A DNA stretch of 64,000 bases, from assembly GCA_029964075.1 (NCBI GenBank), contig CM057147.1, positions 17,133,513 through 17,197,512 of the forward strand, given 5' to 3'. Below are positions 1 to 64,000 of the stretch, piece after piece. The translations under genes and the position numbers were made by a program. The stretch comes from Patiria pectinifera. Its lineage: Eukaryota; Echinodermata; Asteroidea; Valvatida; Asterinidae. Positions within the stretch are counted from its first letter, which is position 1. Every line of letters begins with the position of its first letter. The notes under the pieces are model-generated. The model did no database searches, had not been told where the DNA came from, and was given only the letters and a program-made list of their open reading frames with translations.

Positions 1-3000
1 GAGACCATTGAGGCAGACTTCCTGGCTCGCGAGGCTGCCTTCCAAGACCTCCAAAAGGAGAAAGTGGCTGTCCAGGAAGCCGTTGCCTCCAGAATGGACC
101 AAATGAATGAAGAGAGGACCAAGCTTTCTAACTTGATAGCAAACTGCGTTGAGCTGGAAAGACAGTTGGATAGGACTCAAAAGGAGTTGGCAGATAAACA
201 AGCTGATGTTCATAATCTCGATGCTGAAAAGAAAGAATTGGTCAAGAGACTTGCTCTGGTGCAGGTAAGAATAAAATCCAGTTTCAACAAAATTAGAATT
301 TCAAAATTTGAGTACCAATCACATGTGTATTAAGTTAAGTAATAATTTTTGTCTGTCACATTGCATGTCAACTGAGCTTTATATTTTACTCTTTTTTTTT
401 TAAAAAGGAGTCACTCCTTTCTCGAGATAAGGAGTTAGAGGCGCTACAAGAAAAGTGTATCGACGCTGAGGCAAAAGTGCATGAACTCCAAAGCAGTGCA
501 TTGGAGCAACAAGAGTCTTTGCAGAACCACCGGGCTGAGAAGGCTGCTCTGGAAGCTGCCCTGGCAAAAGCCAACCAGGAGAAGAGGGCCTTCGACGAGG
601 CCCTCCAAAACCTGAGGCAAGACATGGGAAAGGTGGAGAACGGTTTCAAACAGATGAAGCAGGATTTGGGCCAGAAGGATGCTCAAATGGAGTCCTTACT
701 GCGGGACAAGGAGGAGCTCCAGATGTGCCTGAGAGATTCCGAGGAGCAACTGAAGTACAATCAGCAGAGCATGGACAACTACCAGGAAGACATGAGCAGC
801 AAGGAGGACGTTCTTGCGGAGCTGAGCAGAGTCAAGAAGGCCTTGGAAGACGAGGTGGCATTGCTGAGTCAGCACCTGGAATCCTCCAAGAAGGCCAACC
901 AGAAGTCCCAAGCTGTCAGGGCTGGCCTCCAGGAGGAGCTCTCTGAGAGCCGGGATGAGCTGAAAGAGCTGGAGACCCAACTAGAGTCAGCGATGACGGA
1001 GAATGCCCACCTGGAGGGTCAGCTGGAGATGATGGCCGATGAGCAGCAGCGCTTCTCCAACCTCCTCGACGAGAACGCCAAGCTAAAACAAAAGCTGGCC
1101 GAGACGCAGAGTTCGTCTCACAGGGAGCTGGCCGATGAACGGGCGAAGGCATTGCGTCTTGGATCTGACCTGGCTGCCACCCAGAAGGAGTTGAAGGAGA
1201 AGCAGCGCGTCTATGAGTCTGCTGCAAGTGCCTTGACCAAGAAGCTGAAGGAAGCCATGGATGCCAAAGAAGTTGCTGAGGCAGACCTCCAATCCCTACG
1301 TCGGGATGAAGCAGCCAGCAACTTAGAGTTGCAAAATAGACTTGCCAGTCAGCTGGAAGCTGCCAAAAAAGATCTTTCTGCTGCCCTGCGAGAAAGAGAT
1401 GACCTGATGAGGCAGCTAGATGGGCTGAAACAACACATGGAGGAGGAAACGGCAGCATACAAAGAGAAGGTGGCAGAGCTGGAAAACCAACTTCAGGTAC
1501 AATGTTGTCTGTGACTTGCTCTTCTGTTTTTGTATTTGTTGAACGTGGAATTTAAGACAGACATGTGGCAAGTCATTATAATGAAACACTTTTTGAAGTC
1601 TCTCTCTAACTGCATGCATTTTTAACAACGTTTGTGTATTAAAGGGAATGAACAACATGTGCTTTTGCTGCAATTTTCAGAAATAAATGGATTTGGAGGA
1701 TTAGTATGTTATAGCAAATATTGTTTAACTGACTTGTTTCACGTTTTGGGCTCGTAGATGCTGGAAAAACCAAGAAAACCAATCATGTTCTTGTAATCTG
1801 GTTTCCTGACCTTAATTAAGATAAAACGGAGCAATTTATAGATTTTGGGGAATTGTAAGGTCATGTAATCAGTCTCGCAGGCTTGTGCCCCTTCACAGGT
1901 GTGTAATCAATTGCAAAGAAAATGCGGAATAACTAAATATGACAAGGAAAAAGCCAGTTTTCTCCAACGCTGGTCGGGTGACCAGTGTTGGAAAAATACA
2001 ATTTTTCTTGAAAATGTCAGCACACCAGGAGCCACGATTTTACAGGATGCGTTGGACTGTCATTCCCTAACAATCCAGTAATGTATTTCGTGATAATTTT
2101 TATCATTTCGTGGTCTGATGTTTGCGAACGTTGTATCTTCCCTTTAACCTGATAGTGCTCCGGTAAATTTTCACAGAAAGAAAGGTAAAACCTTAAAATA
2201 ATGCAGAGATATTTGATGATTCATTTTATGACATTTGCCTTATTCCAGGCTCTGAAGGATTTGTGTGAGCAACAGCAGAGAAACGACGATGCCAATCGCA
2301 GGATGGCCCTTGACCTGGAAAGGGAAAGAGGAAGGCTGGCAGGTGGGTGCAAAGAAAATACCAAACTTTGCTCAAAACCATATCTTTGGTCACATTATTG
2401 GGTTTTATAAATTAAATTAGGCTTCCAAGTAGTATAACTGAATAAGAATATTGCATCCTTTCGAAAGAGTACCCAGATGACTGTATACTATTGTTTTATT
2501 GCAAAGACATCCGGGCGTTTTATGGTATCGACACACATTTTGCTGGTGTGTAATTGATTGCAAACAAAATTGAGTCTGATTAAATATGGTAAATTGGGGA
2601 CAGTATTTGAAAAAGCCAGTTGTTTTTTTCCAACGCTGGTCGGCCGACCAGCGTTGGAAATTGATACAAATAACACTTTTCAGAAAAAATGTCCGCACAC
2701 CAGGTGCCATGATGTTACAGGATGCTTTAGATTGTCATTCACTAACAGTCCAGAAAAGGTATTTCATGATAATTTGGTAGTTGTTGTTTGCAAATGTTGT
2801 ATATTCCCTTAAATACTTTTGACTGGTTCTCTGCTGATTTTTGCCTTAGTACATATATTTTTTACTCAGCAATATTTGTGATGTGATCAAGCTAAATGAG
2901 TCGTTCGTCGACCTTGGTCATTTTTTTTTTACAGATTTGAAAAGAGCACAATCTCAGCATTACTGCTGTGAAAACCGCATGCTGGTACCATCCTTAGTTC

Positions 3001-6000
3001 AAAAATTATGGAAGTTAAAACACCAAGAAATGTGATGAAGTGATGTGATGAAGTGGTCCTATTTTGGCCTGAATCTCCAAATGAAAATTTCCGACAAACG
3101 ACTCATTTAGCCTGATCACATCACATTTTATGTTCATTAGATTTATGAAGTTGGTCCCTGGTCAAAGAGACTTGTTATCCCCTGAGCTATCACGGATCCT
3201 CTTTTAAAACATTGCACATTCCCCATATCTAGAATATGGACTTGGACAATCTGCTTCATGATCTCCTTTGCAGGTGTCCAGCAGAGTCACTCGGCCCTGA
3301 AGCAGCACGCCAACCTCCTGGAGGCAGCCCTGGGCCGCCGGGAGACCACGCTGGCCGAGATGGCTGGCCAGATGAGCACCAACAGCCAGGAGAATGCGGC
3401 CGAGGTGGACCGACTCAAGGCCAAGCTACGGGAGGAAAGCCAGGCACTCAAGAGAGAGAAGGGAGCCAGTAAAGATCTCCAAAAGCAGGTAAAGACTTGC
3501 CTTCTGAAAGGGTCAAGCGCAGAACTTAAAAGCAGGTTAGGCCTGTCTTTGGGAAAAGAAGCAAGCAAGGTACATGAGACACAGGGTTTACCACAGGGAA
3601 AGTTTCAAGCCGAGAAGTCAAAAGCGGGGTTACTTGTCCTAGGAAACTTCAGTAAAAGTTTTACTTGTTTTCAGTAAGGAAGAAAACAACGTCGGAAGCA
3701 AGTTGCTTGTGTTGGGGAAGGAAGCGAACGTAGAAAAATCAACAGTAGGGTTCCTTGTCTGGGGGGAAGAAACAAGTAGAAAACGGCAAAGGCGGATCGG
3801 GGAGGGGGAGCAACGGGGCCATGCCCCTCCCCCTCCCCAAAACGAACCCATTTTTTTTTTTAAAGTGACGTCGCAATACAGGCAGGCACTGTGTATACCA
3901 CCATCTTTTTCTCAAAAAATGTTTTGTTAAAGTGGTCAGAAATTGCCTCGGATCGCACCACAGAGCATCTACAAAAACAACAAAATTTTAGCCCCCCCAA
4001 AAAATTGTGTTCAAGTGGTCAGAAATTGCCTCAGATTGCACCACAGAGCATCTACAAAAAAAAAATTGGCCCCCCCCCCCAAATTTTTTTGTTCCAGATC
4101 CGCCCTTGGAAAATAGTTGCTTTTTATGGGAAATTTATATATTTCAACCAAAGATTGGCAGAAGTAGGCATTGTCCACAACGGGTAATTATCAGTGATAG
4201 TAATACAATCCTAAGATCAGTAAAGAGTGTAACCCTTTTAAAAAAATTAATGATGAGATTTGTTGGATTACATGTTTCAGGTTGCGTCAGGGAGGGCAGA
4301 GATTGGTAGACTACAGCGCGACATCCAGGACCAAGGAGCCGTACTGGAAGAAACAAGAACACTACAAGACAAACAGGCTGAGAAGCTACAGGCAGTCCAA
4401 CAAGAACTGAATAGAAGTATTCAGGTGAGATGTAGTTAGTGCTGTAGGAACGTAGTTGAAGTATGCAGGTTAGGTGTATTCAGTGAAACGTGATTTGAGC
4501 GAGCTTTAGTCACGGCATCAAGAAATCAATAAGGAGTGGCTCAAAAAAAATTTACAATTTTTCAGATGCAGATTTCTCTGAATCGGGAGACATGGTAAAA
4601 TTGTTTTAAGATATTCCTGAACTGCAGTATCTTTGTGGTATATGGTGAAAATGGATTGCAAAAAATGCAACCTAAATTAAGAAACGGTGATGGTTTAAAG
4701 ACAGATGGTCAAAAACCAGTTTGTCCACACGTACCTCTACATGGTCAACACAATAGCACTGTGTCATGTTCAAAGAACTTCAAAGAGACCTTATTACATT
4801 ATTTTAATTGGAGTATTCAGGTGACCATTATTAAAGGGTTCATGAAATGAAATTTTCATAGGAACATATTTCGTGCAACTTTCTACTCTTAAATGTATGA
4901 AAACTATTTGACATCCTTTTTGGGGAGGTTTATTTTGTTGAAAAGTGCACTTATTTAAACATTAAAAAATTGTCCATGCTTTTCCCGACAACTGAGGGCG
5001 CTGTTGCTGTGATGTCATTTCAGGAAGACACTGTGCAGTTTAGGGGTTTTCTGTTAATATTTGCTCATTGAAAACGTGAGAAAAGTTTGCTCACTGGCTT
5101 ACTGCCATGTACAGACACAACAATAAATCACCACAGAAAAGAAAATTGAGGACAGCAAAATATCACAAATTTGGGCAAACATTGAGGTTTCTGCCTGAAA
5201 TGACATCACACTTTTGCTCATGAACATGATGAATATGGAAATTTGCATTAGCAGAATAACCAAAAAAGCACCAAAATAACCTTGAAAGCGGCAAAACAAT
5301 CATTGAAAATAAGGTTAAATATGACGTAAAGGTGCATTTTCATTGATTGTATTAAAAAAATTACGTTGCATGGGCCCTTAATAACAAGAACTCTAGTCTG
5401 TGGGACACGGCATGCATGCTTTTGGTTCCCTTGTTCCTTTTAAGATCTCACAACTACAGAGCATTTCCCATTTGGGGAACTGATTTCTATGGACTTATTG
5501 GACTATAACCCTAACCACCTAGATTGATCTACTGGGAACCATCATCACTCCTACAAATTCCAACACCATATGGTAAACTGTACGCAAAAACTGTTGGACT
5601 TTGATTATGGTGGTATGCCTGACCCCATGTAAAAGCATAATCAGTTTACTAGTGCAGTAATCACTCCAACAGATTCCAACAAACCCTGGTGTTGGAGTTT
5701 GACTGGATGGGGATTGTTAGGTTAATCTGAATGCACATAAAGGCATATGTGATGTGATCAAGCTAAATGAGTCGTTTGTCGAGAATTTTCATTTGGAGAT
5801 TCAGGCGAAAAGAGGACCACTTCATCACACCACTTCATCACATCTCTTGGTGTTCCGACTTCCATAATTTTTGAACTAAAGATGGTACCAGCATGCGGTT
5901 TTCACAGCAGTAATGCTGAGATTGTGCTCTTTTCAAATCTGTAAAAAACAAGATTTTAAACAAACTACAAATCTAAAATCCTGTGAAGGAGTCCGGTTTT

Positions 6001-9000
6001 ACTAACCGAATGTTATGACTAGGGTCGACAAACGACTCATTTAGCTTGATCGCATCACATATTGTCTTCAAATGGGTGCTTGATGCACTGCCGCAGCGGC
6101 ATTCCAGTTGTATGTTGTGTCTCTCTCAGTCAAGCTTAAAGTCAAGACTTTCCATTTTTGTTCTCAATACAAATAGTCGGAGGAGGAACTAAAGGCCAAG
6201 ACGGATGAGGTCAGAGGTCAGCTGGAGGAGGCCAAAGGTCAGCTAGGACAATTGAAGCGACAACTCCAGGAGAAACACTCCAGGGATCCTGTAGTAGCTG
6301 AGCAAATCAAGGCAAGGAATGATCAGAGATGCAATTATTTCCAACTGCTTTTTTATGATTCTGAAGAAAGTTCGGACGAAACTATTTCAAAAATGGCGGG
6401 CAGAGGTGAAGCAATGCTGTTTAGTGACCGAACACAATCACACACAAACAACTGTCGAAAGAGGCTGTTATTATCCTTGTCCAAGATGTTTAGATTATTT
6501 AAAACAATGTGCAGCTACGCCAACTGTTGTGAAATGGATCGTTAGCTTATTGCACAGCTGCGCAACAAAAATTGTTGCGTAAGTCCTATGCATGGTGTAA
6601 GCTAAGCAATGTTTTGTGAAAATCATCTGCGAATCCATTCCAATTCCACTACCCTTTATGACGCTTATAACACAGAGAGAGAGTGTGTTGGCATTTTCCT
6701 GAAGAAAGCAGACACTCTTGTTTTACTATACTCCCGAGGACAATGCTTTGTGTTTCCCTTTGTCCCTGTAATAAAACACACTCCCTTAGACTTAGCACAC
6801 GAACCTACCACAGAGGACCGTTTTGAACAAAAGACCCAACGCCCGAGGACTGAAAGGATCTGTTGTTCTCCCCTTGTGTGTGGGTCCTCGGGGGGTTATG
6901 TAGAAGACATACAGGCATTCACTGTCGATGTATTTCTTGACTGTTGATGACGAGCATGTGTGTGTATTGTGTTATCTCGGCAGGCCTTGGAATGGGAGAG
7001 TGAGCAGCGAGGGCGTGAAGCGCAAGCCTTGAAGGAGCAGCTGGAGCTGGCTGAACACAGACAGAAGATAGAGATGGACAACGCACAGGCTACCATGCAG
7101 GTACATGGTCATGATTGTAATGGCTGGATACACAACGTAATTTTAACTAGACTTCATGCATGAACATAATTTTGCACTGTGCAGCCAACCCGTCAGAGCC
7201 ATTTAAGCATAAACCGTGTGTACGCATTGTTTTGCTCATGCGAAAGCACATGTAAATTAATCCGTGTCTGAAAGTATGGGCTTCCAGAGCTACGGCTACG
7301 TCTATTGTCAGCGCGTCCCCGCGTATTTTCAATGGGCGCAGACCTAGACCTAGCTCCAGATTTGGATCCTGATTTGGATGCAGCTTTACACAGATTGCAT
7401 ACAACTAATTTGTAATTGTGATTTGGGATAAGCTCAAAGAAGAATTGTCCAACATCGAATAAAATCGTTGAAAATTAGAGTACCCCAAAGTCACAATACC
7501 AAGATTCCAAAATACTTCAAGGGGTCAAGCATTGCCTGGAGTTGTGCAGATCAATACGTTATCAAAACTTTGTGTTAAAAATTATTGATTCATTCTTTAA
7601 CACAAATAAATTTAATAGAAAACACAAGGATTCGGATTTTGTGAGTTGTATACAAAAACTGACAGTTGAAAAAACAATCATAGCTTGCGATCACTTTTTC
7701 TGTCACAGCTTTTGCAGTTGTCTTTGTCATTTTTAAACAAAAATATGCTCTGTATTTCAGATGGGGCGAAAGGAGCTGGAGGCGTTGAAGGCGGAGCTTG
7801 CCGCCACACGGAAGGAGAAGTTTGCTTACCAAGGAAAGCTGAGTCAGTTCAAGTCAGCACTAAAGGCTACGCTGCAACAAAACAAGGTTAGCAGACTAAT
7901 CCAGAGATAAGACAAGTACAAGCCATCACTTGAGGTGGAACCATGCTTGGTCATATGTGTTCTTAAAGTCAAGGCGCGTGTCGCATTTTAGAAACCATTT
8001 TGGAGCAAGGGTGGTTGGACTACTCTAGTTGACTATTTGGAACCAGAGCATGGAGCATGGTTCCATCGGTGGTAAGCACAATGGGGACCCAGGACTTTTG
8101 AACATTATTTGATGGAGATGTTCGTGCGTTGCTGTTAGTGCGCAGGCGTAGGGTACGTCACAAATGAACTGCTAGACGACTAAATGTCCTCTCGCGAACT
8201 TGCTCTTAGTTGATGAAGCCTTGAGTGGTTTACACGACCTGAACATGAGCGTGGTTCAAGCTCGATAACGGGGTCAGTTGAGGACACCAAATAAGTCTTT
8301 CCAGGCATGAGAATCTTCCTGTTTAAACAGGAATTCCTGGTTTTGTCGTTGCCAAAAATGTCCGCGTTTTTATTTATTTTTAGCCTGTTTTGGGGCTTTT
8401 TTGCCTTATTACACATATTTTATCCTGTTTTTGCACAAGTTTCCTGTTTATTCATTGGAATTCATTCACATGCCTGGTCTGTCCTGTTGTTACTTAACCC
8501 TAACTCCCTAGGCATTTTTGCCAGGATGCAACCTCAATCCTGCAAAATGCTCCAACTTCCTCCATGATAAAATAACATACAGCCTCAATCCTCCAAAATC
8601 CTCCAACTGCCTCCATGTAAAAATTACATACACTTCAATCCTGCAAAATCCTCTGTTATTTCTTTAATGTGGTCCTTGGAAGGGGGACCATTGCCTCAAT
8701 CCTGCAAAATTCTCTAGCAATCACTGTCAACCATGTTGAGGCAGAGCCAGTGACATCCTGGAGCAGTGCGGAGGATTTTAAGTATAATCTATGCCAAAAT
8801 GTATGCACGGCTGAGCCTAAGACCTTGACACAGTGTATCCTGCAAAATCAGCCATACACTTATGCCATATAACCTCAATCCTGCACTATCCTCCATTTTG
8901 CAAAGAGCATTTTGGAGGATTTTGGAAGTTTAGGGTGTAGCCCTGCATGTTTGTAATACAACAGTCCAGATAACAAGGACTTTTGTCACCTTAGCAGCGG

Positions 9001-12000
9001 AGATGTTTAATATTGGGTTGTGCCCTTCATCAGCAATTCAATAAACCAGTGCACTTCCTCAAGAGCTATCGAGTAAAAAACATTAAAAAAAAACATTCAT
9101 TCTGGTGGGAGTTGAACCTGTGACTATCTGCGTACTTGTGCAGATGTCTCATCACTCAACCACCAAACCTAGAGTCAGTTAAAACCGTTACATGTAAATT
9201 AAACGTAAATTAATAATAACTAATTCTTGTAAAGTGCCAATCTGTCAAAGTTGACGCTCAAGGCGCTTCACAGAAATAAAGATTAGATGTACATCGACCC
9301 TACGCAAAGTCCCCTCCAAAAGGTCAGAACATCTAAGCCTCACCTCAAGATATCTGTGGAGCCTAGTGTTCATGTCACTGTAAGACACAGAGACCATCGC
9401 ACCAAAACTGGAAAGTATTTTTGCCGAGTATTTCACAGATGATCAGCTGAAGTCAACCAGGTTGAATGCCATTTGTTTCCAGTTTTTTGGAATGACATCA
9501 CAAGCTGTCTTCCGTGGCAGTCTGTGTCTACTTCTGTTACTCAAAAAAAAAAATCAATCTTCCCATCTCAAAATTGAAATTTCTTTACAAATTTTACATC
9601 TAGGTTTTCCTTTATTGCTTACAGTTTTTTACTTATTTTATTTATTTATTATTTCAAGTGGCGGCCCATTCATGGAATCAACTGGTCTCCCATGGGGCCC
9701 AGTAAAGAGAAGACAATGTGAAGAAATTACAGTTTTAGATCTGGGAGGAAAACCCCCAGAAGAATATTCTGAGGAAAACCACGGAATCCAAGAAGGGACT
9801 GAAAACCCAATCCACATATTGGCCCAGGCAGGAATCAAACCCTGGTCACTAGCGGTGAAAGGCGAGGGAAGTGCCGCTGCGCCAACCTGACTCCCCAACC
9901 TGATTTCACCAAGGTGTACGTTTTCTTGTCCCCAGCTTCTGAAGGCAAAGTTGAGATCCCGACAGAAGGACAAGAGTGCCACGCCCAACCCCAAGACGGC
10001 CTCCGGGCTGGCTGCCAGCGGCGATGTTACCATGGTACCCGACGACATCATGGTGCCGGAGATCAGCGTGGACGTGGAGGCGTTGCTCAGCAGTGACGAC
10101 AAGGACGGTATCACCGCGGCCAGCAACAAGTAAGTATGGGACTGGCTGGCAATGCTCATGCATAATGAGTTGATATGCTTATTTTGTTGGTCACCAGTCC
10201 TTGGAGACTGTGTGAAAAATGTGACCCACTCCACAAAAAAGGGTAATATGTCGCAAACAAAGTGAAACTGAGTTACATAATGATAATTTGGGAAGCTAAT
10301 CATCCTTACTGGCAGCTGGGGTGCTGAATTGCAAAGGACGTGGCTACAACGTGGTCAGGCCGCTGGCACGTAAAGGCGCCTATGGCTGCTGGCCTCATCG
10401 ACCCATGTCTGACCATGGAGCACAGCTTGAGATTGAAAGTGTTTGATTTTTCCGGAGGGAGAAAAACTGGATGGCGTGGAGAAAAACCCTCGTGGCACAG
10501 GAGAGAACCAACGCACAACTCTACTCACATGTGATCCGTGGTCACCTTGGTGAGAGGCAAGCGCTGTATGCACAAGCCACCCAGGCCACCTACGTACATG
10601 GTTAGAAAGCCCACAATGTAAGCTTTCATGCGGCTTATAAAAGAGCTCCATAGCCCCTCCTGTTAGGAGCAGATGCACAATGAAACAGGCAGTTCTGATA
10701 GATTCATAAAATTTTACTCTTCAACATCAATAATTTATAATCCGTCACCATTCCATGAGTACTTTCTTCTTTCATTTTTTAACCCTCACCTGCAGTGTAG
10801 TTTTTGTTCCATTGATGTGTCAACCAGTGTGTGGCAAACATTCATACTATTCATAAGATAATTTTCATGAGATATTTTTTTCATAAGATAATTTTTCACT
10901 GTCAATCACCATCCAGGCCCCTCTCCGCGTTACGAGGCTGCCTGCAGTCGGTCAAAGATCAGATGGGCGGTCTACAACAGCAGATGGATGAACACACCTC
11001 CGCAGTCAACAACTCCTCCAAAGCATGGAAGTAAGCTGACAATCCATTCATTATATCACTTCATGCGGAGTCTCTGCAAATGGGCCGATCCATGCAAGGA
11101 TACATTATGTGCCAAGTAGTCCTTTCAGTCAAGATCAAACAAGGGACCAATTTCAACAGTTGAGAATTCCCAGCCTGCATAAAAAAGTCCAATTTGAGCA
11201 AGGCTTGAGCCAAGTTATTCTGATGACACCGTATTTAACATGAAAAAAAGTAAAACCTGGTCAAATGCTTCGTGGAGCTGTTATAAAACAGAAGATTTCG
11301 CCTGACAAAATTGTTGTGCTCACTGAAAAATCAGTCAGTATCAGTTTATATTATGTGACACATTTGACTACTACACTCTTTTCTTTTCCAGCAGACTTTC
11401 TTTCCTAAACATAATCTTTTGTTCAAAAGCTTTAAAATAGTTGTTTTTTTATCTAAACACAAATATTATGCATTCATCATTTTTTGTGAAACTTTTTGAA
11501 AACATCCTGCTTAATAAGCAACCATAACTTGGCAACATCACAAAGCCGCGGTTTAGCCCCAAATACATTTGCTGTTTAGGCTGTGTGTTTCATTTAGCAG
11601 TGACAATTTGGTCGATTCACAATGCAGTGCGCCACCAAAAGTTTGCCACGGAGGGCTAATTTTTCCCAGTGCATTGTGGGAGATGGTCATTTGAAATAGG
11701 ACATTTGAAATTGTTCGTTTTTCCGGTCAGTAGTTTTGTAAGCGTATGATCCGAGTATATTTTGCCCTTTTATTTTCTTTTTATCGACATCATTTTTTTT
11801 TGTAAGGCGGCAGAACGCTTTGCCCCAATCAAACAAATTATCTCAAGTTGTCCACAGACACTCACTCAAATGGACCGTATTTTGTCGACCGTAAACTTGA
11901 AAAATGGACTTTCCATGGCAAACTCTTGGTAGCGCACTGCATTGTGCATCGCCCGAATTCTGTAAAGAGATCATTGCCACAATGGTCAGGTGTAACAGTA

Positions 12001-12270
12001 CTCCATGAACACCACATAAACTCTCAACATCGTTTTTGCCACAGGGATGTGGAGTCCAAAGTTCGCGACCTGCGCAAGTCCTGCATGACCCCAATAGACG
12101 AGTCGTCGACCCCGCCCACTGGCACCTCAAGACGTTCCTCACCGGCCACGCCCTCGACCACACCCGCGACCACACCCAGAATGGCTCAAGCGACACCCAC
12201 AAACAACTCATCACGGACAACTCCGGCCTCAATGACCTTCCCCAGCTTGCCCAATGTCTATGACATTTAA
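1..12270 (+). CDS. GOLGA3: Golgin subfamily A member 3 (golgin-160), 3' part, 11 exons
   Basis: Golgin-160 is a peripheral Golgi membrane coiled-coil protein involved in Golgi structure and cargo traffic. Exons, with every junction in phase: 1-264 (5' end outside the window), 408-1496, 2249-2342, 3274-3488, 4281-4424, 6177-6311, 6984-7100, 7761-7886, 9936-10129, 10917-11030 and 12045-12270 (TAA stop). Together they encode 905 residues. Almost all of it is Glu/Lys/Gln/Leu-rich heptad coiled coil, ending in a Ser/Thr/Pro-rich tail that finishes NVYDI. Recognition rests on collinear similarity to vertebrate golgin-160 as I remember it: IEAD..EAAF at the start, LGSDLAATQKELK, LERERGRL followed by LLEAALGRRE, and near the C-terminus KPLSALRGCLQSVKDQM then QQQMDEHT. 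Human golgin-160 is about 1,500 residues, so the N-terminal head and first coils are missing here. The second exon (1,089 bp) is exceptionally long; the others are 94-226 bp. All donors are GT except exon 6, which needs GC. Confidence 0.92.
265..2248 (+). repeat. GOLGA3 introns 1-2 with a dispersed repeat (copy 1)
   Basis: Intron 1 (265-407) is short and shows nothing special. Intron 2 (1497-2248) contains a repeat at about 1,890-2,160 that recurs at about 2,540-2,815 in the next intron. Shared landmarks are 'GTGTAATCAATTGCAAA', a hairpin built on CCAACGCTGGTC, 'CACACCAGG..CCA', 'TTACAGGATGC' and 'TTTCGTGATAATTT'. In this copy the central hairpin is imperfect (about 1,965-1,996). Confidence 0.6.
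2540..2815. repeat. Dispersed hairpin repeat (copy 2) with a perfect central palindrome
   Basis: This is a diverged second copy of the 1,890-2,160 repeat, in GOLGA3 intron 3. Its centre (2,627-2,660) is a perfect 34-bp palindrome: arms of AAA + CCAACGCTGGTCGG type meeting at CGGCCG. I do not recognise the family. The symmetrical core suggests a foldback or MITE-like element. Confidence 0.6.
2877..3125. mobile_element. MITE, 'TGTGATG' family, copy 1 (GOLGA3 intron 3)
   Basis: Terminal inverted repeats begin TGTGATGTGATCAAGCTAAA and run for about 35 bp (through GTCGTTYGTCG). The interior carries 'GAGCACAATCTCAGCATTA' and 'ATGCTGGTACCAT'. Three relatives lie at 5,748-6,059, 31,309-31,562 and 50,656-50,909. 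It has no coding capacity, so it would be non-autonomous. Confidence 0.8.
4831..5381. mobile_element. Inverted-repeat element in GOLGA3 intron 5
   Basis: The ends are imperfect inverted repeats: TTAAAGGGTTCATG on the left, and CATGGGCCCTTAA on the right. An internal pair 'GATGTCATTTCAGG' / 'CCTGAAATGACATC' forms a second stem. No coding sequence is visible. It looks like a MITE; the superfamily is uncertain. Confidence 0.5.
5506..5735. repeat. TTAACCCTAAC-ended repeat, short copy
   Basis: The ends read ATAACCCTAACCACC and GGATTGTTAGGTTAA. The interior shares 'ACTGGGAACCAT', 'AATTCCAACACCATATGG' and 'GATTCCAACA' with the larger element at 36,091-37,213 and its counterpart near 55,065. It lies directly upstream of the MITE at 5,748. 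Confidence 0.55.
5748..6059. mobile_element. MITE, 'TGTGATG' family, copy 2 (GOLGA3 intron 5)
   Basis: It has the same inverted ends as the 2,877 copy, here relatively inverted inside. It is flanked by TA on both sides, consistent with a TA target duplication (Tc1/mariner style), although the other copies do not show TA clearly. Confidence 0.75.
6177..6311 (+). CDS. GOLGA3: GOLGA3 exon 6 with a probable GC splice donor
   Basis: Acceptor ACAAATAG|TCGGAGGAG; 45 coiled-coil codons ending ..AEQIK. The only in-phase donor at the point where coiled-coil character stops is AAG|GCAAGG (6,312-6,317), a GC-AG intron. Reading on gives about 78 residues with no coiled-coil character before a stop. Joining to 6,984 (GGCAG|GCCTTGGAA) keeps phase 0 and restores heptads. 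The exon borders are confident; the GC donor is an inference. Confidence 0.8.
7887..9093. repeat. GOLGA3 intron 8, first part: TTAACCCTAACTCC-type repeat
   Basis: From about 8,494 to 8,945 lies a repeat that starts TTAACCCTAACTCCCTAGG. It contains several imperfect copies of 'CCTCAATCCTGCAAAATCCTCC', spaced 60-180 bp. Its outer sequence resembles the elements at 36,091 and 62,434. A short inverted pair (GGAACCATGCT 7,937 / AGCATGGTTCC 8,046) precedes it. I see no coding sequence. Confidence 0.45.
9094..9172 (-). mobile_element. tRNA-derived SINE head (or decayed tRNA)
   Basis: On the minus strand an A-box-like TGGTTGAGTGA is followed about 45 bp later by a B-box-like GGTTCAACTCC, then CCACCAGAATG and an A/T-rich run. 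The spacing and boxes are those of a polymerase III tRNA-type promoter. The folding is poor, so a SINE head is more likely than a functional tRNA. Confidence 0.6.
9635..9893 (-). mobile_element. tRNA-derived SINE in GOLGA3 intron 8
   Basis: On the minus strand: A box TGGCGCAGCGG, B box GGTTTGATTCC at correct spacing, and a ~170-bp body with 'GGGGGTTTTCCTCCCAG'. It ends in an (AATA)n-like tail (plus strand 9,630-9,657). This is a textbook tRNA-headed SINE. It sits just upstream of the exon 9 acceptor, antisense to the gene. Confidence 0.85.
10330..10610 (-). mobile_element. Second SINE-like element, GOLGA3 intron 9
   Basis: The minus strand begins GGTGGCCTGGGTGGCTTGTG, which is A-box-like, with a degenerate B-box region. 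The body has 'GGGTTTTTCTCCACGCC' and 'TTTTTCTCCCTCCGG', like the body of the SINE at 9,635. The polymerase III boxes are decayed, so the assignment is tentative. Confidence 0.45.
11618..11946. mobile_element. Foldback/MITE in the last GOLGA3 intron
   Basis: Two 35-bp arms at 11,618-11,652 (CACAATGCAGTGCGCCACC..) and 11,912-11,946 (..GCGCACTGCATTGTG) are inverted copies with a few mismatches, separated by about 260 bp. It ends about 100 bp before the last exon. Confidence 0.65.
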
Positions 12271-12553
12271 CCTTTGATCTCTGACATTATGTGAATCAAC
12301 TACCGCCAGTAAGTTTTATTTTTATACTTTTTTTAATATTATTTTCATTTTTTGGTTTCGTTTTTTTTAAGTTCAGATAACCAAGACGATGTGTACATGT
12401 ACTTCTACATGTAACACCAGAAGTCTGTTATTTTTTTGTTAACTGTAAAGGCAAATGTCATAGTTGCCCAGAATACTTGATCAAACTTTCACATATGAAT
12501 GATAGACTGTTTCCTCTGGAGCCATCTTGTAGGCACGGTGCTTTTGTTTCATT

Positions 12554-12563
12554 AATAAATAAA
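12554..12563 (+). promoter_or_regulatory. Candidate GOLGA3 polyadenylation signals
   Basis: Two overlapping AATAAA hexamers (12,554-12,559 and 12,558-12,563) lie about 285 bp after the stop codon, in T-rich sequence. No other strong candidate is closer. Whether one is used cannot be told from sequence. Confidence 0.5.
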
Positions 12564-13726
12564 AAAAATTTTAAAAAAAGGATTAGACTGACATGAAATT
12601 AAAAAAAAAAATTTCCATTTGAAAATGTTTGGGTATTAACAAGACATTTTTATTCAATTTTAGGTGAAAAAATTTTTAGACTAGCTTTTTTTTTTTTAGT
12701 TTTGTTACTTTTATAGTGTATTTCATACCAACATAGTTGTAGTCAGTTCAAGTTGCTTAATTTGCTGGAGTTAATGCATTTATCTTTTTTTTTTATTTCA
12801 TGAATTCTTCAACTATAGAATTAATTGCCTTGATTAGACGACATCAGATCATTGGGCATTAAGCGTAACCGTGCGTTATCTTGACCAGCGGCCATTTTGT
12901 GCCAATACATTGGTTTGCCGCACACAACAAGTCAAATAAGTGGTTGAGTCATTGTATTTATTTATTTTTTAAGAATTCTTTTAATTCTTAATTGATATCT
13001 GTAGCACCTGGGCTCTGGTTTGTAAGTTTAGTCTAAAATAATTACATAAAAACGAGTAGAAAATATAACAAACTCTGCTGCAGTAAAAGGGGAAAAAAGT
13101 ACAAATTTAAAATTTAAAAAATTTCATGCATGTTTGCATGAAATTAGTTATAAAATATATTTAAAAAATGTTACGAGTCTTCAATGGTGCTGGTACCTAT
13201 GAACTTAGATGAACATTACATTAGTCTGAAATCATATATATCCACCAAATACAGAATACAAACAAATCTGATATTTTTTTACGCGTTTCGTTTTGAGAAT
13301 GTATTTGCATTTCTTTAGCTTCTACAGTAGTTTCAGATCATTTCATTGGAATCCTGAAATATGTCTAGAAAAAAAGGCTTTTTCTTGGAATTGTATAAAA
13401 TACGAAATCTGTATATAGGAGCGAAATCTCTTCACTGTTGCCTGTTTTGATACCGTTATCTTCTGTCATGAAAAAAAAACCGTTCCAAATCAACTTATTT
13501 AGAGCCTTATAATCAACTTATTTAGAGCCTTATAAATTGAAACGTACGTTAAGAAATCTTTGTCGTAATAACAAGCTCATTTTGATGTCAGTAATTACGA
13601 ATAGAGTTGGATTAACTCGGTCCCTTACTTTAACCTGATTTAAAGTAAAAAAAAAAATAATAATCTTTTGTTCAAAATGTTGGAATCTTTAGGTTTTAGT
13701 TTGATCATGTTTGGTTCAGCAGTGTG
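12564..13726. other. AT-rich GOLGA3 3' flank
   Basis: Long A and T runs and no credible coding sequence. A 23-bp direct duplication (AATCAACTTATTTAGAGCCT..) lies at about 13,490-13,537. Part may be 3' UTR. Confidence 0.5.
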
Positions 13727-14322
13727 CTTAAAGGTAGAGTTGACTATTTGCAGCTATCCGAAAATAAGCGACCAAATTATTGTTAAAAAGTTTCCTTGGT
13801 TTAACGATAGTAATGGCACTAAACTTCCTGCGAAACTATTCCTTCTTGCATGCTGTCACTTTGAAGAAATCTATTGAAGGTCATTTCCAAAGATGTGTCA
13901 AGTGAGACATTTTTGGAAATTTCTGTTGTAGTTGGTTTGTAATTGGGCGAAATCCTAAATGGGTGTAAAGTGTCGACACGACGTGCAGTTGCTATGATCT
14001 GTCAGTTCAGTGTGTGACATCATGTGCTACAATCGGCTGAATAAGAATCATGTTCCGCATGCTGATTTTGGGACTGTGTTACCAGAGGGCGCTATTCTAA
14101 ATATGACTCTACGAGAGGGCGCTATTCTAAATACGACACGGCAACTTTTGGATCAGAAATCAAGATCCAGAATATTGTGTTTTCTCGAAAATATACAGCA
14201 TTCACGGAGCTAAAAAGCTCATCAAGTTACTTGTTAAGCCCCCGTCTTAAAATTTTGAGCACTTTTGTTGCTTCAAACGAAAAAAAAATGTACAAATGAC
14301 AAACGGTCCATTCTACCTCCAA
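13727..14322. mobile_element. MITE related to 61,521-61,990, containing the duplication boundary
   Basis: It starts AAAGGTAGAGTTGACTATTTGC and ends CAAATGACAAACGGTCC.., an imperfect inverted pair. The interior shares 'CAGCTATCCGAAAA', 'TATTGTTAAAAAGT..CTTGGTT', 'TTTTGGATCAGAAATCAAGA' and 'TTTTGTTGCTTCAAACGA' with the element at 61,521. A 28-bp direct duplication (GAGGGCGCTATTCTAAATA) lies inside. The homology between the two large blocks starts at 14,295, inside this element. Confidence 0.65.
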
Positions 14323-16660
14323 AAGGCACTCGAAGGGATGTAAATACATGCAAGTACACTGTTGAGTTCATCTCCATCATGTATTATAGTTACATGTACT
14401 TTAAGAGTCGTAATAAGATTCCAACAAGTAACAATTTTAAAAGCATTGGAATACCCATAAAGCTTCCCACCAAAAAAATATCTGAGAATGAGGGATAAGA
14501 ATGTCTTTGAGCTTTTTGCCCAAATATCACATTTTTGTTTTAAGAACAGGAACCAGTTTCTAAACCCAAAAACTGCTAAGCACACACCATTGTTTGTCTT
14601 GATAAAACTGTCACCTGTTACCACAAAATGAGCCTAAAGTCCGAAATTGCCATTTTGCAGTACAGTGGGACAAAGCCAAAATTTGAAGGGGTGGTCGATT
14701 TTTGGTTTTTAAGTAAACCATAATCTTTAAGTGCCGTTTGACCTTTCTCCATTTTGTTGTTGTTGTTCTGTCAAACATCTTTGAACCTATTTCATCCTGT
14801 CTATTATAAGTAGACTGTTCATTCACTGTAACACAACTGCAGGATTTGTCAATGCCATTTTCTCACAAATCCGTTTTACAACTTCAAGTAGGTTGGTGGT
14901 CTATATTTCCGTTACTGACCTCGGTACCCATTAATGATGTATACCACTGGAAAGCTCTTGATCTGCAGCATTAAGATATATAGATAAAAAAAATTCCTCC
15001 CGCGATTTTCCAAGATATCAGCATTATGTATCAAAATAGCAGCACCGCCCCTGTATTATGAGAATGGGGCTTACAAAGTGCTGCCATTAATATTTTGCGC
15101 ATGCGCAATCCATACTTTTGTGTGTTCTCAAAACGCAAAAAATCTCAGCGAAACGTTCCAAAGCCCCGGCCTCAATTTCCAAGACCTTGGAAAGTATCCC
15201 AAGGAGTGGCCAGACTGGACCTGGGTTGCTCTAGATACTTTTTTCTGGGATCTGCACCATTCTGGAACTTCAGTCTCAAACAGGTGTTCACTAATTCGCT
15301 CGTACCCCCCACCCTGCAAACAGGATGCTGGGATACTCTGGATGAGCTTCACAGAATCTTGTGAAGGAAGTGGCCTATGACCTATGTATAAAGCATCTGG
15401 CTGCAGCTGTTCAAGACCACAGTTAGACAGTGTGCGCAAATGCTATCCGAAAATTTCACAAAGAATTGCGCACATTCTATACCGGATGGGATTTCTGTTC
15501 CATTGCGGACCATGTGGACAAAATTTTGAGCATCGCATAATGCAATCCGACCGTTCGTGATTCGAAACGGAGCCTGAGCGAGTGACGGGAATTGTAAATT
15601 TACAACACAGATAAGTTTTACAGAATTTCCGTACATTATTACGCTTTTTCAACGAGAAAAAAAAAATCTCTAAACTGGAATAAAAGAGTAATGAATCAGT
15701 TTTAACGGCAGTTTCAAACCTTGCAGAGACATGACCTTGCAGAGTCATGACCTTGATGACGCACAGGTCACTGGTCACGCAAAATCCAACCAATCAGAGC
15801 GTGAATTCATCAGAGTATCCCAGCGTCCTGTTTGCAGGGCGGGGGGTACGAGCGAAGTGTTCACTAATTGATTCTAGCTCCCACCATGCTTACCTACAAG
15901 TCTGTAAATCACGTCTTCCAGCCAAGTACAAACGGTGAAGGGTTGGGCATTTAGTTGTGGTCATAATCTATGTATGTAGGATTATTTATAAGGTATTTAT
16001 TTAATTGAATGAAATAGCTTAATACTTATTTGAAAGCAATAATTATTTTTAAAATAAATATTTAAATTGCATGTAACTAGTAGGACCATTTATGTTAATC
16101 TAAAATTATTTTACGAGATCAATTGTAGTCAAATTATTAACATTCTTTAATTAATCTAAGTTCTCAATGCATGATAGAAGAGGTATACAGTGTCTTGCAT
16201 GTTTTGTCTTTAAATTTACTAAGTTAATTCTGGTCGTTAAACAAATTATGACAAAAGCTTTAGTCAATGCAAAACTAATTACATGTCGCCATAAGTGGGA
16301 GGGACTAAGAATTTGATTGGCTGTTGGGAACCTGTTGCCCCTCCCCTTATGCCATCATATGGCATGTTACATGTCTTAGTTAACTTTTCCTCTTTTTTTC
16401 TTCTTCAAATATACAGGGTACAAAGGTTGCAATTCTTAAAATGTATTTGATTTAATTATTGTCAGGTTTTAACACTGCTTCAAGTCTGCTGTATACAGTT
16501 GCTGTGTAATTTTGATGTGTCAAATTTTTGAAGGGAAACTCTACTGTTTTGATCGTAAACCACGTAGACAATATTGTAGAGTAATCCAATGTCCAAAGAG
16601 GCACAATGCTTCTGCTGTTGCACACAAAAGGCGTGTGTCTTGCACACAAGGGCATGTCTT
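14323..16660. other. Intergenic, shared with 41,037-43,367; contains a long inverted repeat
   Basis: No coding sequence. An inverted pair of about 60 bp lies at 15,285-15,344 and 15,808-15,868; shared core CGTACCCCCC.CCCTGCAAAC and GGGATACTCTG. The pair is also present in the second copy (about 42,001-42,065 and 42,515-42,585). The rest, especially 15,960-16,450, is AT-rich and almost unchanged between the copies. Confidence 0.6.
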
Positions 16661-16861
16661 GCCGGCGAGGTGCGCGCCTTTCCCACGAGGTGCGCGCCTT
16701 TCCCACGAGGTGTGCGCATTGCCCAAGAGGAGCGCGCCTTGCCCATGAGGTGTGCGTCTTGCCCACGAGGTGTGCACATTGCCCAAGAGGAGCGCGCCTT
16801 GCCCACGAGGTGTGCGCCTTTCCCACGAGGTGTGCGCCTTGCCCACGAGGTGTGCGCATTG
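16661..16861. repeat. 20-bp minisatellite, about 10 units
   Basis: The unit is GCCCACGAGGTGTGCGCCTT with variants (TTTCCC, ATTGCC, GAGGAGCGC). The counterpart at 43,368-43,422 has only about 3 units, so this is a VNTR. A hAT-like element abuts its right end in this copy only. Confidence 0.85.
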
Positions 16862-18518
16862 CAGAGTTGTAATGACTCGAGTCAATGACTCGACTCGAGT
16901 CCGACTCGAGTCACATTTTTTGGCGACTCGACTCGACTCGAGTCCCGACGGGTAAATGACTCGACTCGACTCGAGTCACTGCGAGCAAATGACTCGACTC
17001 GACTCGAGTCCCTCTTCAGAATGACTCGACTCGACTCGAGGAAGGCTAATAAGACTCGAGTCCCAAAATAAAAGCAAAACTTACTTGCGAAAATATTTGC
17101 AATGACTTACGCTGCGCCGTTCGCGTTGCCAGTTTTTGTTCACGTCACGTTAATGTTCGCGAATAATAAGGGAATAAATGTGTGCTCCGGAGGTTTTTAT
17201 CACTCTGTTTAATACCACTTAGAGTCTGGGTGCTGATAATTACCCGAGCCGGAGGCGAGGGTAATTATCAGCACCCAGACTCTAAGTGGTATTAAACAGA
17301 GTGATAAATACCGACCGAGCACACATTTATTCCCATTCATAAATACCTTTTCGGTAAAAAAAGATCAAACAATTCATTCAAAAATCCTGATTTTGTTCAG
17401 CAAGTTCACTTCATGCTTTTTGAAACATCCCTCTAGCAAAATAATGGAATTTTCAGCTGGCGAGTAAGATGTAAACAACCCTTTTATGGAGATTGACGCG
17501 CGCGTAGCATGTTCTGCGCGACATGGACGCGATGTCGCGCAGAACGCACCTGGGGCGTTGCGTTTTGAATTTAGAACTATAAAATTCTGACTCGCTGGTA
17601 GTGTTGCGCATGCCTACGTGAGGACTGTGATCGTTCAACCAATAAAACGGTAAGAGGCACTGGATTTTTAGGAGTCCACATTTTATGTGACACTGGAAAA
17701 GTGTTTAAGACTGGTCTTAAACACTTTTCCATGTCTATCCATGTCTTTATCATCCGTTTAATACCGGCCACGTGACGGGCTCTCGACCAATAGGAATGCG
17801 TAAACTGTCTTAGGTATTTATGAATGTACGTTTATATACAGCGGCCGTCTGTTTCCTTCCTCCATAATGAAACAACAAACATACACCGTGTCGCGGACTC
17901 CCACCTTGTGGTTCTATAGCATGTAATGCTAAACCCGGAACCAGACTTAAAACGCATTTCTCAATCCGTGGTTTCATCATTGGTTTCGGGCGATTTTGAA
18001 GTTCTTGGTGGAACGCTGGCTAAATTCATGTCCCGATTTCACACAAAAAAATGGATACGGACGGGCCCACCTTTAAATAATCAGAAACAGTTTTGTATAA
18101 TGCAATTAGGTTTTAACGTTGTCAGCGATCAGCAAACAACAAAATCTAGACCCGAAGCCAAACCAGTTATAAGACCGAAGTTTCACATCTTCTTATCTGT
18201 GACGTGGCTGGCATTGGAAACTGTTGGTTGGGTACCATACAGCATACTTTATGTCTTTGGATTTCCGTAATAGACTGGTGCCTTGTATTCTTTCTCTCTT
18301 GTGTTTGTTGCTTTTTATTGTAATTTAGTGTTCAAATATTTGTGACTCGAATTGACTCGAGCTAAATACTTGACTCGACTCGACTCGACTCGACCACACT
18401 CTGTGACTCGACTCGACTCGACCTTGTTGACCTAATGACTCGACTCGACTCGAGTCACTTCTTTAAAATGACTCGACTCGACTCGAGTCACAAAAATCAG
18501 TGACTCGTTACAACTCTG
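16862..18518. mobile_element. hAT-like DNA transposon, non-autonomous, with hairpin-rich interior
   Basis: The ends are inverted repeats: CAGAGTTGTAATGACTCG on the left, and CGTTACAACTCTG on the right. Both ends continue into dense subterminal arrays of GACTCGACTCGAGTC (16,872-17,060 and 18,343-18,495). CAG.. ends and subterminal repeats are typical of hAT elements. The flanking octamers (GCGCATTG / AGGACATT) do not match, so no 8-bp target duplication is seen. Inside are a ~78-bp-arm hairpin (17,168-17,335), a 14-bp-arm hairpin on GTTCTGCGCGACAT (17,510-17,544) and a palindrome on GGAAAAGTGTTTAAGAC (17,697-17,733). A 114-codon open frame at 17,926-18,270 matches nothing I recognise. Absent from the second copy. 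Confidence 0.7.
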
Positions 18519-19647
18519 AGGACATTTCATTTCAATGCAATGTGTTTATCTTGAGTTTCTGTGATTACAATAACTTTGTTTACCTCGCGAACGGACAGAA
18601 GTCGGCGCGCGGTGAGCAGTGTTTGTGTAGCGCGCCCTCTTTTGGAAAGAATTGATGCATGACGATAAAATACGGAGTGCCCGGATTATCACTGCAATTT
18701 CTTTAAATTATATTACATTCATTGTTTCACGGTTTCTGTCAATTTCCACGATTCTCGTGTCAAATATCATGGTAAAATATTGGACGAAATTTCCTTTCAA
18801 TGCAATGTGTTTATCTTGAGTTATCGTCACTAATTAGCCGCGCATCTGTCCACGAAGGGAATAGGATACGTCCCAGCCAACAGTGGTGGCGCTACCCCCT
18901 GCCCCCTCCCCCTGCCCCCTCCCCCACCCCCATCCCCACCCATTCGTCTCACTGTCTGTGGCATCATTACATTTCTTGACGGTTAGGCGGCATTGTGATA
19001 TCTGCCCCATCTCTTAACATGGTCCAACTGATGACACTGTTAATCATACACATGCAATTATTTTATATCCACAATACAGATTTCATCCACACAAGACCAT
19101 TGCTGATGTAAATTCTTGCACCACAGCGGAAAATTGTGTGGTTTCTCAAGCAATGAAATTAAGAAGCTTACAAAAATTATGGTCTAGGATATAAAGAGTG
19201 ACATGACTTTATTTGCTTCCACACTCAACGACATCAAGTACAATTTGGTTTTGAGTGAGTGAATCATGTTTCTCCAAAAGGAAATGAAATAAGAGTTTGA
19301 TTCATTTCAAAACTAGATCACATGGGACACAGGAAGGTTTAGTACAGTTGTACCACACAATCACCATAAGGTATACAATTTACGGCATGTTGGACTGGAT
19401 TCATATAGCAAAATGCAGGTCATGAATTAAAAACCAAGTAAGTGATGCCGGCCGGCTATTATGCCCGACACACGTAATTTTCAGCCAAATAACTTCAGGT
19501 TATCAAGCCAGAGAGATAGCTCCATATTCAGTTCACTTCGATCTATTTCAAGACGCTGCATCGCACAAGATTTCTGCCTCTACAAAATGCCTCTATCATA
19601 TCACAGAGACCATATTACAGCAGAAAGCAGCAGAGACCGCGCAAATT
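18519..19647. other. Unrecognised intergenic block present only in copy 1
   Basis: No gene seen. Two similar stretches (CATTTC..TTTCAATGCAATGTGTTTATCTTGAGTT) occur near 18,523 and 18,785. A C-rich run lies at 18,895-18,945. The corresponding interval right of the gap (43,423-44,703) is unrelated. Confidence 0.4.
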
Positions 19648-22600
19648 GCATGATTTTGAAGATTTGGGCAAAAATCATCAATTTTGGAGAAAAAAAGTGA
19701 ATTTCATTTTTTTGGCCAATATTGAAAAAAATGCTAGGGGTTAGCCTTACATTTTTAGTCAAAATCGGCCAAAAATTGACTTTTCTCAAAACAAGGCAGA
19801 GTTCATCTGGATACAAGAGGAACACCAATCAATACTCTAACACACTCATAATTTTGAAGATTTGGGCAAAACTCCTCAATTTTTGGAGAAAACCAAGTAA
19901 TTTTTCAATTAATTTTTCGACAGAATTTTCCCTTTAATGGCACATCTGTTCAGCAATCCATTTGGAATGCGTTCAAGGGCCCTGAAGGCATCTTTCTAGC
20001 AACTTTCAAGAAATTTCATTTTTGGCCAAAATTGAAAAAAATGCAAGGTGTTAGCCTTACATTTTTAGTCAAAATCGGCCAAAAATTGACTTTTCTCAAA
20101 ACAAGGCAGAAACTTATCTGGATGCAAGAGGAACATCAATCAATACTCTTACACACACAATTTGGAAGATTTGGGCAAAAATCGTCAATTTTTGGAGAAA
20201 ACAATGTATTTTTTTTGCGATTTGTCCTTTATTTTTCGACAGAATTTCCCCTGTAACAGCACATCCGTCCAGCAATCGATTTGAAATGCGTTCTAGGGCC
20301 CTTAAGGCATCTTTCTAGCAACTTTCAAGAAATTTCAGTTTTTGGCCAATATTGAAAAAAATGCAAGGGGTTAGGCCAAAAAAAAAAGTCTCCGGTTTCT
20401 GGTATGGAGCTTGCCCCAAAAGTAGTGCGGCGACGCGGCTTTTTTTTTTTTACCTGTTTTTTTTTTTTTGCTTCAAATGTCGGCTGATGACTGCAAATGG
20501 TGCCCGACTAAACTTAGTGCAAATATATGGGAGTCCAGAGAGGCCACATCAATCTTATTCTCGATCATAACCCCGTCTAAAAACACGTTAAAATTGTGCA
20601 GCAGCAGAATTCCAGTCAAACCAGTGAGTTTGGCGGTTTTGAAACATCATCTTGTATTGAAAAAAAAACTTTTTCATTTTGCCGACGCGCATGGCTATGG
20701 CGACGCGCGCGCATACCAGAAACCGGAGACTTTTTTTTTTTTGGCCTTGGCCTTACATTTTTAGTCAAAATCGGCAAAAAAAAATGACTTTTCTCAAAAC
20801 AAGGCAGAAACTTATCTGGATGCAAGAGGAACATCAATCAATACTCTTACACACACAATTTTGAAGATTTGGGCAAAAATCGTCAATTTTTGGAGAAAAA
20901 AGGTAATTTATTAGCGATTTTTCCTTAATTTTTCGACAGAATTTTCCCTTTAACAGCACCCCCGTCCAGCAATCGATTTGAAATGCGTTCAAGGGCCCTT
21001 AAGGCATCTTTCTAGCAACTTTCAAGAAATTTCATTTTTTGGCCAATATTGAAAAAAATCAAAAGGGTTAGCCTTACATTTTTAATCAAAATCGGCCAAA
21101 AATTGACTTTTCTCAAAACAAGGCAGAAATTCATCTGGATGCAAGAGGAACATCAATCAATACTCCAACACTCATAATTTTGAAGATTTGGGCAAAAATC
21201 GTCAATTTTAGGAGAAAAAAAATTTTCTTTCTGGGACTTTTCCTTAAACAGTGTCTTGTGTCGCGACATGGAGAACAACTTGGCGATGGGCTGCAGTGGC
21301 AGTCCAAACAGAACTTTTGCCTCACTTTTGCACAGGAACGATAGTCCACGTCTACACGCTGTCTCAAAAATTAATTGGAGCATTGAATTGAATTGTGGCC
21401 AGATTATTGGTCATGATGAGAAGACAAACTAGACCGAAGATTTTGCCGAAATAGTGTTTTTCTCTCTCTAAACAGTGTCTTGTGTCGCGACAAGTAGCAA
21501 AACTTGGCGATGGGCTGCAGTGGCAGTCCTAACAGATCATTTGCCTCAATTTTGCACAGGAACGATAGTGCACGACGACACGCTATCTCAAAAATTAATT
21601 GGAGCATTGAATTGAATTGTGGCCAGATGATTGGTCATGAAAAGAAGACAAACTAGACAGAAGATTTAAACGAAGTATTGTTTTTCTCTCTCAAACAGTG
21701 TCTTGTGTCGCAACACGTAGACAAACTTGGCGATGGGCTGCAGTGGCAGTCCAAACAGAACTTTTGCCTCACTTTTGCACAGGAACGATAGTCCACGTCT
21801 ACACGCTATCTCAAAAATTAATTGGAGCATTGAATTGAATTGTGGCCAGATGATTGGTCATGATAAGAAGACAAACTAGACCGAAGATTTTGCCGAAATA
21901 GTGTTTTTCTCTCCCTAAACAGTGTCTTGTGTCGCGACAAGTAGCAAAACTTGGCGATGGGTTGCAGTGGCAGTCCTAACAGATCATTTGCCTCAATTTT
22001 GCACAGGAACGAAAGTGCACGACGACACGCTATCTCAAAAATTAATTGGAGCATTGAATTGAATTGTGGCCAGATGATAGGTCATAAAAAGAAGACAAAG
22101 TAGACAGAAGATTTAAACGAAATATTGGTTTTCTCTCCCTAAACAGTGTCTTGATTCGCAACAAAAATGTGTCGAAACCAAAATTGAAAAAAATGCAAGG
22201 GGTTAGCATTACATTTTTAGTCAAAATCGGCCAAAAATTGACTTTTCTCAAAACAAGGCAGAAATTCATCTGGATGCGAGAGGATCATCAATCAATACTG
22301 TAACACACATTATTTTGAAGATTTGGGCAAAAATCGTCAATTTTTGGAGAAAAAAAAAATCCTTAATTTTCCGACAGAATTTCCCCTTTAATAGCACATC
22401 TGTCCAAGAATCGATTTGAAATGCGTTCTAGGGCCCTTAAGGCATCTTTCTAGCAACTTGCAAGAAATTTCATTTTTTGGCCAAAATTCAAAAAAAATGC
22501 AAGGGGTTAGCCTTACATTTTTAGTCAAAATCGGCCAAAAATTGACTTTTCTCAAAACAAGGCAGAAATTCATCTTGATGAAAGATGGCACATCTGTCCA

Positions 22601-25600
22601 GCAATCCATTTGGAGTGCGTTCTAGGTCCCTTAAGGCATTTTTCTAGCAACTTTCAAGAAATTTCATTATTTGGCAAATATTGAAAAAAATGCAAGGGGT
22701 TAGCCTTACATTTTTAGTCAAAATCGGCCAAAAATTGACTTTTCTCAAAACAAGCCAGCAATTCATCTCGATGCAAGAGGAACATCATTCAATACTGTAG
22801 TACACATAATTTTGAAGATTATGGCAAAACCTCTCAATTTTGGAGAAAACAAAGACATTTTTGGAGCGATTTTACCTTAATTTTGTGACGGAAATTCCCC
22901 TTTAATGGCACATCTGTCCAGCAATCCATTTGGAATGCGTTCTAGGGCCCTGAAGGCATCTTTCTAGCAACTTTCAAGAAATTTCATTTTTTGGCCAAAA
23001 TTGAAAAAAAATGCAAGGGTTTAGCCTTACATTTTTAGTCAAAATCGGCCAAAAATTGACTTTTCTCAAAACAAGGCAGAAATTCATCTCGATGCAAGAG
23101 GAACATCAATCAATACTCTTACACACACAATTTGGAAGATTTGGGCAAAAATCGTCAATTTTTGGAGAAAAAAAGGTAATTTTTTAGCGATTTTTCCTTA
23201 ATTTTTCGACAGAATTTCCCCTGTAACAGCACATCCGTCCAGCAATCGATTTGAAATGCGTTCTAGGGCCCTTAAGGCATCTTTCTAGCAACTTTCAAGA
23301 AATCTCATTTTTTGGCCAATATTGAAAAAAATGCAAGGGGTTAGCCTTACATTTTTAGTCAAAATCGGCCAAAAATTGACTTTTCTCAAAACAAGGCAGA
23401 AATTTATCTGGATGCAAGAGGAACATCAATCAATACTCTTACACACACAATTTGGAAGATTTGGGCAAAAATCGTCAATTTTTGGAGAAAAAAAAATTCC
23501 TTAATTTTTCGACAGAATTTCCCCTTTAATAGCACATCTGTCCAAGAATCGATTTGAAATGCGTTCTAGGGCCCGGAAGCCATCTTTCTAGCAACTTGCA
23601 AGAAATTTCATTTTTTGGCCAAAATTTAAAAAAATGCAATTGGTTTAGACTTACATTTTTAGTCAAAATCGGCCAAAAATTGACTTTTCTCAAAACAAGG
23701 CAGAAATTCATCTTGATGAAAGATGGCACATCTGTCCAGCAATCCATTTGGAATGCGTTCTAGGTCCCTTAAGGCATCTTTCTAGCAACTTTCAAGAAAT
23801 TTCATTATTTGGCCAATATTGAAAAAAATGTAAGGGGTTAGCCTTACATTTTTAGTCAAAATCGGCCAAAAATTGACTTTTCTCAAAACAAGCCAGCAAT
23901 TCATCTCGATGCAAGAGGAACATCATTCAATACTGTAGTACACATAATTTTGAAGATTATGGCAAAAATCGTCAATTTTTGGAGAAAAAAAAATTCCTTA
24001 ATTTTTCGACATAATTTCCCCTTTAATAGCACATCTGTCCAAGAATCGATTTGAAATGCGTTCTAGGGCCCGGAAGCCATCTTTCTAGCAACTTGCAAGA
24101 AATTTCATTTTTTGGCCAAAATTAAAAAAAAATGCAAGGGGTTAGCCTTACATTTTTAGTCAAAATCGGCCAAAAATTGACTTTTCTCAAAACAAGGCAG
24201 AAATTCATCTGGATGCAAGAGGAACATCAATCAATACTCTTACACACACAATTTGGAAGATTTGGGCAAAAATCGTCAATTTTTGGAGAAAAAAAAATTC
24301 CTTAATTTTTCGACAGAATTTCCCCTTTAATAGCACATCTGTCCAAGAATCGATTTGAAATGCGTTCTAGGGCCCGGAAGCCATCTTTCTAGCAACTTGC
24401 AAGAAATTTCATTTTTTGGCCAAAATTTAAAAAAATGCAATTGGTTTAGACTTACATTTTTAGTCAAAATCGGCCAAAAATTGACTTTTCTCAAAACAAG
24501 GCAGAAATTCATCTTGATGAAAGATGGCACATCTGTCCAGCAATCCATTTGGAATGCGTTCTAGGTCCCTTAAGGCATCTTTCTAGCAACTTTCAAGAAA
24601 TTTCATTATTTGGCCAATATTGAAAAAAATGTAAGGGGTTAGCCTTACATTTTTAGTCAAAATCGGCCAAAAATTGACTTTTCTCAAAACAAGCCAGCAA
24701 TTCATCTCGATGCAAGAGGAACATCATTCAATACTGTAGTACACATAATTTTGAAGATTATGGCAAAAATCGTCAATTTTTGGAGAAAAAAAAATTCCTT
24801 AATTTTTCGACATAATTTCCCCTTTAATAGCACATCTGTCCAAGAATCGATTTGAAATGCGTTCTAGGGCCCGGAAGCCATCTTTCTAGCAACTTGCAAG
24901 AAATTTCATTTTTTGGCCAAAATTTAAAAAAATGCAATTGGTTAGACTTACATTTTTAGTCAAAATCGGCCAAAAATTGACTTTTCTCAAAACAAGGCAG
25001 AAATTCATCTTGATGAAAGATGGCACATCTGTCCAGCAATCCATTTGGAATGCGTTCTAGGTCCCTTAAGGCATCTTTCTAGCAACTTTCAAGAAATTTC
25101 ATTATTTGGCCAATATTGAAAAAAATGCAAGGGGTTAGCCTTACATTTTTAGTCAAAATCGGCCAAAAATTGACTTTTCTCAAAACAAGCCAGCAATTCA
25201 TCTGGATGCAAGAGGAACATCATTCAATACTGTAGTACACATAATTTTGAAGAATATGGCAAAACCTCTCAATTTTTGGAGAAAACAAAGAAATTTTTGG
25301 AGCGATTTTACCTTATTTTTTTGACGGAAATTCCCCTTTAATGGCACATCTGTCCAGCAATCCATTTGGAATGCGTTCTAGGGCCCTGAAGGCATCTTTC
25401 TAGCAACTTTCAAGAAATTTCATTTTTTGGCCAAAATTAAAAAAAAATGCAAGGGGTTAGCCTTACATTTTTAGTCAAAATCGGCCAAAAATTGACTTTT
25501 CTCAAAACAAGGCAGAAATTCATCTGGATGCAAGAGGAACATCAATCAATACTCTTACACACACAATTTGGAAGATTTGGGCAAAAATCGTCAATTTTTG

Positions 25601-27770
25601 GAGAAAAAAGGTAATTTTTTAGCGATTTGTCCTTAATTTTTCGACAGAATTTCCCCTTTAACAGCACATCCGTCCAGCAATCGATTTGAAATGCGTTCTA
25701 GGGCCCTTAAGGCATCTTTCTAGCAACTTTCAAGAAATCTCATTTTTTGGCCAATATTGAAAAAAATGCAAGGGGTTAGCCTTACATTTTAGTCAAAATC
25801 GGCCAAAAATAGACTTTTCTCAAAACAAGGCAGAAATTCATCTGGATGCAAGAGGAACATCAATCAATACTCCAACACTCATAATTTTGAAGATTTGGGC
25901 AAAAATCGTCAATTTTAGGAGAAAAAAAATATTTCTTTCAGGGACTTTTCCTTAAACAGTGTCTTGTGTCGCGACATGGAGAACAACTTGGCGATGGGCT
26001 GCAGTGGCAGTCCAAACAGAAATTTTGCCTCACTTTTGCACAGGAACGATAGTCCACGTCTACACGCTATCTCAAAAATTAACGGAAGCATTGAATTGAA
26101 TTTTGGCCAGATGATTGGTCATGAAAAGAAGACAAACTAGACAGAAGATTTAAACGAAATATTGTTTTTCTCTCTCAAACAGTGTCTTGTGTCGCAACAC
26201 GTAGAAAAACTTGGCGATGGGCTGCAGTGGCAGTCCAAACAGAACTTTTGCCTCACTTTTGCACAGGAACGATAGTCCACGTCTACACGCTATCTCAAAA
26301 ATTAATTACAGCATTGAATTGAATTGTGGCCAGATTATTGGTCATGATAAGAAGACAAACTAGACCGAAGATTTTGCCGAAATAGTGTTTTTCTCTCCCT
26401 AAACAGTGTCTTGTGTCGCGACAAGTAGCAAAACTTGGCGATGGGCTGCAGTGGCAGTCCTAACAGATCATTTGCCTCAATTTTGCACAGGAACGATAGT
26501 GCACGACGACACGCTATCTCAAAAATTAATTGGAGCATTGAATTGAATTTTGGCCAGATGATAGGTCATGAAAAGAAGACAAAGTAGACAGAAGATTTAA
26601 ACGAAATATTGTTTTTCTCTTCCTAAACAGTGTCTTGATTCGCAACAAAAATGTGTCGAAACCAAAATTGAAAAAAAATGCAAGGGGTTAGCCTTACATT
26701 TTTAGTCAAAATCGGCAAAAAATTGACTTTTCTCAAAACAAGGCAGAAATTCATCTGGATGCAAGAGGATCATCAATCAATACTGTAACACACATAATTT
26801 TGAAGATTTGGGCAAAAATCGTCAATTTTTGGAGAAAAAAAAATTCTTAATTTTTCGACAGAATTTCCCCTTTAATAGCACATCTGTCCAAGAATCGATT
26901 TGAAATGCGTTCTAGGGCCCGGAAGGCATCTTTCTAGCAACTTGCAAGAAATTACATTTTTTGGCCAAAATTGAAAAAAAAGAGCAATTGGTTAGACTTA
27001 CATTTTTAGTCAAAATCGGCCAAAAATTGACTTTTCTCAAAACAAGCCAGCAATTCATCTCGATGCAAGAGGAACATCATTCAATACTGTAGTACACATA
27101 ATTTTGAAGATTATGGCAAAACCTCTCAATTTTTGGAGAAAACAAAGAATTTTTTGGAGCGATTTTACCTTAATTTTTTGACGGAAATTCCCCTTTAATG
27201 GCACAGCTGTCCAGCAATCCATTTGGAATGCGTTCTAGGGCCCTGAAGGCATCTTTCTAGCAACTTTCAAGAAATTTCATTTTTTGGCCAAAATTGAAAA
27301 AAAATGCAAGGGGTTAGCCTTACATTTTTAGTCAAAATCGGCCAAAAATTGACTTTTCTCAAAACAAGGCAGAAATTCATCTGGATGCACGAGGAACATC
27401 AATCAATACTCTTACACACAATTTGGAAGATTTGGGCAAAAATCGTCAATTTTTGGAGAAAAAAAGGTATTTTTTTAGCGATTTTTCCTTAATTTTTCGA
27501 CAGAATTTCCCCTTTAACAGCACATCCGTCCAGCAATCGATTTGAAATGCGTTCTAGGGCCCTTAAGGCATCTTTCTAGTAACTTGCAAGAAATTTCATT
27601 TTTTGGCCAAAATTGAAAAAAATGCAAGGGGTTAGCTTTGCATTTTTAGTCAAAATCGTCCAAAAATTGACTTTTCTCAAAACAAGGCAGAAATTCATCT
27701 GGATGCAAGAGGAACATCAATCAATACACTAACACATGTAATTTTGAACATTGGGACAAAACTTTTGAAA
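19648..27770. repeat. Two-family satellite array, expanded copy
   Basis: Family A units are about 310 bp, with landmarks GGCCAAAATTGAAAAAAATG, GGGGTTAGCCTTACATTTTT, CAAAATCGGCCAAAAATTG, GATGCAAGAGGAACATCAAT, CGACAGAATTTCCCCTTTAA and GGGCCCTTAAGGCATCTTTC. Family B units are about 230 bp, with landmarks CAGTGTCTTGTGTCGCGACA, GATGGGCTGCAGTGGCAGTC and GCATTGAATTGAATTGTGGC. B occupies about 21,233-22,175 (four units) and 25,944-26,665 (three units); A fills the rest. A higher-order period of 801 bp is exact over at least 23,526-23,763 and 24,327-24,564. Short recurrent open frames are shadows of the repeat. Confidence 0.9.
20374..20746. mobile_element. MITE inserted in a satellite unit, probable TTA target site
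   Basis: Inverted ends of about 32 bp, GGCC + A-run + GTCTCCGGTTTCTGG, interrupt a family-A unit exactly at its GGGGTTAGCCTTAC landmark. Flanks read TTA on the left and TTG on the right, where the intact unit has a single TTA. That fits a 3-bp TTA duplication with one later mutation (PIF/Harbinger style). Confidence 0.7.
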
Positions 27771-28372
27771 ATTCACCTGGATGCAAGAGGAACCATTTGG
27801 CCAAAAAAAATGACCTTTCTCTAAACGACGCAGCAATGACGTTTGATAGAAGGAGAGTATCATTCAATATTCAGAGTGCCATTATTTCGAAGATTAGGGC
27901 ACAAATACTCGATTTGAATAAAAAAAATAATCATATTTTTCACTGCTGTTGACCCAATTTTTCGACGCATTGTTCCTGTCTTATGGCACATCTGTCCAGA
28001 AATCGAGTTGGAACGTCTTTTAGAGTCCCTTGGGCATCTTTCCTGGAAGTTTGGCGCAATTTAAATTTTTGGCCAAAATTGAATAAATTGCAAGGGGTTA
28101 GCCTTACTTTTTTCATCAAATTTGGCCAAAAAATGACTTTTCTCCAAACGACGCAGAAATGACTTTTGATAAAAGGAGAGTATCATTCACGTTCAGACTG
28201 CCATTATTTTGAAGATTCGGGCACAAATTAAAAAAAATCAAACAATTGCAAGGGGTTGAATCTTACAAGTGTCTTCAAATTTGGCCCCAAAAATGAATCA
28301 ATGGAGAAATGACTTTTGATGGAAGGAGAGTATCATTCAATTTTCAGACGATATACTTGCTTTTGAAGCTGT
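27771..28372. repeat. Diverged satellite-A edge units
   Basis: Degenerate A-like units with 'CTCTAAACGACGCAG', 'GGAGAGTATCATTCA' and 'TTGCAAGGGGTT' mark the edge of the array. The same edge occurs at 47,041-47,645. Confidence 0.75.
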
Positions 28373-30610
28373 TAGGCTCTGGTTAGGTTGTTCTTTACAA
28401 AAAAAATACAGATGACGTCATAAAATATTAGAGTTCACTCTAGCGGCAGGTTGAAAATGTTTAAAATGAATTTTCAGTTGATGTCTGTGGTGAAGTTTGA
28501 TATGATCTTTTTGCAAACAAGACCTGTGTGCGAAAAAAATTGATGACGTCTTCAGACCGTAAGTAACCATGAAAAGATCTTTAAACTTAAACAAAATCAA
28601 CCGCAAGATATAATCCAGATTTTTTTGCTTCAAAGAGCACAATTAGCATAGCTCTCTAGCTTTCTGGTAATGACGTCACGATGACGTCATCAAGTATCAG
28701 ACTACAAGCAAGCAAATATTTCTAGATTTACTCTGTGAAAATCAATGTAAAATCAACTGTGAGAGATCTCATTTTGCTTTTTACGGGATTGATAGAATAA
28801 AACAGAATAGCGTTTTCATTTTTTTATATTTTTGACCCTTCCTTCAGGTCCAAACCGGTAGTGCCTTATAATTTGAAAGTGGAAAAAAAAGATTTAAACT
28901 TGCTTTCAACGACGTTAGTCTCTGGCTAGGTTGTTCTTTGAAAAAAAAATACCGGTGACACCATAAAATGATACAGCGCCCTCTAACGGCAGTTTGAAAA
29001 ATGTCAAAGTGAATTCTAAATTGATTATTGTGGCAAAATTTATGGCATTTGAAAGACATGCGAGCATCTACGAAGGCAAAACTTCAAACAAGTCAATGTA
29101 ACAATATTTGCCATAAAATACTAACACCCCCCCCCCCAATCCATCCATTTCTTAAAATTGCAGCAAAAACCAATGTTGTAGATATTCCCTTTGAATTAAA
29201 GCCAGCGCATAATGTTTGCCAAAAAATTACATAAAAACTAGTTCTAACAAAGGAAAATAACTGATCAAAAGAACTCAGAAATGCCTCCTGCAACGTTTTA
29301 TTCTGCCCTTTCCAGATCCAGTCGGTAACTAAACTGTTTAGAAAGTGCATCACTATTGTTGATTTTTTTAATATTAAAATATAAGACCAATAAATAAAAG
29401 CATTTTGCAACAGAACGACAACCCAAACATAATATTCACCCAAATCCACAACAATCAGTTGTAATTAAAATGTTAATGTGTTAAATTTTAACATTTCGGC
29501 AAACACGTGTATGTATGTGGCTAAACATTAGCCATATGTGGAGACGTGGCACAGCCGTACAGCTATTAATTAATGCGTCAGGTTTATCTTTTCGAAATCT
29601 CTTTTCTGAAAATCAGATCTTTGCCAGAAGAACTATTAGGGCCAGGACGCTAATGACTAAAAACTAATTAGGGACCTTTGTGTACTGTGCAAATCTGGAA
29701 CCGGCATTTTTGTCGCAAAGATGTTCGCCATGTAACTGAACACTAGCATTTGGTACAGGGTACCTATTGACATTATTGATATCAAGTATTGACTCCAAAA
29801 ACTGGCTCAGTTTCAAACTCATACCTATTTCACCTGAAGTCCATGAAGCAATCCAGTTTTATAAGCTGAATCCTCATAATCAGATATTAAGTAAAACAAA
29901 AAAAGGACTATATAGGGAAAATATGGTGGGATCTAAAGATATAAAATTGTAGTTTAGTGGAATCCGAGGAAAGAGTTAGAAAACCTACCCATGCACATTT
30001 CAGAACTACAGTCAAACATGAATAATGTGGGAGACAGAATTTTTACTTTTTGACAACAGCAACAATTTTTGGGACATAGGTTTAAAAAAAATTGGTACAA
30101 TGTACACGGTATTTACATTTTGCCCAAAATGATAACAAAGTTAACATCACAGCAGAAATCAAAACAAACACAAACATAAGAAACTTATACATTCAAGAGA
30201 AACATAAAATATTCCTTTCACATATACATCTTTGCATTGCTTATGTTACAATGTGATTAAAAATTGTTCAGACAATGTCGATTGAGATAATGCTTTGTGA
30301 TTATTGCAGATGTCCAAAGGGTCATTTTTATAAATTATATAGGTCAAAATTTCTGACCTCAACATCATATACTGAAAAAAAGTGTACTTATGAATGTGTT
30401 TTGCATACTTCTGAATATGGTAATTTTGTAAAAGTGAAAATTAATAAATACATGTACACTTTTGTGTTAAAAAAAAAAAAGCAAACATAATATAACGGAA
30501 TGCCAGACTACAATGTGTAACCAACATAGATAATATAGTTATTATCACCTCATACTAAAAATGTTTAGCATGTAAACATGTTAACAAACTGAAAGCAAGA
30601 AAGTGTTCAG
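28373..30610. other. Intergenic, shared with 47,646-49,959
   Basis: No gene. Two diverged copies of a repeat start at about 28,366 and 28,905 (shared: GTTAGTCTCTGG/GTTAGGCTCTGG, TAGGTTGTTCTTT, GCGGCAG(G/T)TTGAAAA). A C10-type run lies near 29,128. The second block has a 64-bp insertion here (48,347-48,410). Confidence 0.5.
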
Positions 30611-30797
30611 AATGGACCGATCCAGTAAGCTCCGCCCAGTGCGCACGTGGGCAAATTAACACGTGCTCCTCTCCATTGTCACGCTGCATTTTCCTTCCGC
30701 GCGCATCATACGCGCGCGCGTGCACGCACGTCGGACATAAATCACGGCTGTGATTGGTCATAACACCATGGGGCGGTGCTTACTGGATCGGTCCATT
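30611..30797. mobile_element. 187-bp MITE, AATGGACCGATCC ends (copy 1)
   Basis: Terminal inverted repeats AATGGACCGATCCAGTAAGC and GCTTACTGGATCGGTCCATT, continuing into GC-box-like CTCCGCCC / GGGGCGG. The interior is an alternating CG/CA tract. The same element of equal length is at 49,960-50,146. Confidence 0.85.
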
Positions 30798-31308
30798 GTG
30801 GTGTTTACTCACTAAACACGTTTTGTGTAGGCCTGGCAAATATCCACACAGAGGCAATTAGGCTACCTTTGTCCCAATGCCTAAAATTGAAATCTTGGTC
30901 CCATGGTTAATTTAACCTCTCATGGACAATTACTCATAACTTTTTTTCAGAAATTATCAGATTTGGACGTTTGATGTCTCATTTGAAAGTGGCAAGGCGT
31001 ATCTTTCAAACCATACCTATATTATACCTATGTTGGTTACACATTATACGTCTGGCATTCCGTTATATTTTGTTTGCATTTTTAAAATATTTTGTTTGCA
31101 ACACTCCACTCCACTGTGTCACTGTGTTGTGAAAATGTGTACAAATTAAAAGTCAAAGCTGATCGAGGGTGTACTGTTTTCTGAATATTTCTGAATGCAA
31201 TGTCGCTTTTTTTTCTATTCCCATTCAAATACATTTGAAATCATCTACAACGCAACTAAATGGGCACCAGTGTTTAGGGTAAAAGTGAACAGTTTATATT
31301 TGACAAAA

Positions 31309-31562
31309 TGTGATGCGATCAAACTAAATGAGTCGTTTGTCGGGAATTTTTATTTTGGAGATACAGGCCAAAATAGGGCCACTTCATCACATCACTTTAT
31401 GACATCTCTTGGTTTTCTAACTTTCATAATTTTTGAACTAAAGATGGTATCAGCATGCGGTTTTCACAGCAGTAATGCTGAGATGGTGCTCTTTTCAAAT
31501 TTGTCATAAAACATTTTTTGACCCGGGTCGACAAACGACTCATGCAGCTTGATCGCATCACA
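31309..31562. mobile_element. MITE, 'TGTGATG' family, copy 3
   Basis: Same inverted ends and interior as 2,877 and 5,748. The counterpart is at 50,656-50,909, of identical length (254 bp). Confidence 0.8.
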
Positions 31563-32867
31563 AATACTGACTTCAGTAAAACGTGACAATTGCGAACATG
31601 CTCCTTAAAGTGAAAATCCAAGTGCAATTAGACCCTGCATTTGCACATACTGTCATGTGGTTGGTTACCACTGCTTAATATTGCGGCATAACCATACTGT
31701 CCCTTTAAGAACTATTTATAGCATGTGACCGCATTGGAGAGTTAAATATAAATTGCCCATGCGAAACTGATTTCCTTCATGCAATGTCATGTCACTAAAG
31801 GACTGCAGCACTTGGAGGAATTGAAATACTTATGAGCCACCTTAAAAAGTAGGGATGTCCGTAAAAAATTGGTTATAAAGTATTTGTGAGGCGTTCTGGC
31901 CAAATGAAACGAACTGGGCAGCAGAGGTATTTGGAAAGAGACTAAAATTCTCCTTACAATATTGTTTGTTGCCCTCAAATTCTCTGCTATAAGAGCATTT
32001 TGAGGGCCATGACTTGCGGGTTTGTAAAAAAAAAAAAGCCATGAAAAGGACTGTGAGCCTGTATTTCTGTGAAATTTGATTGACACCGTGCTCTAAAATT
32101 GCTCCATTTTGCAATGGAGTGTAACCATCATTTTATAAAAACGCGATGGGCTTCAGGACTCCTTTTAGCTGTGATCATCTTTGAAAGGAAATTTCTCCCA
32201 AAAGTCATGAATTACCCCCAAGAAAAATTGAGCAGAAAGTGAAAGATGATGAAATAAGCTTCAACTTAATGTGTCACTGGGGTCTATGGCGGCTTATTTA
32301 CTGGTCTGCAACCAAAAGGTTCTGGCATTTGTCCTCTTTTGTTATGGGCTCTGAGCAGGAACTATAGAGGGCGCTCTGCGGTTGACAGCGCCCTCTTTTG
32401 TTGACAAACGGAGTCCATGAAAGACAGCCTAGGAAATAACATATTTGCTATTAGGGCTGAGGGGACTGGTTTTCAAATGAACACATTTGCCAGATTTTGG
32501 ACCAATCGCTTCGCTTACATAAGTTGTGACAGATGATAGGAACCACTAGTTATGGTGCGAGCATGGGACAAGCATGCACCTTAGACAAAGTTACCGATTA
32601 TGCTTTTTAGTGGGGTTATTTTATTGAGCACACCATCCGCAATGTGAATGATACGTCTAAAATGACGAGATGCAGTCATGTGGGCTCAACAAAATAACCA
32701 GACAAAAAATTGAATGTATTTGGCAATGTATTCTGAGCCACATTATCTCCTGCACTGTCATTTCTGTTGGTTCATAATATTAGTTATCCCTTGAGCTCTA
32801 GTGGAACACAGAATATTGCAGTGCACTAGATTTTCCGTGTTCCACTAGCGCGAGTGGGACAATGAAT
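31563..32867. other. Intergenic, no gene seen (shared with 50,910-52,227)
   Basis: Several stops in all frames. A short inverted pair AGTGGAACAC / GTGTTCCACT lies at about 32,803 and 32,836. GCGCCCTCT boxes in opposite orientations lie at about 32,369 and 32,387. Confidence 0.4.
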
Positions 32868-33079
32868 TTATCTTCAAGCAAACTTGACGCACAGTAAAGA
32901 TGGAACACGCACACTGTACACAATCATTTCAGCCGTTATCCTATATGCGTGCATGTTGTACAGCATGGCACGCGCATAATAGAATAGTGCAATATGCGGA
33001 GTGCGGTATCGACCGTAACACGGCTTGTTGCCATGGATCGACCAATCAGGATCGAGGATTCAAGTTTACTTGAAGATAA
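32868..33079. mobile_element. 212-bp MITE, TTATCTTCAAGCAAACTTGA ends (copy 1)
   Basis: 20-bp inverted ends (one mismatch) at 32,868-32,887 and 33,060-33,079. The same element is at 52,228-52,439. Confidence 0.7.
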
Positions 33080-33670
33080 TGACAAATACTGCCCTTTATG
33101 GATCCGTCCTACAATTTCAAGTGTAGCACTTACTCCAGGCCATTTTCTTTTCAGTCTGTAATGGTCTGCTACGTAAATCATGTCTTGCGTATATAACTTT
33201 GTAAAATAGGGATTCCTCACGGAGGAGAGTATATTTATCTAACAGTCATTTACCTGAGTGAAAACGCACCACAATCACTCTTTTATCTCGGCTAATCACA
33301 CCGATACCCAAAGTCCACACACGAAAACATCATTACCACACCATGCACTTCTGACTATCAAACCACGGGGATGCTAAACTTATGAGCAACATTTCAAGGA
33401 TAATGCTAAATATTATTAGGGTTCAGGTCACGTCTAAACCAAGCTATGTCTCTGTCTTCACCAAAAGGCGCCAATGACTTGCAGAAGGCTTCCAAGTCAA
33501 AATCCCTAAGCTTTGGCAAACTTTTCTGCAGAAATTCACGAAAGCAATAGGAAATTTGAAAGATATTTATAACTGCGATGTCCTTTATGATCGCGAACAC
33601 GAAATTGTGACGTCAGATCAAGTTTTTACGCTGCAAAATTCGCAGAAGTTGAACATATCTCAACTCAGGC

Positions 33671-34457
33671 AAATTTTGCAGTGAATGCTTCGTGACGTCA
33701 AATTCGCATCGCATTCGCACAAAGTATAAACCGGCCTCTGGCAAATTTTACGGTGAATGCTTCGTGACGTCAAATTCGCATCGCATTCGCACAAAGTATA
33801 AACCGGCCTCTGGCAAATTTTGCAGTGAATGCTTCGTGACGTCAAATTCGCATCGCATTCGCACGAAGTATAAACCGGCCTCTGGCAAATTTTGCAGTGA
33901 ATGCTTTGTGACGTCAAATTCGCATCGCATTCGCATGAAGTATCAACCGGCCTCTGGCAAATTTTGCAGTGAATGCTTTGTGACGTCAAATTCGCATCGC
34001 ATTTGCATGAAGTATCAACTGGCCTCAGGCAAATTTTGCAGTGAATGCTTTGTGACATCAAATTCGCATCCCATTCGCATGAAGTATAAACCGGCCTCTG
34101 GCAAATTTTGCAGTGAATGCTTCGTGACGTCAAATTCGCATCGCATTCGCACGAAGTATAAACCGGCCTCTGGCAAATTTTGCAGTGAATGCTATGTGAC
34201 ATCAAATTCGCATCGCATACACAAGAAGTATAAACCGGCCTCTGGCAAATTTTGCAGTGAATGCTTCGTGACGTCAAATTTGCATCGCATTCGCACGAAG
34301 TATAAACCGGCCTCTGGCAAATTTTGCAGTGAATGCTTCGTGACGTCAAATTCGCATCGCATTCGCACGAAGTATAAACTGGCCTCTGGCAAATTTTGCA
34401 GTGAATGCTTTGTGACGTCAAATTCGCATCGCATTCGCATGAAGTATCAACCGGCCT
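33671..34457. repeat. 72-bp minisatellite carrying CRE palindromes, 11 units
   Basis: The unit runs GCAAATTTTGCAGTGAATGC, TTCGTGACGTCAAATTCGC, ATCGCATTCGCACGAAGTAT, AAACCGGCCTCTG. Eleven units are present; nine keep an intact TGACGTCA and two read TGACATCA. Because 72 is divisible by 3, frames stay open on both strands (24-residue repeats such as SNSHRIRTKYKPASGKFCSE on plus), so these open frames do not argue for a gene. The array lies about 470 bp beyond the PPTC7 stop, on its 3' side. Confidence 0.9.
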
Positions 34458-34926
34458 TAACTGTTGTCCCCACATAGGTCTGACATCACTTGACACAAGG
34501 AGCTTAGGCTACCTTGGTATTCATTGCTACCCAATGAAGTTGAGGGATGTTTGGCTGCTCTGTTAAACAAGAGAAGACCTACACAGAGGAAGCTATGACA
34601 ATTGAAATCCGTACCGGTACCTTATTGCATGGCTAGTAATGGCACTGCTCAAAATGTGAGTTGCCAAACAACGGGACACTATAAAGACAAGTTCCCCACT
34701 TCCACCATCATAACTTTAAAAGGAGGGCGCAGGAGCCAGTGAGCACAACCAAGGGACACAATGACTGGTACCCTGCACCCTGTACTATAACTTTTAAAGG
34801 AGAGCAGGGGGGGGGGGGGAAGGGTGGAATGACCTAGTCTTTGTAACGGAGTCTGATCTAGTGAACAAGGGAGTACATTTGTTAGCGGCTGGAAGGGAGA
34901 CTAGTTGAGCTCCCCGAGGCCAGACG

Positions 34927-37900
34927 TTATGAGTCAATGTCTTGGGCATAGCAAACTGCTGAGATTAGTACCGTGATGTCATCTGGTTTACCTCCTGGGG
35001 AAAAAAAAAGACAAGAAAAACCCAGGGTCAATCCCAAGATGTGGAAAGAGATAGATGTAGTGTTGTAAATGAGTACATCACAAGTGATCACCAGTCCATC
35101 ACAAGTGATCACAAGTCCATCACAAGTGATCTTAAGTCCATCACAAGTGATCACAAGTGATCACCAAGCCATCACAAGTGATCACAAGTCCATCACAAGT
35201 GATCACAAGTGATCACAAGTCCATCACAAGTGATCACAAGTCCATCACAAGTGATCACAAGTCCATCACAAGTGATCACAAGTCCATCACAAGTATCACA
35301 AGTGGTCACCAAGCCATCACAAGTGATCACAAGTCCATCACAAGTGATCACAAGTCCATCTCAAGTGATCACAAGTCCATCACAAGTGATCACAAGTGAT
35401 CACAAGTCCATCACAAGTGATCACAAGTCCATCACAAGTGATCACAAGCGATCACAAGTCCATCACAAGTGATCACAAGTCCATCACAAGTGATCACAAG
35501 TCCATCACAAGTGATCACAAGTGATCACAAGTGATTACAAGTCCACAAAAACCAGACGTTGTTGCGGAGCGTGCGGGCTCCATTGCACAACGGATGAGGT
35601 ACTCAGACATCTTGTAATGCACTGTAATATTACAAAGCACTTCCTACAGATGAGTTGTGGGAATAAGCCAATTGGCCAGCCTTCCTTAATGCACCTGCAC
35701 TTGTCACGCTCGATGAACGGACTGCCCCGGCAAGGTTCCCCGAGTTCCCAGGGGAAACAGTCTGTGACACACACACACACACAGTTTCCCTGCATTTCAC
35801 TTCCTCATTGGCAGGGTTATTTATGAGGGAACTCCCCAGCCATGACCATGCAATGACTGAATCATTGTCGGCTTGGTCATGAGACATCGACGGGGCTGTG
35901 TACTGATTGGCTGGGCATGTGCGGATAACAAGGCTGAACATTTCGGCTCAATCTTAGAATTGAGGGATTTCCGGTGACCATCTTTCCTCACAGTTAGTGA
36001 ATCACATAATGTAGGAATAATTGAAAGATGGGGGTATGTACACGTGCGTGTACATTGTCCATCCACAGAAATATATGTGACACATGCATTTACCCCAACT
36101 CCCTAACGTGATTTACTGGGAACCATACCCATCCTGGCAAATTCCAACACCATATGGGAAACTGCACACGCATATTTCTGACTGATTCTGGAGGTGTGCC
36201 AACCCAATGTAAAAGACTGTCAGTTTAGGGGCACCGTACCCATCCTGACAGATTCCAACAAAACATGCTGTTGGGGTCTGATCACTGATCTCTATAAAGA
36301 CTGGATAGAGGATATGCATACAACATTCACACAGTAGACTTTGCATATTGACCAATTCGCCCCCGGTCTCACGAAGATGACCGCGTATAATACGAACGTT
36401 CTACGCGTAAATACGCGCGCGTTGTATCAACAGTTGACGCGCATTTTGGTCACGTACACATATTATGATGTTCTAAAAGGGACACATTTCCGTAGTGATT
36501 ATTATTTCAAAATGCTGAAAAAGTGATATTTGCGGCATTTTAGTAACCACGACATTAGAAAAACTGTAGTTAACCTTGGTCAGTGGTGGTGGTCAAAATC
36601 TAAGTCAAGTGAACCGCGATGTTACAAAAGAAATCATGCTGTCTATAAAGACGGCAACTTGTCCTTTGTAGATCACCAGCCGGTCTCACCAATATGGCGT
36701 CAAATTCATTCATTGTGCGGCTCTTTATTAGCTATCCAGTCTTTATATAGAGATCAGTGGGTCTGATGGGTTGAGTTCTGTTAGGGCTATTACTTTTGCA
36801 TTCTACCACAAACATGAGTTCATTCACAGTTTTAGCTGAATTACATGTATGGAATTCCGTTATGAAATGATCCGTAATGTCTGTTTCAGATTCTTATTTT
36901 CTAAAACATGTATAAAAAAAACAACCAAAAAAACCCAGAAAAACCCAAGTATTGCAAAATTGAACGCTTTTTCAAAACTGGGTAAAACAATTGGAAAAAC
37001 GATACTGAATATTAACCACCCCAACCCTTTAAAATCCAACTGTATGTTTTGTTGGAATCTGTTGGAGTGAGGACTGCACTTGTAAACAGATTATGCTTTA
37101 CACGGGGTCAGGCATACCACCATAATCAGAGGCCAACAGTTTGGGTGTTGGGTTTACATTTGTGTAAGAGTGAGGAAGGTTCCTAGTAAATCACTCAACG
37201 GGGTTAGGATTAAAGAGGTTCAAAAATTATGCAAACACCACGATGAAAACAACAACAGTACAACTATTTTTTTCTTAATCACCCAAATATAAACAAGAAA
37301 AGTGTGTCTTCCAACACAAATGCCCCTCCACCCCAACCGTCCCATAACTTGACACACTGCCACCCTCTTGATATGATAATTTATACGAGCTATCTGGTTC
37401 TGTGGGACTATTCAGTTACATAACCATTGATTTGTTTAGTTAACACTGATCTTGACCTGTGGCACCCCCTCCCTCTGAATTACAACTGGTTTCACAGGGT
37501 AGGTGTTGTGTAATTAAATGTGAAGTGAAAAACAACAAGATCCTACAGAATGAAGTAGAAAGAGATGTACCACTTGAAAGCTACCTGACAAGTTTCATGA
37601 CAATACACCAAGTCTAAATTGAGTTATCGTGATGACAAGCGTTTCTTTTGTTTTAGCCATATTGACCTTGACCTTGTACCTGTAGCCCGAAATTCAATAG
37701 GCTTCTTGGAGAATCCACTATCAAACTACCTGCCAAGTTTTATGACAATCCATCAAGTCTATCTTGAATTATCGTGATGACAAGCATTTCTTTTGCTTTA
37801 GCCATATTGACCTTGACCTTTGACCTGTAACCCCCGAATTCAATAGGCTTCTTGGGGGTTCCACTAGCAAGCCATCTTTAAAGTTTCATGACAATACATC

Positions 37901-39358
37901 AATGCTAATTTGAGTTATCGTGATGACAAGCACTTCTTTTGTTTATGTTATCATAATGCATTTCTTTTGTTTTAGCCATATTGACCTTGACCTTTGACTG
38001 GTAACCCCCAAATTCAATAGGCTTCTTGGGCGTACCCCTAGCAAGCCACCTGTCAAGTTTTATGACAATCCATCAAGTCTTCCTTGAGTTATCGTGATGA
38101 CAAGCATTTCTTTTGTTTTAGCCATATTGACCTTGACCATTGACCTGTAACCCCCAAATTCAATAGGCTTCTTTGGGGATCCACTAGCAAGCCATCTTGA
38201 AAGTTTCATGACAATACATTAATGCTAATTTGAGTTATCATGATGACAAGCATTTCTTTTGTTTACGTTATCATAATGCATTTCTTTTGTTTTAGCCATA
38301 TTGACCTTGACCTTTGACTGGTAACCCCCAAATTCAATAGGCTTATTGGGCGTACCCCTAGCAAGCCACCTGTCAAGTTTTATGACAATCCATCAAGTCT
38401 TCCTTGAGTTATCGTGATGACAAGCATTTCTTTTGTTTTAGCCATATTGACCTTGACCATTGACCTGTAACCCCCAAATTCAATAGGCTTCTTGAGGGTT
38501 CCACTAGCAAGCCATCTTTAAAGTTTCATGACAATACATCAATGCTAATTTGAGTTATCATGATGACAAGCATTTCTTTTGTTTACGTTATCATAATGCA
38601 TTTCTTTTGTTTTAGCCATATTGACCTTGACCTTTGACTGGTAACCCCCAAATTCAATAGGCTTCTTGGGCGTACCCCTAGCAAGCCACCTGTCAAGTTT
38701 TATGACAATCCATCAAGTCTTCCTTGAGTTATTGTGATGACAAGCATTTCTTTTGTTTTAGCCATATTGACCTTGACCTTTGACCTGTAACCCCCAAATT
38801 CAATAGGCTTCTTTGGGAACCCACTAGTAAACTACCTGCTAAGTTTCATGACAATCCATCAAGTTTATCTTGAGTTATCTTGATGAAAGCATTTTCTTTT
38901 GTTTTAGCCATATTGACCTTGACCTTGTACATGTAGCCCTCAAATTCAAAAGGCTTCTTGGGGAACCCACTATCAAACTAAATGCCAAGTTTCATGACAA
39001 TCCATCAAGTCTATCTTGAGCTATCGTGATGAAAGCAAAAGTGTGACACACACACACACACACACACCCACACCCACACACACACGGAAGGACAAGACAG
39101 AAACAGTATGCCCTTCGGCTTCGCCGGGGCATAAAAACAAGGAGACATTTGTTGCGTTCAGGCCAACCCACATAAGCAACCTCAGCTTTGTCTAGGTACC
39201 CCAAATCTAAATCGGTGTGAATACAAACCTAAGAACTCCATTCCGTTCGCTCTCGCGTGCTCCGCAAACGGCGACATGTAGTTGGGGTCATAAGCAAACT
39301 CCCTGGCTCGTTCTGCTATGGCGTTGACCGCACTTTGTATACTGCTAATCGTCTGATC
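34927..39358 (-). CDS. PPTC7: PPTC7 last two exons, extra copy (copy 1)
   Basis: Two exons identical in structure to those at 54,132 and 55,827. Exon 39,229-39,358 (acceptor ..CAG|GATCAG, donor TTAG|GTTTGT) encodes the segment with [15 protein letters not shown]. Exon 34,927-34,994 encodes [18 protein letters not shown] then DIDS and TAA. Both are intact; the first differs from the other copy only synonymously (GCG/GCA). No upstream exons are attached on this side of the gap. They are either the same gene on the other haplotype or an orphan 3' duplicate. The intron between them holds the 21-bp array, the MITE at 36,283 and the 37,298 insertion. Confidence 0.85.
35070..35545. repeat. 21-bp tandem array, long copy
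   Basis: Unit ATCACAAGTGATCACAAGTCC, with occasional 10-bp half-unit slips and rare variants, repeated about 22 times. Each unit contains palindromic TGATCA and CAAGTG (E-box-like half). It lies in the last PPTC7 intron. The other copy (54,284-54,517) is about half as long and partly inverted. Confidence 0.9.
36091..37213. mobile_element. TTACCCCAACTCC-ended element in the PPTC7 last intron
   Basis: The ends are inverted over about 35 bp: TTACCCCAACTCCCTAACG.. on the left and ..CAACGGGGTTAGGATTAA on the right, both continuing into GTGATTTACT(G/A)GGAACC. The interior shares blocks with 5,506-5,735. A younger MITE is nested at 36,283-36,759. The second copy (from about 55,062) lacks the nested MITE and the right terminus. 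Confidence 0.65.
36283..36759. mobile_element. 477-bp MITE with 8-bp target duplication; empty site in the other copy
   Basis: Ends CACTGATCTCTATAAAG.. and ..CTTTATATAGAGATCAGTG form inverted repeats of about 26 bp. It is flanked by GGTCTGAT at 36,275-36,282 and again at 36,760-36,767. The second block has a single GGTTTGAT at 55,251-55,258 with no insertion. An 8-bp duplication fits the hAT or P superfamilies; CA-ended termini do not decide between them. No transposase is encoded. Confidence 0.9.
37298..39134. mobile_element. 1.84-kb tandem-repeat insertion with 7-bp direct flanks, copy 1 only
   Basis: Flanked by AAACAAG at 37,291-37,297 and 39,135-39,141; the second block reads straight through this site near 55,730. 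Inside, imperfect units carry GTTATCGTGATGACAAGC, TTTTGTTTTAGCCATATTG, ACCTTGACCTTTGACCTGTA, CAATAGGCTTCTTGG and AAGTTTCATGACAATCCATC about nine times, alternating two unit types. It ends with a (CA)n run and a hairpin (TATGCCCTTCGG..CCGGGGCATA). Repeats of this style are common in marine invertebrates; I cannot name the family. Confidence 0.75.
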
Positions 39359-39654
39359 CTGGAAGACAAAAACAGGAAGAATACATTAGCGGCTTATAAT
39401 GAACGTCATCCCACTGAACACAACAGGAACAAATCCAACAAACTGTGATTGTGCTCTCCTGTCGAAAGAATGGATGCGTGTGCAATTTGCGTTGATAAGC
39501 CAGTTCGGTGTTTCAAATGGGACTATGTTTTCAACCTAACCCCACTCACATCACGGGTTTCATTCCATTCCCCACCCTACGTATCACCCTATGTATCACA
39601 CTACATACCACTCCTCATATCACCCCATGCCTCTACCATCCCTTACCCTTTGTG

Positions 39655-40511
39655 CAAACTTGATATTGCATATTCTTTCCAGAATAAGACACTCTGGAAT
39701 GTTATTTAACAATCCATCAAGATATGCATTTACACTCAGTCCTGTTCCCCACCATGTCTCACCCTGTTCCCCATCCTATGTATAACCCAATGCCTCATCT
39801 TGTGTCTAACCTTGATTTTGCCTGTGTCTTTCAGATTTGTACACAAGTGCGTTTCCACCTGCCTCCCATCCTTAACACTATAAATCTCAGCCCATCCCCA
39901 CCCCATTCCTCACTCTATGTCTCACTCCATCCCTCACCACATATCTCACCTTGGTTTTACCTATTTTTTTCAAGATGAGACTCTCTGGCATGTTCAGGAC
40001 TAAGTCTCCTGCCTCACCCCATTCCCCACCCCGTGTCTCACCCAATGTCTCACCCAGTTCCCCGTCCTATGTCTTACCCCATCCTTTATCCTGTATCTCA
40101 CCTTGACTTTGCCTATTTCTTTTAGGATGAGACTCTCTGGCATGATATCAAACAGGCTGTCTGTTGCCATCAGGACTAAGTCTCCCGCCTCACCCCTTTC
40201 CCCATCCAGTGTCTCACCCCATTCTACACCCTGTGTCTCACCCCATTCACCACCCTGTGTCTCACCCCATTACCCACCCTGTGTCTCACCCCATCCCTCA
40301 CCCGGTATCTCACCTTAATTCTGCCTCTTTCTTTTAGGATAAGATTCTCTGGCATGTACATTGTATTCAAACAGGCCATTTGTGGCCATCAGGACTAAGT
40401 CCCCTACCTCACCCCATTCCCCATCCCGTGTCTCACCCCATTCCTTACCCTACGTCTCGCCCCATTCCTTGTCTAATATCTCACCTTGATTTACCTATGT
40501 CTTTCAGGATG
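39655..40511 (-). repeat. PPTC7 exon-derived tandem array, copy 1, cut by the gap
   Basis: Same array as 56,250-57,330. Decayed exon pieces start at about 39,655, 39,807, 39,946, 40,099, 40,311 and 40,482; the last is broken off at ..TTTCAGGATG by the gap. Between them are G-rich (minus strand) GGGGTGAGACACAGGGTGG minisatellite units. Confidence 0.85.
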
Positions 40512-41011
40512 NNNNNNNNNNNNNNNNNNNNNNNNNNNNNNNNNNNNNNNNNNNNNNNNNNNNNNNNNNNNNNNNNNNNNNNNNNNNNNNNNNNNNNNNN
40601 NNNNNNNNNNNNNNNNNNNNNNNNNNNNNNNNNNNNNNNNNNNNNNNNNNNNNNNNNNNNNNNNNNNNNNNNNNNNNNNNNNNNNNNNNNNNNNNNNNNN
40701 NNNNNNNNNNNNNNNNNNNNNNNNNNNNNNNNNNNNNNNNNNNNNNNNNNNNNNNNNNNNNNNNNNNNNNNNNNNNNNNNNNNNNNNNNNNNNNNNNNNN
40801 NNNNNNNNNNNNNNNNNNNNNNNNNNNNNNNNNNNNNNNNNNNNNNNNNNNNNNNNNNNNNNNNNNNNNNNNNNNNNNNNNNNNNNNNNNNNNNNNNNNN
40901 NNNNNNNNNNNNNNNNNNNNNNNNNNNNNNNNNNNNNNNNNNNNNNNNNNNNNNNNNNNNNNNNNNNNNNNNNNNNNNNNNNNNNNNNNNNNNNNNNNNN
41001 NNNNNNNNNNN
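40512..41011. other. Assembly gap, exactly 500 N
   Basis: A run of exactly 500 N. The round length suggests a placeholder of unknown true size. Open frames across it are artefacts. Confidence 0.99.
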
Positions 41012-41036
41012 AATGACAAACGGTCCATTCTACCTC

Positions 41037-43367
41037 AGAAAGGCACTCGAAGGGATGTAAATACATGCAGTACACTGTTGAGTTAATCTCATCATGTGTA
41101 TCATAGTTACGTGTAGTTAAGAGTCGTAATAAGATTCCAACAAGTAACAGTTTTAAAAGCATTGGAATACCCATAAAGCTTCCACCAAAAAATATCTGAG
41201 AATGAGGATAAGAATGTCTTTGAGCTTTTTGCCCAAATATCACATTTTGTTTTAAGAGCAGGAACCAGTTTCTAAACCCAAAAACTGCTAAGCACACACC
41301 ATTGTTGTCTTGGTAAAAATACTTGACCTGTTACCACAGAGTGACATCAAGTCCGAAATTGCCATTTTGCAGTACAGTGGGACAAAGCCAAAATTTGAAG
41401 GGGTGGTCGATTTTTGGTTCTCAATTAAACCATAATCTTTAAGTCCCGTTTGACCTTTCTCCTTTTTTTTTTTTTTGTTCTGTCAAACATCTTTGAAACC
41501 TATTTTATCCTGTTTACTATAAGTTGACTGTTCATTCACTGTAACACAACTGCAAATTTGTCAATGCCATTTTCTCACAAATCCGTTTTACAACTTCAAG
41601 TAGGTCGGTGGTCTATATTTCTGTTACTGACCTCGGTACCCATGAATGTTGTATATCACTGGAAAGCTCTTGATATGCAGCATCAAGATATATAGATAGA
41701 AAAATTCCTCGCACGATTTTTCCAAGATATCAGCATTATGTATCAAAATAGCAGCAGAGACCCTAGTTTTATGTGAATGCGGCTCAACAAGTGCTCAATT
41801 AACATTTTGCGCATGTGCAATCCGTACTTTCGTGTGTTCTCAATGCGCAAACCAATCCCAAGTCTCAGCGAAACGGTCCCAATCCCTGGTCTAAATTCCC
41901 AAGATCTTGGGGAGTATCCCATTCCAAGTTGGCCAGACTGGACCTAGGTTGCTCTAGATACTTTTTCTGGGATCTGCGTCTGGAACTTCAGTCTCAAACA
42001 GATTGTTCACTAGTCGGCTCATTACCCCACCCTGCAAACAGGACGCTCGGATACTCTGGATGAGCTTCACAGAATCTTGTGAAGGAGTGGCCTATGACCT
42101 ATGTATAAAGCATCTGGCTGCAGCTGTTCAAGGCCGCAGTTAGACGGTGTGCGCAAATGCTCTCCGAAAATTTCACAAAGTGCACATTCCATTCCATACC
42201 GGATGGGATTTCTGTTCCATTCTGCGGACCATGTGGACACAATTTTGAGCATCGCGCAATGAATCCGACCGTTCGTGATTGAAGCCGGGCCTGAGCGAGT
42301 GACGGGAATTGCAAATTTACAACACAGATAAGTTTACAGAATTTCCATTACATTATGAGCGCTTTTCAACGAGAGAAAAAAACATCTCTAAACTGGAATA
42401 AAGAGTAATGCATCAGTTTCAGCGGCAGTTTCAAACCTTGCAGAGACATGACCTTGCAGAGTCATGACCTTGATGTGGCGCAGGTCACTGGTCACGCAAA
42501 ATCCAACCAATCAGGCGTGAATTCATCAGAGTATCCCAGCGTCCTGTTTGCAGGGGCGAGAGTCTGACGAATTCACTAATTGATTCTAGCTCCCACCATG
42601 CACCTACAAGTCTGTAAATCCGTCTTCCAGCTAAGTACAAGCGGTGAAGGGTTGGGCATTTAGTTGTGGTCATAATCTATGTATGTAGGATTATTTATAA
42701 GGTATTTATTTAATTGAATGGAAATAGCTTAATACTTATTTGAAAGCAATAATTATTTTTAAAATAAATATTTAAATTGCATGTAACTAGTAGGATACAT
42801 TTATGTTAATCTAAAATTATTTTACGATATCAATTGTAGTCAAATTATTAACATTCTTTAATTAATCTAAGTTCTCAATGCATGATAGAAGAGGTATACA
42901 GTGTCTTGCATGTTTTGTCTTTAAATTTACTAAGTTAATTCTGGTCGTTAAACAAATTATAATAGCTTTAGTCAATGCAAAAACTAATTACATGTCGCCA
43001 TAAGTGGGAGGGACTAAGAATTTGATTGGCTGTTGGGAACCTGTTGCCCCTCCTTATGCCATCATATGGCATTTTACATGTCTTAGTTAACTTTTCCTCT
43101 TTTTTTCTTCTTCAAATATACAGGGTACAAAGGTTGCAATTCTTAAAATGTATTTGATTTAATTATTGTCAGGTTTTAACACTGCTTCAAGTCTGCTGTA
43201 TACAGTTGCTGTGTAATTTTGATGTGTCAAATTTTTGAAGGGAAACTCTACTGTTTTGATCGTAAACCACGTAGACAATTGTAGAGTAATCCAATGTCCA
43301 AAGTGGCACCAAGCTTATGCTAGCTGTTGTACAAAAGGCGTGTGTCTTGCACACAAGGGCATGTCTT
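41037..43367. other. Intergenic counterpart of 14,323-16,660
   Basis: No gene. Same AT-rich sequence and same ~60-bp inverted pair as copy 1, with small deletions. Confidence 0.6.
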
Positions 43368-43422
43368 GCCCGCGAGGTGCGCGCCTTTCCCACGAGGTGT
43401 GCGCCTTGCCCACGAGGTGTGC
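43368..43422. repeat. 20-bp minisatellite, about 3 units
   Basis: Short allele of the array at 16,661-16,861. It runs directly into unrelated sequence at CCCACGCGCACGCTTGGG. Confidence 0.8.
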
Positions 43423-44703
43423 CCACGCGCACGCTTGGGACTATTAGTCGACTAGTGGTTGATTTGTGACGTACCTTACGCCTGCGCACTGATAGCATCG
43501 TGCGAACGTCTCTAGTCAAACGCTGGTCAAAATGTAATCGCAAAACTTCTGGATCCTGGCTCTCTGCTAGCGTTATGAATGCGCAAGGCTATTGGTTACC
43601 AGCGATCGATCCAACCAGCCCCAGTAGGTTGGTTCCAAATAGTCGACTAGCGTATAGTCAACCACCGTCGACTAGACAGAGTTCGGGCAAGCGTTAGTCG
43701 AACTATGATTAACCATTAGTCCTTGCGCGAACTTGGCCTTACCTGTAGAGCCACTACATTTGCATATTCCCTTACCGGCAGGTTCCGTTCGCTGAGAGTT
43801 TATACAACAACGCCCCCTCCATACTGCCCTGCATCACGAACACCATCTTGGGTTCCTCTTTTCTTTTAGCGGCAGGGCAGATAAGACTTATTTACGAAGT
43901 ACCTCCACAGATCTGTTTTTTCCCCAAAATTTCGTCAAGAGTTGTAATAAATAAAAGATAAGTTGTCACAGAACACCTTGTTGTATCGTCTGGTTGTTTG
44001 TCGTGCAGTGAAAGCTAACAAAAACGAGAAAAGTGTGTCGCGTCAGAAGGGCGTTGCCGCGAGATCGTCTGCATCTTCAACGCGTGGCTCGGCCGTCAAA
44101 TACGTCTCGCCGTCCCGCCAGACTGGAGACCCTGCATGTTAGTTGAGTATGTATGGGGGACCCCCGTGCACCCCCCCTCCCCCCCGAACTAATTTTCACC
44201 AATTTTTTGGGGTCCTAAAACACATTTTGGATGTTAACAGGACAAAAATCCGATGCGAAGGAGATGGTAAAAAGCCGCCCAAAATGGTAAAAACTGGAAA
44301 AGCCAAATTACGTGATAAAAGCATAAATAAAATGGTTAGTTATATGTTTTAGACCCTCAAAAACTCATTTCTGGTATCTGTTTTTTGCTATCATGCTTCA
44401 ATTCAAGATGGCGGCCAATTTGGTGGCCAATATGGCCGCCATATTGGTAAAAAAATGGAAAAAGTCACATATCAGCATTGAATAGTATGATAAAATCATA
44501 AATGAAATGGTAAAATATGATTTTGACCCTCTCAAATTCATTTCAGGTATCACTTTTTTGCTACCTGCTTCAAAATGTTCTATTTTTCACCGGCCATTAC
44601 TTAAATAACAAAGGAAGAGATATAATAAAACTGTAAGTAAATGGGTGAAGACTAGATATAAACGCACAAAAAATTTAAAGCGAAAACGCAAAATTCAGTG
44701 AAT
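43423..44703. other. Block unique to copy 2
   Basis: 43,423-43,740 has weakly inverted ends (GCGCACGCTTGGGACTA / TTAGTCCTTGCGCGAAC) and internal GTCGACTAG motifs, possibly a MITE. 43,770-44,140 has an AATAAATAAA signal followed by a short open frame rich in Ser/Lys/Arg, perhaps a retroelement fragment; this is weak. 44,230-44,580 is an imperfect direct duplication with 'AAATGGTAAAA' and 'GACCCTC.AAA.TCATTTC', flanking a GGCGGCCAA / TTGGCCGCC-like stem. Nothing here matches 16.9-19.6 kb. Confidence 0.4.
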
Positions 44704-47040
44704 TCTAGCAACTTGCAAGAAATTTCATTTTTTGGCCAAAATTTAAAAAAAAATGCAAGGGGTTAGCCTTACATTTTTAGTCAAAATCGGCCAAAAATTG
44801 ACTTTTCTCAAAACAAGGCAGAAACTCATCTGGATGCAAGAGGAACATCAATCAATACTCTTACACACAAAATTTTGAAGATTTGGGCAAAAATCGTCAA
44901 TTTTTGGAGAAAAAAAGGTAATTTTTTTAGCGACTTTTCCTTAATTTTTCGACAGAATTTCCCCTTTAACAGCACATCCGTCCAGCAATCGATTTGAAAT
45001 GCGTTCTAGGGCCCTTAAGGCATCTTTCTAGCAACTTTCAAGAAATTTCATTTTTTGGCCAATATTGAAAAAAATGCAAGGGGTTAGCCTTACATTTTTA
45101 GTCAAAATCGGCCAAAAATAGACTTTTCTCAAAACAAGGCAGAAATTCATCTGGATGCAAGAGGAACATCAATCAATACTCCAACACTCATAATTTTGAA
45201 GATTTGGGCAAAAATCGTCAATTTTAGGAGAAAAAAAATATTTCTTTCTGGGACTTTTCCTTAAACAGTGTCTTGTGTGGCGACATGGAGAACAACTTGG
45301 CGATGGGCTGCAGTGGCAGTCCAAACGATAGTGCACGACGACACGCTATCTCAAAAATTAATGGAAGCATTGAATTGAATTTTGGCCAGATGATTGGTCA
45401 TGAAAAGAAGACAAACTAGACAGAAGATTTAAACGAAATATTGTTTTTCTCTCTCAAACAGTGTCTTGTGTCGCAACACGTAGAAAAACTTGGCGATGGG
45501 CTGCAGTGGCAGTCCAAACAGAAATTTTGCCTCACTTTTGCACAGGAACGATAGTCCACGTCTACACGCTATCTCAAAAATTAATGGAAGCATTGAATTG
45601 AATTATGGCCAGATGATTGGTCATGATAAGAAGACAAACTAGACCGAAGATTTTGCCGAAATAGTGTTTTTCTCTCCCTAAACAGTGTCTTGTGTCGCGA
45701 CAAGTAGCAAAACTTGGCGATGGGCTGCAGTGGCAGTCCTAACATATCATTTGCCTCAACTTTGCACAGGAACGATAGTGCACGAAGACACGCTATCTCA
45801 AAAATTAATTGGAGCATCGAATTGAATTTTGGCCAGATGATAGGTCATGAAAAGAAGACAAAGTAGACAGAAGATTTAAACGAAATATTGTTTTTCTCTT
45901 CCTAAAACGTGTCTTGATTTGCAACAAAAATGTGTCGAAACCAAAATTGAAAAAAATGCAAGGGGTTAGCCTTACATTTTTAGTCAAAATCGGCCAAAAA
46001 TTGACTTTTCTCAAAACAAGGCAGAAATTCATCTGGATGCAAGAGGATCATCAATCAATACTGTAACACACATAATTTTGAAGATTTGGGCAAAAATCGT
46101 CAATTTTTGGAGAAAAAAAAATTCCTTAATTTTTCGACAGAATTTCCCCTTTAATAGCACATCTGTCCAAGAATCGATTTGAAATGCGTTCTAGGGCCCG
46201 GAAGGCATCTTTCTAGCAACTTGCAAGAAATTTCATTTTTTGGCCAAAATTTAAAAAAAAATGCAAGGGGTTAGCCTTACATTTTTAGTCAAAATCGGCC
46301 AAAAATTGACTTTTCTCAAAACAAGGCAGAAACTCATCTGGATGCAATAGGAACATCAATCAATACTCTTACACACAAAATTTTAAAGATTTGGGCAAAA
46401 ATCGTCAATTTTTGGAGAAAAAAAGGTATTTTTATTTAGCGATTTTTCCTTAATTTTTCGACAGAATTTCCCCTTTAACAGCACATCCGTCCAGCAATCG
46501 ATTTGAAATGCGTTCTAGGGCCCTTAAGGCATCTTTCTAGCAACTTTGAAGAAATTTCATTTTTTGGCCAATATTGAAAAAAATGCAAGGGTTTAGTCTT
46601 ACATTTTTAGTCAAAATCGGCCAAAAATTGACTTTTCTCAAAACAAAGCCAGTAATTCATCTCGATGCAAGAGGAACATCAATCAATACTGTAGTACACG
46701 TAATTTTGAAGATTATGGCAAAACCTCTCAATTTTTGGAGAAAACAAAGTAATTTTTGGAGCGATTTTACCTTATTTTTTCGACGGAAATTCCCCTTTAA
46801 TGGCACATCTGTCCAGCAATCCATTTGGAATGCGTTCTAGGGCCCTTGAGGCATCTTTCTAGCAACTTGCAAGGAATTTCATTTTTTGGCCAAAATTGAA
46901 AAAAATGCAAGGGGTTAGCTTTGCATTTTTAGTCAAAATCGACCAAAAATTGACTTTTCTCAAAACAAGGCAGAAATTCATCTGGATGCAAGAGGAACAT
47001 CAATCAATACACTAACACATGTAATTTTGAACATTTGGAC
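44704..47040. repeat. Two-family satellite array, short copy
   Basis: Order A (44,704-45,245), B (45,250-45,935, three units, one internally shortened), A (45,936-47,040). This matches the right-hand end of the 19.6-27.8 kb array; the left-hand A-B-A portion of that array has no counterpart here. Confidence 0.88.
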
Positions 47041-49959
47041 AAAACTTTTGAAAATTCACCTGGATGCAAGAGGAACCATTTGGCCAAAAAAAATTGACTT
47101 TTCTCTAAACGACGCAGCAATGACTTTTGATAGAAGGAGTGTATCATTCAATATTCAGAGTACCATTATTTCGAAGATTAGGGCACAAATACTCGATTTG
47201 AGTAAAAAAAAATCATATTTTTCACTGCTGTTGACCCAAGTTTTCGACGCATTGGGCCTGTCTTATGGCACATCTGTCCAGAAATCGAGTTGGAACGTCT
47301 TTTAGAGTCCCTTGGGCATCTTTCCTGGAAGTTTGGCGCAATTTCAATTTTTGGCCAAAATTTAATAAATTGCAAGGGGTTAGCCTTACTTTTTTCATCA
47401 AATTTGGCCAAAAAATGACTTTTCTCCAAACGACGCAGAAATGACTTTTGATAAAAGGAGAGTATCATTCAATATTCACACTGCCATTATTTTCAAGATT
47501 CGGGCACAAATTAAAAAAATTAAAACAATTGCAAGGGGTTGAATCTTACAAGTGTCTTCAAATTTAGCCCCAAAAATGAATCGATGGAGAAATGACTTTT
47601 GATGGAAGGAGAGTATCATTCAATTTTCAGACGATATACTTGCTTTTGAAGCTGTTAGGCTCTGGTTAGGTTGTTCTTTACAAAAAAAATACAGATGACG
47701 TCATAAAATATTAAAGTTCCCTCTAGCGGCAGGTTGAAAATGTTTCAAATGAATTTTCAGTTGATGTCTGTGGTGAAGTTTGATATGATCTTTTTGCAAA
47801 CAAGACCTGTGTGCGAAAAAAAATTGATGACGTCTTCAGACCGGAAGTAACCATGAAAAGATCTTTAAACTTAAACAAAATCAACCACAAGATATAATCC
47901 AGATTTGTTTGCTTCAAAGAGCACAATTAGCATAGCTCTCTAGCTTTCTGGTAATGACGTCACGATGACGTCATCAAGTATCAGACTACAAGCAAGCAAA
48001 TATTTCTAGATTTACTCTGTGAAAATCAATGTAAAATCAACCGTGAGAGATCTCATTTTGCTTTTTACGGGATTGATAGAATAAAACAGAATAGCGTTTT
48101 CATTTTTTTATATTTTTGACCCTTCCTTCAGGTCCAAACCGGTAGTGCCTTATAATTTGAAAGTGGAAAAAAAATTTAAACTTGCTTTCAACGACGTTAG
48201 TCTCTGGCTAGGTTGTTCTTTGGAAAAAAAATACCGGTGACACCATAAAATGATACAGCGCCCTCTAACGGCAGTTTGAAAAATGTCAAAGTGAATTCTA
48301 AATTGATTATTGTGGCAAAATTTATGGCATTTGAAAGACATGCGAGCCCGACCAATCTGCGTTTGTAACTCAACAAACGCCAATCTCTAGGTTTTTCTTG
48401 GCGTTTCCAGCATCTACAAAGACAAAACTTCAAACAAGTCAATGTAACAATATTTGCCATAAAATACTACCCCCCCCCCCCCAATCCATCCATTTCTAAA
48501 AATTGCAGCAAAAACCAATGTTGTAGATATTCCCTTTGAATTAATGCCAGCGCATAATGTTTGCCAAAAAATTACATAAAAAACTAGTTCTAACACAGGA
48601 AAATAACTGATCAAAAGAACTCAGAAATGCCTCCTGCAACGTTTTATTCTGCCCTTTCCAGATCCAGTCGGTAACTAAACTGTTTAGAAAGTGCATCATT
48701 ATTGTTGAGTATTTCAATATTAAAATATAAGACCAATAAATAAAAGCATTTTGCAACAGAAAGCCAACCCAAACATAATATTCACCCAAATCCACAACAA
48801 TCAGTTGTAATTAAAATGTTAATGTGTTAAATTTTAACATTTCGGCAAACACGTGTATGTATTTGGCTAAACATTAGCCATATGTGGAAACGTTGCACAG
48901 CCGTACAGCTATTAATTAATGCGTCAGGTTTATCTTTTCGAAATCTCTTTCTGAAAATCAGATCTTTGCCAGAAGAACCATTAGGGGCAGGACGCTAATG
49001 ACTAAAAACTAATTAGGGACCTTTTTGTACTGTGCAAATCTGGAACCGGCATTTTTGTCGCAAAGATGTTCGCCGTGTAACTGAACACTAGCATTTGGTA
49101 CGGGGTACCTATTGACATTATTGATATCAAGTATTGACTCCAAAAACTGGCTCAGTTTCAAACTCACACCTATTTCACTTGAAGTCCATGAAGCAATCCA
49201 GTTTTATAAGCTGAATCCTCATAATCAGATATCAAGTAAAACAAAAAAAAAGAACTATATAGGGAAAATATGGTGGGATCTAAAGATATAAAATTGTAGT
49301 TTAGTGGAATCTCAGAAAAGAATTAGAAAACCTACCCATACACATTTCAGAACTATAGTCAAACATGAATAATCTGTATAGTGGGAGACAGAATTGTTAC
49401 TTTTTGACAACAGCAACAATTTTTGGGACATAGGTTTAAAAAAAAATTGTACAATGTACACCGTATTTACATTTTGCCCAAAATGATAACAAAGTTAACA
49501 TCACAGCAGAAATCAAAACAAACACAAACATAAGAAACTTATACATTCAAGAGAAACATAAAATATTCATTTCACATATACATCTTTGCATTGCTTATGT
49601 TACAATGTGATTAAAAATTGTTCAGACAATGTCGATTTAGATAGTGCTTGGTAATTATTGCAGATGTCCAAAGGGTCATTTTCATAAATTATGCCGGTCA
49701 AAATTTCTGACCTCAACATCATATACTGAAAAAAGTGTACTTATGAATGTGTTTTGCATACTTCTGAATATGGTAATTTTGTAAAAGTGAAAATTAATAA
49801 ATACATGTACAGTGTGTTTCAAAAAAAAAGCAAACATAATATAACGTAATGCCAGACTACAATGTGTAACCAACATAGATAATATAGTTATTATCACCTC
49901 ATACTAAAAATGTTTAGCATGTAAACATGTTAACAAACTGAAAGCAAGAAAGTGTTCAG
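47041..49959. other. Satellite edge and intergenic counterpart of 27,771-30,610
   Basis: 47,041-47,645 are degenerate A-like units. The rest follows copy 1 closely. A 64-bp insertion absent from copy 1 lies at 48,347-48,410 and contains self-complementary GCGTTTGT / ACAAACGC and GGCGTTT pieces. Confidence 0.55.
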
Positions 49960-50146
49960 AATGGACCGATCCAGTAAGCTCCGCCCAGTGCGCACGTGGG
50001 CAAATTAACACGTGCTCCTCTCCATTGTCACGCTGCATTTTCCTTCCGCGCGCATCATACGCGCGCGCGTGCACGCACGTCGGACATAAATCACGGGTGT
50101 GATTGGTCAGAACACCATGGGGCGGTGCTTACTGGATCGGTCCATT
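49960..50146. mobile_element. 187-bp MITE, AATGGACCGATCC ends (copy 2)
   Basis: Positional counterpart of 30,611-30,797, with the same ends and length. Confidence 0.85.
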
Positions 50147-50655
50147 GTGGTGTTTACTCACTAAACACGTTTTGTGTAGGCCAGGCAAATATCCACACAG
50201 AGGCAATTAGGCTACCTTTGTCCCAATGCCTAAAATTGAAATCTTGGTCCTATGGTCAATTTAATCTCTCATAGACAATTACTCGTAACTTTTTTTCAGA
50301 AATTATCAGATTTGGACGTTTGATGTCTCATTTGAAAGTGGCAAGGCGTATCTTTCAAACCATACCTATATTATCCACGTTGGTTACACATTATACCTCT
50401 GGCATTCCGTTATACTTTGTTTGCATTTTTAAAATATTTTGTTTGCAACACTCCACTCCACTGTGTCACTGTGTTGTGAAAATGTGTACAAATTAACAGT
50501 CAAAGCTGATCGAGGGTGTACTGTTTTCTGAATATTTCTGAATGCAATGTCGCTTTTTTTTCTATTCCCATTCAAATACATTTGAAATCATCTACAACGC
50601 AACTAAATGGGCACCAGTGTTTAGGGTAAAAGTGAACAGTTTGTATTTGACAAAA

Positions 50656-50909
50656 TGTGATGCGATCAAACTAAATGAGTCGTTTGTCGGGAATTTTTAT
50701 TTGGAGATACAGGCCAAAATAGGGCCACTTCATCACATCACTTTATGACATCTCTTGGTTTTCCAACTTTCATAATTTTTGAACTAAAGATGGTATCAGG
50801 ATGCGGTTTTCACAGCATTAATGCTGAGATGGTGCTCTTTTCAAATCTGTAATAAAACATTTTTTTGACCCGGGTCGACAAACGACTCATGCAGCTTGAT
50901 CGCATCACA
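50656..50909. mobile_element. MITE, 'TGTGATG' family, copy 4
   Basis: Positional counterpart of 31,309-31,562, same length. Confidence 0.8.
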
Positions 50910-53028
50910 AATACTGACTTCAGTAAAACGTGACAATTGCGAACATGCTCCTTAAAGTGAAAATCCAAGTGCAATTAGACCCTGCATTTGCACATACTGT
51001 CATGTGGTTGGTTACCACTGCTTAATATTGCGGCATAACCATACTGTCCCTTTAAGAACTATTTATAGCATGTGACCGGATTGGAGAGTTAAATATAAAT
51101 TGCCCATGCGAAACTGATTTCCTCATGCAATGTCATGTCACTAAAGGACTGCAGCACTTGGAGGAATTGAAATACTTATGAGCCACCTTAAAAAGTAGGG
51201 ATGTCCGTAAAAAATTGGTTATAAAGTATTTGTGAGGCGTTCTGGCCAAATGAAACGAACTGGGCAGCAGAGGTATTTGGAAAGAGACTAAAATTCTCCT
51301 TACAATATTGTTTGTTGCCCTCAAATTCTCTGCTATAAGAGCATTTTGAGGGCCATGACTTGCGGGTTTGTAAAAAAAAAAAGCCATGAAAAGGACTGTG
51401 AGCCTGTATTTCTGTGAAATTTGATTGACACCGTGCTCTAAAATTGCTCCATTTTGCAATGGAGTGTAACCATCATTTTATAAAAACGCGATGGGCTTCA
51501 GGACTCCTTTTAGCTGTGATCATCTTTGAAAGGAAATTTCTCCCAAAAGTCATTGAATATCCCTTCCCCCCCCCCCTAAAAAAAAAATTGAGCAGAAAGT
51601 GAAAGATGATGAAATAAGCTTTAACTTAATGTGTCACTGGGGTCTATGGCGGCTTATTTACTGGTCTGCAACCAAAAGGTTCTGGCATTTGTCCTCTTTT
51701 GTTATGGGTTCTGAGCAGGAACTACAGAGGGCGCTCTGTGGTTGACAGCGCCCTCTTTTGTTGACAAACGGAGTCCATGAAAGACAGTCTAGGAAATAAC
51801 ATATTTTCTATTAGTGCTGAGGGGACTGGTTTTCAAATGAACACATTTGCCAGATTTTGGACCAATCGCTTCGCTTACATAAGTTGTGACAGATGATAGG
51901 AACCACTAGTTATGGTGCGAGCATGGGACAAGCATGCACCTTAGACAAAGTTACCGATTATGCTTTTTAGTGGGGTTATTTTATTGAGCACACCATCCGC
52001 AATGTGAATGATACGTCTAAAATGATGAGATGCAGTTATGTGGGTTCAACAAAATAACCAGACAAAAAATTGAATGTATTTGGCAATGTATTCCAAACCA
52101 CATTACCTCCTGTACTGTCATTTCTGTTGGTTCATAATATTAGTTATCCCTTGAGCTCTAGTGGAACACAGAATATTGCAGTGCACTAGATTTTCCGTGT
52201 TCCACTAGCGCGAGTGGGACAATGAATTTATCTTCAAGCAAACTTGACGCACGGTAAAGATGGAACACGCACACTGTACACAAGCCTTTCAGCCGTTATC
52301 CTTTACACGTGCGTGTTGCACAGCACGGCACGCGCATAATAGAATAGTGCAATATGCGGAGTGCGGTATCGACCGTAACACGGCTTGTTGCCATGGATCG
52401 ACCAATCAGGATCGAGGATTCAAGTTTACTTGAAGATAATGACAAATACTGCCCTTTATGGGATCTGTCCTACAATTTCAAGTGTAGCACTTACTCCAGG
52501 CCATTTTCTTTTCAGTCTATAATGGTCCGCTACGTAAATCATGTCTTGGGTATATAACTTTGTAAAATAGGGATTCCTCACGGAGGAGAGTATATTTATC
52601 TAACAGTCATTTACCTGAGTGAAAACGCACAACAATCACTCTTTTATTTCGGCTAATCACACCGATACCCAAGTCCACACACGCAAACATCATTACCACA
52701 CCATGCACTTCTGACTATCAAACCACGGGGATGCTTAACATCTGAGCAACATTTCAAGGATAATGCTAAATATTGTTAGGGTTCAGGTCACGTCTAAACC
52801 AAGCTATGTCTCTGTCTTCACCAAAAGGCGCCAATGACTTTTAGAAGGCTTCCAAGTCAAAATCCCTAAGCTTTGGCAAACTTTTCTGCAGAAATTCACG
52901 AAAGCAATAGGAAATTTTGAAAGATATTAATAACTGCGCTGTCCTTTATGAATGCGAACACGAAATTGCGACGTCAGATCAAGTTTTTACGCTGCAAATT
53001 CGCAGAAGTTGAACATATCTCAACCCTG
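50910..53028. other. Intergenic counterpart of 31,563-33,670
   Basis: No gene. Contains the TTATCTTCAAG MITE at 52,228-52,439. A C10/A9 run near 51,567 replaces a shorter sequence in copy 1. Confidence 0.5.
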
Positions 53029-53673
53029 GCAAATTTTGCAGTGAATGCTTTGTGACGTCAAATTCGCATCGCATTCGCACGAAGTCTAAACCGGCCTCTG
53101 GCAAATTTTGCAGTGAATGCTATGTGACGTCAAATTCGCATCGCATTCGCACGAAGTATAAACCGGCCTCTGCCAAATTTTGCAGTGAATGCTTTGTGAC
53201 GTCAAATTAGCATCGCATTTGCACGAAGTATAAACTGGCCTCTGGCAAATTTTGCAGTGAATGCTTTGTGACGTCAAATTCGCATCGCATTCGCACGAAG
53301 TATAAACCGGCCTCTGGCAAATTTTGCAGTGAATGCTATGTGACGTCAAATTCGCATCGCATTCGCATGAAGTATCAACCGGCCTCTGGCAAATTTTGCA
53401 GTGAATGCTATGTGACGTCAAATTCGCATCGCATTCGCACGAAGTATAAACTGGCCTCTGGCAAATTTTGCAGTGAATGCTATGTGACGTCAAATTCGCA
53501 TCGCATTCGCACGAAGTATAAACTGGCCTGTGGCAAATTTTGCAGTGAATGCCATGTGACGTCAAATTCGCATCGCATTCGCACGAAGTATAAACCGGCC
53601 TCTGGCAAATTTTGCAGTGAATGCTTTGTTACGTCAAATTAGCATCGCATTCGCATGAAGTCTAAACCGGCCT
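53029..53673. repeat. 72-bp CRE minisatellite, 9 units
   Basis: Same unit as 33,671-34,457. Nine units: eight have intact TGACGTCA, and the last reads TTACGTCA. The plus frame is interrupted by TAG in two units (CAAATTAG), so no conserved plus-strand protein is indicated. Confidence 0.9.
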
Positions 53674-54131
53674 TAACTGTTGGTGTCCCCACATAGTTCA
53701 GGCATCACTTGACACAAGAAGCTTAGGCTACCTTGGTATTTATTGCCACACAATGAAGTTGAGTTATGTTTGGCTGTTAAACAAGAGAAGACCTACACAG
53801 AGGAAGCTATGACAATTGAAATCTGTACCTTATTGCATGGCTAGTAATGGCATTGCTCAAAATATGAGCTGCCAAACAACGGGACACTATAAAGACAAGT
53901 CCCCACTTCCACCATCATAACTTTGAAAGGAGGGCGCAGGAGCCAGTGAGCACAACCAAGGGACACAATGACTGGTACCCTGCTCCATCTATTATAACTT
54001 TTAAAGGAGAGCAGGGGGGAAAAAAGGGGTGGAATGACCTAGTCTTTGTAACGGAGTCTGATCTAGTGAACAAGGGAGTACATTTGTTAGCGGCTGGAAG
54101 GGAGACTAGTTGAGCTCCCCGAGGCCAGACG

Positions 54132-57100
54132 TTATGAGTCAATGTCTTGGGCATAGCAAACTGCTGAGATTAGTACCGTGATGTCATCTGGTTTACCTCC
54201 TGGGGAGAAAAAAAGACAAGAAAAACCAGGGTCAATCCCAAGAAGTGGAAAGAGATACCTGGGTAGATGTAGTGTTGTAAATGAGTACATCACAAGTGAT
54301 CACAAGTAATCACAAGTCCATCACAAGTGATCACAAGTCCATCACAAGTCCATCACAAGTGATCACACTTGTGATGGACTTGTGATCACTTGTGATGGAC
54401 TTGTGCACAAGTCCATCACAAGTGATCACAAGTCCATCACAAGTGATCACAAGTCCATCACAAGTGATCACAAGTCCATCACAAGTGATCACAAGTCCAT
54501 CACAAGCGATCAAAGGTCCACAAAAACCAGACGTTGTTGCGGAGCGTGCGGGCTCCATTGCACAACGGATGATCTATCCAGACTAACTTGTAATGGACTC
54601 TAGGACTACAAAGCACTTCCTACAACTGAGTTATGGGAATAAGTAAATTGGCCAGCCTTCCTAAATGCACCTGCACTTGTCACGCTTGATGAACGGACTG
54701 CCCCAGCAAGGTTCCCGAGGTCCCAGGGGAACAGTCTGTGACACACACACACACACAGTTTCCCTGCATTTCACTTCCTCATTGACAGGGTTATTTATGA
54801 GGGAACTCCCCAGCTATGACCATGCAATGACTGAATCACTGTCGGCTTGGTCATGAGACACTGACGAGTCTGTGCACTGATTGGCTGGGCCTGTGCGGAT
54901 CACAAGGCTGAACATTTCGGCTCAATCTTAGAATTGAGGGATTTCCTGTTACCATCTTTCCTCACAGTTAGTGAATCACATAATGTAGGAATAACTGAAA
55001 GATGGGGGTATGTACACGTACGTGTACATTGTCCACCCACAGAAATATATGTGACACATGCATTTACCCCAACTCCCTAACGTGATTTACTGGGAACCAT
55101 ACCCATCCTGGCAAATTCCAGCACCATATGGGAAACTGCACACACATATTTCTGACTTAGATTCTGGAGGTGTGCCAACCCAATGTAAAAGACTATTAGT
55201 GTAGGGGTACTGTATCCATCCTGACAGATTCCAACAAAACATGCCGTTGGGGTTTGATGGGTTGAGTTCTGTTAGGGTTATTACATTTGCATTCTACCAC
55301 AAACACGAGTTCATTCACAGTTTTAGCTGAATTATGGAATTCCGTTATGAAATGATCCGTAGTGTCTGTTTCAGATTCTTGTTATTTTAATACTGAAACA
55401 TGTTTAAAAAACAAACCCCAAAAAACCCTGAAAAACCCAAGTACTGCAAAATTGAATGCTTTTTCAAAACCTGGTAAAACAAATGGAAAAATGATACTTA
55501 ACCCTAACCATCCCAACCCTTCAAAATCCAACTATACGTTTTGTTGGAATCTGTTGGAGTGAGTGCTGCACTAGTAAACTGATTATGCTTTACATGGGGT
55601 CAGACATACCACCATAATCAGAGGCCAACAGTTTGGGTGATGGGTTTTCATGTATGTAAGAGTGAAGAAGGTTCCTAGTAAATCAAAACAACAACAGTAC
55701 AACTATTTTGTTCCGAATCATCCAAATATGAAAAACAAGGATATGTTTGTTGCGTTCAGGCCAACCCACATAAGCAACCCCAGCTTTGTCTTGGTACCCC
55801 AAATCTAAATCGGTGTGAATACAAACCTAAGAACTCCATTCCGTTTGCTCTCGCGTGCTCCGCAAACGGCGACATGTAGTTGGGGTCATAAGCAAACTCC
55901 CTGGCTCGTTCTGCTATGGCGTTGACCGCACTTTGTATACTGCTAATCGTCTGATCCTGAAAGAAAAAAACAGGAAGAATACATTAGCGGCTTAACGAAC
56001 GTCATCCCACTGAACACAACAGGAACAAATCCAACAAACTGTGATTGTGCTCTCCTGTTGAAAGAATGGATGCGTGAGTAATTTGCATTGATAAGCCAGT
56101 TTGGTATTTCAAATGGGACTATGTTTTCAACCTAACCCCACTCACATCCCGGGTTTCATTCCATTCCCCATCCTACGTATCACCCTATGTATCACACTAC
56201 ATATCACCCCGCATATCACCCCATGCCTCTACCATCCCTTACCCTTTGTGCAAACTTGATATTGCATATTCTTTCCAGAATAAGACACTCTGGAATGTTA
56301 TTTAACAATCCATCAAGATATGCATTTACACTCAGTCCTGTTCCCCACCATGTCTCACCCTGTTCCCCATCCTATGTATAACCCAATGCCTCATCTTGTG
56401 TCTAACCTTGATTTTGCCTGTGTCTTTCAGATTTGTACACAAGTGCGTTTCCACCTGCCTCCCATCCTTAACACTATAAATCTCAGCCCATCCCCACCCC
56501 ATTCCTCACTCTATGTCTCACTCCATCCCTCACCACATATCTCACCTTGGTTTTACCTATTTTTTTCAAGATGAGACTCTCTGGCATGTTCAGGACTAAG
56601 TCTCCTGCCTCACCCCATTCCCCACCCCGTGTCTCACCCAATGTCTCACCCAGTTCCCCGTCCTATGTCTTACCCCATCCTTTATCCTGTATCTCACCTT
56701 GACTTTGCCTATTTCTTTTAGGATGAGACTCTCTGGCATGATATCAAACAGGCTGTCTGTTGCCATCAGGACTAAGTCTCCCGCCTCACCCCTTTCCCCA
56801 TCCAGTGTCTCACCCCATTCTACACCCTGTGTCTCACCCCATTCACCACCCTGTGTCTCACCCCATTACCCACCCTGTGTCTCACCCCATCCCTCACCCG
56901 GTATCTCACCTTAATTCTGCCTCTTTCTTTTAGGATAAGATTCTCTGGCATGTACATTGTATTCAAACAGGCCATTTGTGGCCATCAGGACTAAGTCCCC
57001 TACCTCACCCCATTCCCCATCCCGTGTCTCACCCCATTCCTTACCCTACGTCTCGCCCCATTCCTTGTCTAATATCTCACCTTGATTTTACCTATGTCTT

Positions 57101-58535
57101 TCAGGATGGGACTCTCCGGCATGTTGTCAAACAGGCCGTCTGTGGCCATCAGGACTCAGCCTCCTACCTCACCCCCCTCCCCACCCCGTGACTCACCCCA
57201 TTCCCACCCTAAGTCTCACCCCATCCCTCACCCGCTATCTCACCTTGATTTTACCTATGTCTTTCAGGATGGGACTCTCTGGCATGTTATCAAACAGGCC
57301 GTCTGTGGCCAACCGGACTATAAAGTCTTCTGCCTCACCCCTTTTCCCACCCTATGCCTCAGCCCATTCCCCATCCTATGTCTCACCCAATCCCTTGCCC
57401 GGTATCTCACCTTGATTTTGCCTATTTCTTTCAGGATGAGACTCTCTGGCATATTGTCAAACAGGCCGTCTGTGGCCATCAGGACGATGTCTCCAACTTT
57501 GATGGGGACACTTGAACTCGAAGCTGACTCGGGACTGAAACCAAACCAAACACACTTCATGAAAAAATTGACCCCAGATGCCAAGTCTCTATTTTCAAGT
57601 CAAGTCAAGCGTTTCCTAAATAAGATATTGTTCATTGTGACTTTCGGTTTTTCATTTACTCAATTTGTTTTTCTTTCACAAAACCAAGCATAGAAATTGG
57701 TAACTTTCTGAAAGCTGTGTACTTTGATTCAATTTGCTGGTGATGCTGTGCACACCTTTTTTCTTCAAAGAAAGCCTCTGTTTTTTTTTTCTTAGAAGGA
57801 AATATTCGGGTGGATTTTTAAGGTTGTGGAGGGGTTAGGGTTAAAGGTACATTGTAGATACACGATCACCTGCCGCAAGAGGGTGTAATCCCAACAAATC
57901 ACAATCACCCACAGAACGCTACCACAACAACATCTTGGGAATCTTGAAAAAACTCCTCTTGGAAAATGGAGGAAAACTGGTGCGGATGCGCTACTTCTGC
58001 AGGCAAATATGGTCTATGTTTGGTCGCACATGTACTACATAAAACCAAAGAGCTACCATGAAGTTGCACACAAGCCTGGTAGCATCTTGCATTTTAACTG
58101 GCTGAAATTTCAGAGTTTGGTTAGGAGCCAATACGCAAGGTGTTGAAGGCGCGCTGCATACATTTAGGCAGAACAGGTGTGGGCGCATGACATCACCGCT
58201 TCAAGACTTTTAAGACGTTGTTGTGCTTGTGGGTAGCAGTTCATTTTAATACCACCCTCTTTCAGCAGGTGATCGCGTATTCAATATATAACAACAACGT
58301 CTTGACCAAGACTAGCTTACAGGTTGATAAACACCATACCTGTCACTGAGTATTGTGTTCAACCCTGGGGGCGCTATTGAGAGCTGGAAGGGAGTGTTGA
58401 AGTAATGTTGCTGCTCCTCCGACCGGTGCACAACTTTACCCCCTCGGACGATCAGGAACCCCGAGTCCCCTAGGTTGGCCGAGTGTAATGTCTTGCTCTC
58501 GTTATCGATGACGATGATGCATGCTGTGCTGCTAC
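54132..58535 (-). CDS. PPTC7: PPTC7, PP2C-type mitochondrial protein phosphatase, 3' four exons
   Basis: PPTC7 is the animal relative of yeast Ptc7, a metal-dependent Ser/Thr phosphatase of mitochondria. Exons, in transcription order: 58,535-58,340, 57,534-57,411, 55,956-55,827, 54,199-54,132 (TAA). All junctions are in phase and GT-AG. The first carries [28 protein letters not shown] and [21 protein letters not shown]. The second has [20 protein letters not shown], whose Asp in TDGLFDN is a PP2C metal-site residue. The third has [15 protein letters not shown]. The last has [10 protein letters not shown], with the final conserved Asp of the fold. As remembered, human PPTC7 is about 304 residues; these exons are the C-terminal ~172. 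The N-terminal exons, including the mitochondrial presequence, must lie beyond 64,000: I found no GVADGVGGW-type exon in 58.5-64 kb. Confidence 0.95.
54284..54517. repeat. 21-bp tandem array with an inverted block
   Basis: Same ATCACAAGTGATCACAAGTCC unit as 35,070-35,545, but about 54,366-54,404 reads in the opposite orientation (ACTTGTGATGGACTTGTGAT), flanked by normal units. This makes an internal palindrome. It lies in the last PPTC7 intron. Confidence 0.88.
54550..55826. other. Last PPTC7 intron, remainder (copy 2)
   Basis: Contains a (CA)n run near 54,741 and the 5' part of the TTACCCCAACTCC element (from about 55,062). The MITE empty site is at 55,251-55,258. No coding sequence apart from the flanking exons. 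Confidence 0.6.
56250..57330 (-). repeat. Tandem array of decayed PPTC7 exon pieces with splice donors
   Basis: In the intron directly downstream of exon 57,411-57,534, seven partial copies of that exon's 3' half follow at spacings of about 140-210 bp; their donor ends lie near 57,241, 57,078, 56,907, 56,695, 56,543, 56,403 and 56,250. Read on minus, the nearest two encode [20 protein letters not shown] and [20 protein letters not shown], then IGKIK and GTGAGA. The 56,695 copy is also open ([15 protein letters not shown]). The 56,907 copy is frameshifted and 56,543 has an internal deletion. None carries the exon's 5' part or its pyrimidine-rich acceptor. They look like non-coding by-products of tandem duplication. 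Confidence 0.9.
57535..58339. other. PPTC7 intron between the two upstream exons
   Basis: No features recognised apart from T-rich runs near 57,780. Confidence 0.5.
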
Positions 58536-60003
58536 CTGGAATGTAGGAAAGAAGACAACAAAAATGTTGATAGAGTTGAAGAAAAGCTTGACAATGTGAC
58601 ACAAGTCAATTTGAATACTAAGTATTATTGCTACCGGTAAAAGTGACTGTCTCCACAATTTGTGTAATTTTGTCATCTACACTGATTTGACAAACATGAC
58701 TGAGCTAGTCACCGAAATGACTTCAAACATGTACATTGTAGTTTAACCAATTTAAACTAATAAACTAATTGGCTCATGAAATGACCAGGTGTTAGGTCTT
58801 TTTTAACTGTTGGTTGACTTCTTTCCGTTTACCTTTTTGCCAATTAACCTGGCCACTTAGTAAATTTAACCTGCCACTAGTCAGTTGTACCGTATTAGTT
58901 TGGTTTATAAACAAAGTAACTGAAGTTGGGCATGTAACTGCATTGTAACACTGAAGCTCGGAAGGTCATGGCCAGAAACTAGTTGGTCAGTTACCTACAG
59001 CTGGTCAAGGTCCCAGGTACAGTGGCTTGGCTGTACCAGCCAAGTCATAAAACAACATGATGGATTTTGAAGGATCCAGGAGTGTGAGGGTCATGATGGA
59101 TTTTGAAGGATCCAGGAGTGTGAGGGTCAATCAGTTACCGTAGTTAACGCGTTACTGGTATTAAGGATGGATATTCTGAGTAGATAGATACTGTTCATGA
59201 CGAGTTCCAAGAGATTGCCAAAAAGGTTACACGATTCACAAAAGACATTCTGCTATTCCCAAAATGTCATTACCATTAACTTATTGAAAATGAATTACTC
59301 TCCAAATGCTGGACCCACGCTTGGTGGCAAAAGGTAGAATATTGTAGAATTACAAAGACAGAGTACATGTAAGCACCCATGTGGTCAACCCATTAGAAAT
59401 GCCCCCGCTGGTTGCTGCTACTCCATCACCCCAGGATATCAGTTGAAAGGGAGCGCAAACCGGATAAGGAGTCCAGACCTCAAGACCTCAAGACCTTGAT
59501 GGGCATTCTGAAGGAGTGCGTACACACGAGACAATACCACTGTCTCCTGCGATGCCCCCAGTCTCCTGTGATGGCAAACTTGTACTCTTAACCCGAGTGC
59601 TGACTTGCCCACAGGGACGCCAGCCTTTTGTTGCCGTTTCAGCAGAAGTACAACCACAGGACAGTGACTCCGCAGCAACACTTATAGATGACAATAAGTG
59701 CCAACACGTTTACAGGCGCTGCACTAAGTGACTCTTCACTGCTTGCACTGCAGGCACTTGTATGATATTTTTAGACCGAAGAATTTTTTTTTTACGTGTC
59801 TCAGACAGGAAGCAGCTTAAGACATTGCCAGATCTAAAAGCTTCCATAATTGATGCACGTAAGAGTCTCCACAACTGGCCATATTTTACTTTCTTGTTGA
59901 CGACTCAATTTACACAGATTCATTTTTCAAAAATTGTTGGCTTACTAGTTCATGTATGGCTATAAGTAAAATTAGAAAGCTGAGAAAACTGCACAGCTAT
60001 AAA
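58536..60003. other. Start of long upstream PPTC7 intron
   Basis: No exon found. A 38-bp direct duplication (CATGATGGATTTTGAAGG..) lies at about 59,056-59,128, and a short inverted pair (GGCTTGGCTG / CAGCCAAG) at about 59,024-59,046. Open frames near 59,440-59,730 show no recognisable protein. Confidence 0.5.
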
Positions 60004-60337
60004 GGCGAAATAAAAAGAAAACATGTTTAGCGTCCTGCCTTTTAAAAAAAAAGGAAGCAGGAGGCCCCTCCCCCTTTTCCCCCTCCAAAATGGCCGCCCG
60101 ACTGGGCTAATTTTTCAAGATGGCCACTAGGTTTTTTTTAAATGGCCGCAATTGGACTCGGGTAATGACATAACAGCTTTATATGGGCTGGATGCAACAG
60201 ATATGAGGCCAAAATGATGTCACTGTTGAATATTTATAATTTTTTCGGTTTAAAAAAAAAGAAAAGAAAAAAGGAGCGGCCTCAAAAAAGGAAGCGGATG
60301 GGGACGCTAAACATGTTTTTGTTTTTTTATTTTGCCC
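60004..60337. mobile_element. MITE with ACATGTTTAGCGTCC ends
   Basis: Inverted ends of about 32 bp: GGCGAAATAAAAAGAAAACA then TGTTTAGCGTCC on the left, mirrored by GGACGCTAAACATGTTTTT.. and TTTTGCCC on the right. The interior contains AAAATGGCCGCC motifs. No coding capacity. Confidence 0.7.
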
Positions 60338-60745
60338 AATGCATATTAGATGTCACATCCTTGGGGATTCTAACAAGTGATTTATAGCTGTCGATCCTAG
60401 CGGAGGCAAAGCCTAGATAAGCACTTTCAATTGAAATGATAATTTACCGCTGCGAGCCACCAACCTAATGGAAAGATTTGAGTAGTTGCTACATGTATGG
60501 ATCCTTGGATGGATATGGGACCAAACTGGCAGGGCACGAGGCTTTCAACAGTAAAGCCACATGTAAATACTTTCAAGCGCTGGACTGAATTTGAATTTCT
60601 TGTGCATTTTGCTGGAAGCTATCTACATCCATCCTGATTAAATTCTTGTAAAAAAAATACAATGGCACATATTTCACACTTCTGAAAAATTGGGACAGTG
60701 AATCCATGTAAAGTAGTGGCTTTTTGGTGACAGATCTGAATCAGC

Positions 60746-61264
60746 TAACCACCTGAAGCCAGGATTATTTTTGGCCAAAAAAAACACCATTTTTGAAAAA
60801 GACATGATATATCGGGCATTTTAAAATTAAGTCAAACACCACAAATACGGACTCTTGAGAGTCATCTGTACAGTAGTTGTAAGATACTTCTCACCGTAAA
60901 GCCTGGTTCATACTTCACGCAAAAGCAAAGCAAAATTTGTGACGTCAACAATATGTTCGAAGCGCGTCCACCATTGTTGACAACGTGAATTTTGCTTCAC
61001 ACTTGCTTTAGCTTAAGTATGAACGGGCCTTAACTTCATATTTTGCAACACTCTGAGGCCCTGCCACGGAGCAATATTTGCCACGACAGGCCATGTATAG
61101 TAGCAAAGTTCAAGTTCAAAACATGGTGTGTTCAAAACCAATGGGAACCACTGACGTGTGTACACGTCTACCGCCAGAGACTTAGGGAAAGCTTGATGGC
61201 ACCCGCCCCTGTGAATAAACATTGCCAGATCATGTTTAAACATCCTCCGGGGTTAACTGGTTAA
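60746..61264. mobile_element. TTAACCAGTT-ended element, copy 1, with nested MITE
   Basis: Similar, in opposite orientation, to 63,425-63,846. Shared blocks include GGATTATTTTTGGCCAAAA, TCTTGAGAGTCA, CTTCTCACCGTAA, CTTCATATTTTGCAAC, CAGGCCATGTATAGT, AGGGAAAGCTTGATG and ACATCCTCCGG. The ends are TAACCA../..TTAACTGGTTAA. The nested MITE at 60,900-61,030 is missing from the other copy. Confidence 0.75.
60900..61030. mobile_element. 131-bp PIF/Harbinger-type MITE with TAA target duplication
   Basis: Ends AGCCTGGTTCATACTT and AAGTATGAACGGGCCT are inverted repeats. TAA flanks it on both sides (60,897-60,899; 61,031-61,033). The homologous sequence in the inverted copy near 63,668 reads ACCGTAACTTC with one TAA, which is the empty site. 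Confidence 0.88.
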
Positions 61265-61520
61265 AGTTAATATGCCAAAGTGACCGTATCTAACCATACC
61301 TATCCAGAGGGTGGAAAAAATACATAAATGACAAAAAAAAGCTCAAAAACACCTTGCACAATCAATGTTGATTCATGAAATGCATTTTGAAATGCATAAT
61401 TTTTGACCGAGTACATCTGACAACAATGGCTGGAAAATGTCTAAACTTTAGTTTACATTTTGCATACAAATAGGCAAATCTTCAGTTACATTAAATGTGT
61501 TAGATACTTTGAACAAATTT

Positions 61521-61990
61521 TAAAGCTATAGTCCATCATTTGCAGCCATCCGAAAAAGTAACTGGCGTATTATTGTTGAAAAACATACTTGGTTGAAAGA
61601 TAGTAAGTGGACTAAACTCCCTGTGAAATTATTCTTTCTGGCAAGCTTTCATTTTGAATTAATTAACGAAAGAACGCCTTTCCAACGGTGCATCTTAAGA
61701 TGCACCGTAGGAAAATTTAAATTAGTAGTTTGTTTTGTTATTCGGTTTGTTTTGATATAATTCGTTGGATCAGAGCGCGACATCGCGTATAGCTGCAATT
61801 CAAAACATGATTCAGCAACTTTTGATTTGAAATTGAGATCCTAGAATGCTATTTTTCTCGGAATATACAGTTGAGGCTGAGCTGAAACTTCATCAGGTTA
61901 GTTGTTCAGTATCCTTCATTAGATTTTGAACACTTTTGTTGCTTCAAACGAACAAAATGCACAAATTACAAATGATGGACTATATCTTTA
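61521..61990. mobile_element. MITE with TAAAGNTATAGTCCATC ends and a central palindrome
   Basis: Ends TAAAGCTATAGTCCATCATT and its inverse (..GATGGACTATATCTTTA) match over about 22 bp with one mismatch. Inside, 61,685-61,708 is a perfect 24-bp palindrome (ACGGTGCATCTT and its inverse). It is related to 13,727-14,322. Confidence 0.8.
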
Positions 61991-62433
61991 AACCAACATG
62001 TCACCCAGAAATGAGTTTTTGAAAAGTGCCCTGGCACTGACAGGCAACTAATGATTCTGCCAATTACACATGTGACAGTCAAAATTGCACGTACACACGT
62101 AATTAAGAAAAGAGGCACAGAGCAAACTGAATAAAGGCACTGAGTTTATAATGTATCACCACCTATTACTGCCTTGCATTATACGCAACCATCACTTTCC
62201 ATTAACCCACAAACGGATGTCCGTGCACAAATGCACAGGGCTTGTGTACACCTTCTCCATAGTAACCAACTCAGCCTTTTATTAATTCACAAACATAAGC
62301 TTTTCCGGTGGACAATAAACTGTGAAAGGAAAAAAAATTGAAAGAGCGTTTCCAATCCAATAAATCCACAATTGTGACACAAAATTGGTTCCATTCCAAT
62401 ATTCTTTTGAAAGAAGTTGAGGTCAGAGGGAAA

Positions 62434-62794
62434 TTAACCCCAACTCCCTAGCGTCTTTTACGACGAACTGGACCAAGTCCATCAAAATCCATCAATCACT
62501 GTGCTTCAAATACAAAACTGTACATGACATAATGGAATCCACCACTGACGCACTGGTTGACATTCATGGACTTGCTACACATGGCTTTCATCACAATTGC
62601 AGTACAGGAAGCTAGGCAAAATCAATCAGATACCCCTACAGGGTAGCACTGCTTCAGGCCATTAGGCCCAAGTCCATCATAGTCCATCAATATTTAGTCA
62701 CGCCAGGCCTTCTGGACCAAGTCCCTCAAAATCCACCAAAGTGGGGGGGGGGGGGGGGAATAGATTTTGATGGAGTTGGGACGGTTAGGGTTAA
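62434..62794. mobile_element. TTAACCCCAACTCC-ended repeat
   Basis: Ends TTAACCCCAACTCCCTAGCG and ..AGTTGGGACGGTTAGGGTTAA are inverted. The interior has repeats of GGACCAAGTCCATCAAAATC and an 18-G run near 62,741. It belongs with 36,091 and 8,494. Confidence 0.6.
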
Positions 62795-63424
62795 ACAGAA
62801 AAAGAAAAAAACAAACTTGGCAATTACTCAAACTGGAATACATGTATGTATCCTTGTGGAGTCACTTGTTCTCTTGTACATGTTCTATAATTTTAGAGTT
62901 TGAAAGTCTACTTACTCAATGATCCTACTGTATTTTAACCAGAAATTAATTTCTTGGGCTGAAATTCAGACTTGATATCCCTTACATAAAATACTTCAAT
63001 TTGCGACGGATCAACACACCTTGGAAATTCCGAGTTTTTGAGTAAAATCCACAGTATCTATTTCGTGAAAACCTTGTGGAGACGTATTCACCAATAGAAA
63101 TTGCCCTGTGGAGACGCAAACCATCTTTTGTTCCTATTATAAACATGTCTCCACAGGGTACTGTGCATCAGTTCAATGTACTTCACACCTTTTATGGTAT
63201 TTTGTTCATTAGTAAAATCACAAAATCTTACTCCCTAGAAACATGGTCCAGCACCTAGGCAGTGTCCTCCAATCAAGCTGACCTGCGTGAAGAAAAACTA
63301 ATCCACATGGCACTGCACTATTGTGCGATCAAACAAGACCCATCAACTGAACGTTCTAACGGAACTGTTGTGTTTGAACTTGTCAATCCAAGCAAGGGAG
63401 GAGTATTAGAATAAATGATTCATA
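62795..63424. other. Intron sequence, no gene seen
   Basis: A short inverted pair CCCTGTGGAGAC / GTCTCCACAGGG lies at about 63,103-63,160. Otherwise nothing recognised. Confidence 0.4.
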
Positions 63425-63846
63425 TCAACCAGTTAATGCCGGAGGACATGTAAACACGATCTGTCAATGAATGGTCGCAGGGGCGGGTGACAGGTTAAAA
63501 TCATCAAGCTTTCCCTACATGAAAGTCTGGTGGCAGACTCCTATACATGTTGGTGGTATACTGTGTTTTTAACTTGAACTTGGCCGCTATATTGGCCACT
63601 ATACATGGCCTGCTGTCATAGAAAACATCGCTCCATGGCGGGGCCTTGGAGAGTTGCAAAATATGAAGTTACGGTGAGAAGTATCGTACAAATACTGTAC
63701 AAGTGACTCTCAAGAGTCAGTAATTGTGGTGTTTGATTTAATTTCAAAATCTGACCGATACACATGTACATGTACATGTATGTATCTTGTCTTTTTCAAA
63801 GATGGTATTTTTCGGCCAAAAATAATCCCGGCAGCAACTGGTTAAG
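63425..63846. mobile_element. TTAACCAGTT-ended element, copy 2 (inverted)
   Basis: Opposite orientation to 60,746-61,264. Ends AACCAGTTAATGCCGG and ..CCGGCAGCAACTGGTTAAG form inverted repeats. It lacks the nested Harbinger-type MITE. A short (ACATGT)n tract interrupts it near 63,762. Confidence 0.75.
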
Positions 63847-64000
63847 GCTTCAAATTTTTTGCCTTTTTGCTGATGCATTTAACTGGAATCAACACAGAAT
63901 GTCTAACAGAGAATGTAAAGTTGTAAACCGGGGTTTCTGTAAAAGTGAAGCCTAGGCTTTTTCTTTCGTTAAGGGTTTAATAAGGGTTTAATAAAGGGTT

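Follow-up and report, generated by a model that had tools for sequence, protein, structure and literature searches.

The window, a 64,000-nucleotide stretch of Patiria pectinifera DNA (contig CM057147.1), contains two neighbouring copies of one block, which very probably represent a heterotype false duplication, that is, two alleles of one locus assembled in series with no real gene duplication. Copy 1 (14,295–40,511) is the end of the left contig and runs up to a scaffolding gap of 500 N (40,512–41,011), the only gap in the window. Copy 2 (41,012–57,108) is the start of the right contig. We infer that copy 1 and copy 2 are allele 1 and allele 2, respectively. The first-pass annotation had already suspected a false duplication from unmerged allelic contigs. 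This reading is upheld by the 500 N that join the contigs where they overlap, by a sampled piece of the block present twice and sampled flanks present once, by a divergence of 4.3% against a published heterozygosity of 5.16% and by the assembly route, for which no purging step is described in the available parts of the genome report (PMC10511450).

Comparison of the two copies by BLAST gave eight pieces, each with 87.3–98.3% identity, which form one collinear chain running from 14,295/41,012 to 40,511/57,108. The homology is flush with the gap, as its first base in copy 2 is the first after the gap and the last base of copy 1 is the last before it. The earlier description of collinear near-copies, with the second beginning right at the end of the 500-N gap, is therefore correct. 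Since the homology is bounded exactly by the gap, the end of the left contig overlaps the start of the right contig in a suffix-prefix manner. The gap is the only one in 264 kb, comprising the 64-kb window and 200 kb of flank. Mock gaps placed in the flanks showed a same-strand overlap of at least 1 kb in 0 of 49 cases, which rules out chance similarity of the copies. Copy 1 spans 26.2 kb and copy 2 spans 16.1 kb, the greater length of copy 1 being due to extra VNTR units and insertions.

Both broken edges of the overlap lie in repeats, as the first-pass annotation had also noted. At the right edge, copy 1 ends inside a minisatellite or partial-exon array in a PPTC7 intron. At the left edge, the homology begins within a dispersed repeat (14,118–14,303), taking in its final 9 bases, and this repeat has further copies within the 264 kb examined. 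Such repeats could mediate a real tandem duplication, covering the 3′ end of PPTC7 and the intergenic DNA next to it, and a gap placed over the junction of that duplication would yield the same L-D1-gap-D2-R pattern. Real tandem repeats do exist nearby, as a 3.2-kb head-to-tail repeat of 93% identity lies gapless within one contig (contig positions 17,049,573–17,056,441). However, copy 1 and copy 2 are separated by N only and no sequence joins them, and we regard a real duplication at this locus as very unlikely.

Divergence between the copies was measured over six aligned blocks that exclude the main VNTRs. We counted 450 substitutions in 11,411 aligned sites (3.9%), or 4.3% once an identical terminal stretch of 896 bp is set aside. 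The individual blocks differ by 7.1, 2.0, 2.6, 4.8, 7.5 and 1.5%, and the divergence is patchy, ranging from 0 to 15.2% per 250-bp window. Because the copies differ at around 4% of sites, they are not recent, and the recent tandem duplication that had been offered as an alternative is rejected. The measured 4.3% is at the level of the heterozygosity of the individual, 5.16% in the published report as available to us (PMC10511450). A real duplication, by contrast, would have to be, by coincidence, as old as typical allelic ancestry.

The copies also differ in larger features. The region 16,719–25,397 of copy 1 is mostly not alignable in series with 43,426–44,702 of copy 2. Around 1.8 kb with a tandem array of ~320-bp units (37,298–39,132) is found in copy 1 only and is absent from copy 2. 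Copy 1 alone also carries a 477-bp element with terminal inverted repeats (36,283–36,759), bordered on both sides by an 8-bp duplication, GGTCTGAT. The corresponding empty site in copy 2, near 55,250, has a single GGTTTGAT, giving a clean, transposon-like presence/absence difference. With its 8-bp target duplications, this element may be hAT-like. The combination of substitutions, VNTR-length changes and transposon presence or absence is as expected for a pair of alleles in this animal.

The right-hand gene is a PPTC7-type phosphatase, in agreement with the name it was first given. Its joined exons match a PP2C-type phosphatase structure (6ae9, E 1.5e-15) and the Pfam families SpoIIE and PP2C, both above their cut-offs. 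PPTC7 lies on the minus strand, with its 5′ exons to the right of the overlap (58,315–58,605) and beyond the window. A further exon-like PPTC7 stretch is found past the window at contig positions 17,201,913–17,202,371 (CM057147.1). An intact exon just past the overlap (57,411–57,534, minus strand, boundaries inferred) is present in the contig of copy 2 only. The 3′ exons of copy 2 are in line with the 5′ exons and the gene reads on through copy 2, while copy 1 has only the penultimate and last PPTC7 exons. The penultimate exon occupies 39,229–39,358 in copy 1 and 55,827–55,956 in copy 2, with boundaries inferred from splice signals in copy 1 and likewise inferred in copy 2. The coding part of the last coding exon, including the stop, occupies 34,927–34,994 and 54,132–54,199, respectively, and all four stretches are on the minus strand. 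Splice signals and reading frame are intact in both copies of these shared exons. The duplicated exons had been said to differ only synonymously, and indeed we find one such base in the penultimate exon (39,248/55,846) and none in the last.

Were the duplication real, the complete PPTC7 gene would be followed downstream by spare, unspoiled 3′ exons, which could serve as an alternative terminus. The lack of any amino-acid change in these supposed orphan exons argues against a real duplication, weakly, as around 200 coding bases are concerned. Copy 1's "orphan" exons most likely represent the other allele of PPTC7. To the left of copy 1, family searches with two exons gave only weak coiled-coil matches, and the name GOLGA3 is that of the first-pass annotation. 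The Rfam scan of the window gave no matches at gathering score, and no tRNA genes were found in the window.

The end of copy 1 differs in character from the rest of the overlap. The only difference between its last 896 bp (39,616–40,511) and 56,212–57,108 of copy 2 is a single T in a homopolymer that lies ~20 bp from the gap. The longest run of exact identity here is 877 bp, and the second longest between the copies is 260 bp. The preceding 483 bp contain 20 substitutions and one 2-base indel. Under independence of sites at 4.3%, a stretch of 877 identical bases would have a probability of 2e-17. However, alleles share ancestry in blocks, and this value is thus suggestive of an end from the same haplotype. 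The left contig may therefore finish with 0.9 kb from the haplotype of the right contig, forming a small homotype overlap. A real duplication would require a separate gene conversion to explain a perfect 877-bp run at a contig end.

This near-identical end would also suit a purely homotype false duplication, in which one haplotype was assembled twice through read errors, and the overlap is close in size to the reported read N50 of 21 kb. However, the remainder of the block differs by 4.3% substitutions and by insertions with an empty site, far above the error rate of 0.00066 given in the accessible part of the genome report (PMC10511450). Copies identical save for sequencing errors are found in the last 896 bp only and not over the block, and we consider a homotype origin of the whole exceedingly improbable.

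Copy number was assessed in the whole genome sequence (613,548,705 bases in 1020 contigs), with the best 40 candidates scored per search. One piece was sampled from the block and one from each flank. Among the best 40 candidates, a 1.6-kb piece of the block (51,100–52,700) has two full-length matches, both in the window and 97% alike, and no third full-length copy elsewhere in the genome. Its other matches among these candidates are pieces of up to ~360 bp with 71–93% identity. The left flank (339–2400) and the right flank (57,086–59,700) each have one full-length match among the best 40 candidates. Thus, in these samples the block is found twice and its flanks once. A 3.5-kb piece of an unplaced scaffold, C403, showed no full-length second copy among the best 40 of 10,658 candidates, so this single case lends no support to unplaced scaffolds being haplotigs left over from the assembly. 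The length of C403, exactly 25,000 bases, looks like the result of a cut introduced by the scaffolding software and not like the natural end of a contig.

We compared the locus to the published description of this assembly and to published false duplications, in the portions of each source available to us. The genome was assembled from Nanopore reads with NextDenovo, NextPolish, Juicer and 3D-DNA (PMC10511450), and joins of 500 N have been reported for other 3D-DNA assemblies (PMC10320752, PMC6795482). False duplicates in the accessible text of PMC9516828 are mostly separated by gaps and occur at raised heterozygosity, in contrast to true duplicates, and the same association of a 500-N assembly gap between the copies on one scaffold is found here. 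Like the false duplicates of PMC9516828 and PMC8081667, as far as these are available, the locus shows diverged, probably allelic contig ends that follow one another across a gap, with part of a gene doubled. The heterozygosity of Patiria pectinifera, 5.16% (PMC10511450), is higher than the 0.22–0.95% of the three genomes in the available text of PMC9516828. Those audits (PMC9516828, PMC8081667) applied read-depth, linked-read and k-mer criteria, whereas the locus here is judged from the assembly sequence.

Duplicated contigs lying end to end are described in the available part of PMC8081667, together with a case that combines heterotype and homotype duplication in a figure legend. The locus resembles the homotype false duplications at contig boundaries in that source, since the final 896 bp of the left contig are a nearly perfect repeat of sequence in the right contig. 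The 896-bp end is, however, shorter than a read and is continuous with the long diverged overlap. According to the accessible genome report, BUSCO duplication is 20 of 954 (2.1%), and false duplication is therefore not pervasive in genes, which counts against the false-duplication reading (PMC10511450). The same portion of that report gives a k-mer genome size of 426 Mb and an assembly of ~615.36 Mb in 22+1458 scaffolds, a wide mismatch, and yet BUSCO duplication is just 2.1% (PMC10511450).

We propose that the heterotype false duplication would have arisen as follows. In an individual of Patiria pectinifera with high heterozygosity, the locus between the coiled-coil gene (GOLGA3 in the first-pass annotation) and PPTC7 would have been assembled as two alleles in two neighbouring contigs, their ends overlapping by 16–26 kb, or about one read length. 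The alleles, differing by substitutions, VNTR length and insertions, would have stayed unmerged, and Hi-C scaffolding would then have put the contigs one after the other, separated by a spacer of 500 N. It is almost certain that the repeat holds both parental versions of a single locus, and it is thus ordinary, with no extra partial gene to be counted. More generally, adjacent duplicates across a 500-N gap in a very heterozygous genome should not be taken as gains of genes or exons. Read as two alleles, the locus would instead offer a local view of the variation within one animal, with a patchy divergence of 0–15%, changes in VNTR length and the presence or absence of a transposon.

In the contig of copy 2, the intron that follows the intact PPTC7 exon (57,411–57,534) contains an array of seven tandem units (56,255–57,321, minus strand), each a partial copy of the exon's 3′ portion. 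The matching array in copy 1 (39,659–40,511, minus strand) has six units found, the last of which is cut by the contig end. The array units have splice-donor-like ends and are mostly more decayed the farther they lie from the intact exon. One unit keeps an open 13-residue reading.
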